A DNA stretch of 64,000 bases, from positions 10,778,501 to 10,842,500 of the forward strand of contig JAPNXP010000001.1 of assembly GCA_028753945.1 (NCBI GenBank), given 5' to 3'. The DNA is from Hexactinellida sp. DTS-2022. Its lineage: Eukaryota; Porifera; Hexactinellida. The notes beneath the pieces were generated by a model that was given only the letters and a program-made list of their open reading frames with translations, had not been told where the DNA came from and did not search any database. The translations under genes and the position numbers were made by a program. This document shows positions 1 through 64,000 of this stretch, in pieces. Within the stretch, counting starts at the first letter, position 1; every line of letters begins with the position of its first letter.

Positions 1-3000
1 AAGTTTGACTTATTCTTCAATACCATTCCAAGTATTGTACTCGCACCCATTATTATAATACTAATCACTGGAATAACAAGCATAGAGTTTGGTTGGATAT
101 CCCTCTTCATATTGGTGTTCTTCATTATTCACCTGATGGTACAATTCGGTATAGTGTCTGCGATATACCTCTTGTACCAACGGGCTCTGAGGTACTGCGA
201 CCGAAGGAACAGTTGCATGCATGAATTCATAGAAGGATTTCGACTCATAAAGTGCTTCGCTTGGGAATATGCTGCAGCGAAAGCAATAAAACGAATCAGA
301 AAGAGAGAGTTCTTGACTACTCTGGCACACACCTTTTTCCAATCCCTGTCTAATTCCTTGAGCACTTCGTTCCCACTTCTCTACATTCTGCCCTCCTGTC
401 TGAGTGTCTACGTGCTAACAGGGGGAGTGTTAACCTCCAGTAGAGTATTTGGCCTCCTGGTATTCATGAGACTATATAGCGATCAGTTTTATCAACTTGC
501 ACTAGCGGTATCAGGGCTTAGTGAAATGCGTGCGAGTATGACTAGAGTAAAATATATACTTAAACATTCAGTGAAGAAAGGTGTAAATCTTCAAAAATTT
601 GAGTTCGGAACTGAAGTATCAATTCAAGTTGATAATGTAACAGCTGGACGGTTTAACGGAAACAATAGTATCGATAAATCCATCCAGGATGTGTCAATAA
701 AGCTGAGGAGAGGAGATAGTCTGTCTGTGATTGGGAAAGTGGGAGCTGGGAAGTCCTCCCTGCTGCTGGCTCTGAATAATGAGATTAATATAGTGAGTGG
801 AGACATTAAACTGTTTGGTTCGTGTGCATTCGTTCCTCAGGAGCCTTGGATACTGTCCACTTCCATTCGTGACAACATAACCTATGGCAGAGAATGGGAC
901 TGTGAGTGGTATGAACGGGTCGTGTCGGCCTGCTGTTTGAAAGTTGATTTTGGACAATTCAGAGAAGGAGATCTGACCAAGGTTGGGGAGAAAGGCATCA
1001 CACTGAGTGGAGGCCAGAAGGCTAGAATCAGTCTGGCTAGAGCGGTCTATTTCAACGCTGATATATATCTACTGGATGATCCGCTTAGCTCAGTGGACAC
1101 AGAGGTAGCGAAAGGTCTCTTCTCCATATTTAGCCACGGGATACTCTCCAACAAAACAGTCATTCTAGTCACTCACTTACTTCAGTTTGCAGTTAAGACA
1201 GATTACATACTGCTCCTAGACTCTGGGAAACAGGTGGCTTATGGAGAGTCATCTGAGATAAGGAATATCCCAGCTTTCAAAGAATATTCCCAATTTATAA
1301 CTCATTCAACAGTCAATAGAGACAACAGAGATGAAGTGCTAAATGAATTCAACTCACTATGTTCTATGGGCGAAACAGAACCTACTCCATTGCAGAAAAC
1401 TTCAGATTACACTGAAAGAATCACTCGCTACGATGCAATATCTCTGTTAGTGTACGCTAAGTACATTTGGACAGGAGGGAAAGCCCTCGGTGTAGCATCT
1501 CTGCTCTTCTTTCCACTCGTATCTTATTTTCTTCTTATTGTAGGAGTTAACTATTATTTAGTTTGGTGGATTGAGTCCAACTCTATTACATACACTCACT
1601 CTAACCGAACAAATTCATCCAATCCTCTCCTACTCCTCTCTCCCAACCACCGAGTGTATATATTTGTTGTTCTTTGTTTGGTGATCAGTCTACTGCTGGT
1701 ATTTGCTAATCTGACCTTATACTGGCTACCAGTGTTCTCTTCTTATCGACTGCACGAAACTCTGCTATGGAGAGTGTTGCGAGCCCCCAGCATGTTCTAC
1801 TATAAGAACTCTTCTGGCAGTATTATCAACAGGTTCTCAAAGGACATATTCACAATGGACCATATACTGCCATATCTGTATTTCCACTTTTCAAGCCACA
1901 TGTGCAAACTAATATTAATGGCTCTTTCTGCAGTTATCACTCACTGGTTGACAATCGTTCCAAACCTCATTCTCCTGCTATTTTTATTGTTGTATCGATA
2001 CCTACTTGTCCGAACAATTCGACAGATTAAACGGATTGAATCTGCAGCCAAGAGTGATGTCATATCCCATGTATCTCTCTCCTTGCATGGACTCATTACA
2101 ATTCATTCATTGGAACTGGAGCAGCATCAGAGCAACAAGATGTGCAATCTGGAGAATTTCCATTCAAAGTGTTGGAGGGTATTTTTTGCATTCACCCGCT
2201 CATTTGCGTTCCAACTTGACATTATCATCGCTATCTACTCATTAGCTGTGGCAGTCATCCTAATTATACTAAGAGAGCAAATCTCCCCTGTCTTGTCTGC
2301 ATTCGCGCTATCTCAAATATTCTACTTGCTAGACAATTCTCAGTTCATACTGCGTCTGAGTGCTGAGTTGGAAATGCACATGGTGTCTGTAGAGAGGGTG
2401 CTGGACTACATTAATATGCCACAAGAGGCTCCACTAACAGTCACGGGGTCTAAATTTAAGGTGACACACGGAGACATTGAATTCAGGAATGTCCAAATGA
2501 GATACTCCCCCGACCTCCCTCTGGTCCTGAGAGACGTTAGTTTCCGAGTTAGTGCTGGGGAGAGACTCGGCATAGTGGGTAGGACCGGGGCTGGGAAGAC
2601 CTCTCTACAAACCGCTCTTCTCAGACTGGTGGAACTCTCCGCTGGACAGATTACCATAGACGGGGTGGACATAGGGAGTGTGGGGCTCCACGAACTGAGA
2701 AGAGAGATCTCCATTATTCCTCAAGACCCCGTCCTGTTCAGCGGTCCCCTCAGGTCTGCTCTCGATCCCTTCTCCTCCTTTCGAGACGAACAGCTGTGGC
2801 ATGCGCTCGGAGAGGTTCAGTTGAGGGATAAGATCGAACAGCTGGATGGACAACTGGGTTTCTCTGTGTCAGAAGGCGGGTCTAACTTCAGTGTGGGAGA
2901 GAGACAGCTGTTGTGTCTAGCTCGTGCTATCCTCAGACAATCAAGGATTCTAATGCTGGACGAAGCCACTTCAAATGTTGACTCTATCACTGACATGAGA

Positions 3001-3159
3001 ATACAGCGAGTCCTGTCTACCAAGTTCAGAGACTGTACTCTCCTGACAATAGCACATAGAATAGACTCTATTGTTGATTACGACAAGATTCTGTTGATGG
3101 ACAATGGTCAAGTGGTTGAGTGTGACACTCCTCAGAAACTGTTATACAATAGGACCTAA
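1..3159 (+). CDS. ABCC/MRP-type ABC transporter, 3' portion
   Basis: ATP-driven exporter of the plasma or organelle membrane; the family moves organic anions and conjugates. The frame is open from base 1 to the TAA at 3157-3159 (1052 residues in view), so the true start lies upstream. Order: end of membrane domain 1 with an IKCFAWE coupling segment; NBD1 with Walker A GKVGAGKSS near residue 245, signature LSGGQ near 335, Walker B LLDDP near 357 and an H-loop His near 391; membrane domain 2 (about 470-780); NBD2 with Walker A GRTGAGKTS near 860, signature FSVGE near 963, Walker B LMLDEATS near 985 and H-loop AHR near 1018. NBD1 has Asp where the catalytic Glu normally sits, while NBD2 keeps Glu. 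This asymmetry and the C-terminal FSVGERQLLCLARA are typical of ABCC. A two-membrane-domain ABCC4/5-like member is likely, but the N-terminus is not visible. No intron interrupts 3.1 kb. An ATTAAA about 80 bases after the stop could be the poly(A) signal. Confidence 0.93.
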   Translation, partial: KFDLFFNTIPSIVLAPIIIILITGITSIEFGWISLFILVFFIIHLMVQFGIVSAIYLLYQRALRYCDRRNSCMHEFIEGFRLIKCFAWEYAAAKAIKRIRKREFLTTLAHTFFQSLSNSLSTSFPLLYILPSCLSVYVLTGGVLTSSRVFGLLVFMRLYSDQFYQLALAVSGLSEMRASMTRVKYILKHSVKKGVNLQKFEFGTEVSIQVDNVTAGRFNGNNSIDKSIQDVSIKLRRGDSLSVIGKVGAGKSSLLLALNNEINIVSGDIKLFGSCAFVPQEPWILSTSIRDNITYGREWDCEWYERVVSACCLKVDFGQFREGDLTKVGEKGITLSGGQKARISLARAVYFNADIYLLDDPLSSVDTEVAKGLFSIFSHGILSNKTVILVTHLLQFAVKTDYILLLDSGKQVAYGESSEIRNIPAFKEYSQFITHSTVNRDNRDEVLNEFNSLCSMGETEPTPLQKTSDYTERITRYDAISLLVYAKYIWTGGKALGVASLLFFPLVSYFLLIVGVNYYLVWWIESNSITYTHSNRTNSSNPLLLLSPNHRVYIFVVLCLVISLLLVFANLTLYWLPVFSSYRLHETLLWRVLRAPSMFYYKNSSGSIINRFSKDIFTMDHILPYLYFHFSSHMCKLILMALSAVITHWLTIVPNLILLLFLLLYRYLLVRTIRQIKRIESAAKSDVISHVSLSLHGLITIHSLELEQHQSNKMCNLENFHSKCWRVFFAFTRSFAFQLDIIIAIYSLAVAVILIILREQISPVLSAFALSQIFYLLDNSQFILRLSAELEMHMVSVERVLDYINMPQEAPLTVTGSKFKVTHGDIEFRNVQMRYSPDLPLVLRDVSFRVSAGERLGIVGRTGAGKTSLQTALLRLVELSAGQITIDGVDIGSVGLHELRREISIIPQDPVLFSGPLRSALDPFSSFRDEQLWHALGEVQLRDKIEQLDGQLGFSVSEGGSNFSVGERQLLCLARAILRQSRILMLDEATSNVDSITDMRIQRVLSTKFRDCTLLTIAHRIDSIVDYDKILLMDNGQVVECDTPQKLLYNRT

Positions 3160-4066
3160 TCTAATTAATTAGTTGGTTATGTGATGTTTCACCCAACTAT
3201 ATATTCAATCGTTTATTTTTTGATTTAGTTTATTTATTAAAATTATCTATTCTCATCACTCACTTGGTATCATGATAATTAGCATTTAGTATACGGATCG
3301 TGATTTGGTATATTCTTACAGGCACACAAAAAATTGAAATATTACCTGTAAAATATAGCAAATATATCATTCTGGGTTTTCTGAAGAATTGAAAAAGTTT
3401 AGGCTTTTGGCAAACTCTACATTGATATACTGGTAATTTACGAGATAATATATCATAGTATACAGCGGTCCCCCGGAGCTAGTGCACTAGGGACAGCTGT
3501 CCCCCCTCAAGGGCAGGCTTTGCTTTGTGCTTTCAATCTACGAACTGGACTTCTACTGACAAACTTCAAATTGGGTGTAAAACAATTTCTACATACAGTG
3601 GTGTTCGCGTAATATCAAGTCTCATTTTGAAGAAATTTGCTTGCAGCTATTACCATATTTGCCCGAATAAGCGGCGGGGGCTTGAATAACCCCCGGGTCA
3701 TTAAAAATGACATTGAGATATCTGGATAAATTTTGTCCACAAATCAGTAAGCGCCGGGCACGCCGGCACTATGCGAACAGAATTAACAGTAAATCCTCAC
3801 TGGGCCTGAAAATAACTTGCACATTGTGCAATATTGCTTGTAGAGAAATTGCTTAATACCGAACTGTGCTAAAGATTGCAATTCAACTCATTGAACGCAC
3901 TGGGAAAGCCCCGGGACAATCATTCGCTAATGACCACGGGGCCGTGGTCGAAGAAAACCCTAAAATTCGGGCAATTTCTCCGGACCTCATGATACCGCCA
4001 ACTGCTTAGTTACTATACAATATTCATTTATTACACAATTATACATTGTATAAATATAATGGTATC
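3160..4066. other. Non-coding DNA with a possible unclassified MITE
   Basis: No convincing gene. Segment 3656-3979 begins TTGCCCGAATAAG and ends with an inverted ATTCGGGCAA, and its ends carry GC-rich runs (GGCGGGGGCTT, ACCCCCGGG, ACGGGGCCGTGG) unlike the AT-rich surroundings. That pattern suits a small DNA transposon remnant, but no target-site duplication is clear. A CAGCGGTCCCCCGG string at 3464-3477 resembles a hAT terminus without a visible partner. Confidence 0.35.
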
Positions 4067-4074
4067 GTCTACAC

Positions 4075-4380
4075 CAGTGGTTCTTAACCGGGGGGAAATT
4101 TCCCCCTGGGGGGAAATTTTGGGAATATAAGGGGGAAATCAATTTCGACAAAATTAATAATAATATTAAAACTTAAATAAAATAATACAAACCATATATT
4201 TTATCTACATAGCTCATAACAAAAGTACTGATCACCAATCATATTGATGTTGTGCACTATTGTTTGCTAAATTATCAACCAGCAGAAAGCTAATAAATTG
4301 TATGATTTTTCCTTATACAAATGATGGTAGAGTGAACAGGCCAAAAGGGGAAATGAAATTAAAAAGGTTAAGAACCCCTG
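4075..4380. mobile_element. Non-autonomous hAT MITE, 306 bp
   Basis: Terminal inverted repeats CAGTGGTTCTTAACC (left) and CAGGGGTTCTTAACC (right, read inward) differ at one position. A perfect 8-bp target-site duplication GTCTACAC flanks the element at 4067-4074 and 4381-4388. TIR sequence, 8-bp duplication and small size identify a hAT-superfamily MITE. The interior is non-coding and begins with GGGGGGAAATTTCCCCC-like runs. Confidence 0.93.
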
Positions 4381-4388
4381 GTCTACAC

Positions 4389-5400
4389 TGTAACTCCCTA
4401 GATTTGTAAACGAGATTCTGACTTTTATAATCTTCTGCTGATAAATGTTAACCGACATTATTATTTTGACTTTCTTCTTGGTAGATTTTATATTGATTTA
4501 TTTATTATTTATCTATTTATTACTGTGCCGACTATACTATAGTATAGTGTCCCAGTTCTAATCTTACTGCCTTGGTTTGTTTGTTTTTGTCCGTATCCGC
4601 TCTACAGGCCATAGTTTGATTGCTTGGAGCTCAAATTTTTAGCATCGGTGTCCCATATGTTACAGATGTGCATCTCGAGCCAAATTTTTGAAAAAACATT
4701 TTTTTATACCACTTTGACACCTTTGAAAATTTGTCTGGTCCATGCATTACTCAAAAAATGTTATACTAAGCCCGCATTTTTTATTTACCATTGGATTCAC
4801 CATAAAATTCTGCGTCTAATGGGAGAGGAAATTTTTTATAAAATGCGTTTAATTCATGCCATAAATGGGGGTAAAAATTTATTTGTTTACTCACACTTCA
4901 ATTTCAGTAAAACTGTTAAATATAATTCTATATTTTCAACTTGCGATAATTATATTGATTTAACTTATAAATTCCAGCTGGCTTCTATTTAATTGTAGTA
5001 TTACTATACAATGGACTAAATAAAATAATTAAATAAATGGAATTTGTTGACTTAGCATTAAACTCTAGATGGTTTATGATAGAAACAAACTTCAAATTTA
5101 TCTACCGTTCCTTGTGACTCGGACCAATTAACAAATGGTTCTTGACACCTTGAGGCGTTGATGACTTGGCGAAAAAAAATCCAAAATTGCATCCTGTGCC
5201 GACAGCATGTTCCATTGGATATATAGAACTGTTATGGAAGTTAATTGTATAGAGAGACTGTTTATATGTAGTATAGTTAGTGACAATAATGGAAGTCAGT
5301 TCAAATATAAACACAACAAGTTTGACAAATAGTGTATGCGTAAACAAATATTCACTGTTGTAAATATAATATTGAATACATACCTTCTTACAGAGATGGG
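4389..5400. repeat. Interspersed repeat copy; rest non-coding
   Basis: Bases about 4525-5030 share a layout with 47512-48110: a CTGTGCCGACTA-type start, a TATAGTATAG palindrome, CCAGTTCTAATC, a GTTT tract, TCCGTATCC, then a diverged body with TTACAGATGTG. The inverted start also occurs at 40486-40535. I read these as old copies of one dispersed non-autonomous family. No supported gene lies in 5031-5400. Confidence 0.5.
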
Positions 5401-7915
5401 ATTCTCATGGGAAGCTAAGAGAAATCATGTTTAATAGAGAATTCACCGCAAGTTTCCTTGAGTAACGGGAGAGGATCTCTATCTGGTTCATAGATTCCCC
5501 AATATACCAATGTATCCAGCACATTTGGTCCATTGACTCTCAGCGTCTCCAGCTGTGAGACTATTGGGATTAAGTTGGTTAGAGGCTCGCATGATAGATA
5601 AGTTAGCTTACAGCGAGATAGCCATAGACTCCTATAGTAGGATGGTATATGAGGCCCTCACACAGAGAAAAGAATCCTGTGTCAAAGAGGGATACTTCAG
5701 AGAAATACAACTCAACTAACGACTTCATGTTGCAATCTGTTCTACTCCAGTGAGTGACGTCATTAGAGGTAGAGTAGTGTCCCATAGCTTTAGTTGAACT
5801 AAATACTCCAAACAATTGAGAAGCAAACTCCAATTATTCAAACCAAATCTGTACAAATAACTAAACGCCATTGCTCTTAACGAGTTTCTGCTCCCATTAA
5901 TAATATGTAATACGTATATAAGGAGAGAGCCTCGTGTCTTTCGTTCTAGTATCTCGTATCTTTAAATATGTTGGGTTAGACAGATTTCTTATTGCAGGTA
6001 ACAGGGAGGCATCATCGAATACAATCTCTTGTAGCTTGGAGAACTTAGGTATCGCAGCTGTTAGACTAGGAAGGTGCTCACTAAGAATGGAATCGAGGAA
6101 TAATACTCTTAATTGTGTCGCCTGACAGAGAGCTGGTAACAGAGTGTCGCAATTAGTTTCAGATTCATCAACATATAAGCATTGAACAGCAGAGATGTGA
6201 TTGGAAAACACCTGAAGAACATTATTTGAATATTTATTGTAAAGTAGTCTCATGCCGCATATATGTGATTGGCTGCTGCAGGTAAGAGATTAACAGCTGT
6301 CTCAACACGGAAATCACAGTAGAATAACTCCATACTAATTTTAGTATCAAACCTTTTTCCTGTGTATCTCTAATAATATCTGTTATAGGATAGGATAGAG
6401 GTGGAATCTTTGTAAGCGAAGCGTAATGCCAATAGACTAACAGAACAATTTCCCATTTCTTGCATAAACGAGTTGAATTGAGTAGCATTGATGTATTTAG
6501 TGTCGATGAAAATGAGTTGGAAACTAACAAGTTTGAGAGACCGTACAAAACAATACCGTTCATTAGGAGAGATTGCCTGCTGTACATAGAGGTATATTGG
6601 GATAGGAACAGGCCTTCATCTAGCCTTAAGAGATGCGCGCACCCTAGGTGATGTAGATTTTTCAATCGCGCACCCAAATTTACCAAAAATGGTACATTTA
6701 CCAAAAAAAAGACCAAATTTATATTGAAAATACAATGGGTGCGCGGTACGCACCCAGAGTAAACGTAATTTCACGCACCCTTCCTGAGTCTTTTCTTAAA
6801 ATTACGCACCTCTGGGTGCGCGTCGCGCACCCAGATGAAGGCCTGAATAGGAAAGTATTGCTTTAAGCTGTCAATCGAAACTGAGTCGGTTTCATACAAA
6901 ATAGCGATTAGTTGGAAATATATTTCTGCGAACTAATTCCATACACTCATGCCGTATAGATCATCTGTATACAGCAGCTGATAAGTCATCGGCATATCAA
7001 TGAGCTGAATTGGTTGCGGAGGTAGGTGTCTGTACATTATGGTAAGTACGGCAGCTGATTTTCTCTCACAAGACCACACAGGAATTTCACAACCATCCTG
7101 AAGAGGGAGAAGTTGGCTCGGGAGTGGGATGTGTATCTAATAGTGCTAAGACACTGGTTGGTCCAGCTAGTGTTGCTTGCGTAGTGGCAGCTGCGAACTC
7201 CTGCATGGTCAGGTGGGCGAAGGTCCACACTTTTGTTACCTGCCCAACGGAACTGGTTCTGTAGGTATGCAATTTCGTTGTACGTAGTCTCATCTGATAG
7301 ATTGATGGCTCTAGGTTTTTGTTTTAATATTGTCAGGTCAATGTACACGTCAGACAGACTCACTGCGTCGCACTGCCTATCATCTGTTGCACAGTTCCGA
7401 ATTGCATTTGTGCGAATTGCTTCAGTTTACTTTCCCATTGTGCCAATTCCTTTGATTGAGCACTGAGTTCTCTTCTGAATTTGGTTTCGAATTCTCCGGG
7501 TTCCATACACTGAATCTGAATGCATTCTGGTGTTGCTGGAGCTTCTCTACCAGATCACCTCTTTTTATTTCGATCAATATTCCTTTTAGTGTTCTTAGGT
7601 CTCTTCCTATTAATCCCTTTTCCAAAAGCTTTTTGAGAGTTATTTCAAAGTTGTCATTCTCTGCTGCTTCATTCGTCACTGCCATGTATATCAACTCCCA
7701 GTTTGATATATGTAGAAATTTCGCTCTTCAGGAGTTCGATTAGTGTTTTGGTGGACAGTTGTTCCTCTCTGAATACAACTTGGTCAGCTGAGGACACACA
7801 CTGCCACTTCACTTTACAAGCCACTGCGATTAAGTCGGGTCTGATACTATTCAATGATTGGTGGAATAGGAATGCGTTGTGTCGGGCCATTTCTTCAATG
7901 CGGTTAGGAAATTGG
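5400..7915 (-). pseudogene. Decayed NLR-like gene (NACHT edge plus LRR-like repeats)
   Basis: Several broken minus-strand frames line up as one decaying gene. From the 5' side (high coordinates): helical segments at 7890-7430 that could be a death-fold-like N-terminus (weak); at 7360-7240 a VYIDLTILKQKPR segment resembling the approach to a NACHT domain; at about 7230-7160, in another frame, VWTFAHLTMQEFAAA, resembling the winged-helix end of NLR proteins (HLTFQEF-type). No P-loop or Walker B lies between, so the NACHT core appears deleted. Downstream, 6950-5650 encodes leucine-rich stretches broken by frameshifts and by the MITE at 6609-6845. Intracellular NLR receptors are often expanded in early-branching animals. 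An unrelated leucine-rich protein is the alternative. Confidence 0.42.
6609..6845. mobile_element. hAT-type MITE inserted in the NLR-like relic, 237 bp
   Basis: Perfect 13-bp terminal inverted repeats CAGGCCTTCATCT (6609-6621 and 6833-6845). Flanks GATAGGAA (6601-6608) and AATAGGAA (6846-6853) agree at 7 of 8 bases and are taken as the target-site duplication. The interior is packed with inverted GCGCACCC/GGGTGCGC motifs, giving strong internal pairing. Confidence 0.85.
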
Positions 7916-8510
7916 TTCTGTCACGGGAATTTTGGCCCCTTGGAAAATAGGATTATTCCATTTTGGCCCCTCGGAGAGAGGATTATTTCATTTCTAAGCC
8001 CGCATTAGGTCAAGAGATGAAGTTATGGCAGGACAATTACATGGATTAAAATGTCGCTACGCTGAGGAAACTACTATCCTGTATACTTCAACAAATACTC
8101 GGTAATAACTGAATTAATTATTTAATTTCTTACTTTGTTAACTTATATATTCTGATTATAGGAATATTCGGTCGAGCGCCAAAATGTTTAAACCACAGAT
8201 TTTAAGTCTACTGTTCTCGAGGTATACACTGTTCATTGTTCATAATAATAAAGCAAACATATTTCACGAAATAATTTCCCTATTATGTGTATTATTCTCC
8301 AGATTCCATTATAATATTTCCTAGTTTACTATGTCTGACTATGCTGATATCTTGATTAACCGTCTCCAGATTAAGCGGTTCCACTGTACTTCGAATATGT
8401 ACGAATATATACAATACATACTGTATGTTATTCCCATGAAATACTTGGGGATGAACACCTCCCGGTAGATCTGTGCCTGCTCTTGGTATTCTCACAGCGA
8501 GAATACCAAG
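7916..8510. other. Non-coding DNA with a pogo-like terminus
   Basis: No gene is visible. An AGCGGTTCCACTGTA end at 8370-8386 resembles the right terminus of pogo/Tigger-type MITEs seen elsewhere in the window (18298-18317, 35476-35576). The matching left end was not found. Confidence 0.3.
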
Positions 8511-8512
8511 GG

Positions 8513-9241
8513 TCAATTGATAAGTGGGATAGGTAAACTTGAGACAGTCGAATAATCTAGTTTCACTTGCTGTTTCGGGATTAGATCAAGAGATTTCAAA
8601 ATTATCTCAAAAACAATCTTCTGTTGGCAACCACCTGGACAGTTACTGGAATGCCATTTCGTTTCTTTGAGGAAAAAGCGATGGTATCCATTTTTCATCA
8701 AAAAGATGGTTTTTGTGTTGAGAACATAGTAAGTTGAATTATCTGCAGTACGAGGTTTACAGACTGTGAAGCATTGGTATTCTAAACATTGTTTCACAGC
8801 CTCACAATGCGAACAGTCTTTGCCTGGACAACCAGAACAGTGTTGTTTGGAAACATCGACGGCTAAGATGTTAATCGATAAAACTGGTATTCCTGTTGAA
8901 ATAAAAAGAATTAATAATTATACGCTAATAATTATATTATACTGCAACGATCTGTACTGTATAGCAGAAAGGTATTCAATTTCGGGCATAAAGTTGCCTC
9001 GTCCAATTACTAATCAATTTGTTATGTATTGTACCTATATTTTCTAGAAAGATTTTGGCACATGAGAGTCAATGAAAATCTTAACATAAAAAGTTTGACT
9101 CGCCCTGATCATTTTCATATTCTGTTAGCAAAAAAAGAGTTGTATCTTGAAGTTGCCATATGTTGGAGTATTCGGTTAGCATTTGTACATACTGATTAAC
9201 CGTTGGGATATCGAGCGTTAGTAAGTCCAGATCGGTATCTT
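8513..9241 (-). pseudogene. Truncated KDZ-type transposase, second copy
   Basis: Two separated minus-strand segments match the plus-strand transposase at 9767-13645. About 9241-9105 reads LDIPTVNQYVQMLTEYSNIW, matching LNIPILDQYVHILSDKQKAW in the other copy, and follows a TAG acceptor. About 8860-8513 starts with a Cys-rich stretch (CSGCPGKDCSHCEAVKQC), then STYYVLNTKTIFLMKNGYH and DYSTVSSLPIP, matching STYFTIDANIIFLIRNGYH and DYSTISTREIP. The catalytic half is missing. This copy points away from the full element, with the 9515 boundary between them, so it is an older, separate insertion. Confidence 0.72.
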
Positions 9242-9514
9242 CCTCAACATCTATGTACGTAAATATCAGAATGATCAGATTACTGAATTAATAATAGACA
9301 TAAATTAGATAATGTTTCGAATTATCCAAATTACCGTTTAGATTTAGATGTGAATTCTGTTTCGATGTGATTGGCAAAACTAACGTTGAGTCAACTTCAC
9401 TTAGTTGTATTGAATGGACGTGCTTCACTTTCAATATTGGACTCGACCCCCACCCTCAGAATAAATTCGTGAATCTGGTTTTATTGCGTATTTCGTAAGC
9501 TCTATGTCTTCGAG

Positions 9515-9635
9515 GTATTAAAAAGTACACTGGACATGTCCATTAGGTACACTGGACATGTCCATTAATTTAAGTACACTGGACATGTACATTATGTACA
9601 CTGGACCTGGACATGTCCGTTAGGTAGACAGTCGA
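9515..9635 (+). repeat. Left subterminal array of the KDZ element
   Basis: Four imperfect copies of TACACTGGACATGTCCATTA with short spacers; the fourth has a CTGGAC duplication. Each unit contains the self-complementary GGACATGTCC, suggesting repeated protein-binding sites, as at other transposon ends with subterminal transposase sites. Confidence 0.85.
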
Positions 9636-10029
9636 CCCCCCAATCTCAAGGCAAAGCATCATTCAATAGTCACATGTTTTAATTTGATTCGCGTAAAGTA
9701 TTTAAATAAATGAAAAATTTCTGTATTTCTATTCATAAGTATTATTTGACATCGATACAAATCAAAATGGCTGAAAAACTCTCTACCTCAACATTTGATA
9801 TTAACCACCCGAGAAAACGAAGACTAGATGAGGAGAAATTTGACGTTACTCCAGCAACCCTTTATATCGAAAGAATTGATATTTCTAAATCCACAAATAT
9901 GACTACAATATCTGAACAGCAATTTGCAATTGCATTTAGTAAGTTTCATATACATACGAGTGTTGATTTTATTGTAGGTCAAAATGTTATATGAACATAC
10001 GACCCAGTATGAAACTGGTTGCTCTGCTT

Positions 10030-10084
10030 CCAATTTCAGGGACTCATCAAGAGGGTTACCCCCCTGATGAGTCCATGAAATTGG
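10030..10084. repeat. 20-bp-arm hairpin in the first part of the transposase gene
   Basis: Arms 10030-10049 and 10065-10084 pair over 20 bp with one mismatch around a 15-nt loop that itself holds GGGTTACCC. It lies in an apparent intron. The arm contains CTGATGA, but the rest of a hammerhead core is missing. Confidence 0.75.
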
Positions 10085-12711
10085 TTGGCTTACCATTTTT
10101 CAAGAAATAATTATCTAAGTTGATTAATACAAGTCTACTTGGCCCAATCAACTGGGTCGAGTTAACAAGCTCGATTTTCGGGTTTAATTAATTCATAATT
10201 GAGGACTAATTCTAATTCTAATTTGAAAAATAAAATGAGGAATTTATTATAACTGTTCAATGTCATTTTGAATGTTATTTCTTTCCAGGCAAAACATGTA
10301 CGTATATATAATTATTTAAATAATTCAAGTAAGAAATACTACTTAACTTTTAATTTTAGGAGAACATAAAGAAGAAGAAAGTACTGAGATATGTTCACAA
10401 GGAGAGCTGATATTAAATATTCCAATACTAGACCAATATGTACATATTCTATCCGACAAACAGAAGGCCTGGCGTTTGCAGAATTCCTCAGTCATATTTA
10501 TGTCAGATTTTGATGCCACTAATGGTAATATAAGTAAATAAGTTCACTGAATTTCTGTGATTTGTTTAATAACTTTATTTTCCTATGTTAGGTGAAGTAT
10601 TGTTAACGAAGAAGAGGGTTTTGATTGAAACAAGTTTGGAGATATTTTATCTTGTCACCTAAATTCATGCTTACATTATCAAGCATATAACATGTGTTTA
10701 GAGTTCCAAAGTTTGGCTTTAGCAGAATCCAAATTACACGCAGACAGTACCTATTTTACAATAGATGCTAATATAATCTTTCTCATTAGGAATGGATATC
10801 ACTGCTTTTATATGAAAGAAAGGAAGTGGTATTGCGATAACTGTAGCGGAATGTGCAAGCAAAAGTCAACTTTACAGAAGATTCTTTCTGAATACATAGA
10901 TCAAATACCTATAGCCCCGAAGGTTCTTGACTATTCAACAATATCTACTCGAGAAATTCCATTTAAACTAAGTAAGAACTTAGCAAATATTTATAATGAA
11001 CAGCTTACACAAGGAATCATGCTACCCATAAATCTCAAATCGGATATTTCTTTTTGCGAGCAAGGCCATATTTTTAATATTGTGAGAAAAATTTAGTTGC
11101 AGCAAAGAAGGGAATCATTTTTTACACAGAAAATGATATACGTGACTTAAAAGAACATACAGGTATGTATAATTTATGTTGTTTTTACCTTTCCGATATT
11201 CAGACTTAATTTGTCATATATTTAGTACTACAACCTGCTAAGGAAAGTGTAATTGCAAAGTTGTGGTGATGATTATAATATTTATTACTCAATGTTAACA
11301 ATCGGTACTTTATCCATTACGGAGTCCTATACGAATACAGCAAATGTATGACTATGTCAAGGAATACACTTCATGGATACATGAGGTATGTATTTTCATA
11401 AAGTCTATGTACGTAATTTAAAGGTTAAATATCATCTTCCTATAATTTTAGAGCAAAGAATAATAAATTCCGCAGGATGGGCAGAGAACTCAGCTTTAGT
11501 TACCACATTTTGCAACACGGATGGAATGGATATTTACGAATGTTAGATATTTAACTACACAAACAGTTTTATTTGCCCCAGGTGTAGAGATGCTCCGGAA
11601 ATATTGGTTTTAGATGGAATCACAATGGAAACAATCAAAAAACTTCCTGATTCACAACAAGAATATGATGAGAATCAGAGGTACCCATTAGTCCCTATGT
11701 CAAAAAGATTATTCTAAAAAACAGAAAAAATGTCTAAAAAACAGAAAAAATGTCAGAGAATATTGTGCAAATGGATTGTTAGAAGGCGCATTTCATGCCA
11801 TGATAAGTTCTCTAGAGTTCAAAGAATTTACCGATTATTTAATCTTTCTAATAGTGTTAGAGAAGAGATTTATGCAGTTAACTATAGTTATCCCAACGCC
11901 AAAGTTGTCATCGAACTCTGTCCCGATCCGAGTCGATTACTGGCCTATTTCCTATTTCAATTCTCGACGATGAAGAAATGAAAGCTATTGTCCACCTTTC
12001 TGATGGAACACCAATTAATCAAGGAATACTGTTCGAGATTTGCGGCAAAATTTACACTTTCAAGTTACTCATTAATTCGTTTTCTGAAGTAAATGAACAA
12101 CTGAATACGGCGTTGACTCTTAATACTCTTCTAGCTGGTTTGCTAAAGTCAATTCTGTTCAAAATTGAGGCACTCAATACTCATAGAGATAGAAGGAAAT
12201 TAGTTGAGGCAGCATCATCTAATAATTTTATTCAATAGTTTCCAGGAATAGCAAGACGTTACAGGCATCTTACTATATGTTAATGTGTACAAGTATGAAC
12301 TCATGTTAAATGATTTATCCAATAGATTACCTATTTATGAAGACTAGAATGAAGAAAAATGTATTAAAAGATGTACAAAAGTATATCCAAAACACCAAAG
12401 GCTATCACCGGGACTGTTAGTTCTAGTTTGTAAGCACAAAGTATGCTACGGATTTGAAATTCTTCGTTCTAAAGAGTCCACAACAACAGTATTCAATCTA
12501 TTGCTGACGTTATTTCAAACCCCCCATGTATAATTATATACGACAATGCGTCTAATTTACATAATACATGCATTACGGTATCAGGTTAGAACCTAGATCA
12601 AAATAATAGGTTCCCTCACAGGTGAGAAAACTATCTCTGAAACATTTAGGCATAAGTTATGCTATTTTTTTCAGTTGGATGTCCAATTGTATTAAAATTA
12701 ATATATTTTAT

Positions 12712-13374
12712 GAATGAATGAATGGATGAAACTTTATTTTATGAGGGATACCTGATAAGCAATATTATTATTATTGCTTATCTAACTCAGGATAAATAAA
12801 ACATATACATACAGAAATAATTATACAGTACATAGTAAGTGCAGAATAAGGTAACATTACTTGAAGATGATACAACGTTGTAATTGTCATGATTAGACTA
12901 ATAGTGATTTGCTTATGTACCATCTAATAGACCAATTTAAATTTCTTAAAACTGTCTGTATATTTTATTTCGTCACTCAGTTTATTATAGTACTCAGCGC
13001 CTCTGTAAAAGATACTTTTCCGACATATTTCTAGTGTTAGGTTTGGAATGATGTTCTCTTTGAATTTGTCTGGTTGTTCTTATATTGCAGCTGGATCTTA
13101 GACAGAATAAATGGGTTATGTTGTCCGGAAGTAAATTATTTATAGCTTTATAAATAAAACCACACAATAGATAATCGATTCTATCTGGAAAGGGAAGGAT
13201 CTTCAGTTGTTGAAATAATGGAAGTGATCTTGCTCGAGTAGGTTTATTGAGTATCATTCGTATAGCTCTTTTTTGTAATCGATACAGTTTTATTTTAGCA
13301 GTAGAACTAGTTAGTACGTACATTTTGCTTTCCCCTGATGGTACGTATTTACCAAGTTTTACTGTATGAATCAA
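12712..13374 (-). mobile_element. 5'-truncated LINE (CR1/L2/Jockey-like) 3' fragment in a KDZ intron
   Basis: A 126-codon minus-strand frame (12994-13374) contains KLYRLQKRAIRMILNKP and IDYLLCGFIYKAINNLLPD, the conserved stretch after the reverse transcriptase core in many non-LTR retrotransposons. Downstream on the minus strand lies non-coding DNA ending in a (TTCA)n-like tail at 12712-12732, as in L2/CR1-type elements. The fragment lies between exon-like coding ending near 12570 and coding resuming near 13380. Its own 5' part is absent, typical of truncated reverse transcription. Confidence 0.75.
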
Positions 13375-13703
13375 TTGTTATTTTAGAGATCCTCAACTTT
13401 TCAAAGATACTACATTCCTGGTTGACCGCTTTCACTGGAAGAATCATTACTGCAACCCATCTTATTCTTTGAAATCTGTCAAAAGTGAAGATTTCAAGAG
13501 AATTAATTCTCAAGTTTGCGAGCAGTTATTCTCTACGCTCAGAAGAATATCTACTCAAGTATCTTTCATGCGGATTGAAAACGTATTTTACAATGTCCGG
13601 TATTTTTTGTATTGTTTGAATAAACAAGAATTAGAAAATTTTTAATAAATTGAATTTAGTTCACTAAATCATTAAATATATTATATATAACTTGATCACA
13701 TGT

Positions 13704-14886
13704 TTACTCTTTCATCTTTGTAATTTGGCATTTTCTGCATTTAAACGAGAGTACCTTTTGACTAGTATCCTTGAGTCCAATACATGGTTTGTGAAACCAT
13801 ATATGACAGCTTGGACACATGACCATGTTTTTGTAAGCGAATTCGGGTAACCGACACAGACACCATAACTTGATGGTATAAACGTGTTTTGTACTACTCA
13901 CATTTGAAGCCAGACTTAGCCAGTCTATTTGAAAGCGTAGGTAAGGGTGATATCTTTTCCAAATTGATAAAACTCTGGAGCTGTTTTCTCATATTTGCTT
14001 GGCGCCATCTCATTTGGTCAGGTTCTAAATCATTCCCCAATGCGATGCAAACAGTGATCGCAAACACTCCGTAATCCGATACACTTCTTTGTTGTTGTAG
14101 GGGTTCCACAGTTAATTTTAAATCTCCAGATTCTCTACGGTAGAGAAGTGCAAGCTGGATGTCTAGTTGTTCGCTAGTGTGCTTGGTGATACATCGAATC
14201 GTAAACAGATGCATCTCCTTTATCATCAATCCTTGAGCACACCCAGTGTAATCCACCATCATCATGACATGATGGATTTGAAAACTTGTTAGTGGTGCTT
14301 TGATGAACTGGCGAATCTATAAAATTAAATGAAGTATCATTCCTAATTATATTAGTATAAGTACATTCAAAAAGCGATAATTACCTCTGATAACAGTGAT
14401 AAGAGAGTATCCTGAAGTCCGAGAATGTGTGGGTAATTGTTTTTCATTAGAACCTAAAATACGAAATAGAAATTCCATTATTGCTATTTAAAATAACATT
14501 ATATTAATTAAACTCACCCCAAAAGCATTGATAGTTACATCACTAAGGAAAGTATTGGGATTTGAGAGTTCTCTAAGACATTCTTTCCTCACTTTTTCAT
14601 CTAAAATTGTTATAAATTTTACATTTAAAGGGCTTAACGGAATTGCTCCAGATAGTTTTATAATTGAAGCTGGTGAAGTATCCGAAAAAGGGATAATTAA
14701 GGCTGGGGAGCGTGGGTGATCGAGTTGCATTCCAGATAAGACAATGGGAGTATAAGGAATTGAATTGAAATTAAGATCAAAGGAATTAGGTCCGGGAGAA
14801 TTATTTTGAGATTGTTGCTGGCAGGAAATCACTGAAGGAATAGCAGTTGGATTTGTAAAAATTTCATCGTTAATTTCAGTTTCCAA
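13704..14886 (-). CDS. Ulp1-like cysteine-protease-fold protein with C-terminal PHD finger, active site apparently lost
   Basis: Start at ATG 14886 (METEINDEIF). Proposed exons: 14886-14519, 14453-14395, 14316-13902, each with GT/AG ends, then PHD-coding sequence down to 13704. Exon 1 ends FLSDVTINAFG; exon 2 reads VLMKNNYPHILGLQDTLLSLL, matching the entry of Ulp1/C48-like proteases linked to KDZ elements. In exon 3 the expected His-Trp region reads IHHVMMMVDYTGC, and the site normally Asp-Cys-Gly reads SDYGVFAI (Cys to Tyr), so catalysis is unlikely. The C-terminus is a C4HC3 PHD finger: CLCRLPEF, MVMCPSCHIWFHKPC, FKCRKCQ. A 33-nt gap with GTGAGT at its start separates exon 3 from the PHD frame; it is either a mini-intron or a frameshift. 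The gene converges on the KDZ transposase. Confidence 0.68.
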
Positions 14887-15208
14887 CGGATCTTTATTTG
14901 TTTTTAAATGAATAGGTGACCTGCCTCTAAAACTCTCAGTTAAAGCTCTCTCACAAAGTTATGGGTATAGATATTCTCGTATTGATTGGACTACAATGAG
15001 TAATGTAGATCTGTCCAAATTCTTTGACTTTTTCAGAAAAGGTAGATCTTTAGGCCAAAATATAGGCTGAAATTCGCTGTTCCCCCAAAAATTACGCGGT
15101 TTTCCTACAATAATTTATTAATTCATTTAAGTTAATTCTAATCGAGTATTTTAGAATTACGATTTGACCATTCCAATTGATTTGAAATATTCCATTAGGA
15201 AAATAATT
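14887..15208. other. Upstream region of the Ulp1-like gene, no gene seen
   Basis: AT-rich sequence that would hold the promoter of the minus-strand Ulp1-like/PHD gene. No coding or strong repeat signal is visible. Confidence 0.4.
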
Positions 15209-15536
15209 TATTAAAACACGATTGTTGTTTGTTTGTGTGTTTGTTTGCTTAGATTGTATTAAAGTGATGGGGAATAGAAACCGCATTTATACGTATATGA
15301 GAAAAAAAATTCGAAATGTTATTATAGGTAAACAAGTATGCTGATTTCGAATTTCGCATTTACAAATTTCAAAATGAATATTTACTGATGTTGTTTATCA
15401 AAAATAGGTAAACAAATTATGGAAAATTCAAAATGAACTAGAGACTAACTTCCATTTGTTGGATAAGGTAAACAAGTATGCTGACTACGAATTACTATTT
15501 TTGTCTATTAAAAAAAGCGAGACCGAAAGGCTCGTA
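15209..15536 (+). mobile_element. Non-autonomous Helitron-like unit nested in the KDZ element
   Basis: Begins TTATTAAAACACGATTGTTG, then a GTTT/GT tract and AGATTGTATTAAAGTGATGG, as at 60284 and (inverted) 30180. The body has two or three copies of GGTAAACAAGTATGCTGA. It ends with a reduced hairpin AGCGAGACCGAAAGGCTCGTA. It is about 330 bp long and has no coding capacity. Confidence 0.7.
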
Positions 15537-16207
15537 ATTATATAAATTGCACGATATACTTTGTTGCAACTTTATATGATCATCAACTAATTTAGTTTCA
15601 TGTAATATTGTTGAACAACACAGTTGAATCGTGCATGTTGGAAAAACAGGAAAACTCACTGGGTGCCTTTTGAGTAGCCCACGACAAAATCTTCCTCAAT
15701 ACCGAGACACTGAGTGATTTTAGATCTTGTTTTAGAAGATGCATCATTTCATCTTCTTTATCTATAATGTACGATGAGTCGCCTAGTGTTGTTGATCGCT
15801 CGAAAGTCAAAGTTCTACAAACTATTTCTTTGGTTTCAGAAATATGTTCCCGGAAATAATTGTACCAATTACTGATAATGCACCCTTCCAGGAGTACACT
15901 ACGCCTATGGATTCTCCTGTAACATTTTGGAATCTTTGGATTGCTTCTGATCCCCTTGCATTACCTTGGTTATACGAGGCTTCCGAAAATATTCTGATTG
16001 ACTGAATTTAGAAATTTGTTTTCGATGAATAAGAAGGTTCAAAATTTTAATTTGATTATTAGTCAATAAGCAAGAAATTATTAATATATGAAGTATAGTG
16101 ACACAATATAGGGCTCAGTTTGATCTATTTATAGTCCTAATTAAATATGATAAACAACAAAAAACTTCTCACCATACAGTTTGTAAAGCACAAACATCTT
16201 ATCACTA
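15537..16207 (+). CDS. Inner flank of the KDZ element with a 53-aa ORF of unknown function
   Basis: ATG at 15844 opens a short plus-strand frame ending at 16005 (MFPEIIVPITDNAPF ... FWNLWIASDPLALPWLYEA). Its composition looks more protein-like than its surroundings, but I recognise no family. A 70-codon minus-strand frame at 15598-15810 is equally unassigned. Either may be a remnant exon of an element gene or chance. Confidence 0.2.
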
Positions 16208-16332
16208 TGTACCTAATGGACATGTCCAGTGTACCTTATGAACATGTCCAGTGTACCTAATGGACATGTCCAGTGTACCTAACGGACATATCCAGTGTAC
16301 CTAACGGACATATCCAGTGTACTTTTTAATAC
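16208..16332 (-). repeat. Right subterminal array of the KDZ element
   Basis: Five inverted copies of the left-end unit (ACCTAATGGACATGTCCAGTGT and variants). The outer two carry GGACATATCC instead of the palindromic GGACATGTCC. The array ends CCAGTGTACTTTTTAATAC. Confidence 0.85.
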
Positions 16333-17654
16333 GTATATGGTATCTTCTTAATCTTCCCAGCAAATTTCATCCTAAATTTTCGAATATTTTGTTACACCGC
16401 CACACTGTAATTTTTTTTCCATTCTGTTTCATAATTATTTCAGTGAAAAGCTCTGATCACAACTATTAAAATTGTTTCTAGTATTGACTCGAATTAATTA
16501 CATAGTTCCAAATTGCGTAATATTGAATTCCTATACATACCTCCCTGAAAGTATGCGCGCCTGATCAACACTAGTTACACTGCTTATTAATGCATTATGT
16601 ATTCAATATTCATAGCTACACTAATCAATACTTACTATATCAAGTATGTACGTAGTATAAATAGGTGATATTTTCTTAACCAACCACAACTTTTTAATAT
16701 GAATTGTGATTTATATATTTGAAGGTGCCACTTTTGAAGAATTTCAATTTGACATGTCATGACACATTTGTCGCGTTATATTTTATTCTCAAACTGGTGG
16801 TTCCTGATGTCTGTTATACTTCTATTCTCAGAGCCGAGTGGTTGCTCTTATCGCGTTATATTTATTCTCAAACTTGGTGGTTACTGATGTCGCGTTATAT
16901 TTAATTCTCAGACAAGTGGATGTCGCGTTATATTGCATATTCTCAGATACTGGTGGTTACCAACATTTGCTAGATTTCAAACAGTTCTTTAGGCAGCTAA
17001 GGTCAGTATTGCTGTTATTGCTTTTGTTATTTTGTAATTTTATATGTACGTATGTATTGGTTCATAATTTAGAAAATTATATATTATAGAGGCTATTCCC
17101 CTAATTTGCTCCTTTCTTTTTACAAACTCATAGAAATCTCCCTGATTTACATACTGTCCTGACTATATTTTACATACATAAAACGATCCCTTCATTAATC
17201 CATTGATTTCGTTAATGCTTTTCCTTGAATTTCCACTATGAATGTCTCCGAATGAGTTTCTATAGTTTCTGTTACACTCAAATTATATTATTGCAGAATA
17301 ACATTATTTGTAGGTTGATTTTTCAGGTACTTATGTACATGACAAATATTGAATAGTGCAGTGTCTGATAAAATGTTTGAAAAATGTTTCAGTGCTAGTA
17401 CTGAATAGAGTTGTAGTCTTGAAGAGTATTATTATTGTTCTATACTATATTTAGACTGGGATAGCTATTCTAACTGCTGCTACATCTTAATAATAACATC
17501 TTAATTCGCAAATTTCTGGGAGGGGGAAAAATCAAGCCTGGGGGTAAATCTGGGGGCGCCCCCCTCTAAGAAACCCTACACTTAATTAACTAACACGTTT
17601 TTGGTTATGCTGTCTGGATTTAACATTCTTTATTAAGTAATACTACATCTGACC
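16333..17654. other. Non-coding DNA with a short tandem array
   Basis: Apart from the tandem repeat at 16770-16965, no gene, RNA gene or recognisable transposon end is seen. Confidence 0.4.
16770..16965 (+). repeat. Imperfect tandem repeat of about 40-50 bp, 4-5 copies
   Basis: Repeated phrase TCGCGTTATATTTATTCTCA followed by AAACTGGTGGTTACTGATG, with length variation. Short frames reading through it give repeated ALYFILKLVV-like peptides, best explained by the repeat rather than by a gene. Confidence 0.75.
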
Positions 17655-18127
17655 GTGACCTACGTTATAATAAGGCCTGTTCACTAGTGTTAAATTTTGG
17701 ACCATGGATGTCGTTTAAGTCCATTGATTCTTTTTAGAATATATGTTATAGTCAGAGATAACTAACCAATTAGTAATCCAGAACAAAAAATATGAATGCC
17801 TTGCAACCTTTGCAGTCGGTTAATGTCGAAAATTCTCGAAAAATATAGAAAGTTAAACCCAATTAGTTGTTATTGTTCTTCAAATATTTATTTGCTAAAA
17901 ACTTATATTCACTTTCATGTTTTCTTTAATATTTTGTACAATTGCAACATTCATTTACTTCAAATGTGTTTGGTATTAAGCCCAATAATATTTACTTCTT
18001 CTGGATTACTACTTGGTTAATTATCTCAGACTATAACATTTATTCTAAAAAGAATCAATGGACTTAAACGACATCCATGGTCCAAAATTTAACACTAGTG
18101 AACAGGCCTTATTATAACGTAGGTCAC
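17655..18127. mobile_element. Foldback MITE, 473 bp, arms about 114 bp
   Basis: Left arm from GTGACCTACGTTATAATAAG and right arm ending CTTATTATAACGTAGGTCAC are inverted copies. Pairing is nearly perfect for about 93 bp and continues with mismatches to about 17768 / 18014. The spacer of about 245 bp is non-coding. No target-site duplication is clear. Confidence 0.88.
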
Positions 18128-19962
18128 AGATTAATTTAATTATTTCATAAAGGAATCCAACTTAGATTGTTTGCAATTTTCTGCGAATACTTGAATAGCC
18201 GTAATTCAGAAACTAATTAATACTAATGTAAATGAGTAGTTGAGCGGGACTTTGAAAAGTGTCGGAATATCGGGGTGGTCGTTATTCTGATGTGGTCGTT
18301 AAGCGGGGTTCCACTGTATATATATATATATATATATATATTTGAAATTGATTGAAAATGACGTGGAAATGATTTGTAGAATAATTTGAAGACTGATTTG
18401 AAAATGATCTGAAAACCATTTGAAAATGGTTATGAAATTATTTCAAATCAAATCAAATCAATTCAAATCATTTGAGGATTCTAATAGTTTCAAATCGAAT
18501 CAAATATTTAGCTACTCAAAATTCTCTTAAATCAAATCAAATCAAATCAAATATTGGTTTAATACGTACTTCGGTTTAGCACTTACTAACTGTATAAACA
18601 AAGTTTGTCAAATTATATGTATCTCTATGTAGTGCCATGTCGGTTAGTACGTACACTTGGATAATACTTCTAATTGTTCTCTCCCGAGGGGACGTACTAA
18701 CCGAGTTCTACTTTAATACTTTAAAGAAACAACCCTGTTAGGCATGTAACTCATTGATGAAGATGCTCTCTTTATTTAACAGATATCCACAGAAGTTATC
18801 TCTTTATTTATATTTACATAAACACGCGGCTACTCATACTTACTACAGTTTGGCATCAGATCTCAACAGTTCTTATTTGAGGAGCTTTGTTTTAATAACA
18901 CATGGTATACATCAACGAATTCTCAAAACAGGTTTTTTATTGAATGGAATGCAATGTTAATTTTTATCTTTTATATTTACTTCTATATCGTATACGTACT
19001 ACGTATACTACTTCATTTTCTATTTCATATAATGTTATATATCCTATGTTGTTTTATGTTATAGTTAAATATTGGCTAGACTGTTCAGTCTACCGATAGA
19101 GTTGTGTTACGAAATTATAATTTTCATGAGACCTGAATTTATGTAGAAAATTATAGCTGTGTCGACACTTCGTTATAAATGATTTTATAGAAATTGTTTT
19201 CTTTCTATTGCCCCCCAAACCAAAATAATCTCAGAAGTTAGACATACTGCCATCCCAGGCCAGGACGTTACGTAATCTTCCCCTAGAAAACCCCTAATAT
19301 CTTCGTATTTCTAATATTATCTTCCACTATGATCATATAACAATACATAATGTCTATCTTATTTATTTAAACGCGATGGTTTTTCTTGTTCCGACTACTG
19401 GGAGTCCGACAATTCGTGACACGACAATTCGGAACATCCAACTTATTTGTTATACTGTCCCTAAAAATTAGCATACAGACTTTACATCTTAGGTAATGAT
19501 GAGTAATTTGGATTTCATCAGTTATTTAATTATATTGTCATACAAAATATAATCAATTATGGAATACACGTATACATAGATTGTTAGGATCAGTCAGTTC
19601 CAATAATGAAGTGATCGCTATGGCTCTTAAAATTTCCATCCTCGGTCGTTCTGGATAACTTCCAATTAGATTCTTTAATTTATCTTTCATTATCCTGTGT
19701 TACCTTCCGTTTGACTGGCTGATCTCCAGGAATTTACTTAGCCTGTCTGATTTCCCTAGTCCTTGTTCCCGTTTTAATGCAGAAATGAATTTCCAAATGT
19801 TGGGATGATATAGCAACCAACAGTTGCATTAAAACGTAAAACTACGATGTCATGCTATCGACTGCCTTAGTGCTGTTGTATGACAGTTAACTACCATGAC
19901 ACTTTAACTACCTTGTATTATTCTAACCATGGATATTCCAGCCAATGCAGCCATGACAGTTT
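18128..19962. other. Non-coding DNA with simple repeats and a pogo-like end
   Basis: Contains TTAAGCGGGGTTCCACTGTA at 18298-18317 (pogo-like right end), a (TA)n run at 18318-18342 and a TCAAA/ATCAA pentamer-rich stretch at 18430-18560. At 19860-19960, GTTAACTACCATGACAC-like phrases recur just outside the MULE. No gene is supported. Confidence 0.45.
18298..18560. repeat. (TA)n plus ATCAA/TTTGA low-complexity tract
   Basis: A dinucleotide TA run is followed by GAAAATGATTTG-like and AAATCAAATC-like repeats on both sides of a weak inversion. Confidence 0.7.
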
Positions 19963-20231
19963 AACTACCAATGACTGGGGGACGCGTCATTAGTTCTACT
20001 GCGGAAGTAGGCATTAGTTCTAAATTTCAATTCTAGACGTTAGTTCTATTATTTGCAGCCAGTAGACGTTAGTTCTATTCCCAAAATTGGCGTTAGTTCT
20101 ATTATTTGCAGCATGTAGACGTTAGTTCTACTCGTACTCAGTTGACTGATTTAATGATTATAAATGAAAGAGAAAACAAAGAAAATATGCATTATTAACT
20201 AAGATTAATTAACGAAATGAAGGAGAACGGT

Positions 20232-20552
20232 TTAATTTAGATATATTTGAAACTTTTCAGTGATTGGACTCCTGCAGGTTGGGCACGTCTTAACCGTTTC
20301 AATAATAGTGTCACTACAATGTTTGCAGCAATTTGCATGTTTACATGGTATGAATAACCATGTACTATCTCGTTGAGTAAGACAAATCTCGCACAAACTT
20401 TGATTTTCAGATTGTAGAGCCGGCTCTTCTTCATCGTTTTCATCTGAATTATCTGATACGTAAATCACGCTAGAATCATCTAAAGATATTGCGTTCTTTA
20501 AAGATATGGATATGCAGCCAAGGAATTCCCATGGAGTGCACAAGCCACTCAC
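20232..20552 (-). CDS. RING-finger protein (IAP-type C3HC4) of the MULE
   Basis: 106 codons, or the end of a longer spliced reading frame since it directly follows the transposase. After an acidic stretch (SDNSDENDEEE) comes a C-terminal RING: CEIC, then WLFIPCKHANCCKHC, then TCPTCRSPI. The spacing C-x2-C ... C-x-H-x3-C-x2-C ... C-x2-C matches RINGs of the IAP/XIAP type, which commonly act as ubiquitin E3 ligases. All metal-binding residues are present, unlike the frame-broken transposase upstream. Inferred role: an accessory ubiquitin ligase of the transposon. A degenerate relative occurs at 43560-43790. Confidence 0.75.
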   Translation of the reverse strand: MSGLCTPWEFLGCISISLKNAISLDDSSVIYVSDNSDENDEEEPALQSENQSLCEICLTQRDSTWLFIPCKHANCCKHCSDTIIETVKTCPTCRSPITEKFQIYLN

Positions 20553-20594
20553 AAGTTTCTGTTTGCATTTATTACGCTCAAGGTTGATCCTAAC

Positions 20595-21986
20595 CTACTT
20601 TTTACTTGACCTAGTAATTTCGAATCCATGTTTTAATCGGGATATATCATTGTCATAATCTGCTATCAGGTTATTTAGAGTATTCATAAAGTTCCAAATT
20701 CGTGGATGACTCGATCTGAATAAACATTTTAGTCTTACATGATAGCTTTCTGCTCCATTATTGGTACAATTTTCTAATTCAAAAATCGACAGTTCACGTG
20801 GTGTAATTTGGGTTAGCCAATATCTTTTGAAGTATTTAATAAATTCATCAAGTTTGCACTTCTCAAATTCTGGCAACTTTGGTGGTTGGAGGCAGGAGTA
20901 GGTAGAATAAATTAAGTCATATGGTAGGAATGGAATTGCCATTATTTTCCGCACAGAGACAGATAGTTCTGGTTCATTTTGATAACTTGATGTCAATCCA
21001 AATTTCCGGATATGTTTCCAAATGGCTTGTGTGAATGCAACCAGCTGGTTCTGCTACCTGGATATACATGCTTGAAAGCATTGCGAGATGCTCTTTCCCA
21101 ATCAGACATCATGCTTGTCGGCTAAAGTTGAGGAAGAAGTTCCTTTATTTTTAGTTTAAGTGCAGTATAAAGTTCCTCATCTTTATGTGTCATTAAACAA
21201 TGGATACCTGGGATACTGTGTCTTCCAATTGAAAGAACGATCGTAAACAATTGATAAAATAATCTTGGTACCACATAAAATGTGCCATCAAATTGAATAT
21301 CAGAAATATCTCCCAATACTTCGAATATTGTTTCAGAGAAAAAGATGACTGCTATGCGCTCACCTAACACGACAATTGCCTTTAAATGAATAGCGAAATT
21401 AGTTATTGGTAATTGATCACAAAATTGAATCGCAGTTTTGGGAATTGTAGGTTGTGATCCTCTCCTTGCTCTAAACATCATGAATTCACATTCTTTAAAA
21501 GTAATTCTATGAGCTGAAGGATCATACCTAACTTCATTGAAAACTTCACGAAGGTTAGCTCGAGAAGTGTTTGCCATCTTCCTGCATTTGGATTTTAATG
21601 CAAACTCATCTGATTGATACACTCATATCTCATGATTGTGTTCTGATTTCGGATAGATTAGACTAATATCAGTTTTCAATTTGGCTGCCCTTTGCAACCT
21701 TTTTTTGAAAAGAACACATCTTAAGTGAACACAATTCAATTTCTTTGTATTTGAACCCATCAGGAGTAACAAAAATCTTACCGCCTTTGCGTTGATATTC
21801 TTCAAGGTTATATTCCATATATGGTAATAGTCGTAATGTATTAAAGAAACATACTGTTATACAGGTATATTTATACCATTTGAGTGAACACAAATGTTGT
21901 TTGTGAACACTTTTCACTATTTTTAATTGTCTGGTTATAATTAATTCAAGTGACAAGTTGAATTTTATAAAATTACATAGTGACAC
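20595..21986 (-). pseudogene. MULE transposase with FLYWCH zinc finger, frame-broken
   Basis: From the 5' side: a FLYWCH-like finger split across frames (GGKIFVTPDGFKYKE, then HLRCVLFKKR and PKSEHNHEI); the MULE DDE core at 21622-21122 with DISDIQFDGTFYVVPRLFYQL and GIHCLMTHKDEELYTALK; a segment near 21110-21040 in another frame (MSDWERASRNAFKHVYPG); and the C-terminal part at 20996-20595 with TNNGAESYHVRLKCLF and HPRIWNFMNTLNNL. At least two frameshifts break it. FDGTF carries the first catalytic Asp and MSDWE the second. Confidence 0.83.
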
Positions 21987-22713
21987 TTGTTAACCAGATT
22001 AAAGATAGGGAATCCTTACCCAGCGATCATCGTTTTTAGTGTGCTTCTTCTCGTAAAAACGTTATAGTAGGGTCCTACTATATCGTTTATACTACCGTAT
22101 AAGTACACACTATTGAAATCGTTCTGTCGGACTTCCGTCCGGCCGTACGCGATGGCATCACTAAACCATTAGGGATAGAGATTTTAAATTTAGACTGGGG
22201 TTAGTTGTTTGTAAGGAAATATGTGTTACATATAGTGCATGAATCACTTGGAACATTTACAGTTGATGATGATGTCAATTATATTATTCAAATAGTAATG
22301 TAATAATACACTTATATTTCAATTGTAATAATTATAAATACATAATTAATTAATTTAAGCCGATTCTTATTCAGAATATTTACAATTCAAACATTAATTA
22401 AATTAAATGAAATTAAGATGAAATGAAATTTGAATATTGAATTTAATTTAAGGATGCTTCTGCTGAAAATTTAGGCTCTTTAGTTGCAAAATTGAAAAGC
22501 GAGTTCATACATTGAAATGAAGCTTATATATCATATAATTATTTGAGAAGTGAAAAATCTTTGAAATAAATTCTCCAAAGTCTTCAGAATGCTAATTTAG
22601 TGACGTCATTATTGATGATTCAGCATTATTCAATATCGCAACTGACATTCTTTGATATTCTAGATCATATATCGTGCAATTAAATAATTCTATCATATAA
22701 ACTAATATTAAAA

Positions 22714-22786
22714 TGCACATATATTTCATTGGTTAGTATATATAGCCAACAATCAGTTGATCATGGGTTCGAATCCCTGATTTGCA
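22714..22786 (+). other. Degenerate tRNA-like sequence
   Basis: A canonical B-box GGGTTCGAATCCC (22765-22777) lies downstream of TTGGTTAGTATA, which resembles a D-arm/A-box. The flanking heptamers TGCACAT and ATTTGCA could pair at 6 of 7 positions as an acceptor. The anticodon and T stems are poor, so this is a decayed tRNA pseudogene or tRNA-derived SINE head rather than a working tRNA. Confidence 0.3.
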
Positions 22787-23293
22787 TACTATATTTTCTT
22801 TTCTTATTGCATTATCAACAGATTGATTGACTATATGATATATTTTAAGTCAATTCTAATATATATTTAGTATATACTTACTGTATCCCAACTAGTGTAG
22901 ACATATTATACATATTACAACATTAATCACCACGTTATCCCTATATTATTCCCGGAAAGGATGTCCCAAAAGAAAGCGGACTCAGATAATACTTAGCGAC
23001 TTGTATTGAATTCGATTAATTATAGCTTCTTATATATTTAAATGATTTAGCGAACGGTAGCTTAATATAACCCTCTACCTCAATATAATATTATTGAAGA
23101 GTTTATGCGACCAAAATTGGGTCGTCCTGTTCCACCTGAAGAAGCACACTCCCATCCCGTCTGTAGGTTTTTTTTTGTAATAGAACTAACGTCTACAGCT
23201 GCAAATAATAGAACTAACGCCAATTTTGGGAGAAGAACTAACGTCTACATGAGGATCAGAACTAATGCATGCGCCTCTATAACTACCAATGAC

Positions 23294-24375
23294 AATTCTG
23301 CAACTTTTTTCTATGACTTCATTAACTTGTAGTTCCTATTGCATGATGACTCATTCTTTAATCAAAGCTAATACCTCACATACATAGTATAAATCGCTGA
23401 GAAATAGTATATAGATGTAATTGAATAGTTTAATACCTTTCTTTATGAATTGAATTAAATTACATCGATTTAGGGTACCATGCGTCCTCCGTTACAAAAG
23501 AATTGGGGGAATAAGTTGCCACCCGTGAGGGTTTTATTGTAAATCACGGGCTGCGAGCCTTCTTCCACGACCAAAACGGGCCGAAAAGTGTCAAAAGCGG
23601 TATTTCCAAACCCATAGTCCCTTTGGTTATCCACTGATTTGGATAGATAGATATAATTGTAACTAATGAGCAAAATAATCGGGGGGGGGCATGGCCTCCT
23701 TGCGCCCCCCCCTGGCTACGACACTGCATACACTATTCATAATATTAATTAATTAATTGTAATTTAATTAGTGTAATTTCATTACGTATTTTAATTATTG
23801 TAATTTCATTATAATACTTATACTTTTCCTAATTATGTACGTATCATAATGTTTATTTATTTTTATTTACAACATTTTACTCTTGTGTTTTTTCTCTTTT
23901 CTTAAATTGAGGTGGCTAAAAACTGGTAAATAAAAAAATAAGTACCATAACACTTACAATGAGATATTGTAAATTACCTTAATGACTTTATCAAGGACAT
24001 CTAGCATTCTAAATGCCAATTGTTGGTTTACGGTGGCCGACCTCTACCTCTATTCCGATTTTGTTTTTTAGTTGGGTTTGGGTTCGGTCCACTATTTGTA
24101 GGATTGGGTACTGGTGATTCGGTTGTAGGATTATTATTTGATGTTTCCAAACTTGTCATGTTTAGAATTGTATTACGTTGTTTCAGATGGATTACATTTA
24201 TATATGTTTTAGATCCTTACACATTAATTTGAAAGAGAATAGCAGCAATAACCTTAAATTTAATTGGCTATCTAGATCTAACAGTTGTAATTAAGTAGGG
24301 CTACGTATATTTTATATCTAGGTATTGCAAAATTAATTTCAAAAAAGTTACTCACCTTATTGTGAAATGGTCTTC
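23294..24375. other. Non-coding DNA with a lone hAT-like end
   Basis: CCTGGCTACGACACTG at 23710-23725, preceded by C/G runs, resembles the right end of hAT MITEs (CAGTGTCGTAGCCAGG inward). No matching left end or duplication was found. No gene is supported in 23730-24375. Confidence 0.4.
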
Positions 24376-24545
24376 TGATTGAAAGATTGAAAAATAGCTT
24401 GTTGATTTAAAAAACGGTGTTCTGAATGAAAAATAGCTTGTTGATTTCAAATACAGTGTTCTGAATGAAAAATAGCTTGTTGATTTCAAATACACATACA
24501 GTGTTCTGAATGAAAAATAGCTTGTTGATTTCTAATACAGTGTAC
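24376..24545 (+). repeat. 39-bp tandem repeat, about 4 copies
   Basis: Unit TGTTCTGAATGAAAAATAGC + TTGTTGATTTCAAATACAG; the third copy has a CACATA insertion. A further partial unit (CTTCTGAATGAAAAGTAGC) appears at about 24742 after a palindromic segment flanked by GGAAATGGTTCGA / TCGAACCAATTCC (24560-24740), probably inserted into the array. Confidence 0.8.
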
Positions 24546-24748
24546 ACACTGGGTATGCTGGAAATGGTTCGAAAAACCAAAATAGGAAATTGTTCGAATT
24601 TTTTAGTGTTGCTGCACCATGGATATGAGAAAATTCCGGCTTGAATCCATGGTCCAACAATACAAAAATGAAAGTCGAAATATTTCCTATTTTGTTCGAA
24701 CTATTTCCTATTTTGAAAAAATCGAACCAATTCCGTATTACCTTCTGA

Positions 24749-26150
24749 ATGAAAAGTAGCTACTATTATAATGCTCAGAAGATTCCGCATAGTATTGGAT
24801 TACACGAGATATTAATTTTACCTATTCGTGAGACTCGAGGGGCAGTAATCAATTATTTCACCTCACTTAAAGCACAACTGACAACTTATTTTGGTCAGAA
24901 TGTTACAGTGTATAATGTTCAGCCAGATGGTAACTGTTTGTACCGTCCCTATCTCATATAATATTTGGCGCTGAAAATCTTTTCGAGACATTAAAGTACA
25001 ATCTGATTAATTCATTTATTACCTGTACCCAGCATCACTACAATGTTATGCGCAAATCTGGCATAATCAGTGAGCAGGAATTGCATGAACATATTAACGC
25101 TATTTCTGCACCCAATGCATGGTACTGATGTTAAACTTAATATGTTAGCCTCCTTGGCTGGAATTGACATATTATTAGTTGACTGTACTGATGTCAACCA
25201 TGGCCTACTATATAATACGGCTAGATAAGTCAAGCATTCGCTAATTTATTTCCAGGCCAGTGTTTACTTTGTAATTGCTCGTAAAATGAATTACCTATGG
25301 TCATGGAATAAACTAAACTTAGGTTTTCAAATTCGCCAGAAACATCTAAAATACTTTTGAGAATGATTTCTCATCGGATTTAACCACAATTACGTAATCA
25401 AATATGCATACCCATATATGGTAATTAATACTAATTATTAAGTAAAGATTTGAAGTAGAGATTCAGTGAACATTAGCTAAATAAGTCACAAGAACGGTCA
25501 TTAACCTACTGGGCAACATGTACATCGTCAAACAGCACTTTTAAGACTTAGATTAAAATCTAACTATACATTTCAAAAAAATACAAAATATATGGTTTGA
25601 TAACAATAGTATAATTATTTACTTACATGGACATTGAAAAGAATTTGAGTGAAAGGAATGACATAATTTGTTACTGTAGTTAGTTTTTAACAAGAAAAAT
25701 GCAATAGAATAAAAACGGCAAAGTTAGATTCTCAAATTATCTAAAAAATTAACATTTATTTAACATCATTGCCATATATGGGTATGTATATTTGATTACG
25801 TCATTGTGGTTAAATCCGAAGAGAAATCATTCTCTACAGTATTTTAGATGTTTCTGGCGTATTTGAAAACCTAAGTTTAGTTTATTCCATGACGATAGGT
25901 AATTCATTTTAGGAGCAATTAGAAAGTAAACACTGGCCTGGAAATGAAATGAGCAAATACTTGACTTATCTAGCCGTATAATATAGTAGGCCATTGTCAA
26001 CTCAATGAGTTTGAACATTCTCCCTAACTATTTACACATTCAGTTAGACACTCATATTGAATGTGATCCGATTTTTAATGCACAGCAAGTATGTATTTGA
26101 CATCATTTACTTAGCCGTCTTGAAGGAAATGAACATTTTGATTCCTTCTT
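24749..26150 (+). pseudogene. Helitron-type OTU cysteine protease relic, split by an insertion
   Basis: The plus strand encodes an OTU domain like those of the Helitrons at 31873-32592 and 50944-51714. The N-part has VQPDGNCLYR (catalytic Asp and Cys context), then after a frameshift VMRKSGIISEQELHEHINAI and LASLAGIDILLVDCTDVN. It is interrupted at 25199-25994, then continues HIECDPIFNAQQVCI, a stop, and HHLLSRLEGNEHFDSF, matching the family C-terminus CDPIYHGQKLGILYHCIDHH...EHFDPF. No helicase is attached here, and the neighbouring Helitron H1 runs the other way. Confidence 0.8.
25199..25994. mobile_element. Palindromic non-autonomous element inside the OTU relic, 796 bp
   Basis: Arms of about 210-230 bp (25199-25425 and about 25770-25994) are inverted copies starting (C)ATGGCCTACTATATAATACGG. 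A direct repeat TGTCAAC flanks it (25192-25198 and 25995-26001); with the preceding base this is 7 of 8 (ATGTCAAC/TTGTCAAC), fitting an 8-bp duplication. Removing the element plus one repeat rejoins the OTU reading frame. The spacer of about 345 bp is non-coding. Confidence 0.88.
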
Positions 26151-26275
26151 TTTGCTTAGTAATGTTTCATCGCATTGATAAATATTACGTCGGCTGCTTA
26201 CAGTTCAGGCTCTAAGTCAGAACTAGCGCCCTTCTTGAGGAGTTCATAAGTTCATAACTTAGAAAATTCTTTCAA

Positions 26276-29200
26276 TCAGACAGTTCCGTCAGGAAGAGTA
26301 CGAATAGCCTCAAAGCTGGTACAGCCAGTGACGTGATTCAAAAGAATTCTCAAGTAGAACCGCTCTCCCTCAGTTGGATGAGCAGAAATCACTCGGCCAA
26401 CCATGTTACCGTGCCCCTTAACTCGCGGCTTCCATTCTCGCTTAGTTTTATCCCATACAAAATATTCAGGAAAATCTAAGTAAGAGATTGGCAGAGCAGA
26501 TGGAAATTTTTGGTTAGCTAGAAACCATCCTGTTAAATTGGAATGTCTTTCTACACTTAACACATCCTCAATATCAGCGTCATCTCGAAAAACGACAGAT
26601 TGCTGATTTTCAAGCTAACCTCATCACATGTGGCAGATTAGCATGGAGATCGTAAGCAAATATTCTGTAGCAAGCCTCACATGCAGATATATACCGAGCT
26701 TCTACATAATTAGATACTTCGTCTACCTGCCGTGGTTTATCAGTGTGATCACCCGACTGGAACTCGATAATGGCTCGGTCATGGCTTTTATAGACATACT
26801 TATAGAGGTACTTAACTGCTCTAACTGTGCTGCAAATTTCAACGTTAATGTGAGCATTATACTTTAACAAAAGGTATGGGTTATATGGTACAACCCAACG
26901 ATTGTCAAGCTTCATGCCTGCTACCTCTACAGTACGGGAGTTATCTCTGCGCCGATACAATTGGTAACCATCCTTAGTGGTTGTAGTAACGTCAGAGAAT
27001 TTCTTTGGGTATTGTTTAGATTCTTTAGAACATGAACCATTGCGCATACTAAGAGCAGCCTTCTTTGCAGTACCAGACCATGTAACATACAGCGCTTCAC
27101 AATTTGATGCAATCTCGGATTGAGATCAGGATCAGGAAGTTCAGCACATACAATCCAGGGCTTTGAATATAGCATGATATATGATATATATATCTTATCT
27201 ATTTTTTTTCAAATCGAGATATATCAATCGGTATTATATCACTTGGATTGAGGTGATATTTATATCATATATCTTGTAGTGATATATATATATCATTTTA
27301 TGATATATATATCACATTGAATGTCATTGATGCTTTTCAGTTTCATATATATAAAGTTTTTATTTATTTTTATCATTTGTTATTTGCCACCATTTTAATG
27401 TGTATCTATTACTAAGTATGTCGAGTGGTCGGAGTGGACCCAAATGGTTTCAAGAGTTTTTCGAGAGTTTTTGATATATTCAAAGTCCTGACTGGTGATA
27501 TACATATATATATCTGATATATACATATATAGGATATTTATATCATTGTTGTATTTTACTAAACGTGTATATCATTCATATACCATTTGGACGATATGAT
27601 ATATATATCATATATCATATCAGATATATATCTGATATGATATATTCAAAGCCCTGATACAATCTTATCGTAATCAGAAGGGTCACGTGGTTTGCAATCA
27701 TCAGCAAGATCACCAATATATGATCATGCGGAAGACCCGCTTCTGAAATTCAATTGTGTAGACGTGTGCAACGGGTTTACCAAGAACATGTTTCTTAAGA
27801 ATCTCATTTAGTAATTCCCTTAGCTTTTGTTTAAAAACATGAACTATTAAATCGGGACGATCAGTAGCCTTCTGGTTAGGCAAAAGACTACACGTTATTC
27901 CGTCCCAAAGCGGATTTAATGTAAATGTAATGAATAAATCTGGCTTACCAAATTTCCTCTATTGTCATTGCGTCCTGATAAAGTTGGAACTTTTGCCTCA
28001 GAGAGTTGGTATAGCTCGAGGGTAGAATAATATTCCGTCCCAACTCAGTCGCATTGGTGTCTCCTTTGGCACAGCATCAGCCAATCCACTATACAGATCC
28101 ACTCGGATCTTCTGCTGATTGGTCTTAATGTAGTTGAGCCGCTGCTGCTCAATCTTAGCGTACATGTCAACGATATACTGGTGGAATAGCCTTCCCGAGA
28201 GGTGCAGGTGGTTAAGCCCGCTCCTGAGCATCAGGTGATAGCTATAGAACTCCAGTGCAGTAACATCGCGCCTACCTCTGCTATGAGGGATACCAAGGTG
28301 CCAGCCATCATTTCCTAGGGGAAACAGTAAGACATAATGCAGCGAGTCATACGCACAGTGTGTTCTGTGATCCTTCTGAGACCACCACTGTGGGCATTCA
28401 ACACAATATCCCTGTTTGCCACTCCCTCAGAGTAACCTCCACCAGGGAGCAGCACTGCAATTTCAGGAGCAGAAGGAGCATTGTATCGGCTTGAGTCTGG
28501 GCAACCATCAGCTCTGATGATCAGCCTGATGTCCACTCCTCCTTGTGCTCGCATTTGATCAACTGCGTGCTTGAAGTGTTAGACATAGGGGTTAACCTCA
28601 TGTAGCATTTGCTGCAAGGCCTTTAACTCAGGAAGTTTGGCCTCGCCTAGATGTCTCTGACGGTTTTCCTCTTCAGCCTCTGCAGTACCGTCGTGGATGT
28701 AAATTTTGGCAAAGACTGGTGCCTCATCACTATTTGGAAGCAAACTTCCAATGTAATGGTGCACAACGCCCTGAATACGGAAGGTATATACACCACGTCT
28801 AGCATTAGCAAGCTCTTTGTCGATATTTGCTCCGAGGGAGCAAAACGCAAGGCTTGAGTTTTATGCTCGTATGTGGCTCCTGAAGTACTTGTCTCTGCTA
28901 CCAGCAGCTGTGAGCAGATGGCCTAACAACTCAGGAAGTTTATCTAAAGAGGGAAGAACAACCTTGCCCTCTCCGCAACAGAGGGGAAACTTTGCACATG
29001 CTTTCGTATTGGTGGAAAGCTTTTCACTCTCCCAAAACTTAGCATCACAAATTGAACAACTATAGGACATACTACCTATTGAATGTTCATCAACCAAACC
29101 ATCACTAACCTCAGAAGAGATTTGTGATCTGGCTAAATTGAGGTACCTCTTAGATTGGAGAGTCTTACTCGTCTCATACAACAGAGTCCGGGACTTCAAA

Positions 29201-29507
29201 CGAACAATTCGCTCATTTTCAGACTCATTTTGTCTAAGGACCTCCTGGTGTTTTCGCTGGTACTCCAAGCGATCAGCTGATTCAGCTTCAGACTCATTCT
29301 GTCAGAGGGCCTCCTGGTGTTTGCGCTTGCACTGTAAGCATAGCAGTCTGCGTCAGACTGCGCCAGTCTCTGAGAGGTTTGCCGCTCTCGTTGCTTCTCA
29401 AGACGGAGAGCTCTTTCGCCAGGAGTCTCATTCTCACGCATTGAGCGCTTTCGCTCAGCTTCCGTCATGAACAGTTTAGTACTTGGAAAATTATTATCCG
29501 ACATTCT
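26276..29507 (-). pseudogene. Helitron H1 Rep protein relic, lacking the helicase
   Basis: Start near 29505 (MSDNNFPSTKLFMTEAERKR). Segments in order: charged repeats (ENETPGERALRLEKQRERQT); a zinc-binding block CSICDAKFWESEKL and FPLCCGEGKVVLPSL; a Helitron-like N domain (GVVHHYIGSLLP, AKIYIHDGTAEAE, ALQQMLHEVNPYV); the HUH nickase region with GLPHDHILV (the central residue is Asp instead of the expected small or hydrophobic residue) and KYLYKYVYKSHDRA carrying the Tyr pair; then DFPEYFVWDK and TGCTSFEAIRTLPDGTV, where the copy stops abruptly at 26276. Several frameshifts and a hAT MITE (27156-27656) break it. It lacks the 63-bp intron found in H2. Confidence 0.85.
27156..27656. mobile_element. 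AT-rich hAT MITE in Helitron H1, 501 bp
   Basis: 16-bp identical inverted ends CAGGGCTTTGAATATA, flanked by a perfect 8-bp duplication ATACAATC at 27148-27155 and 27657-27664. The interior is almost wholly ATATATC/GATATAT palindromic repeats. Excising it restores continuity of the H1 nickase region relative to H2. Confidence 0.93.
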
Positions 29508-30180
29508 TGAACAAAATATATTATTGAGCTCTATACAGCTACTATACACTAATATATAAAGCGCTATTGCATACTTAATTAGTTTATTCTCATTGGTTAA
29601 TAATTCCTGCATACATAAATCTGTTATATAATTAACCAATTGAATTAATAATTTAAGTAGAAAATTCTCATTGGTTAACTACACTATTTTTACATTCTAA
29701 TTAATCGAATTATCTATACTATAGTATCATATCTGTTTAGAAATTTAGAAATTTAGAAATGTGAAATTCGTGTTCAGCATACTTAATCATCTATAATATC
29801 CGTTGAAAGCTTCATTATATTGTTTATCTATTTTGTGTAATCAACAACAACAAATATTCATAATATAAATTTATATTCGCGAAATTCTTGTTCAGCATAC
29901 TTGTTTACCTTAATACCCGTTGAAATCTAACTTCTGGTTTGATTTTGAATTTTCACTAATTTGTTTACCTTTTTGTGTAAACAACAACAAATATTCATAT
30001 TAGAAATTTATAAATGCGAAATTCGTGTTCAGCATACTTGTTTACCTATTATAACATTTGTTACCAATTATAACATTTGACAGTTAGTTTATATCTCATA
30101 TATTAACGCGGTTTCTATCCCTCGTTACTTTAATACAATCCGGACAAACACACACACACACAACAATCGAGTTTTAATAA
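29508..30180 (-). repeat. 5' subterminal region of Helitron H1
   Basis: Read on the minus strand from 30180: TTATTAAAACTCGATTGTTG, a GT tract, TCCGGATTGTATTAAAGTAA, then about three units of roughly 120-135 bp each carrying AGGTAAACAAGTATGCTGAA, a CGAATTTCGC phrase and AATATTTGTTGTTGTT. The same layout is found at 15209 and 60284. It should include the H1 promoter; the start codon is at about 29505. Confidence 0.65.
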
Positions 30181-30256
30181 TACGAGCCCTTCGGTCTCGG
30201 TCGCTTTGCGACAGTTCGTCGCTTCACGCCTCAATTGACAACCGCTGCGCGGCCTT
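30181..30256 (-). repeat. Serial-hairpin cassette abutting the H1 5' end
   Basis: GC-rich run of short inverted motifs: GAGCCCTTCGGTCTC, GTCGCTTTGCGAC, CCGCTGCGCGG. On the minus strand it ends GGGCTCGTA directly before the H1 start TTATTAAAA, so it is the 3' end of an upstream unit joined head-to-tail. Confidence 0.75.
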
Positions 30257-30611
30257 ACTATGCCTTGAAACTAATCAATTATAATTATACATCTCTGTAG
30301 TGTATTCAATATATTCCTCATAAAGTACCCCATGGCCTATTTAATATACGTATATATGTCGCCGAGAAGGCCTTATATAAAACAAAGAGGCCAGTTTCTA
30401 ATTTTCATTCTAGGATAAACTATGCCTCCTATTGTTGTTATTTGGGTTGTATATGGGGTAATCAACCATTGCGAGTCCATTAGAACCTCTTTTGAGAATC
30501 TCAGATTTGTGGTTAAGCTATTTAGGCGCCATTTTAATGATGACGGTAACAATTTTTGGTAAATAAATAAAAATTCAAATATCATAAATTTCAGTTACTT
30601 CCCACTTTATA
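30257..30611 (-). repeat. Body of a non-autonomous unit, inverted match to 34855-35000
   Basis: Bases about 30355-30490 (GGCCTTATATAAAACAAAGA, then ATGCCTCCTATTGTTGTTAT and GGGGTAATCAACCATTGCGA) occur inverted at 34855-35000. Otherwise non-coding. Confidence 0.55.
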
Positions 30612-30690
30612 ATAACGAGGCCTTCGGTCTCGGTCGCTTTGCGACGGTTCGGCGCTTCACGCCTCAATTGACGACCGCTGCGCGGCCTTA
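30612..30690 (-). repeat. Serial-hairpin cassette (3' end of the RG-rich ORF unit)
   Basis: Nearly identical to 30181-30256 and 48619-48693: GAGGCCTTCGGTCTC, GTCGCTTTGCGAC, GGCGCTTCACGCC, CCGCTGCGCGG. It lies downstream of the minus-strand ORF at 30929-31171. Confidence 0.75.
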
Positions 30691-30928
30691 CTAAGCCTTG
30701 AAATTAATCGATTATAATTATACATTTCTGTAGTGTATTAAATATATTCCTCATAAAGTCCCCTTAATTAATAAGAAGGATTTAGCTTTGCAAAACAAAT
30801 GATAAATCGATGATATAATAAATAAATAAACAAACAAACAATAATTGATTTAAGTGATTAAAAGAAGATAATTAAGTTGATTAAATTTGATTAAATAAAT
30901 TATAATTTAATAATTAATTCTAATATCC

Positions 30929-31171
30929 CTAGGGCTCGGGCCTGGAGGTCCCGAGCCTTCCTTTCCTCCCTCCACCTCCTCCTCCTCCTGCGCCCTCCAC
31001 CTCTGCCGCCACCTCTGCCACCACCTCTGCCACCACTTCTGCCACCACTCGGGTTCCTGCTGGGATCCTCTGGGCCCTGCGGTTCGTCCTGTGGTTCGTC
31101 CTGCGGTTCGTCCTGCGGGGGTGCTCCGGGTCCTGCGGGGGGTCCTCCCTAGTCAGGTCTAAGTCATCCAT
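30929..31171 (-). CDS. Small Arg/Gly-rich ORF in a Helitron-like unit
   Basis: 80 codons from MDDLDLTRED. An acidic start is followed by NRRTNHRTNRR-type Arg repeats, an AEVVAEVVAEV stretch and a GAGGGGGGGRKGR tail. The sequence just upstream (31190-31345) matches the 5' untranslated region of Helitron H2 (56700-56830: GTCAGGCATACTAAAAGAAA and surroundings), so this ORF sits where the Helitron protein would start. RG-rich composition suggests nucleic-acid binding, but the ORF consists largely of GC-rich minisatellite, so it may be non-functional. No family recognised. Confidence 0.35.
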   Translation of the reverse strand: MDDLDLTREDPPQDPEHPRRTNRRTNHRTNRRAQRIPAGTRVVAEVVAEVVAEVAAEVEGAGGGGGGGRKGRLGTSRPEP

Positions 31172-31189
31172 CTAATTCAAAATTAGTAA

Positions 31190-31376
31190 AAGAAATAAGT
31201 CAATGTAAAGAAATTTTTTTAGGTTCTGATAAAAAAGTAACTATTTATAGTCAGGCATACTAAAAGAAAAACATGCAATGTAAATCATGCACAAATGATT
31301 GGTTTGATGAAATTATTTTCAATCAATCAGATTGCAGCCTCAGGAAGACTGTATATTATGTATTCAAATAATTATA
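31190..31376 (-). repeat. H2-type 5' region fragment, cut by the H3 3' end
   Basis: Shares TATTTATAGTCAGGCATACT, AAAGAAA and TCAATCAATCAGATTGCAGC with 56740-56825. The similarity stops at about 31376, where the H3 3' terminus GGTTCGTTCCCTCAGGG begins. Confidence 0.7.
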
Positions 31377-31872
31377 GGTTCGTTCCCTCAGGGCTATTCT
31401 ATAATAGAACGGACACACTTGGGACATGTCCTGTACCTTTCCCCGAGCCTACACCTGAGCGCTAATTTGATCCGTCGTCTCGGGGGGCAGAAAACAATAA
31501 ATATTGATATTGCTTTCTGCACTTCTTAGTAGCTCATTTAATGAAGTAACACTGGGATGAGTGAATCCTCTCACAATATACCTGTATACATATACTGTAA
31601 TCATCACTATGCTCAGTATGCTGGGATAGCTTACATTGAAGGAAGCAAAGCTTCTGGCTGTCAATAAATACATATTGGACAGCTGCTCACCAATAGATAA
31701 TCACTCTTGGCATGATATGGGTATCATTTGCCAAAAATGTTCCATCCCTCAGCGGAATCACGCTTCATTCAGTAAGCAGTAAACTACTTCTGTTGACTAA
31801 GGTTATGTTGAATACAGTTAGTCATGCCACGCCATTTTGAATAGCAGGGGGGATTTCGACGCTGTTATTACT

Positions 31873-32592
31873 TCATTGAGCTACTAAGTTAAACGGATCA
31901 AAGTGTTCAGCACCTACATGGTGGTCTATGCAATGATACAGTATCCCCAATTTTTGACCATGGTAGATTGGATCACATACCATTGGACTTGTTTGTAGAC
32001 CATGGATATACACATGGTCTAGTCTCCAGTTATTGCAATCACTATCGGTTGCAATAATGGAGACGACGTCTATGCCAGCTAAAGCTCCTAGCATCCTTAA
32101 TTCTACTTCAGTACCCCATGCATGAGGAGCGGAAATGCGTTCTAAGTGCTCATGCAATTCCTGCTCAGAGTACAAACCCGATTTCTCCATAACATTAGGA
32201 AAGTGTTGTGGACTTGACATGAATCTACCAATCAGAATCTGCTTTAGCATTTCAAATTTTGATTCAGTACCAAATATAATATGGGATACTGCTCGATACA
32301 AACAATTACCATCTGCAAATACTGGTACTAAAGAAATATTCATGTGAGATGGATTTGTCAATCTATTTTCTTGTGAACAGTAGTATTGCTTGTAATTATT
32401 AATAAGAGGACGAAGTAATGGTTCTCTAGTCATTAAAATTGGTTCGACATCTAACCCAATACTACTGGCAATCCTCCTTTGCATAAGGGGAGTCAAGTTA
32501 TTTATGGAACAATTTAGCAAATTAATATCCATAGTATGTACCGGGCCTGTGATAATACCATCAAACATCAAATCAGGCAAATCAGTACTCAT
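31873..32592 (-). CDS. OTU-family cysteine protease domain of Helitron H3
   Basis: 239 codons, MSTDLPDLMF to the stop. The OTU fold removes ubiquitin from proteins, and Helitrons/Helentrons of several phyla carry such domains. Catalytic context: PVFADGNCLYRAVSH (Asp and nucleophile Cys) near residues 90-105 and a C-terminal GILYHCIDHH supplying the His. The middle has MEKSGLYSEQELHEHLERIS and LGALAGIDVVSIIATD, conserved among the three copies in this window. In H2 the equivalent ORF (50944-51714) is closely similar throughout. It follows the helicase part in order, so it may be translated as the C-terminal part of the Rep-Hel polyprotein. The frame is intact. Confidence 0.85.
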   Translation of the reverse strand: MSTDLPDLMFDGIITGPVHTMDINLLNCSINNLTPLMQRRIASSIGLDVEPILMTREPLLRPLINNYKQYYCSQENRLTNPSHMNISLVPVFADGNCLYRAVSHIIFGTESKFEMLKQILIGRFMSSPQHFPNVMEKSGLYSEQELHEHLERISAPHAWGTEVELRMLGALAGIDVVSIIATDSDCNNWRLDHVYIHGLQTSPMVCDPIYHGQKLGILYHCIDHHVGAEHFDPFNLVAQ

Positions 32593-32595
32593 GGG

Positions 32596-33661
32596 CTACT
32601 GAGTAGATTGGGAATCCAGGAATGGACCTAGGATATTATCACTAAATTCTGTTAGCTTAGGTTTCTTACTGAGTGGCTCAGAATCACCTGGTACAGATAC
32701 CCTTTTCGCAGGACTAAAGACCGGGTCTTCGGAATCAGACTGTGAAAGGGGAGAGGATGGAAGAGACACATCCATGGTACATGTATCCTGAGTGGAGTGC
32801 ACTACATTACCCAAATTATTCTGGAATACCTCACGATATACTACATTCTTAACCAAGGCTCCGCCGGATGAGGAGGGGGTACCGCCACAAACCATAAGTT
32901 TTAAGCCGGCATGGTTTTGAACTCGGCTCAATGCAACATATAGTTGGCCATGGCTGAAAATAGCATTCGGAGAAGGTAGGAATATGCCCACATTTTCTAA
33001 ACTCTGTCCTTGCCCTTTGTTAATGGTAATACAAAAGGCAGGACGAATAGGGAACTGCCTCCTTCTGAGCACAAACGGAAACTCTGTGTCAGATGGAGTC
33101 ATGGGAATGAGGGGAATAAAAACCCGTTTACCCTTATGAACACCTGTAGCAATTTCAGCGTCAATCATGTGATTTAGGAATGCTTTACAGTTAAGCGAGT
33201 GCCGTTACAAATTCCTTGAGTCGGATCAAGACTACGCAATAAATTATAGAAGCGTGAACCTTAAGGTACAGTCGGTGAGGAGGCAAACCATTTGGTGTAT
33301 TAGAATTTAGGAACTCAGTAGGGTACATAGCCGCCTGCTCCTCACCCACCGAGTCTGCGCTTAGTAACGTGCTCGCTTCCCCTGGTATCAAGTTCATAAC
33401 GTATTGATTTATAAACTCAGTCATATCATTCTTGGGACACATCAAACTACGGCGATAAATATAATCTGGACCTCGTCTCAGACATGCCTCCTTATAGGTG
33501 TCACAGACGGTGCCATCAGGGAGAGTACGGACGTCCTGAAAGCTCGTGCAACCTGTGACATGGTTGAGAAGTGTCCTCTGGTAGAAACGTGGTCCCTCCC
33601 CTGGATGAACTGAGTACATACGGGCTATCACTTTACCATGCCCCTTGACTCTGAGTTTCAT
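32596..33661 (-). pseudogene. Helitron H3 PIF1-like helicase with large in-frame deletion
   Basis: 33661-33191 reads MKLRVKGHGKVIARMYSVHP ... KEACLRRG and jumps directly to PDYIYRRSLMCPKND. In H2 the sequence between (53705 to about 52546) encodes the Walker A and B motifs. The frame continues across the junction. 33168-32596 carries the last helicase motifs ([34 protein letters not shown]) and a Ser-rich linker to OTU. The product could not hydrolyse ATP. Confidence 0.85.
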
Positions 33662-33777
33662 CCACGCTTATCTTTGTCCCACACGAATTCATCAGCAAAA
33701 TTCGTGTAAGTGAGTTCTAGCCCTGCAGGGAATTTCTTATTAGCTTCGAACCAAGCAGTTAGTGTGGTATGCTTCTG

Positions 33778-34083
33778 TCAGCTCAGAACATCTCCTATGT
33801 CCGCCTCCGCAGAGAAGACCACAGACTGCTCATTCTCAATTTGGAGAGCTAGCCTCATCCCGTGAGGGAAGTTACCATGAAGGTCAAAGGCGAATATACG
33901 GTAGCAAGCTTCCGTGGCAGAGACGTATCGACCTTCTACGTCATTAGCGACCTCGTCTTTACGCTTAGGTACGCTAGTATTCGCAGTTTCGCCTGAACTG
34001 AGCTCTACGATGGCTCTATCATGACCCTTGTACGCATATTTGAAGAGATACTTAACGACAGTAACTGTGGTACAAATCCGTGC
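33778..34083 (-). pseudogene. Helitron H3 Rep fragment (Tyr motif region)
   Basis: Encodes VVKYLFKYAYKGHDRAIVEL, with the nickase Tyr pair, and GRYVSATEACYRIFAFDLHG, matching H2. The upstream HUH region is missing; the copy breaks at the 11-bp tandem repeat. Confidence 0.8.
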
Positions 34084-34132
34084 AAATGTGGTACAAATGT
34101 GGTACAAATGTGGTACAAATGTGGTACAAACT
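34084..34132 (+). repeat. 11-bp tandem repeat at the H3 truncation point
   Basis: AAATGTGGTAC repeated four to five times. The unit is present once in the adjoining Helitron sequence (TGTGGTACAAAT), so it may have expanded from it. Confidence 0.85.
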
Positions 34133-35008
34133 CCGAACAAAATAATCAAACAAATCATTGTGATTTAATATATAAGATACAAATAGACATAATTATAGAT
34201 ATAAATATAGATTAATACTGGCTTGATCTGGATGGTTGTAAGTAGATTGAATGTGATAATCTAGAAGAGATAGATTAAAATATATTGATTTACAATATGT
34301 AGATATAATTAAAGAATGGAAAACTCCCCAAATTGTAAGTTGATAGTTAATTTGATCTTGTTATTTTTAAATACAGATTCAGTACTTCTGGATTCTAATG
34401 TGATTAGTATTAAGCACGATACTTGTATTATTCAATATAGAAGTGATTAAATTGGAACTTACTTCAATAATATTTCCATTAATTTTAACTTTTTAAACTG
34501 CAGAGCAATTTCTGCATTTCCTCTCCTTTTTCTCTGTGGACCTTTGGAGGCCTCTGAGCTTTCTAAATGCTCTTGAGGTTGTTTAGAATCTGGAGAGGAT
34601 TGTTTGGGATCTGAAGAGGATTGTTTGGGATCTGAAGAGGTAGTATCAATGTTTATATTTTCCATTCTAACGATAGTATTTGATTTATTGGTTTAAAACT
34701 TGCTTTTAACTATTTAAAAAATTATTTGCTTATAAATGACTATTACGGAGCCTTTGAAATAATTGGCCAATGGCTAATATACTGGTATATTATTTGATTG
34801 GGGACAATTTAAATTTGCTTATGATTACATCGGTAGCCAATGAAATAATGTTTCAAATGTGGTTCTAATGGACTCGCAATGGTTGATTACCCCATATACA
34901 ACCTAAATAACAACAATAGGAGGCATAGATCCTAGAATGAAATTTATAATCTGTCCTTCTGTTTTTTGGCCTTCTCGGTGACATACACGGACGTATATTA
35001 AGTAGGCC
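34133..35008 (-). other. Unit with a small Ser/Lys-rich ORF; otherwise non-coding
   Basis: A 68-codon minus-strand ORF at 34665-34459 (MENINIDTTSSDPKQSSSDP ... KGPQRKRRGNAEIAL) has three DPKQS repeats and a basic RKRR cluster that could act as a nuclear signal. Like the ORFs at 30929 and 48709 it lies between a Helitron-like 5' region and hairpin DNA. No family recognised. Bases 34855-35000 are an inverted copy of 30355-30490. Confidence 0.3.
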
Positions 35009-35118
35009 ATGCGAGCGCGCTACGCTAGCTCGGTCGCTTCGCGACGTGTAACACCTACACAACAACGGCTTCGCGGTTGTTGTGTGTGATCCTCGGCACT
35101 TCATGCCTAGCGACGGAG
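35009..35118 (-). repeat. Diverged serial-hairpin cassette
   Basis: GCGAGCGCGCTACGCTAGCTC, GTCGCTTCGCGAC, ACAACGGCTTCGCGGTTGT (long pairing arms) and GGCACTTCATGCC in series; same logic as 30181 but different stems. Confidence 0.65.
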
Positions 35119-35647
35119 AAAAATATTCAACATTATATAAAAAATATTTTTCGAAATTTTGCATTGTCATAATGATTCAATAATTTAACAATGAGTAAGC
35201 ATTTCGTAATTTTCGGTAGTGAATATGTTGGTACAATTAATATACACATTTTATTAAATTTTAAAGATTCTATCTCTCATTGACTGTGAGTTATGATGAA
35301 TTAAGTGGATTCTCACACTTTCAAATATGTGACAATGACGTCATAATTCCATGGTGGGTGTAAATTTTGGTTCAAGACTCGAAACATACCCCTGCATGCA
35401 AAAATCAGCCCTGTGGGTATAGTAGTTTCTCCAATAAATTCTGTACAAAAACATATATATTGTATGATACGTATACAGTAGAGCCTCTGAACAACGGACA
35501 CCTTGGGACCGGAACCATTGTTCGTTATTTAGAGGTTGTCCGCTATTTGGAGTGTCCGTTATGGGAGGCTCCACTGTATACCACAAATACGTATATACAG
35601 AGTTCGCCATTATTATTACAGACTAATTGCGTTTTAATAGTATAGAT
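35119..35647 (-). repeat. Non-autonomous Helitron-like repeat, copy with nested MITE
   Basis: Read from 35640 on the minus strand: CTATTAAAACGCAATTAGTC, then (after the MITE) GAAACTACTATACCCACAGG, GCTGATTTTTGCATGCAGGG, ATTATGACGTCATTGTCACA. The copy at 48230-48617 has the same order without the MITE. Confidence 0.7.
35476..35576. mobile_element. pogo/Tigger-like MITE, 101 bp
   Basis: Ends CAGTAGAGCCTC and CAGTGGAGCCTC (inward) match at 11 of 12 and are flanked by TA on both sides. GGACACC and GGTGTCCG-type internal inversions follow. The related repeat at 48230-48617 lacks it, showing an empty site. Confidence 0.85.
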
Positions 35648-36249
35648 CAGCGCCAGGATTTCCCCGACAAAGGGGCTAAGATCCCGACGGTGAGGGGCTA
35701 AATAGAGGGACGCGATCAGCTGCCCTGTATAAAATTCAGCTCTAAAATGTTTTGCCGTTTTTAACGGAAATAGATGTAAACACTCATACTTTTAGAACGT
35801 ATTTGTAGCCTTTTGAAATATTTATTTTGGTAAATAGCCTAGAATTGTTATCCTCGCAACTCAGTAAACAAATCAGTCACATTCTTTGTCGATTATTTTA
35901 AATAGCTGTGATATTGTGACCAAGATTTACTTCATCTAATGGTTATATATTTTTCTTCCTAAGAATTGGAAATCAAACTTATATAAGACTCATTTACTCT
36001 ATTCAAGTTGTATTCTGGTTACAGCTAAATAAAATATAGCTAAAGTCCCCACATAATTATCCACCATTAGAAAGTTTAAATCCGAAATGTATTCATTGAA
36101 AAAAAAACGCTTGGTCCAGCATGTGAGCAATTGCGTTTATAGCAATTCTAGCTAAAATTTAATAAATTTACAACCCATTCCCCAATGGATTTTTGACTTT
36201 TCCCGACGGGGCTAAGGTTTCCCCTGCAACCCCATTAGCGCCACCCCTG
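35648..36249. mobile_element. hAT-like non-autonomous element, 602 bp
   Basis: A perfect 8-bp duplication GTATAGAT flanks it (35640-35647 and 36250-36257). Ends CAGCGCCAGGATTTCCCC and CAGGGGTGGCGCTAATGGGG (inward) are only partly alike, but both lead into CCCCGAC/GGGGCTAAG inversions. It is inserted exactly at the GCGTTTTAATAG terminus of the preceding repeat. Confidence 0.85.
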
Positions 36250-36257
36250 GTATAGAT

Positions 36258-36621
36258 TGAGTGACTGATATTTCTGTAATAATACTAAAGGTATATAACT
36301 GGTGCCATGTGCGAAACTAGACTCCCAGGTATGGGTGGGTACGGATGATGGCATGCCCCCGGGACCTGTACTTGTTTTGCAGGGGGCGCGTGCCCCCCCT
36401 TCCCCCCCTTGGATCCGCCACTGGTTTACAATCATTACGAACACACGAACATTTTTCAAGTGGCATACGTTGACTAGCAGGTGTGGAGTTAATTAATATC
36501 TCATTTATGATTGACAAAAATGTGTTATGTACGACTATTAATTAATTAATTAAAACCCAAGGCTGGCTAGGAGTCTAGGTGTAAATAGAAATTACTTTCA
36601 GTTTCATTTCACATTCCTAGC
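36258..36621. other. Non-coding DNA with a lone hAT-like end
   Basis: CCCCTTGGATCCGCCACTG at 36405-36423 matches the common hAT end CAGTGGCGGATCC (inward). No left partner was identified. Confidence 0.45.
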
Positions 36622-37672
36622 TAGTGGGTCCAAAATTAAGATTCCGTGACCAACCTCTGGCTAGTTAAGTTTTATGCCTGATTCTGATGCTTTAGGATAT
36701 ATCTCGCGATTTAAGCTCCCAGGACGCTCTGGAAAGTTTGGGCAAACTTTTTTATAGCGACAAATTCAAAGGGCCTCCGGCAATCATTTTGAAAATTTAG
36801 GCCCCTATCTGAACATTACATAAATTGAGATTAGAGTGTTTTTGAACAGTATACGATAAGTACTAGCTGCACTGAAAATTTCAACTCAATCGGGACTATA
36901 CTTTTAATGTAATACCCTTTTGAAGATTCTTAGGTCATTTGTCACCATGGGAGGTCCATTCTTAAAAAGTATTTGAAGCATATCTTATCCTATATACATG
37001 CAATAACCTTTTAACTGGCTATGAGTATGTCTCTATGTAAATCTCGGTAATAGACCTAAATTCAGCACTGACTATACAAAAATACAAAAATCCAGTCAAT
37101 TGACGTCAAAATTGTGATAATTTTATATATAAAGTGGGCGAATAAAACAATTATTGTTCATTTTTTTGCTTCGTCACCCCCATGTGAGATCCCCAGAAGA
37201 GTCAAAGTGCTAAATTTAGGCTATTACCGAGATTTACATGGAGACATACTACATAGCCAGTTAAAAGGTTATTGCATGTATTATGTTTATAGAATAAGAG
37301 ATGCTTCAAATCCTTTAAAAAAACTTTTTAAGAATGGACCTCCCATGATGACAATGACGTAAGAATCTTCAAAAGGTTATTACATTAAAGGTATAGTCCC
37401 GATTGAGTTGAAATTTTCTGTGCAGCTAGTACTTATTGTATACTGTTCACAAACACTCTAATCTCAATTTATGAAATGTTCTGATAGGGGCCTAAATTTT
37501 TCAAAATGATTGCCGGAGGCCCTTTGTATTTGTCGCTATAAAAAAGTTTGCCCAAACTTTCCAGAGCGGCATGAGAGCCTAAATCGCGAGATATACCCTA
37601 AAGTAGCAGAATCAGGCATAAAACTTAACTAGCCAGAGGTTGGTCACGGAATCTTAATTTTTGACCCCACTA
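36622..37672. mobile_element. Large foldback element, arms about 470 bp
   Basis: Left arm starts TAGTGGGTCCAAAATTAAGA and right arm ends TCTTAATTTTTGACCCCACTA. The arms can be followed almost continuously to about 37080 and 37195 with scattered mismatches and small indels; the spacer is about 115 bp. A TAGC tetranucleotide flanks both ends, or TA if the ends start GTGGG. Transcription through it would give a very long hairpin RNA. No coding capacity is supported. Confidence 0.9.
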
Positions 37673-40025
37673 TAGCTACGCGTGAGTTTTAAACTGTCTA
37701 AATTATAAAACCCTACATAGACATTATGCACATTATACACTAGCCGCAGTACCCGCGCTTCGCCGCGGTATTCAAATTCATGTCTTACAAGAAGTAAATA
37801 ATCATATTTACATGTGTTATTGATGGTGTTATTAATAGCCAAAGCTCCGCCCTCTGCCACAAAAAGGCTTCTTGCTAGTTCCTGTAAAGTAGCAAAAATT
37901 ATGTTCTAATTGAATTTGTTACATCTGTACCTCTAGTGATCATTTAATACAATATTACCACTGAGGAAGTACAGAAGATAACTGTATATTCAAAGTATAA
38001 TTTGTCAGTACGTATTGAAACTTAGATTGCGGCAGTAGCAGTGCTTAATTCGCTTTCTTGCTGTACTTGCATCTTTGTTTGGAATCGTTGGTCAGACGCG
38101 AACGTTTCTTGAGTGGCATTTTAAGTTTGTGTAATATGACGGAAGTAAAAAATAATGTCAAACACTTGTATTTATATTACGGGACCATAGCGATGAACCC
38201 ATTGAAATTTTATTTGTTAAAATTATGTCGCTCTAGCTAGGGACATCAATTGTTTTCTTTCATACACAATTGACCCATTGAATTATAGACCAATAACACT
38301 CGAGTCAGAATAATGTGAAAACTCTGCAATCTGTTAGGTCAAGGTCGGTACCCTCGCAAAGTGTGAAAAATATGCATATGGTAAATTGCAAATTATGCAT
38401 TCTATTAACTTTAAAATATCATATTTGGATTCCTCATACACTAAAACCCCAGATTGAACGTTTGAAATGTTTTTCTAGCAGTACTGTGAACCTTTGATAA
38501 TTCCCATTGAAATGTATGGCGAAGGTGCCAATAAAATCACGTATTTCAAGTTAACTTTGCGAGAAATGTAAATATCTCTTAAAACTCCATATTCAGGGTG
38601 GCGGGCGTAACTCCTAGGTGACAGTATAACAATATCCATGGTACTGCTATAGTAACGAATTAAGATCAGACGCGAGTTAAAATCAGACGCAACAGGGCTA
38701 TGGATGAGTATATCTTCCCAATACTAGAAACCTTATGTCCTAGGGTCCATGTCCTAGGGTCTCGGCCGCGAAACGCCCGAGACCCTAGGACATGGCCTAC
38801 TTTGCCTATCCGTAATCCTGCCCTGAGCGATTATACTGATCCGGAAGATGTTGGCGTTCACAAAATCTTATTTGTGGAAGCCTTATTACTGCAAACGTTA
38901 CCGGAAACCTTATCAATGCTACATAACTGGAAACCTGATCAAGCTGTGGTTAACTGAAACCTCATTAGTGCTGAAGAAAGCCATACAAATTCCCCGAGCC
39001 AACATCTTCCTTAACATATATGTTGTTTTCATGTTGAGAAAGTACACAAAATATAAAATTCTCGCGATGGCTTGTTTTTACCGACTAAGGAGTAATCGAG
39101 GATGCTTATTCCGAATATTATATCATCACAGCCTTATAATTATATTTGTTGTTTCCGCGTTGATATTTGATATTATCTTTATGTAATATTAGTCGCAATA
39201 CGATTATCAACCGACTATATTACGTAAATATATTGTATCAACATGTGATATTCTCGAAAAGCCACAAAAAAATTTGTTCAGATTATGGCCTAAAAAACAA
39301 TAATCGCCTAGGCTACTATTCGAATAAATACGGTATTCCCTGGATAGAAACTGCGTTTCTCGGATGCAGGAGCATTTTTGGCCCTGGCTCGGACAAGTTT
39401 GAGTTCCGAAAAAATATATCATTCTTCATGGAGTTATGACATAATTGTCACTCTTGTGAAAGTGGAAATTCATATGTTTGCTGATAACTCACACATCACA
39501 ATAGTTAAATTATGTATTTATATTTTTTAAGCCCAACATCACGCTATGCAAAAATTCATCAATTTGGAAAGTTATAATCAAGATACGTATTACGTTATCA
39601 CCATATGACAAATTTTGAAAAATATCTCAAAACTCAACAAATTTATTTCTCGAGGCACTAGCACTGAATTTAGACCCACAGTGACACAATCGTTTGTGGT
39701 TGTTGTGTGCGCCTCCCACACCTCAAAGCGACGTAGAAAAGCGTGGTGCACTAGTATATGTATGTATGTATGCTACATTAGCGTCACATCTCTAGAAATA
39801 GGTCCGGCCAAAGTTTGACCCTAGTAAATAATAATATTACAATAAGTTGAAAATGGTAGAAAACAAACCTGATACACTTCATTCGTATCTTTGTGATACG
39901 TTGCTTCAAATTTTCTTATTTTTTTTGCCATTTCATCTGTTTCACTCTATGGAAATATAGATTATTTAAATTGTTTGCAGGGAAGCTTTATATCATTTAT
40001 TATATGCACCTGCTCCTACGTCCCT
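37673..40025. other. Non-coding DNA; isolated hairpins
   Basis: No gene is supported. A CAGTACCCGCGCTTCGCCGCGGT motif at 37747-37769 is a GC-rich hairpin in AT-rich DNA. 38747-38795 is a perfect stem-loop (separate entry). Short frames at 38700-39440 resemble nothing known. Confidence 0.4.
38747..38795. repeat. Perfect 19-bp stem-loop
   Basis: CCATGTCCTAGGGTCTCGG (38747-38765) is exactly inverted at 38777-38795 around an 11-nt loop. TTATGTCCTAGGGTCC just upstream repeats part of the arm. Confidence 0.9.
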
Positions 40026-40308
40026 GTATAGGCAAACAAGTATGCTTATTCCGAATTTCGCATTTGCAAATTTCTAATATGAATATTTATTGTTGTTGTT
40101 GTTGTTGTTTACAAAATGCGTAAACAAATTGGCGAAAATTAAAAGTAAACCTAGAGGCCAGCTTCCAAATGGTACTTAAGGAAATTAGTATGCTGAACGA
40201 ATTTTGCATTTAGAAATTGTTAACATGTATGAATATTTATTGTAGTTATGAGAATTATAAAAGCGAGACGGCGTAGCGTTTGAGTGTTCCTTCGCGTACG
40301 GGCTCGTA
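40026..40308 (+). mobile_element. Non-autonomous Helitron-like unit, 3' part
   Basis: GCAAACAAGTATGCTTATTC and AATATTTATTGTTGTTGTTG repeats as at 15209 and 60284, ending in a cassette AGCGAGACGGCGTAGCGTTT...ACGGGCTCGTATA. The 5' end was not identified. Confidence 0.6.
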
Positions 40309-40485
40309 TATTTATATATTGCCAATGGTATTGAAAGAAATATTGATGGAAATTGCATCCTCAGTCATTCCGACACAGCCTTTCAACCAAAAATATTCAG
40401 TGCCAAATATATTTAATTGTGTTTGGTCGATACTTTCAGGCGCTGTACATCCTTTTCAAAAGTGTTCGACTGAAGATTTACGGTG

Positions 40486-41147
40486 GCCCAGATTAGAACT
40501 GGGCCACTATACTATACTATAGTCGGCACAGTAATAATTATATTGATTCTACTTGTGAGTGATTGGATTCAATTAAACGCTATTACTTTCGAACAATGGA
40601 TAAATAGAAATTACATTATTCTATTTAATGATTAATTTGTCGGCACAGCTGTGATTTTATTAATTCTGTCGGCACAGCTGTAATTTTAGATTTTTTTATT
40701 TATTGACATCTTTTGTTTCTTCTTAAATTGATAACTATGAAAGCTCGCAATCATAATATAACATTTCTCTCTATAACTCACGTCGATAGTTCTTTTGGTG
40801 GACTCGGCTGCTTCAGCGAATACCGCTGCAGCCTCCCTCTCCCTTTTTCTCACGTCTTCCTAAAACATCAGGTATAATCTCAAATATCTGGATTATAAAA
40901 CTGATTACAAATATGCAACCTTGAACTTATATATGCAGAGGATAACCGAAAAACGCCTTGGATAGATATCCATTAAAAGTTATTTGGAAAAAAGGGTATA
41001 AATTTGCATTGGCAAGTTTTGCATATGATATCAAATATATCAAATCAATGCTTATTCCGAGTAGGCTATTTTAAACATTCTCATTTTATATTTGTCTTGT
41101 TTACATGTCACAAAATGTAAACAAATTTCAAAAATTAACTTGCTTTC
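40486..41147. other. Dispersed-repeat terminus, then non-coding DNA
   Basis: 40486-40535 is an inverted copy of the 4525 repeat start (CCAGATTAGAACTGGG hairpin, ACTATAGTCGGCACAG). Two more GTCGGCACAGCTG phrases lie near 40640 and 40670. Nothing else is recognisable up to 41147. Confidence 0.45.
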
Positions 41148-41202
41148 TAGGGATGCACCGGATCCGATTTTTTAGGTTCCGGCAGGATCCGGTGCATCTC
41201 TA
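41148..41202. mobile_element. Minimal hAT MITE, 55 bp
   Basis: Ends TAGGGATGCACCGGATCC and TAGAGATGCACCGGATCC (inward) match at 17 of 18. A perfect 8-bp duplication TTGCTTTC lies at 41140-41147 and 41203-41210. The element is little more than its two ends plus 19 bp. Confidence 0.93.
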
Positions 41203-41210
41203 TTGCTTTC

Positions 41211-42252
41211 GACCACAATATAGGGCTTAAACAATTTCAACTATATATATATTTGTGTTAAAAATGAATTCACATGCAATAAAGACTGGGAAGCAGTCTC
41301 TGTTTGTGAGTGTTCGGTAGAGGTCAGAAGCTTCTGACTTCTACCGAGCACGAGGCCTTTCGGACTCGGATCAGGTTTGGACTTCTGTTCGTCGGGCTGG
41401 TCGGCCTATAACTATCTGAAATGGAGGCATTGTTTCAATTCCGATTTTTTTTCCTTTGATTTAAATAGTCTCTCTTTATGGTATTTGATTAATTTTCGAA
41501 ACTATCGAATGTTCTTTGGTATTTAGTAGTAACCCATCATGTGTAATGAGCTCAATTTTTCCCGTGCCACTACCCCACACTTTCGTATAACTGGTCGGTA
41601 AAACCTGGGTCGTCGGTAAACTGATCGATTACTCAGTATATTCTAAGATCTGTTCGTCGATATCAAAATTGATGGTATAAAGATGGACTTTATTTAGGTT
41701 CATGATATCATTTACAAAGTTGCTAAATATTTAGTCCAATATTTCAGGAGGGCAGCCTTTCCATTGAAAAATCTTGTTAGATATCGTGCGTACAAAAGTT
41801 AGTATCTGAAAGATATGCTGCATGTGTTTATAAACTGTTAAAATTCGGGTGCACGCACAATTTTTATACCTGCACACAACAAACTCAGTGTATTTGGCTT
41901 CTGACAGTAACTATGAATTGGATTTAGTAATAGAAGGCATCTGAAATAATAATATGCGGGACAGATCCAGAAATTTCTGGTGGGGGGACCTGGAGCGAGG
42001 ATTCATAATGGGGAAATGTTAGATGACAAAATCTCGACCAAAAAGCCCTCAAAGTAAGTTAAGTGCCGATAATGTAGAGGGTTAACAATCTACTAATATA
42101 ATATCTAAATTGCAGAAAATCGGCGACACCTGCATATGTTAATAGGTATATTCATAGGCTACTATGAACATTACTAAAAATTTAAATAGCAGCTGCTTTG
42201 TATTGAGTTTATTGATTAGTTTTACCTAAATTGTATATCTAATTAAGCTGGT
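41211..42252. other. Non-coding DNA with a palindromic cassette
   Basis: 41313-41350 is a near-perfect palindrome centred on AGAAGCTTCT (TCGGTAGAGGTC / GACTTCTACCGA), followed by ACGAGGCCTTTCGGACTCGG, a member of the serial-hairpin family. Nothing else is supported up to 42252. Confidence 0.5.
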
Positions 42253-43033
42253 GGGGTATATGTTGTAGGCGAAATTGAGTACCAGGCGAGATTGAGTCTC
42301 AATTTCGCCTGAAACTCAATTTCGCCTGCGAGTGTCAGGCGAGATTGAGTACCAGGCGAAATGGAGTCATAATACTTATAGAAAATTTATAACTAAATAT
42401 TATGGGTTGTTAAAAATTGATTATATCCCAGATCTAATCCAGTTATTCGTTCACTTATCATACTAGGTAAACAAAGTATGCTGAATACGAATTTGACACT
42501 CACAAGTTTCTAATACAAATATTTATTGTTGTTATTGACAATATAGGTAAACAAGTTTGTAAAATATTAGAATTTACATAGAGATTAGACGGTTATTTTA
42601 AGTAATTGCATATGCTAAATACGAATTTAGAATTAACTACTTGCAAATAAGGGCTGTTTGATGTTAAAGTTGGGGAATTTATGACTAAGAATAAGATTGA
42701 GATTTTAAATTATAAGTAAGTAAGCAAACAAGTATCATATTGTTACGTATATAGATTAATATTGAAGACTTGACAAAATGAATACGAGTCCTTTTGTAAG
42801 TTAATTATATTGCGTGGTAAAGTGTAAATTATGCATGATAATAAATTTAGTGGAATAGTTAAGTATTCCCTAGCAAAAGCGAACGAGATTATAGGCACGT
42901 AATAAATATTTATCCTAATCTACTCGCGAATTCAAACCATTTCACTCAAGCCACCAGTTTAATCTTCAATACATATAGTTTTCAATACATTCACTACATA
43001 AACAGAACATAATTAATCGCGACACATTCTAAA

Positions 43034-43126
43034 ATGAATGTTGAGTTTATTGATAAGCTGGTTGTACCGTTGATAATTGGTTTAATAGCTGGTCTTGCTG
43101 TTAAATCAGTTTATCAATATCACTAA
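43034..43126 (+). CDS. 30-aa ORF with one predicted membrane helix
   Basis: MNVEFIDKLVVPLIIGLIAG continuing LAVKSVYQYH, with AAAA before the ATG. An acidic N-end, a hydrophobic stretch of about 17 residues and a Lys/Tyr/His tail resemble a single-pass membrane microprotein. It lies in the long-TIR element in otherwise ORF-poor DNA. Length alone allows chance, and no homologue is recalled. Confidence 0.25.
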   Translation: MNVEFIDKLVVPLIIGLIAGLAVKSVYQYH

Positions 43127-43559
43127 GTTGAGAATGTGTAGCGAGTAAATGAGTAATTACGTTCTATTTATGTAGTAAATGTGTTTAAAACTTTAAATGT
43201 GCATCTATAAATTTACAATACAAAGGCTAGGCTCTGGTATGGTTGGTAGGGCCATGGACATACAAATTTTTGCCAACTGAATCACCAATGGGCATTGATC
43301 TCACAATGTCACCGTAATGGACTAACCTATGGGCCCTACTAATCCCATTCCGAGACTACGTCAAACTCCGTATGTGGGAATTCTCCGAATCTAAGATGTT
43401 GACATTTTTCAGACTACTTTCTCAATATTGGAAAAATAGTCTAAAAATAACAATTGTTATAATATGCAACCAGAGATGTGGCCAAATCCCTAGGCCAAGG
43501 GAATTAGAGTTTTAAAGATTTTAAGATTAATCCCAGCCCATTCAGAATGGGATTGGGAA

Positions 43560-43790
43560 TTAATCAGAAAATCTCAAACTCAAGGTCGGTGTGTGAATTA
43601 AGGAACTTCTAAATGATATTTTTTCCAAACTGCTCTGAATTGGTGAATGACAAATAGGACATGTTAATCCAAGTTCTTTAAATTTAATGCGGCAATCTAC
43701 ACCAATTTGCATGTCTACAGGTCTGAAAAGTAATTTCGTTTCTCGTACCTCCAAACATACATACAAATGTGTATTGTAATTTGTAATCAT
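43560..43790 (-). pseudogene. Degenerate RING-finger ORF
   Basis: 76 codons ending LTCPICHSPIQSSLEKI after VCLEVRETKLLFRPVDMQIGVDC. Compared with the intact MULE RING (WLFIPCKHANCCKHC ... TCPTCRSPI), the last Cys pair survives but the central C-x-H is replaced by V-D-M and one Cys is missing. Confidence 0.6.
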
Positions 43791-45003
43791 ATTAATATAA
43801 TTGATATTAATTAATTATTTAGAAGCTTCATTATAAAAAAACAATCAGTAGAAACTAGCCAGGTTTTATAATACAAACGCCGATGATCGCTGTATAAGTA
43901 AATTCATATTATATTTAGACAGGTGCGAAGTCAGCCCTAACTATAGTGGGTGTCAAGTGCGTAGGAGTAAGTATAGCCTAGCGACCCCAATGGGTGGGAG
44001 CTCAGCAGAAAACCTCTTACACACTAAGAGGACTTGTTAAATGTTAATTCAGGAGCACTTTCTATAAAAAAAAGGTGCTATTTAACGACCTAAAAAAATA
44101 GCACAGTAACACATATTGACTGTGAAAACTAACTAATATGATTAAATTCTTGACTGAGCTTAGGACGTAATTGCATCTCTTACGAAAAAGTGCACAAGCC
44201 TTAGTATATTGATTATCTTTCTTTTGGATACAAACAACTTGTGACCTTCAGATGTTCTATATTTTGAACTGCGATTTTATTTATATTGAGTCAAAGTAAA
44301 ATCCATGTTAATTTAAATATCAATTACTAAATAGCATTAATATATTTATTAATACGTATTCTATTATTAGCCAATATATCATGTTTAAATTAAACACAAT
44401 ATCTGAAAAGTAGATATACTATCAACAAATATTGTGTTGAGTGAAAACATAAATAAATTACAACTGTTATTGAATACTCACATTACGATAATTACTAAAC
44501 AGTCGGAGAAATGCCAGCATAAAACATAGAGACAAAGAAGTCGGAAAATTCTAAACATTTGATATTTGGAATTTTGGACAAATGCCGACATACGGAGTCC
44601 GACAAATGCAGGCCCCTAGTTACTGTAGTTTTGATCTCAAATAGAGATGCGTTTTTTATCTCCGAATTACTTTAATGTAATCCGGACAAACACACACACA
44701 CTCACAAAGAACTATTGTGCTTTTAATATATAGATTATTGTGGTCTGCTTAAGCACTGCCGGATTTGGTAGCCCGCGAGACCATTGGCGGGCTAACAATA
44801 GTGCAATCTTGAGGATAAGGTTATCTACCAGTTGTATTTATAATAATTGTTTTGCTATCTCGTAACCCTTCTTATTCAAGAGGTTTTGATCCGGGGTCCC
44901 GGCTGTCTATTAACGGCCACCCAAAATAATACTATGAGGGGCGAAATGATACCTATTTTAATTTGGACATACAGACTAGACTCAATTCACAAGTCTAGAC
45001 TGC
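43791..45003. other. Interior of the long-TIR element, mainly non-coding
   Basis: A Helitron-like 5' terminus lies inverted at about 44640-44730 (TTACTTTAATGTAATCCGGA, CA tract, TGTGCTTTTAATATA). No gene is supported. Confidence 0.5.
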
Positions 45004-46410
45004 GACTGAATTCGGTTAGCCGGGTGACAGCTTAACCGCTGCTAATATTGGTTAACTGTTACAGATTTAATTAAGTAGTTAACCGGTCTGTTAATCTAGT
45101 TAAATAATATCAATGTAATTGCGAATATAAAACACTAAATTATATAAATTTTGTTAGAATATGGTAATCTTAAATCTATGCATTTCCATACATAGTAAAT
45201 TCCTAAGAACCAAGCGTGGGGTTGTTAACCATTCTGAGGCTACAGGTATGATTCGTTTTGTTTATACTACAGTGTAGGACTCAAGTATTATAAAGTATTA
45301 TTTCATAAGTAGTACATTAACTAATACATTTCGCAATTTGGGCAAGTTAGAAACAGTGTAGTTACAGAAAATATATAATGGGTCATTGTAGTGATGAGAA
45401 ATGGATTTATGATCATCATTTTCAACAAAATTCAGATATTTTAATTATTTATACTGTACTTCCTCGCTAATCCCAACAGAGGTGTTCCGATTTAAAAATT
45501 TCTGTTCCGATTAGTGAAGTAATACATTTTCTATTGGCCTCTATTACATGAGATTCCGATAATTTGGATCAAACTTGTCCAAAGCATTTTAATCCAACTA
45601 AACATGTAGTATACTACCTAATTTATTGTCTGAGACTTATTAATTTAGGATTCCATTGTAATATACGTTGGATCTCCTGTTCGGACTAGCGAGGATGTAC
45701 TGTAAGATAATTTCCAAATAATACTGCTAGCTGCTGATTATCAACAGGCCGGCTAACTGGTTAACGAAATATTCAACCGCTAGCCAGCCGGTTAACAAAT
45801 CCAGCCTTGTATAAACTATAGTTAAGGGTGGGGTTGGTTAACCATTTTGAGGCCACGGTTACGATTATCTTCACACTACGGTTAACCGGTTAACCGCCAC
45901 TGAAAGTTATAACAAAATATATAGACATTTCTCAGAAAATATCTAAATTGTAGTAACGAAAAACACATTCTTTTAGCCAAGTACTCTATTAGTACAATAA
46001 ACTGCGGTACAAGTTTATCACTTCAGGTTACTTCTACACTGTGTTGTCACCAAAATATATCTGTGACTATGGGTAATAAGATAAACAATTATTATATTCT
46101 GAACAAAATGCGTGCAAATTCACACTGTTATCCAATAATTTGTACTTCTAATTGTAAATTGTAATATTAACATATCGGTTAACTGATCACTAAAATCCGT
46201 AACAGTTAACCGGTATTAGCGGCGGTTAACCGAATTCAGCCTTGATTTAATATTTTCTGAAGGACGAAATGTAGCAGTAGTAAGGAATAAAAACAAAGCT
46301 GAACCTTACTAATTATGTAGTATAAATAATGTTCTACTGTGGTGATCAGCATGGGCGGTTGACTGGCTAACCGTGGCGAGAAATTGAATCGTAACCGTAG
46401 CCCCAGAATT
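45004..46410. repeat. Cluster of GGTTAACC-palindrome repeats
   Basis: 45004-45090 and 46165-46245 are inverted (TGAATTCGGTTAGCCGGG / CGGCGGTTAACCGAATTCAG, with GGTTAACTGTTAC inside each). Further GGTTAACCGG-rich pieces at 45740-45810, 45835-45900 and 46345-46400 share GGGGTTGGTTAACCATTTTG and GAGGCCACGGTTACGATT phrases. I read this as several nested copies of one palindromic MITE family. Confidence 0.65.
45454..45702. mobile_element. Tc1/mariner-type (pogo-like) MITE, 249 bp
   Basis: Ends CTGTACTTCCTCGCTAATCC and CAGTACATCCTCGCTAGTCC (inward) match at 17 of 20, flanked by TA on both sides (45452-45453, 45703-45704). Internal TTCCGATTA/TTCCGATAA phrases recur. It lies within the GGTTAACC cluster. 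Confidence 0.85.
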
Positions 46411-46504
46411 TACCATTGAATAAAACATTGGGAACAACAAGATACTCTCCCCTGACTTGAGGGTGGGGTCGACACCTCCCTCCTGACGCTATACAGTAAG
46501 TGCA

Positions 46505-46634
46505 TAGGCGTCGTAAATGCAAAGGTCAATCCTTCGGGCAGCCAGGAAACTCCGGGTATAGTATTAGTAGCATAAGGGCAACCCTTCCGGGCCGCCCGGA
46601 CATTTCCGGGCACCCGGGCGAGTAACGACGCCTA
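46505..46634. mobile_element. Small GC-rich inverted-end element
   Basis: TAGGCGTCGT at 46505-46514 is inverted at 46625-46634. The interior has CCGGGCCGCCCGG and CCGGGCACCCGGG. Outer TA may be the duplication; no 8-bp duplication is seen. Confidence 0.5.
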
Positions 46635-47130
46635 TTAGTAACTTAGTAAGTGGCTTAGAAATTAGTATGTATCTCAAATACAAGTGTCACTAAGTGTCTC
46701 TTTAACAACAAACAGCACTTATTTGCAAGTACATATGTAGTTAATTCTAGACTAAATTCGTATTTAGTATACTATGCAATTACTTAAAATAACCGCTAGT
46801 CTCTATGTTAATTTGGAATATTCCTTAATTTTTTTACCTATATTGTAAATAACAACAATAAATAGACATAATAGAAATTTGTGAGTGTCAAATTCGTATT
46901 CAGCATACTTGATTACCTAGTATTAACATTTGGAAGTGAACAAATAGCGGGATTAGATCTGGATATAATCAATTTATAACAACCCATAATATTTAGTTAA
47001 AAATTTTCTATAAGTAATATGACTCCATTTCGCCTGGTACTCAATCTCGCCTAGGCGAGAATGAGTTTCAGGCGAAATTGAGACTCAATCTCGCCTGGTA
47101 CTCAATTTCGCCTGCGACATATATACCCCC

Positions 47131-48229
47131 TTGGACTCGCGACTGATAATTTCCATTTTGTTTTTTATCAACGTCGAGCGAGCGTGCGAAATTTTTATAC
47201 GTTTGAGCCTCTAGAAATGGGCCCAGGTATTTAGTCAATGTCCAGAGTGATGCGATGCTATGTCTCATGGGCATTACTAATTCATATGACAACTAAAAAG
47301 TTAAATTATCCGTCCTATAGTTTTTGTTTTTCAGCAAATGGTATATTTTGCTTTTGACCTTCGCCTCTCCCAATCCCATTTCTGCTGCAATTCTAGAATA
47401 GTCATTTCCATACTTCTGGGAAAGTTGAAGAACTTTTCTTCCTCCAGGTCTGTCCAACGTCTCTTCTATATAAAACTCCTAAACTAAATTGTGATGACTT
47501 GTTTGTTAGTTTTTACTTTGCCGACTACTGTGTAGTGGGCCAGTACAGAATTTACTACCTTGGTTAGTTAGTTAGTTAGTGAGTTTGTTTTACTTATCCT
47601 CTATACAGAGAAGAATTTGAACGATTCAAAGCTCGAATTCTTCGGACAGGTGTTTCATGGATTACAGATGTGGCCCTGGGGTCACGATTTCTGAGAAAAA
47701 GATTTTAGACATACTTTGACAATTAGTAAAATATTTCTGGGCCATATCTAAAATATGTTATGCTAAATAAACATTTTTTATGCATTTTTGGAATCTCAAT
47801 AAAGTTCTGCGTCTATTAGCCGTTCACGATTTTTCAATTTGGGCTTAGTTTCTGCCACAATTGAGGTGTGAATTTCCTTGGTATACTAGCACTTCAGATT
47901 CAATGAAACTTTTAAATCTGATTCCATTGTTTCAACTTGAATACGTAATTATATTGATTCAACTTGTTAAATCTTGCTATATAGTTTCAACTTGTTATAA
48001 TTATATTGATTCTATGAGTGAAATGCTTTATGCTCATTTTTTATTAGTGGATTTACCAACAATGGATAAATACCTTCTTAATTCAAACTGAGAATGTAAA
48101 TTACTTTTACATTAAGTGTACATAGAGAGTGTTTACATCATTATTGATTACATCAGAATGTTAACTAAATATCGAAATGTTATATATCTCGGAGATGGTA
48201 GACAATAGAAAGAGAAAAACTTGTCAAGT
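47131..48229. other. Dispersed repeat copy and non-coding DNA
   Basis: 47512-48110 is a diverged relative of 4525-5030 (TTTGCCGACTACTGTGTAGT, GGGCCAGTACAG, GTTAGTTAGTTAG tract, TTACAGATGTGG). The 76-codon frame within it is not conserved in the other copy, so it is not annotated as a gene. Confidence 0.5.
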
Positions 48230-48618
48230 TCGAAAAAATATTGCATATTTTAGAATAAAAATATTTTTCGAATTTTTGCATTATCATGATGTCGTAATAA
48301 TTAGACAATGAGTAGGCATATTTGTGATTTCAGGTGGGCTATTGTAGACACTATTAATATACATAATGTATTACATTTTCACGTTTCTACCTCTCATAGT
48401 GTTATGAGCAATTAGGTCGATTTTCACACTTTCAAAAATGTGACAATCACGTCATAATTCTATGGTAGGTGTGAATTTTCCGAGCCAGACCAAAAATACC
48501 ACTGCATGCCAAAAATCAGCCCTGTGGGTATTGTAGTTTCTTCAATCAATTCTGGACATACAAACATATATATATATACACGCAGTGTATTACGCACAGA
48601 CTAATTGCGTTTTAATAG
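48230..48618 (-). repeat. Non-autonomous Helitron-like repeat (empty-site copy)
   Basis: From 48617 on the minus strand: CTATTAAAACGCAATTAGTC, TGTCCAGAATTGATTGAAGA, CTACAATACCCACAGGGCTG, ATTATGACGTGATTGTCACA; parallel to 35119-35647 but without the pogo-like MITE. It starts exactly where the hairpin cassette of the next unit ends. Confidence 0.7.
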
Positions 48619-48693
48619 TACGAGCCCTTCGGTCTCGGTCGCTTTGCGACGGTTCGGCGCTCCACGCCTCAATTGACGGCCGCTGCGCGGCCT
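48619..48693 (-). repeat. Serial-hairpin cassette (3' end of the G-tract ORF unit)
   Basis: GAGCCCTTCGGTCTC, GTCGCTTTGCGAC, GGCCGCTGCGCGGCC in series; very close to 30181-30256 and 30612-30690. On the minus strand it ends GGGCTCGTA directly before the repeat starting at 48617. Confidence 0.75.
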
Positions 48694-48708
48694 TACTACG
48701 CCTTGAAA

Positions 48709-49237
48709 CTAATAATTTAGAATTATACATCTCTGTGGTGTATTAATAAATATAACATATTCTAAAATTTCTAAAACCCTTGCCCGCCAACTCCTCCACC
48801 TCCTCCCTTGCGCTCCCCTCGTCGCCCCCCCCCGCGATCCCCATCCTCGGCCTCCCCCTCGTCGCCCCCCCGCGCTCCTCCGGGTCCTCCCGCGCGCCTC
48901 CGATTCCTTCCGCGCAATGTAGATAGCGAAAGGTCCCCCCCAGGTCCTCCTGCGATGTAGATAGCGAAAGGTCCCCCCCAGGTCTTCCCGCGGTGTAGAT
49001 AGCGAAAGGTTTCCCCCCCCCCAGGTCCTCCCGCGGTGTAGATAGCGAAAGGTTTCCCCCCCCCAGGTCTTCCCGCGGTGTAGATAGCGAAAGGTTTCCC
49101 CCCCCAGGTCTTCCCGCTGTGTAGATAGCGAAAGGTTCCCCCCCCAGGTCTTCCCGCTGTGTAGATAGCGAAAGGTTTCCCCCCCCCCCCCCATCCGAGG
49201 ATGAAGAAAAATCTTCATAATTTGATATAGTATCCAT
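48709..49237 (-). CDS. Minisatellite-encoded Gly-rich ORF (two overlapping frames)
   Basis: The ATG at 49237 gives MDTISNYEDFSSSSDGGGGG followed by NLSLSTQREDLGG repeats; a second frame from about 49218 stays open for 169 codons with FRYLHRGKTWGG repeats. Both are driven by the 7-copy G-rich minisatellite. The non-repeat start, with acidic SSSSDGG, looks protein-like. Position between a hairpin cassette and a Helitron-like body parallels the ORFs at 30929 and 34459. Function unknown; it may not be translated. Confidence 0.3.
48918..49192 (-). repeat. G-tract minisatellite, about 40-bp unit, 7 copies
   Basis: Unit GTGTAGATAGCGAAAGGTT + C6-14 + AGGTCTTCCCGC (plus strand). The C run differs in length from copy to copy (6 to 14). 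The minus strand has seven spaced G runs, able in principle to form G-quadruplexes. Confidence 0.9.
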
Positions 49238-49319
49238 GTGTTTAGATTAGATTAGTAAAAATTTATAATTATATATAATGAGACATAAAATGGCGCCAAA
49301 AAGTGGCGCCAAATTCTAT

Positions 49320-49530
49320 TTAAAAATTATTAATAATTCTAATTATAATATTTATTTATAATTCTAATTATAATAATTATTTATAATTCTAATTATAATA
49401 ATTCTAAATAATTCTAATCATAATAATTCTAAATAATTCTAATCATAATAATTATTTATAATTCTAATCATAATAATTATTTATAATTCTAATCATAATA
49501 ATTATTAATAATAATAATAATAATAATTAA
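49320..49530 (+). repeat. AT-rich minisatellite (TAATTCTAATCATAATAATT units)
   Basis: About eight units of ATTATTTATAATTCTAATCA and variants, ending in an (AAT)n run at 49500-49528. Confidence 0.85.
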
Positions 49531-49584
49531 CACTACGCTATTAATAAATCAGTAATAGAACTAATTAAACTACAATCAACGCAG

Positions 49585-49785
49585 GTGGAGAATTCCTCTG
49601 TTCCTAAAAAATTAACAGTCCTCACACGATGTGTTAATTACAATTGGGGTTTACATTTTTATTCATACCTGACGCAAAATTATAGTGATAAAATAAAAAA
49701 TTGTCTCCGTGGTGTAAGACAGTTAGTTCTAGAAAGTGATAAAATTTCGGATCGATTGAGTAAAAACTGTTTGAGTTTTACTTAA
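49585..49785 (+). CDS. 66-codon ORF, unassigned
   Basis: MENSSVPKKLTVLTRCVNYN ... LRGVRQLVLESDKISDRLSK. Less biased composition than its neighbours and charged, alpha-helical-looking, so it could be a relic exon. Nothing recognisable adjoins it; chance is a real alternative. Confidence 0.2.
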   Translation: MENSSVPKKLTVLTRCVNYNWGLHFYSYLTQNYSDKIKNCLRGVRQLVLESDKISDRLSKNCLSFT

Positions 49786-49914
49786 TTTGTTATTTCATGA
49801 CGTCATGTAACCACAATGTGTATACAGGTGTTTCACATTGGGTTAACCTCTTCTATAAATCTAGAGTCAATCCGATCGGAATGAAGGAGTTATGCCTAAA
49901 ATACCTACCTTATT

Positions 49915-50375
49915 CAGTGGCGGCGCAAGATCAAAATGAGCGATGGGGCTGGCCGGGGCAAGGGACATTTGAGATGGGGCAAAATGTTTAACTATAAAAC
50001 CACTATCAAAAATATAGGTAGACACACAATAGTGCTAGTACAATATGAGCCCCATCCGTCACACCGGTCACATCGATAGAGCATGAGCTGGACGCTGAGC
50101 TGGAAGTTTCTGCAGCGTTTGGCGACGCCAAAAAGCTTTTCATAGTAAGGCTAACAATAACAAAGCGGTTCAAAACATGAAAACCAATTCAAACGTAATC
50201 CATGCTACAAAATTTGGTCCAAAAAGCGTCCTACTAAGAATACGAGCGAAAAAAACTTCAAAAGCGCCCAAATAAATTCTAATCTATTGATAAGGCTTGC
50301 CCCACCAGTGGTGGGGCATGCCGAAGGCCAGGTGGGGCATTTGCCCCACCTAGCCCCAGCGTGGCGCCGCCTCTG
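49915..50375. mobile_element. hAT MITE, 461 bp
   Basis: Ends CAGTGGCGGCGCAAG and CAGAGGCGGCGCCACG (inward) with a perfect 8-bp duplication ACCTTATT at 49907-49914 and 50376-50383. GGGGCA/TGCCCC inversions lie near the right end. Confidence 0.94.
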
Positions 50376-50943
50376 ACCTTATTACGTCATGATCCCAAAA
50401 TTCCGCTTCGAAAAGCAATAGATCGTTGTCGCAGGTTAAAAAAATGTTAAAAGGTTAAAGGTTCGTTCCCTCAGGGCTATTCTATAAATAGAACGGACAC
50501 ACTTGAGACATGTCCTGTACCTTTCCCCGAGCCTACGCCTTAGCGCGCTAATTTGATCCATCGTCTCGGGGGGCAGAAAACAATAAATATTGATATTGCT
50601 TTCTGCACTTCATAGTAGCTCAATTAATGAAGTACACTGGGATGAGTGAATCCTCTCACAATATACCTGTATACATATACTGTAATCATCACTGGGATAG
50701 CTTACATTGAAGGAAGCAAAGCTTCTGGCTGTCAATAAATACATATTGGACAGCTGCTCACCAATAGATAATCACTCTTGGCATGATATGGGTATCATTT
50801 GCCAAAAGTGCTCCATCCCTCAGCGGAATCACACTTCATTCAGTAAGCAGTAAACTGCTTCTGTTGACTAAGGTTATGTTGAATACAGTTAGTCATGCCA
50901 CGCCATTTTGAATAGCAGGGGGGATTTCGACGCTGTTATTACT

Positions 50944-51714
50944 TCATTGAGCTACTAAGTTAAACGGATCAAAGTGTTCAGCACCTACATGGTGGTCTAT
51001 GCAATGATACAGTATCCCCAATTTTTGACCATGGTAGATTGGATCACATACTATTGGACTTGTTAGTTGACCATGGATATACACATTGTGTAGTCCCCGG
51101 TTATTGCAATCACTATCGGTTGCAATAATGGAGACGATGTCTATGCCAGCTAAAGCTTCTAACATCCTTAATTCTACGTCAGTACCCCATGCATAAGGAG
51201 CGGAAATGCGTTGTACGTGCTCATGCAATTCCTGCTCAGAGCGCAAACCCGATTTTTCCATAACATTACGGAAGTGTTGTGGACTCGACATGAATCTACG
51301 AATCAGATTCTGCTTTAGCATTTCAAATTTCGATACAATACCTAATATAATATGGGATAATGCTCGATACAAACAATTACCATCGGCAAATACTGGTACT
51401 AAAGAAATATTCATGTGAAATGTATTTGTCAATCTATTTTCCAGTGAACAGTAGTATTGCTTGTAATTATTAATAAGAGGGCGAAGTAATGGTTCTCTAG
51501 TCATTAAAATTGGTTCGACATCTAACCCAATACTACTGGCAATCCTCCTTTGCATAAGGGGAGTCAATTTATTTATGGAACAATTTAGCAAATTAATATC
51601 CATAGTATGTATCGGGCCTGTGATAACACCATCAAACATAAAATCAGGCAAATCAGTACTCATGGGAGACTGAGTCGATTGGGAACCCAGGAATGGACTG
51701 AGGATATTTATCAC
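50944..51714 (-). CDS. OTU-family cysteine protease domain of Helitron H2
   Basis: 256 codons with MSTDLPDFMF at an internal Met near residue 18. Catalytic context PVFADGNCLYRALSH and C-terminal GILYHCIDHHVG as in H3; EQELHEHVQRISAPYAWG and EALAGIDIVSIIATD also shared. Differences from H3 are scattered substitutions, consistent with two related insertions rather than a duplication of this block. It follows the helicase in one direction and is probably the C-terminal part of one polyprotein now separated by frameshifts at 51715-51975 (a Ser/Pro-rich linker with [11 protein letters not shown]). Ubiquitin removal is the family activity; its use in transposition is unknown. Confidence 0.85.
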   Translation of the reverse strand: MINILSPFLGSQSTQSPMSTDLPDFMFDGVITGPIHTMDINLLNCSINKLTPLMQRRIASSIGLDVEPILMTREPLLRPLINNYKQYYCSLENRLTNTFHMNISLVPVFADGNCLYRALSHIILGIVSKFEMLKQNLIRRFMSSPQHFRNVMEKSGLRSEQELHEHVQRISAPYAWGTDVELRMLEALAGIDIVSIIATDSDCNNRGLHNVYIHGQLTSPIVCDPIYHGQKLGILYHCIDHHVGAEHFDPFNLVAQ

Positions 51715-51976
51715 TGAATTCTGTTAGCTTAGGTTTCTTACTGAGTGGCTCAGAATCACCTGGTACAGATACCCTTTTCGCAGGACTAAAGACCGGGTCT
51801 TCGGAATCAGACTGCGAAAGGGGAGAGGATGGAAGAGACACATACATGGTACATGTATCCTGAGTGGAGTGCATGCACTACATTACCCAAATTATTCTGG
51901 AATACCTCACGATATACTACATTCTTAACCAAGGCTCCGCCGGATGAGGAGGGGGTGCCGCCACAAACCATAATTT

Positions 51977-53866
51977 TTAGCCTGCAGGGTTTTGAACTCG
52001 GCTCAATGCAACATATAGTTGGCCATGGCTGAAAATAGCATTCGGAGATGGTAGGAATATGCCCACATTTTCTAAACTCTGTCCTTGCCCTTTGTTAATG
52101 GTAATACAAAAGGCAGGACGAATAGGGAACTGCCTCCTTCTGAGCACAAACGGAAACTCTGTGTCAGATGGAGTCATGGGAATGCGGGGAATAAAAACCC
52201 GTTTACCCTTATGAACACCTGTAGCAATTTCGGCGTCAATAATGCGATTCAGGAATGCTTTTACAGTTAAGCGAGTGCCGTTACACATTCCTTGAGTCGG
52301 GTCAAGACTACGCAATAAAATTATAGAAGCGTGAACCTTAAGGTACAGTCGGTGAGGAGGCAAACCATTTGGTGTAATAGAATTTATGAACTCAGTGGGG
52401 TATATACCTGCCTGCTCCTCACCGACCGAGTCTGCGCTTAATAACGTGCTCGCTTCCCCAGGTATCAGGTCCATAACGTATTGATTTATAAACTCAGTGG
52501 TGTCATTCTTAGGACACATCAAACTACGGCGAGAAATATAATCAGGATTATTATAGTTAACTTTAATATCGCCGTAATTAGCAGCAACCAAATCAGAAAC
52601 TGACTCGCCTGCTACTACAAATTTGTGGTCCACGTGAATCATATGACTCTCATCCTCGGGCTCGGTGCCTTCTCCAACTCTCAGAAGGAATTTGGAGAAG
52701 TCACTAACTTGGGATGCGTCACCTGAAGATAAATTACGGAGTCGCATGTTTATAGAGAGTTTAAGAACCTTAACATGACTCCAGAGAGGCGATCTGTTCA
52801 GACAGGCTGACACAACATCAGCTTCGGTCCCATGTCTGATTACAGGCAGTTTTTGACGGAAATCACCTCCAAACACAATAACTTTGCCACCGAATGGGAT
52901 ATCGCATGAACAGAGATCTCTCAATGTACGGTCGATACACTCTGCAGCATGTCTATGTGTCATAGGAGCCTCGTCCCAAACAAACAGTCTGGTGCGCTGA
53001 ATTAACCTAGCTAAGGCGCTCTGTTTGGAAATACTGCAGACAGAGATTTCATTCAAATGGATATGGACCTTCATCCTAGAGTGAACAGTCCTACCACCCT
53101 GTAGGAGCAGAGCTGCTATACCGGATGAAGCCATGGCTAATGCTATATTACCCTGTGAACGGACCGTGGATAACAGCATGTTATAAAGGAACGTTTTTCC
53201 GGTCCCTCCAGGTCCATCGATAAAGAATGCATTAGAGCACGAATTAGTATCGTTAACAGCTGCAATTATAATGTTATAAATACTCAACTGGTCAGCATTA
53301 AGTAGAGGAAAGTTTTGACTCACTATATCATTCTGTTCACTAACATTATAATCAAGCTCATCCATAATGATACGCGATTCCTCATACGGATTCCTCACAT
53401 TAGTAGGGATCGGCATTCCTGGATAGTCAGTTAAGGACTTTCCATGTTTCTACAGTCGGTACTCAAGATCAAGCAATACACTATTTAAGATATGCTCGTC
53501 GAGTTCTACATTAGCTAATACAGTTCTGGCACGACACAGGAAGTCCTCAGCGAAATAGGGTTTGTACTTATCCCAGAGGGCGAGTGGAATAGATGGCTCA
53601 ACAAACAGGAGAATAGTTACGAATAGCTGACGCAACTGTGCTGGCATAGAACAGGTAGCTGCCTCAGCCAAACACTGATCAGCTTCCTGATCATCCTCCA
53701 GCAGACCTCGTCTCAGACATGCCTCCTTATAGGTGTCACAGACAGTGCCATCAGGGAGAGTACGGACGTCCTGAAAGCTCGTGCTACCTGTGACATGGTT
53801 CAGCAGTATCCTTAGGTAATAACGTGGTCCTTCCCCTGGATGAGCTGAGTACATACGGGCTATCAC
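51977..53866 (-). pseudogene. Helitron H2 PIF1-like helicase, one nonsense codon
   Basis: Superfamily 1 helicase that would unwind DNA during rolling-circle transposition. 53866-53450 reads MIARMYSAHPGEGPR ... TCSMPAQLRQLF; a TAG (same frame) at about 53447 separates it from KHGKSLTDYPGMPIP. Then come Walker A FIDGPGGTGKTFLYN, LAMASSGIAALLL, Walker B RLFVWDEAPMTHR, VIFGGDFRQKLPV, and the last motifs [15 protein letters not shown] and [12 protein letters not shown]. Motifs are intact. A one-base loss at about 51975 shifts the frame before the OTU linker. Confidence 0.88.
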
Positions 53867-53892
53867 TTAACCATGCCCCTTGACTCTGAGTT

Positions 53893-54774
53893 TCATCCAC
53901 GCTTATCTTTGTCCCACACAAACATGTCAGCGAAATTCGTGTGAGTGAGTTCTAGCCCTTCAGGGAATTTCTTATTAGCTTCGAACCATGTAGTTAGTGT
54001 GGTATGCTTCTGTCTGCTCAGAACATCTCCAATGTCCGCGTCCGCAGAAAAGACCACAGACTGCTCATTCTCAAGATGGAGAGCTAGCCTCATCCCGTGA
54101 GGGAAGTTACCATGAAGGTCAAAGGCGAATATACGGTAGCAAGCTTCCGTGGCAGAGACGTATCGACCTTCTACGTAATTAGCGACCTCGTCCTTACGCT
54201 TAGGTACGCTAGTATTCGCAGTTTCGCCTGAACTGAACTCAACAATTTCTCTATCGTGACCCTTGTACACATATTTGAAGAGATACTTAACAGCAGTAAC
54301 TGAGGTACAAATCTCTAAATTAATGTGCGCATTGTACTTCAACAGCAAATAGGGATTGTGTGCGACTACCCACCGATTGTCAAGAAGAGCCTTCCCTACT
54401 CGCACGCTACGGCCATTATCCCTGCAGCGGTAATTAGGGTACCCATCATTAGCAGTACTGGTCACGCAAGAAAATTCTTTCGGGAATCTCTTAGAGCATT
54501 TACCATCACGCATGCAAGCGGCGCTTTTGTTAGACAAACCACATGGACCATGCATCATACAGCGCTCCACAATGCTATGTAGCCTCGGTTTAAGAACTGG
54601 GTCCGGGATCTCAGCACACACTATGTTATCATATGCAGACGGGTCTCGCGGCTTATCCTCATCAGTAAGTATAATTAGAATATGAGCATGGGGTAGGCCC
54701 CGATTTTGGAATTCTATGGTATACACATATGCAAGAGGCTTACCAAAAATGTGTTTTTTGGTAATATCGCTCAA
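53893..54774 (-). pseudogene. Helitron H2 HUH nickase (Rep) domain
   Basis: Cuts and rejoins single strands at Helitron ends. Motifs: IEFQNRGLPHAHILIIL (HUH histidines as H-A-H) near residues 20-36, CMRDGKCSKRFPKEF, RWVVAHNPYLLLKYNAHIN and AVKYLFKYVYKGHDR (the two Tyr of the Y2 motif). It ends at VWDKDKRG; the frame continues toward the helicase through a TAA at the point where H3 has AAA (GHG-stop-VIAR against GHGKVIAR). This domain is intact but separated by nonsense changes from its partners. Confidence 0.88.
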
Positions 54775-55280
54775 TAATTCACGCAGTTAAAGGCGAAAGA
54801 CTCGAACTATTAAATCAGGGCGATCGCTCGCTTTCTGATTTAATAGCAGTGCGGACGTAATCTCCTCCCATTGTGGATTACAGGTAAATGTAATGAATAA
54901 GTCTGGCTACCATATTTCCTGACTATAGCCATAGCGTCCTGATACAGTTCAAACATTTGTCTGGGACTACCTGTGTAAGAGGAGGGGAGTATAATACTGC
55001 GTCCCAGCTCACCGGCGCCCGTGTCGCCTGAGGACAGAGCGTCAGCCAGACCGCTGTAGAGATCACTCCTGATCTGCCTCTGGTTGAACTTTATGTAGTT
55101 CAGTCCCTGCTGCTCTATCTTAGCGTACATATCCACCTGGTACTGATGGAACAGTCTCCCGAACACGTGCAGGTAGCTCAAGCTGCTCCGGACCATCAGT
55201 CTGTAGGAGTAGTACTCCATCGGAGTCACGCAGCCCTTTCCTCTGCTGTGAGGGAATTTTACGCCGCCAGCCATCCACAC

Positions 55281-55343
55281 CTAAGAGAAGCAGTATAAAC
55301 AGTGCACACTAATACATAATGTCAATCAATCAGCAGTACTTAC
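55281..55343 (-). other. 63-bp spliceosomal intron in Helitron H2
   Basis: Minus strand: CCTCGAG, then GTAAGTACTGC ... CTGCTTCTCTTAG, then GTGTGGATGG. Consensus donor and pyrimidine-rich acceptor. The intron joins LLFPRG to VWMAGGVK. H1 reads through the same point (near 28310) without it. Confidence 0.85.
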
Positions 55344-56284
55344 CTCGAGGGAATAGGAGCACATAGTGCAGGGCATCGTAGGCGCGGTGAATCTCGGTGA
55401 TGCTCTGCAAGTCCCCACTCCGCGCGTGCAGGACAATGTCTCTGCTGGCTTCCAGCTCGTTATATCCGTATCCAGGCATGATAACGGCGATCTCAGGCGC
55501 AGTGGGGGCGTTGTACCGACGGGGATCAGAGGCGACGTCAGATCTAATCGTCATCCTCACGTCTGCACCACCGTGCTCTCGCATAACGTCTATTCCATGT
55601 CTGAAGAATGAGACATAGGGGTTGACCTCATGCAGCATAGCCTGTAGACACAGGAGCTCGGGTAGAGCAGCCTCTCCCAGTGCCTGCTGGCGATACTCCG
55701 CTTCAGCCTCAGGGGTACCGTCATGGATGTATATCTGGGCAAATGCCGGGGCCTGTCCCTCTCTCGGCATGAGCTGTCCAATGTAGTGGTGTACAGTCCC
55801 GTGAATACGGAATGTGTACACTCCTTTCTTAGCATTGGCGAGCTGCTTATCCAGGTTAACTCCGAGCGAGGCGAAGGCAAGAGCAGAGTTGTACGCTCGG
55901 ATGTTATCTCTGAAAGCTCTCCCTCTGGTGTCACCCGCTGTCAGCAAGTGAGCAAGCAGGTCAGGCGGCGTAGCTAAAGAGGGAAGAACAACCTTGGCCT
56001 GTCCACAGCAGAGTGGAAACTTGGTAATAATTTGGTGCTAGTGGATAATTTCTCACTTTCCCAGAATTTCGCTTCACAAAAAGTGCAGGAAAAAGTCATA
56101 CTGCCAACTGAAAACTCGGCGCTAAAGTTATCAGTAACTTCACACGCAGATTGTGACCTAGCTAAGTTCAAGGCCGACTTAGAAATGAGGGAATTAGCAT
56201 ACAACTCAACCCTTTCCTGCACACGCTCAGCATGCTGCTCTGCTGTCTCTCCTGCTCTCAGCACGGTAGCATATTCCCTCTGAT

Positions 56285-56510
56285 TATCGAGGCGTGCAGC
56301 AGTTTCCTCTTCAGTCTGAGCCTCTAAATAGGTCGACTGGTATTCCCTCTGCTAATCGAGGCGCGCAGCAGTTTGCTCGTCAGTCTGAGACTCTAAATAG
56401 GCCGACTGGTGTTCCCTCTTCTTATCGAGGCGAGCAGCATTTTCCCCGTCAGTCTGAGCCTCTAAATAGGCCGACTGGTGTTCCCTCTTCGTTAGGAGGC
56501 GAGCAGTACG
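56285..56510 (-). repeat. 69-bp coding tandem repeat in the Helitron Rep N-terminus
   Basis: About 3-4 copies of a 69-bp unit, encoding 23 residues such as REHQSAYLEAQTDGENAARL. Charged, heptad-like composition suggests coiled coil. H1 has similar repeats at 29210-29400. Confidence 0.85.
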
Positions 56511-56679
56511 GTCACTCTCCGACTCTCCATCTCGTTTAGCAGACTGAAGCTGTCTTTGCGTGTCGAGACGGAGTTGGGTCTGCTCTGGAGTCTCGTTAGC
56601 TCGCTCCCAGCGCTTCCGTTCAGCTTCAGTTTTGAACTTCTTCCCCCCCCTGAATCCCTGTCTTCCGTTTAGGAGGCAT

Positions 56680-57093
56680 AATAATAATTAAATCTAATTC
56701 TCAATGTAAAGAAAAAAAAATGTCTGTTCTGAAAAAAAGTAAGTATTTATAGTCAGGCATACTAAAAGAAATACATACAATGATTCGTTAAATGAATATA
56801 TTTTCAATCAATCAGATTGCAGCCTCATAAATCTTTGTATTATGCACAATCTATTTTAAGTTAGCTAATCCATACAAACAAACGTGCAAACGCTCGAATT
56901 TAATTGGCTAACATATTTTGTCACCTTCAAATGTGAATATTTCTCTTCAAAAACCAATAGATCGTTGTCGCAGTACAAAATTACCCCTGTATAAAAATTT
57001 TCAGCTTTCTGGGACTCGTAGTCTTTCCAATCAATTCTGGACAAACACACACACAAACAAACAAACAAACAAACAACAATTCCTCTTTTTATA
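56680..57093 (-). repeat. Helitron H2 5' region, duplicated at 57290-57653
   Basis: Contains CTAATCCATAC, ATTTAATTGGCTAACA, TTTTGTCACCTTCAAATGTG, CAATAGATCGTTGTCGCAGT, GACTCGTAGTCTTTCCAATC and an (ACAA)n tract ending CAATTCCTCTTTTTATA. The same order is present in the adjoining unit. A fragment CAATAGATCGTTGTCGCAG also lies at 50419-50437, just beyond the H2 3' end. Confidence 0.8.
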
Positions 57094-57653
57094 TACGAGC
57101 CCTTCGCTCTCGGTCGCTTCGCGACGGATTACTCTCTCACAAAAGTCGCTTCGCGACTTTTGTTCGTTCGTGTTAGGCACTACGCAATACAATTAACGGC
57201 CGCTTCGCGGCCTTTCCCTCCCCAAAAGCAATCACATTAATAATGAGTTTTAAAAGCTCAATAAATTTCAGTTACACGATAAGAAGCTCGAATCAAAATA
57301 ATACTAAAAGAAAAACAGGCAATAGAATAGACAAATGATTGATTGGTTAAATTAATTTATTTTCAATCAATCAAATTGGAGCCTCAGAAAATATTTCTAT
57401 TATGCACAATCTATTTATACTAATTGATTAAATCTGCTAATCCATACTAATAACCCTCGAATTTAATTGGCTAACAAATTTTGTCACCTTCAAATGTGAA
57501 TATTTCTCTTCAAAAACCAATAGATCGTTGTCGCAGTACAAAATTACCCCTGTATAAAAATTTTCAGCTTTCTGGGACTCGTAGTCTTTCCAATCAATTC
57601 TGGACAAACACACAAACAAACACACACACACACAACAATTGCGCTTTTAATAT
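57094..57653 (-). mobile_element. Non-autonomous Helitron-like unit abutting H2 head-to-tail
   Basis: The minus-strand 5' end is at about 57653 (TATTAAAAGCGCAATTGTTG); its first 360 bp match the H2 5' region closely, but it has no protein gene and ends in a hairpin cassette (57094-57213: GGCCGCGAAGCGGCC, AAAAGTCGCGAAGCGACTTTT, GTCGCGAAGCGAC, GGGCTCGTAT) directly followed by the H2 start. Confidence 0.78.
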
Positions 57654-57655
57654 AG

Positions 57656-57676
57656 AGATAGATAGATAGATAGATA
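57656..57676 (+). repeat. (GATA)n microsatellite
   Basis: Five GATA units follow the 5' end of the unit above. Confidence 0.9.
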
Positions 57677-57760
57677 CGTATTTAATAATATACGTATATA
57701 TACACACACAGACTAATTGCGTTTTATTAGTATAGATATACCCCATTTGTGTTTTAATAG

Positions 57761-58842
57761 TACAAGCGCGCTTCACTAGCTTTCGCTGCGCGGCTGCAGA
57801 TACTTCGTGTCCGCAGAAAGTACCCTTCGGGTGCCTCATATATCCCAACCAACTAATAACGGTTGTTTATATTTAACAACTGATAGAGATGTTGCAGTGC
57901 AAATGCGATTCAAAGCCAAACGCTCACTGTTAACAACGAGGCAATTATTATTGTATAAATTCCCAAGATATATATAAATGTTTATGATTTCTGTAATCTG
58001 TTCAGAAAACAAAAGGTTTCTATTTAGGGGGGGATTTGTGTCAATGTAATCGTAAAATGCTTGTTTTTGTGCATTCATTCGAAACTGATGATGTGAGAAT
58101 GTACGTAGATATAGGTTAGATCGTCTATTTGGAGGTCCAACTTGTAAGTGAATATTAGCCAATTCGCTCGTAATACTCGATAGTTATAATGTAATTATGG
58201 TAGCCATATGAAGATTGTTATCGTATGTAATATGTAAACAAATGTTTTTCGTGTTATAACAGGAAGTGATTGAAACGCTTTTGGCGTTGAAACGCATTTG
58301 TACTGCAACAGAGATACTAAAATCGATATATACTAATTGAATGCTTCCTGCTAATCCATACTGAGACAACCCTCGAATTTAATTGGTTAAAGGGTTTTGT
58401 CACCTTTGCGAGGGAAGATGTGGATATTTTTCTTAGATCAGCTAGCATTCAATTAGTATAAATTGATTTTAGTGTCTCTATCAGTTGTTAAGTGCTCATT
58501 ATAGAATGCCTATCTGAGACTGCAATTTAATTTGCGAGATAAAAATAATATATCCAATCAATTATTTGTATTTTACATGTTTTAAAGGGTCATAGCCGCT
58601 TGCTTCCAACGACTATATATGGGGTAATCAATTTGCTGATTCCGAAAATGTTATCATTAACAGCCCCATGTATATATATTTGTAGTTTGCATGTAGACGT
58701 TATAAGGAGTTACAAAAGTAACTTCTGTTATATAAACAACCCGTTATTAGTTGGTTGGGATATATGAGGCACCCGAAGGGTGCTTTCTGCGGACACGAAG
58801 TATCTGCAGCCGCGCACCGCAAGCAAGCCAAGCGCGCTTGTA
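57761..58842. mobile_element. Nested foldback element, 1.08 kb
   Basis: Outer arms of about 110 bp: TACAAGCGCGCTT ... CTGCAGATACTTCGTGTCCG ... CAACCAACTAATAACGG at the left, inverted at 58733-58842. Each arm is a run of small GC hairpins (CCGCAGAAAGTACCCTTCGGGTG). Inner inverted pairs occur at about 57880-57925 / 58260-58310 and about 58320-58350 / 58440-58480. Non-coding. Confidence 0.85.
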
Positions 58843-59973
58843 TCTATGATGTGAAAATGATTTCTGTAAAGTTAATTTTGATCACATAGTAGTATTTATA
58901 GACACTCAATTGTTTTGTCATATTACTAATATTAGCGTTGTGATATACTCACTGAAGGCGGTAGAGAGCGAGCAAAAAAGTTTTAGATTTTTGATCACAC
59001 AAGAAATAGTCTGCGACTTCATTCTGCAACCCCGCTCTTGCTGTTTAGTTAAAGCTTGTCCATTCAGTTTATTGTACACCAACACTATTCTTCTTTCTTT
59101 CAGAAAACTTATTTTAAAATTCTCTAACCCAGCTAGCCTTGATTGATAGAAATTCTATTTTATTACACAGGTGCTGTTAACAGCTAACAGCAAAATCGGC
59201 TGGTAACAGCATTTCTACCACCCCTATTTATAATTTTTTAATTAAAATTACTGAATAAATAATATGGTTTGTATGTACCGTATACGCGGATAGCAGCCGA
59301 CATTCGATCTCCTTCCTAATTACATAATTCCTTAATCTATATTGATACAATGTAGTCTAGTCATTAATTGTGTGATAGACAGCCTCGTAGATAGAAAGAG
59401 ATAGTAGGCAGGGCTATGAGAATTGTAGGTGGGGCTGAGTTTGAAAACGTATCATGACATCCAGGTCAGGGGCGGATCTAATATTTGCTAGAAGGGGGAT
59501 TGTGGTTTCAGAATGTGATATTCGTCCAAATTCCTGTGTCTAGAGCAAGATACTCACTATATCATTCGAGGTTCTGTATTTTAAATGTGAGCCCCCTCCC
59601 TGCCTACGGGCCTGGTGCGGTTCTACACCAGTGTGTACTTCACACACTAATATACCAGTGTGTGCGGGTACACCGCAACAAAAATACATCTATTTAAATG
59701 CAAAAACATTATATGTAGTATTAAAATTCAGATTTTCGAAATTTTCGAGGGAATGCTTGAACCTCGAGGGTTTATATTAATTCTAGCACAAAATGAGTGA
59801 TTCCAAACGATTTCTAGTGCCCAAATACACCATAAAATTTGATTTTGATGAAAAAGAGGGGGAAAATCTCGCGTGGCCCCTCGCACCAGGTTTGAAGGGG
59901 TGGAAAAGTTTCAGCACGGGTTTGGGGTTGTCACTTTCTTCTATGTTTATTCGGGCCTAGAAGAACACTCTGG
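58843..59973. other. Non-coding DNA
   Basis: Nothing gene-like. A GTTAACAGCTAACAGC repeat lies near 59172. CAGGGGCGGATC at 59466-59477 resembles a hAT end without a partner. Confidence 0.4.
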
Positions 59974-60134
59974 TCGGGCATTCCATTTCCTATTCAGCCA
60001 ATCAATTATCTGACTCGGGCATTCCGTTTCCTATTCAGCCAATCAATTATCCGACTCGGGCATTCCGTTTCCGATTCAGCCAATCAATTATCCGAATCGG
60101 GCATTCCATTTCCGATTCAGCCAATCAATTATAC
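59974..60134 (+). repeat. 41-bp tandem repeat, 4 copies
   Basis: Unit TCGGGCATTCCATTTCCTAT + TCAGCCAATCAATTATCTGAC; copies differ at a few positions (CCATTT/CCGTTT, CCTATT/CCGATT). Confidence 0.95.
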
Positions 60135-60283
60135 AATCATTTGATCGTTGTGGAATCGGTGGGATTAACCGTGCCACCTGTTATTCAAAATAACAATCTA
60201 TATACTATTGGATACACTTTGATACAATATGAGACACTTTATATACGATTGGTTACGATTGGATGAAAAATTTGATAGTCTAT

Positions 60284-61062
60284 TATTAAAACTCGATTGT
60301 TGTATGTTTGTATGTTTGTACGTTTGTCCAGATTGTATTATAGTGCTATCATAGGTGAAGAGAAACTTACTTATAATTGAGAAGAGTGGCTTCCATATGT
60401 TTAAAAGGTAAACAAGTATGCTGATTCGGAATTTCGCATTAAAATTTTCCAATATGAATATTTATTGTTATCTACGTACAATAATGAAAACAAAATTGGT
60501 GAAAATTTAAAATTAACCTATTGACTGCTTCCAAATGTTGATATAAGTAATCAAGTTTGCTGATTCTCGATTTCGCATTTAGAAATTCCCAATATGTATT
60601 ATGTTGTTGTTGTTGTTGTTGATAAAATAGGTAAACAAAGCGGCCAAAGTTAAGAATTAGGAACGCAGTGGCGGATTTAGGGGGGGGGGGGCACGTGCCC
60701 CCACCCCTTGAAAAAATTGCCTATAAAATAGGTGCAAAATTAACGAATTTTTATATGATCAGTATTGTTTAATTAACGAACTCTGTTGAGTATTGTTTAA
60801 CGAACTCTTGAAAAAAGCTTGTCGAAATATGTTATTTGAGTGTGTCTAATCTTTTTAAAAAAATTGGGGGCTTCCCCCCAAACCCCCCCTTGGTTTCGCT
60901 CGCTACACTTGCTCCGGTGCCTCCCCCCTTACACAATCCTGGATCCGCTCCTGGAACGTATATGGTGAGTTACTTTGGGGGGAGTAAGGCCGCAAAGCGG
61001 CCGTCAACTTGTGATGCGTAGCACCGATTCGTCGCAAATCGACCGATACCGAAGGGCTCGTA
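60284..61062 (+). mobile_element. Non-autonomous Helitron-like unit with nested hAT MITE
   Basis: Starts TATTAAAACTCGATTGTTGT, a GTTT tract and TCCAGATTGTATTATAGTGC; repeats of GGTAAACAAGTATGCTGATT follow. It ends in a cassette at 60986-61062 (GGCCGCAAAGCGGCC, GTCGCAAATCGAC, CCGAAGGGCTCGTA). The hAT MITE at 60666-60953 interrupts it. Confidence 0.75.
60666..60953. mobile_element. hAT-like MITE, about 288 bp
   Basis: Ends CAGTGGCGGATTTAGG and CAGGAGCGGATCCAGG (inward) match at 13 of 16. Only a GGAACG hexamer is directly repeated at the flanks, so the exact boundary or duplication has decayed. A GGGCACGTGCCCCC inversion follows the left end. Confidence 0.75.
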
Positions 61063-62506
61063 TGAATAATTTACTTACATAAATGCTAATTGCTGTTATA
61101 ATTTCGAATGCAAATCATAAATTGTTGTAGCTGAGTAGCTCCAACCTATTTTTATTTAACCCTGTACCGAGTTTTGACTTACGAGGTATTTACTCCTTTG
61201 CTCATGGTATAATAATATAGATAGATGCATTCTATGTGGAGTAGAGACACCATTCACATGGAAGGTTAATTACATCATATTAGACTATCTTCCAAAATTT
61301 GAATATACATATACATACAAGCTGGTCCCGGATTTCATATCTAAAAATTTCTGATGTAAATATTTATGTATGTTTTTTGCAATAAATTTTATGAAGCGCA
61401 ACCAAGCGAAAGCAAGGGTGCTCGTATATGAAATTACTGTTTAACATAAATCAATAAATGAATATCCTCTAACCTTTTGAGTTGATTTCGGGATTTCCCG
61501 AATGATCCGGGATTCCTCCACCAATTTGGTGGAGAATTTCAGTTCTTCTTCCTTCTCCTGTAGAAAAATTATATATTGTAATGATAAGGATTTATTGTCC
61601 ATTTTTGATTGTGTCAGGGATTACACCAATTTTCATGATGAATTTGCATTTTATGCCCCCAAATTATCAATATGAACAATTATCAATAATTCAGGTTGAT
61701 CGTTCATTTGGAATGCGCTGTATTATACTTGTACCATCTGTGCACTTTAACCACGTGGCAAAATAACATCTGCTATTTCAATATTGTCCTTGTCCAAAAT
61801 CGAATTTCAATCTTTTGTGTAAGGATCTTCACATTCCGATCTTTTGTGAAGATAAATAATAAAATGTTGGTTAATGTTGGTTACCAGCCCTTCACCAAAA
61901 TATTGAATGACAATACCACAATAGCAAATTTGTTAAATTCACTTTAAGTATCACTTTACACTATATATTAATGCTTCAGTTCTGTGAAGAGGATTGTGGC
62001 TGTTTATCCATTTATATCTTGTCGCGAAAATTGGTCTGTGCTTAGGATGAAATGGAATTTTCAAGTTAAGAGTTTTATAGTTTGAATTATATCTGCAATA
62101 ATTGTGTATTAATAGTAGACCTAGAGGAAACTTACCATTTTTAAATTCTCAACAAATTTTCCCCTCTGGAGTGCTAATCTCTCATTTTTTTTAATTTTTC
62201 TGTCATAGATTTCCTAAATAAGAAAACAAATTAAATTTTCTATAGAAAAATTAAATCACTGACTTTTCTTAACGCCGTAGTATGATATATATTTTGTAGA
62301 GCATAAGAAGATATTCGAAAAATATTGAGAACTTTCAGCAATTAAAGGCTAAAATATGTAATATGACTTGTTGTGATGCGGTCTTACATTTTATACCAGT
62401 TGTACAAACAAGGTTGTTTAAAATAAGAATAATAAACTCCAATTGGTTACAGAAGTAACGATTGCTATAATATATTATTCAGCAACAAAAGAGCTTTCGA
62501 TTGATA
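61063..62506. other. Non-coding DNA
   Basis: A Helitron-like 3' remnant (AAGCGCAACCAAGCGAAAGC, GGGTGCTCGTATATG) lies at 61394-61431. Short frames at 61580-61947 have no recognisable features. Confidence 0.4.
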
Positions 62507-62514
62507 TACTATAT

Positions 62515-62676
62515 CAGGGGTTTTTTTAAGGTTGAGATCGTTGTGTAACTCAGCTTAACTGCGTTGTAAGTATTAACCCAAAGTTAATTTTGTCGGCCGC
62601 GGCCGACCCGAATCGTGGTGTAACTCCCGAAAATCTTGGTGCAAATTTACACCAAGATCGGCCTTAAAAAAACCTG
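62515..62676. mobile_element. hAT MITE, 162 bp
   Basis: Ends CAGGGGTTTTTTTAAGG and CAGGTTTTTTTAAGGCC (inward, two-base indel). Perfect 8-bp duplication TACTATAT at 62507-62514 and 62677-62684. Internal GGCCGCGGCC and TTGGTGCAAATTTACACCAA palindromes. Confidence 0.92.
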
Positions 62677-62684
62677 TACTATAT

Positions 62685-63689
62685 ATAGCAAATATTAATG
62701 TAAAGAACCTACATTATTCAAAATTACATCATGGCTGATTTTAGGCCAACTAGGCTCTATCCTTGTAAATAACTGTTTTAAAGAGTGGCAAATGCTTATA
62801 GTAACTAGTAAGATCTAGCATATTCTACTGCTCTACATATTGGTTACACCAGCGGTCAGCAATTAGATTTGTGTGCGGGCCACAAAATTATTTGTCATAG
62901 ATTTTCGTCCCACAAATTATTATTTATGAATATACTTCGTGAATATCTACTGATTTCTCTTTACTAAATAATACGTACAAATCATTTCCAGTAGCATAGG
63001 CGGCGATCTGGGGAATTATTTGGGAGGGAATGATTTTTTCATCATCGAGATTCACTATTATTATAGTACAGTGAACTTCAGTTACTACGAAGTCGTAAAT
63101 CACGAAATGACCGCTTATACCGAAATGGAATTTGGAGATTTTCCCAGGGCACTAAATACATGAGTTATTCACAGACTGTCCAACCTCTGGACAGTATCTT
63201 GTCGGGACCTTTGACCGCATAGCGGTTATTCGAGAGAAAGCCCTCGAAAACTAGGGTTGCCCGAGGGTATGCCACCCGGGCGACCTGGAGATCCTGAGAC
63301 CCAATTTCCCGCACTTTCAGATAAATATTTATATCAAATGGCTCGGGAAAAAGATCGTCAATTCAAGCTTGTTTCCCATAAGATACATCATTGCAATACT
63401 ATTCTTGTTATTAGATACTCAGATATATTCTCTAAGTTAAAGCTAAAGAATGTTCTAAAAAATATATTCACTTGAATTATTGTATTTACTAATCTTTTAA
63501 TAATTAATTGATTGATTTACTACATCATTCAATATACAGAGGTTCATATAGCAGTATTTTTGAAAGACCATATATCTCTTCCTCCAATCCATCTAAAGAA
63601 TTGATAATGATCATGTCCTTTATTCTGACATTTTATGTCCCCATCTGATTTCACATCATCGAACACTGTAGTTGTATCGATGGTGCCAG
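62685..63689. other. Non-coding DNA with lone transposon ends
   Basis: CAGCGGTCAGCAATTAG at 62851-62867 followed by GTGCGGGCCACAA resembles a hAT left end. TACAGTGAACTTCAGTTACT at 63069-63088 resembles a pogo-like left end. No partners and no genes are seen. Confidence 0.4.
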
Positions 63690-64000
63690 CAGTGGCGTAA
63701 CAAGGGGGGGGGCTATATGGGCACGTGCCCCCAGCGGCATGCTTTGGGGGCGGCATTTTGACATTTTATTTGACATCTTGTTTCCCACTATTGCACGAAT
63801 TGCATGCTAATGGATATCCGCTTGAACCATTTAAAGTTAATTTCCGGCTGTTTTCTCAATGGGTTCGCAGTTGTCAACTGATACAATAATATTTTTCTAA
63901 GAAATACAGTACATTTATTTTAACATATGAGCTCCAAACGTCCAATAGGTCGCTACCGGCTGATTTGAGCTCGCTACAAAAGTCAAGCTTAGAACGCGAT
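63690..64000. mobile_element. hAT-like element, left end, running off the window
   Basis: CAGTGGCGTAACAAGGGGGG at 63690 followed by GGGCACGTGCCCCC, the same arrangement as at 60666-60715. The right end would lie beyond 64000. Confidence 0.6.

Follow-up and report, generated by a model that had tools for sequence, protein, structure and literature searches.

The window analysed here, a 64,000-nucleotide stretch of a glass sponge genome (Hexactinellida sp. DTS-2022), contains MULE, KDZ-type and Helitron elements associated with ubiquitin- or SUMO-related modules, and every module carrier within it is broken. The MULE features are the following:

20062..23248, no strand assigned: MULE element with TIR arms at 20062-20112 and 23198-23248 (51 nt, inverted repeat 96%), recognised by tblastn with intact relatives
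20595..21880, minus strand: MULE transposase, split among frames (tblastn to the L009 and L013 proteins)
20235..20594, minus strand: transposase C-terminal extension with an IAP-type RING (RING about 20256-20402; alignment and PF13920, 43.3 bits, cut-off 27), ending in QIYLN and the stop codon
42250..47130, no strand assigned: TIR element (inverted arms) enclosing a second, gutted MULE-RING relic
43623..43760, minus strand: degenerate MULE RING (tblastn, 2e-5), several ligands being absent from the ORF

The original prediction placed a RING within the MULE at 20232-20552, and this is borne out by the PF13920 score, by the presence of all eight zinc ligands in the alignment of the ORF at 20235-20594 (minus strand), and by its position in one frame with the transposase ORF at 20598-21053 (minus strand), from which a single stop codon separates it. 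The association can be sharpened, as the RING is the fused C-terminus of the transposase in the relatives. Aligned with an intact relative, the window MULE falls into three pieces, the frame shifting twice, and its transposase ORF pieces singly gave no Pfam match; its two nearest relatives (L068 and L069) also have short or interrupted ORFs. No exact 7-11 bp target site duplication was found within 25 bp of the arms of this decayed copy, whose ends are uncertain. The reading of 43560-43790 as a degenerate RING relative likewise held, with 43623-43760 matching the MULE RING and 44187-44312, in the same relic, matching the MULE N-terminus (tblastn); no Pfam match at E<=0.01 was found for 43560-43790.

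Elsewhere in the genome the fusion is widespread. Among 32 MULE ORFs from other loci, picked for length, 25 had the full set of RING zinc ligands in C3HC4 order, three lacked one ligand (L017, L059 and L061) and four had a truncated or lost RING (L058, L060, L066 and L067), all of these seven in still-open ORFs. Transposase and RING occurred together in 19 of 20 loci picked by long ORF, one of which (L009) is a palindrome of two MULE copies, and the twentieth (L027) is RNF123-like. Twelve further transposase loci were picked for long ORFs from 67 without a listed RING, and eight of them end in RING sequence, six with all ligands and two without one. Both PF10551 (33.9-55 bits, cut-off 27.6) and PF13920 were above cut-off in all ten MULE ORFs scanned, and TIRs flanked the ORF on both sides in six of seven loci tested. 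Among the matches listed, a transposase lay upstream on the same strand of at least 79 of 150 RING matches and on the opposite strand of none; this association was compared by strand, and the random-placement comparison covered the KDZ-Ulp1 and OTU linkages described below. Of the best 150 PF13920 matches, at least 59 had a listed MULE transposase upstream, and at least 100 had a transposase upstream or overlapped a MULE RING query match; seven of the remaining 50 are also MULE-RING (L020-L023, L025, L026 and L028) and one is the RNF123-like L027. Annotators should therefore be cautious, since many RING domain matches in this genome are MULE transposases. At the level of sequence, the MULE transposases are thus shown to be FLYWCH-like/DDE/RING proteins with the RING as their extreme C-terminus.

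The RING and the transposase are equally conserved. Mean identity over 22 ORFs was 44% for the RING, 44% for the transposase and 29% for the linker, and RING and transposase divergence were correlated (Mantel r 0.78, p 0.0002). Four between-subfamily pairs gave RING dN/dS values of 0.06, 0.11, 0.16 and 0.10 and 0.25-1.0 for the adjoining linker, these and the other between-subfamily ratios given below being rough because dS at that distance is 1-2. The most similar solved structures were BIRC3 (4.9e-12) and BIRC2 (2.7e-11), whose alignment with the MULE RING extends to the terminal F; the cIAP1/cIAP2, XIAP, BIRC7 and MDM2 RINGs were among the best profile matches. In contrast to these proteins, BIR, CARD and the p53-binding part were absent from Pfam scans of MULE-RING, where the partner is a transposase. 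In dimeric C-terminal RING E3s of the IAP/MDM2 class, a short tail with an aromatic residue has a role. CPxCR together with F or Y within the last three residues was present in all 25 full-ligand ORFs, and CPxCR and the eight C3HC4 ligands were invariant in an alignment of 19 selected rows (the window copy and 18 others, ligand-losing ORFs being left out). The constancy of CPxCR and the E3 RINGs found as the best structural relatives make it improbable that the domain, instead of being an E3, serves as a knob for dimerisation or DNA binding that zinc stabilises, its IAP likeness reflecting dimerisation only, although assorted zinc fingers are described in other MULEs (PMC6446971) and long ORFs and a RING dN/dS of 0.10 persist in a subfamily where one ligand has changed (L059/L061 vs L064).

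The RAG1 RING is an E3 that auto-ubiquitinates at K233 and targets histone H3 (PMC3949197), and in two subgroups of Chapaev a RING follows the Chapa domain (PMC4411706). Both resemble MULE-RING in fusing a DDE transposase to a RING, but they belong to another transposase superfamily and the RAG1 RING is N-terminal, whereas here an IAP-type RING stands at the extreme C-terminus of a MULE transposase. Closer in superfamily are the Ghost MULEs of aphids and the Phytophthora MULE 37_Pi, for which a RING or C3HC4 ring finger is mentioned; in the most complete Ghost element the RING is in a separate 420-bp ORF and TIRs were not found, in contrast to the single chain and TIRs seen here, and the word ubiquitin is absent from the main text (PMC6446971). 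No earlier description of a one-chain MULE transposase-RING fusion was found in searches of the open-access literature.

The second module lies in and around the KDZ-type element:

9515..16332, no strand assigned: KDZ-type DNA transposon with TIRs of about 22-bp units (inverted arms 9515-9567 and 16280-16332, 92%), assigned to KDZ via its relatives
13370..13645, plus strand: KDZ transposase C-terminal piece (126 genome matches; own Pfam match absent)
13707..14412, minus strand: broken gene for a Ulp1-like protease with a PHD finger, convergent to the transposase (tblastn with L036; PHD 28.3 bits)
8522..8833, minus strand: second KDZ transposase, fragmentary (tblastn 40% identity, 7e-24)

All seven genome matches to PF18758 coincide with matches of the window C-terminal query, the window copy itself being unmatched, and no 7-11 bp target site duplication was found around the element, whose ends are uncertain. 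A Ulp1/PHD gene had been predicted at 13704-14886, and this stood in part: a Ulp1-PHD gene matches at 13707-14412 (minus strand) and its PHD is intact at 28.3 bits, but the Ulp1 piece is frameshifted, has no PF02902 match and reads DYG where relatives have DCG, placing Tyr at the catalytic Cys. The Tyr and the frameshift rule out an active Ulp1 in this copy.

The relatives are better preserved. Ulp1 and PHD were joined in 20 of 20 loci picked for open frames, with the catalytic Cys in 19 of the 20, and the His-Asp-Gln-Cys set (H21, D37, Q73, C79) was invariant in an alignment of 16 of these loci, the left-out rows including L041, which has Phe for Cys. Three of four relatives exceeded the PF02902 cut-off of 20.7 bits, the fourth scoring 17.4, and the domain matched the solved Ulp1-like protease 6dg4 at 5.4e-6. 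For Ulp1-PHD, dN/dS was 0.10-0.12 in four closer pairs; the remaining 12 listed ranged over 0.12-0.43, the value of 0.43 being reached between distant relatives. As many as 95 of 110 Ulp1 loci lay within 2 kb of a KDZ match (0.27 under random placement), which involves 95 of 118 KDZ loci; all 95 pairs were convergent and none divergent, leaving 15 Ulp1 loci and 23 KDZ loci partnerless. Two other Ulp1-PHD ORFs (L078 and L079) were both above the PF02902 cut-off, the PHD of L079 being below its own, and no carrier transposon was identified within 2 kb of either. The sequences thus show that KDZ elements carry a Ulp1-PHD gene convergent to the transposase. No earlier description of this combination was found in searches of the open-access literature, and two papers on KDZ elements mention neither protease, SUMO, PHD, Ulp nor ubiquitin (PMC12730594, PMC9297572).

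Helitron remains and their OTU domains make up the third group:

24946..25122, plus strand: Helitron OTU domain fragment (tblastn 61%, 4e-18; no Pfam match)
31876..32595, minus strand: ORF for the OTU protease of a Helitron with an internal deletion (PF02338, 35.5 bits, cut-off 23.3)
32905..34077, minus strand: helicase and Rep remnants of the same deleted Helitron (tblastn)
50947..51723, minus strand: ORF for the OTU protease of a Helitron that is nearly complete (PF02338, 29.2 bits, cut-off 23.3)
51980..53449, minus strand: PIF1 helicase of the nearly complete Helitron (PF05970, 254 bits, match from 51977)
53896..54786, minus strand: Rep part of the nearly complete Helitron (matches the C-terminal part of PF14214 at 45.3 bits)
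55333..56037, minus strand: N-terminal Rep-side ORF of the nearly complete Helitron (matches 28363-28992 of the other Helitron; no Pfam match)

Two of the three predicted OTU domains, at 31873-32592 and 50944-51714, are confirmed by their scores and by the presence of DGNC and the final His box. The third, given as 24749-26150, was overstated: by tblastn, 24946-25122 (plus strand) alone matches the Helitron OTU, on the strand opposite the Rep remnants at 26438-28992 (minus strand), and no Pfam match at E<=0.01 was found for either ORF there, at 24749-24961 and 24934-25125. Helitron ends are marked by terminal TC...CTRR and a hairpin. All eight additional Helitron loci have DGNC, although L076 stops short of the His box and L073 differs at that point, and PIF1 and OTU share a single open frame in Helitron ORFs of 1890 and 1453 aa. 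dN/dS of the Helitron OTU was 0.21-0.28 between two families and 0.98 between the two window OTUs. Helitrons and Helentrons with OTU or VTD deubiquitinases are known (PMC9741609), and the present ones, with PIF1 and OTU in one frame, do not differ from them fundamentally.

Helitrons are not the only OTU carriers. Among the 150 OTU matches listed, 62 lay near Ginger-type integrases, 38 near an unclassified DDE-like family and at least seven had a listed PIF1 (best 150 of 295 candidates) within 4 kb upstream, so the assumption that an OTU means a Helitron was rejected. At least 107 of the 150 were linked to some carrier (1.4 under random placement), and 43 had none among the matches listed, a count that includes the window's own OTU match and also L077, whose sequence is that of a Helitron OTU. 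'Ginger-type' is a label by domain reading: rve was above its cut-off (32.6) in L005 and L008 and below it in L033 (29.1 bits) and L034 (27.3 bits). In the unclassified OTU ORFs (L029-L032, 895-1252 aa), no Pfam family besides OTU was found at E<=0.01, and their DDE-like motifs were judged by eye. The sequences thus show an OTU, either C-terminal or downstream, in Helitrons, in putative Ginger-type integrase elements and in the apparent DDE-like family.

That transposons carry OTU and Ulp1 was already in print in 2010, as was the ubiquitin hypothesis. The work of Bao et al. tabulates OTU, Ulp1 and Ulp1 with PHD in Ginger1, records that Helitrons have OTU and Mutator has Ulp1, and suggests a role for the ubiquitin pathway in transposition (PMC2836005). 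There Ginger1 resembles the Ginger-type elements here in having an integrase-like transposase followed by OTU, and Ginger1-9_HM has the same Ulp1 and PHD pair as the KDZ elements, from which it differs in that the Ulp1-PHD gene here is convergent and inside KDZ elements.

Altogether, about five mobile lineages carry ubiquitin/SUMO modules: MULE-RING, KDZ-Ulp1-PHD, Ginger-type-OTU, Helitron-OTU and unclassified DDE-like-OTU. The original count of three unrelated superfamilies was right in that the lineages are unrelated and present in many copies genome-wide, and was an undercount; over the whole genome the pattern is stronger than first proposed. The associations are not due to chance, because the KDZ-Ulp1 and OTU linkages are far above random placement and the RING-transposase arrangement is strand-biased. 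Repeated selection to keep the modules is supported by low dN/dS between subfamilies, while the window copies are mostly decaying; neither single chance copies nor neutral evolution in all families was found, the modules being in many copies and under purifying selection between subfamilies. It is very improbable, and already contradicted, that host gene pieces were captured by chance and hitch-hike passively as their domains drift. The broken window copies and the dN/dS of about 1 between close Helitron OTU copies would fit such drift, but purifying selection acts between subfamilies on RING, Ulp1-PHD and Helitron OTU, architecture and orientation are fixed over deep divergence, and ligands and catalytic residues are mostly retained. 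Chance or capture was also rejected on the orientation of the modules and the selection on them.

RING adds ubiquitin, OTU removes ubiquitin and Ulp1 removes SUMO. With one module attaching a tag and the other two taking tags off, it is doubtful that all of them serve one purpose. The same opposition of direction, and the building of the RING into the transposase chain, which points to the transposase's own surroundings, make it rather unlikely that the modules are anti-host weapons adding or stripping ubiquitin and SUMO on host silencing factors, with Ulp1 undoing SUMO-dependent heterochromatin and OTU blocking degradation of transposition proteins; such a role would agree with their recurrence in unrelated lineages and with a PHD that could bring Ulp1 to chromatin. 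We favour, with a probability of roughly 0.6, the reading that the window holds decayed copies of families whose surviving lineages keep ubiquitin/SUMO enzymes as selected working parts, acting as local controls of the transposition complex and not as a common attack on host silencing. The MULE RING would be a dimerising E3 of the IAP/MDM2 class, with a C-terminal tail bearing the conserved aromatic residue; a transposase dimer on the TIRs could recruit an E2 to the site of excision, where the RING may attach ubiquitin to its own transposase or to chromatin close by, which by analogy with RAG1 would limit transposase half-life and clear the complex for repair. In KDZ elements the PHD could anchor the SUMO protease at histone tails near the element, and OTU may deubiquitinate Rep, the integrase or repair factors, lengthening their life. 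Each module would then exert local control over the transposition complex rather than join one attack on host silencing.

A broader possibility, which we put forward tentatively at somewhat under even odds, is that the RAG1 design originated a second time, independently, as a large selected MULE family with built-in IAP-class ubiquitin ligases, in a genome where about five lineages separately acquired ubiquitin/SUMO enzymes, and that DNA transposition in eukaryotes may in general require control of protein tagging. The old suggestion that ubiquitin pathways matter in transposition becomes testable with transposases that have an E3-like RING in the same chain, and the same genome also holds elements with a putative SUMO protease or deubiquitinase, open frames being present in many copies. 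If RING-dead MULE transposases were to fail or to overwork, this would provide a reason for RAG1's RING and decide between self-regulation and the disarming of the host.

The original prediction was that three unrelated transposon superfamilies in the window carry ubiquitin/SUMO-type modules, namely OTU in the Helitrons, a RING in the MULE and Ulp1/PHD in the KDZ element. The named domains were inspected in the window first and then sought across the genome (112 Mb, 18 contigs), and 79 loci from the same genome (L001-L079) formed the comparison sample. All candidates were scored in four genome lists, among them the PF18758 list and the window KDZ-query list; in the other genome lists the best 150 were scored, so linkage counts drawn from these are lower bounds. 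RING, Ulp1 and OTU were all found genome-wide with carriers; the association holds and is a general one. The window features are as follows.

1-3156 (+): ABC transporter gene, long open frame, extending beyond the window start
9515-16332: KDZ-type transposon, with a convergent Ulp1-PHD gene at 13707-14412 (-)
20062-23248: MULE with TIRs; RING extension 20235-20594 (-), broken transposase 20595-21880 (-)
31876-32595 (-) and 50947-51723 (-): Helitron OTU copies
42250-47130: TIR element whose recognisable content is MULE-RING N- and C-terminus remnants only
48897-49188: tandem array of ~38-43 bp units, C-run-rich

The RING ORF of the window MULE is a good PF13920 RING by Pfam profile (43.3 bits) and is in frame with the transposase ORF, one stop codon lying between them, which bears out the predicted MULE-borne RING. 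In 19 of the 20 loci selected by ORF length (L009-L026 and L028), transposase and RING form a single ORF, and PF10551 and PF13920 both exceeded their cut-offs in every one of the 10 ORFs scanned from this set; an N-terminal FLYWCH was below its cut-off wherever seen in scanned MULE ORFs. The twentieth locus, L027, was rejected as a MULE-RING and is an RNF123-like gene. For the converse test, 12 long-ORF loci were taken from the 67 transposase matches without a RING among the matches listed: six had a full RING, two had lost one ligand, two had a truncated RING, one had lost the RING and one ORF stopped earlier. Across all 32 MULE ORFs (411-609 aa; L068 and L069, the nearest relatives of the window MULE and both broken, were excluded), 25 have a full RING, three lack one ligand and four have it truncated or lost. 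TIRs lie on both sides of the ORF in six of seven MULE loci tested, the seventh (L009) being a palindrome with two copies; the RING therefore moves with the element.

A profile of 19 RINGs, selected among those having all ligands, matched solved structures of BIRC3 (4.9e-12) and BIRC2 (2.7e-11), and also CGRRF1, MGRN1, MUL1, BIRC7, XIAP, MYLIP, MEX3C and MDM2. All 25 full-ligand MULE ORFs have F/Y within the final three residues; the C-terminal tail of IAP and MDM2 RINGs has a role in dimer formation and E2 activation. One MULE subfamily (L059, L061, L057, L064 and L065) has an altered RING, HDxCVHxGFC, and in L059 and L061 the third ligand is Tyr, with the ORF still open.

After removal of 10 of the 32 ORFs as near-duplicates or truncated, mean pairwise identity in the remaining 22 was 44% in both the transposase and the RING and 29% in the intervening linker, and transposase and RING distances were concordant (Mantel r 0.78, p 0.0002). 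Very close pairs had too few changes to judge dN/dS and distant pairs were saturated; in four informative pairs, with dS (~1-2) itself close to saturation, dN/dS was 0.06, 0.11, 0.16 and 0.10 for the RING, 0.13, 0.17, 0.13 and 0.11 for the transposase, and 0.64, 0.25, 0.26 and 1.01 for the linker. These amount to about three independent comparisons, because L057-L065 and L059-L064 are pairs from related subfamilies (L064 and L065 being near-copies). For the RING, the dN/dS check on the modules points to purifying selection.

The KDZ name was assigned via relatives, all seven PF18758 matches coinciding with window-query matches. After merging, the genome contained 118 KDZ and 110 Ulp1 loci, forming 95 pairs within 2 kb (0.27 under random placement), all convergent and none divergent. 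An Ulp1-PHD frame of 192-226 aa was found in 20 out of 20 Ulp1 loci chosen for open frames, and 19 kept the catalytic Cys. Its dN/dS was 0.10-0.12 in L046-L047, L039-L048, L042-L050 and L040-L042, and 0.12-0.43 in the remaining 12 pairs listed. The predicted KDZ link therefore stands genome-wide, but the window copy is dead, with a frameshift and Tyr for Cys. The PHD is similar to those of PHF2, PHF8 and BPTF, which are readers of histone H3K4me3. L044, from the 15 unpaired Ulp1 loci, had no adjoining KDZ piece in the 1.3 kb examined. A second Ulp1+PHD ORF type occurs in L078 (C6:3825400-3827400, 300 aa) and L079 (C9:1230200-1232000, 310 aa), with no KDZ match within 3 kb of either.

Among the best 150 of 440 OTU candidates, 54 lay downstream of a first Ginger-type integrase (rve 29.1 bits, under cut-off), and 8 downstream of a second (over the rve cut-off). 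A further 38 had an unclassified DDE-like transposase upstream and 7 a PIF1 helicase among the matches listed, with 1.4 linked OTUs expected from random placement. The other 43 had no linked carrier among the matches listed; the window's own match is one of them, as is L077, whose sequence marks it as a Helitron OTU. The two top matches, L001 and L002, also fall here and resemble host genes, with long ORFs in which Pfam shows OTU only. DGNC was retained in all eight Helitron OTU copies sampled. For the Helitron OTU, dN/dS was 0.21-0.28 between two Helitron families but 0.98 between the two window copies, a contrast indicating that the lineage was under constraint and that the window copies are decaying. 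The DDE-like-OTU family (L029-L032 and L007) is abundant, with ORFs of 895-1252 aa in four loci with wide flanks, DDE-like motifs by eye and a C-terminal OTU, the sole Pfam family matched; it is possibly an undescribed transposase group. In L004 (1057-2277, +), one 407-aa ORF has a PHD-like zinc finger (by eye) followed by OTU, and Pfam gives OTU alone.

Earlier publications (PMC2836005 and PMC9741609) already describe OTU in Helitrons and Ginger and Ulp1 with PHD in Ginger, and put forward the ubiquitin hypothesis. For MULEs, a RING is mentioned in Ghost and in one Phytophthora element, with no enzymatic reading in the portion of PMC6446971 consulted. Three things are new as far as the literature searched reaches: a MULE family whose transposase and RING share one chain and whose constraint has been measured, the convergent KDZ-Ulp1-PHD pair, and the coexistence of both with three OTU-carrying lineages. 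The window is a graveyard of the association between transposons and ubiquitin/SUMO modules. The MULE-RING family does not belong to the RAG1 family. We infer all steps from sequence to mechanism, and the reading that fits the MULE family best is that its transposase contains its own putative E3, which would work like the RING of RAG1 as described in PMC3949197 and PMC4411706.
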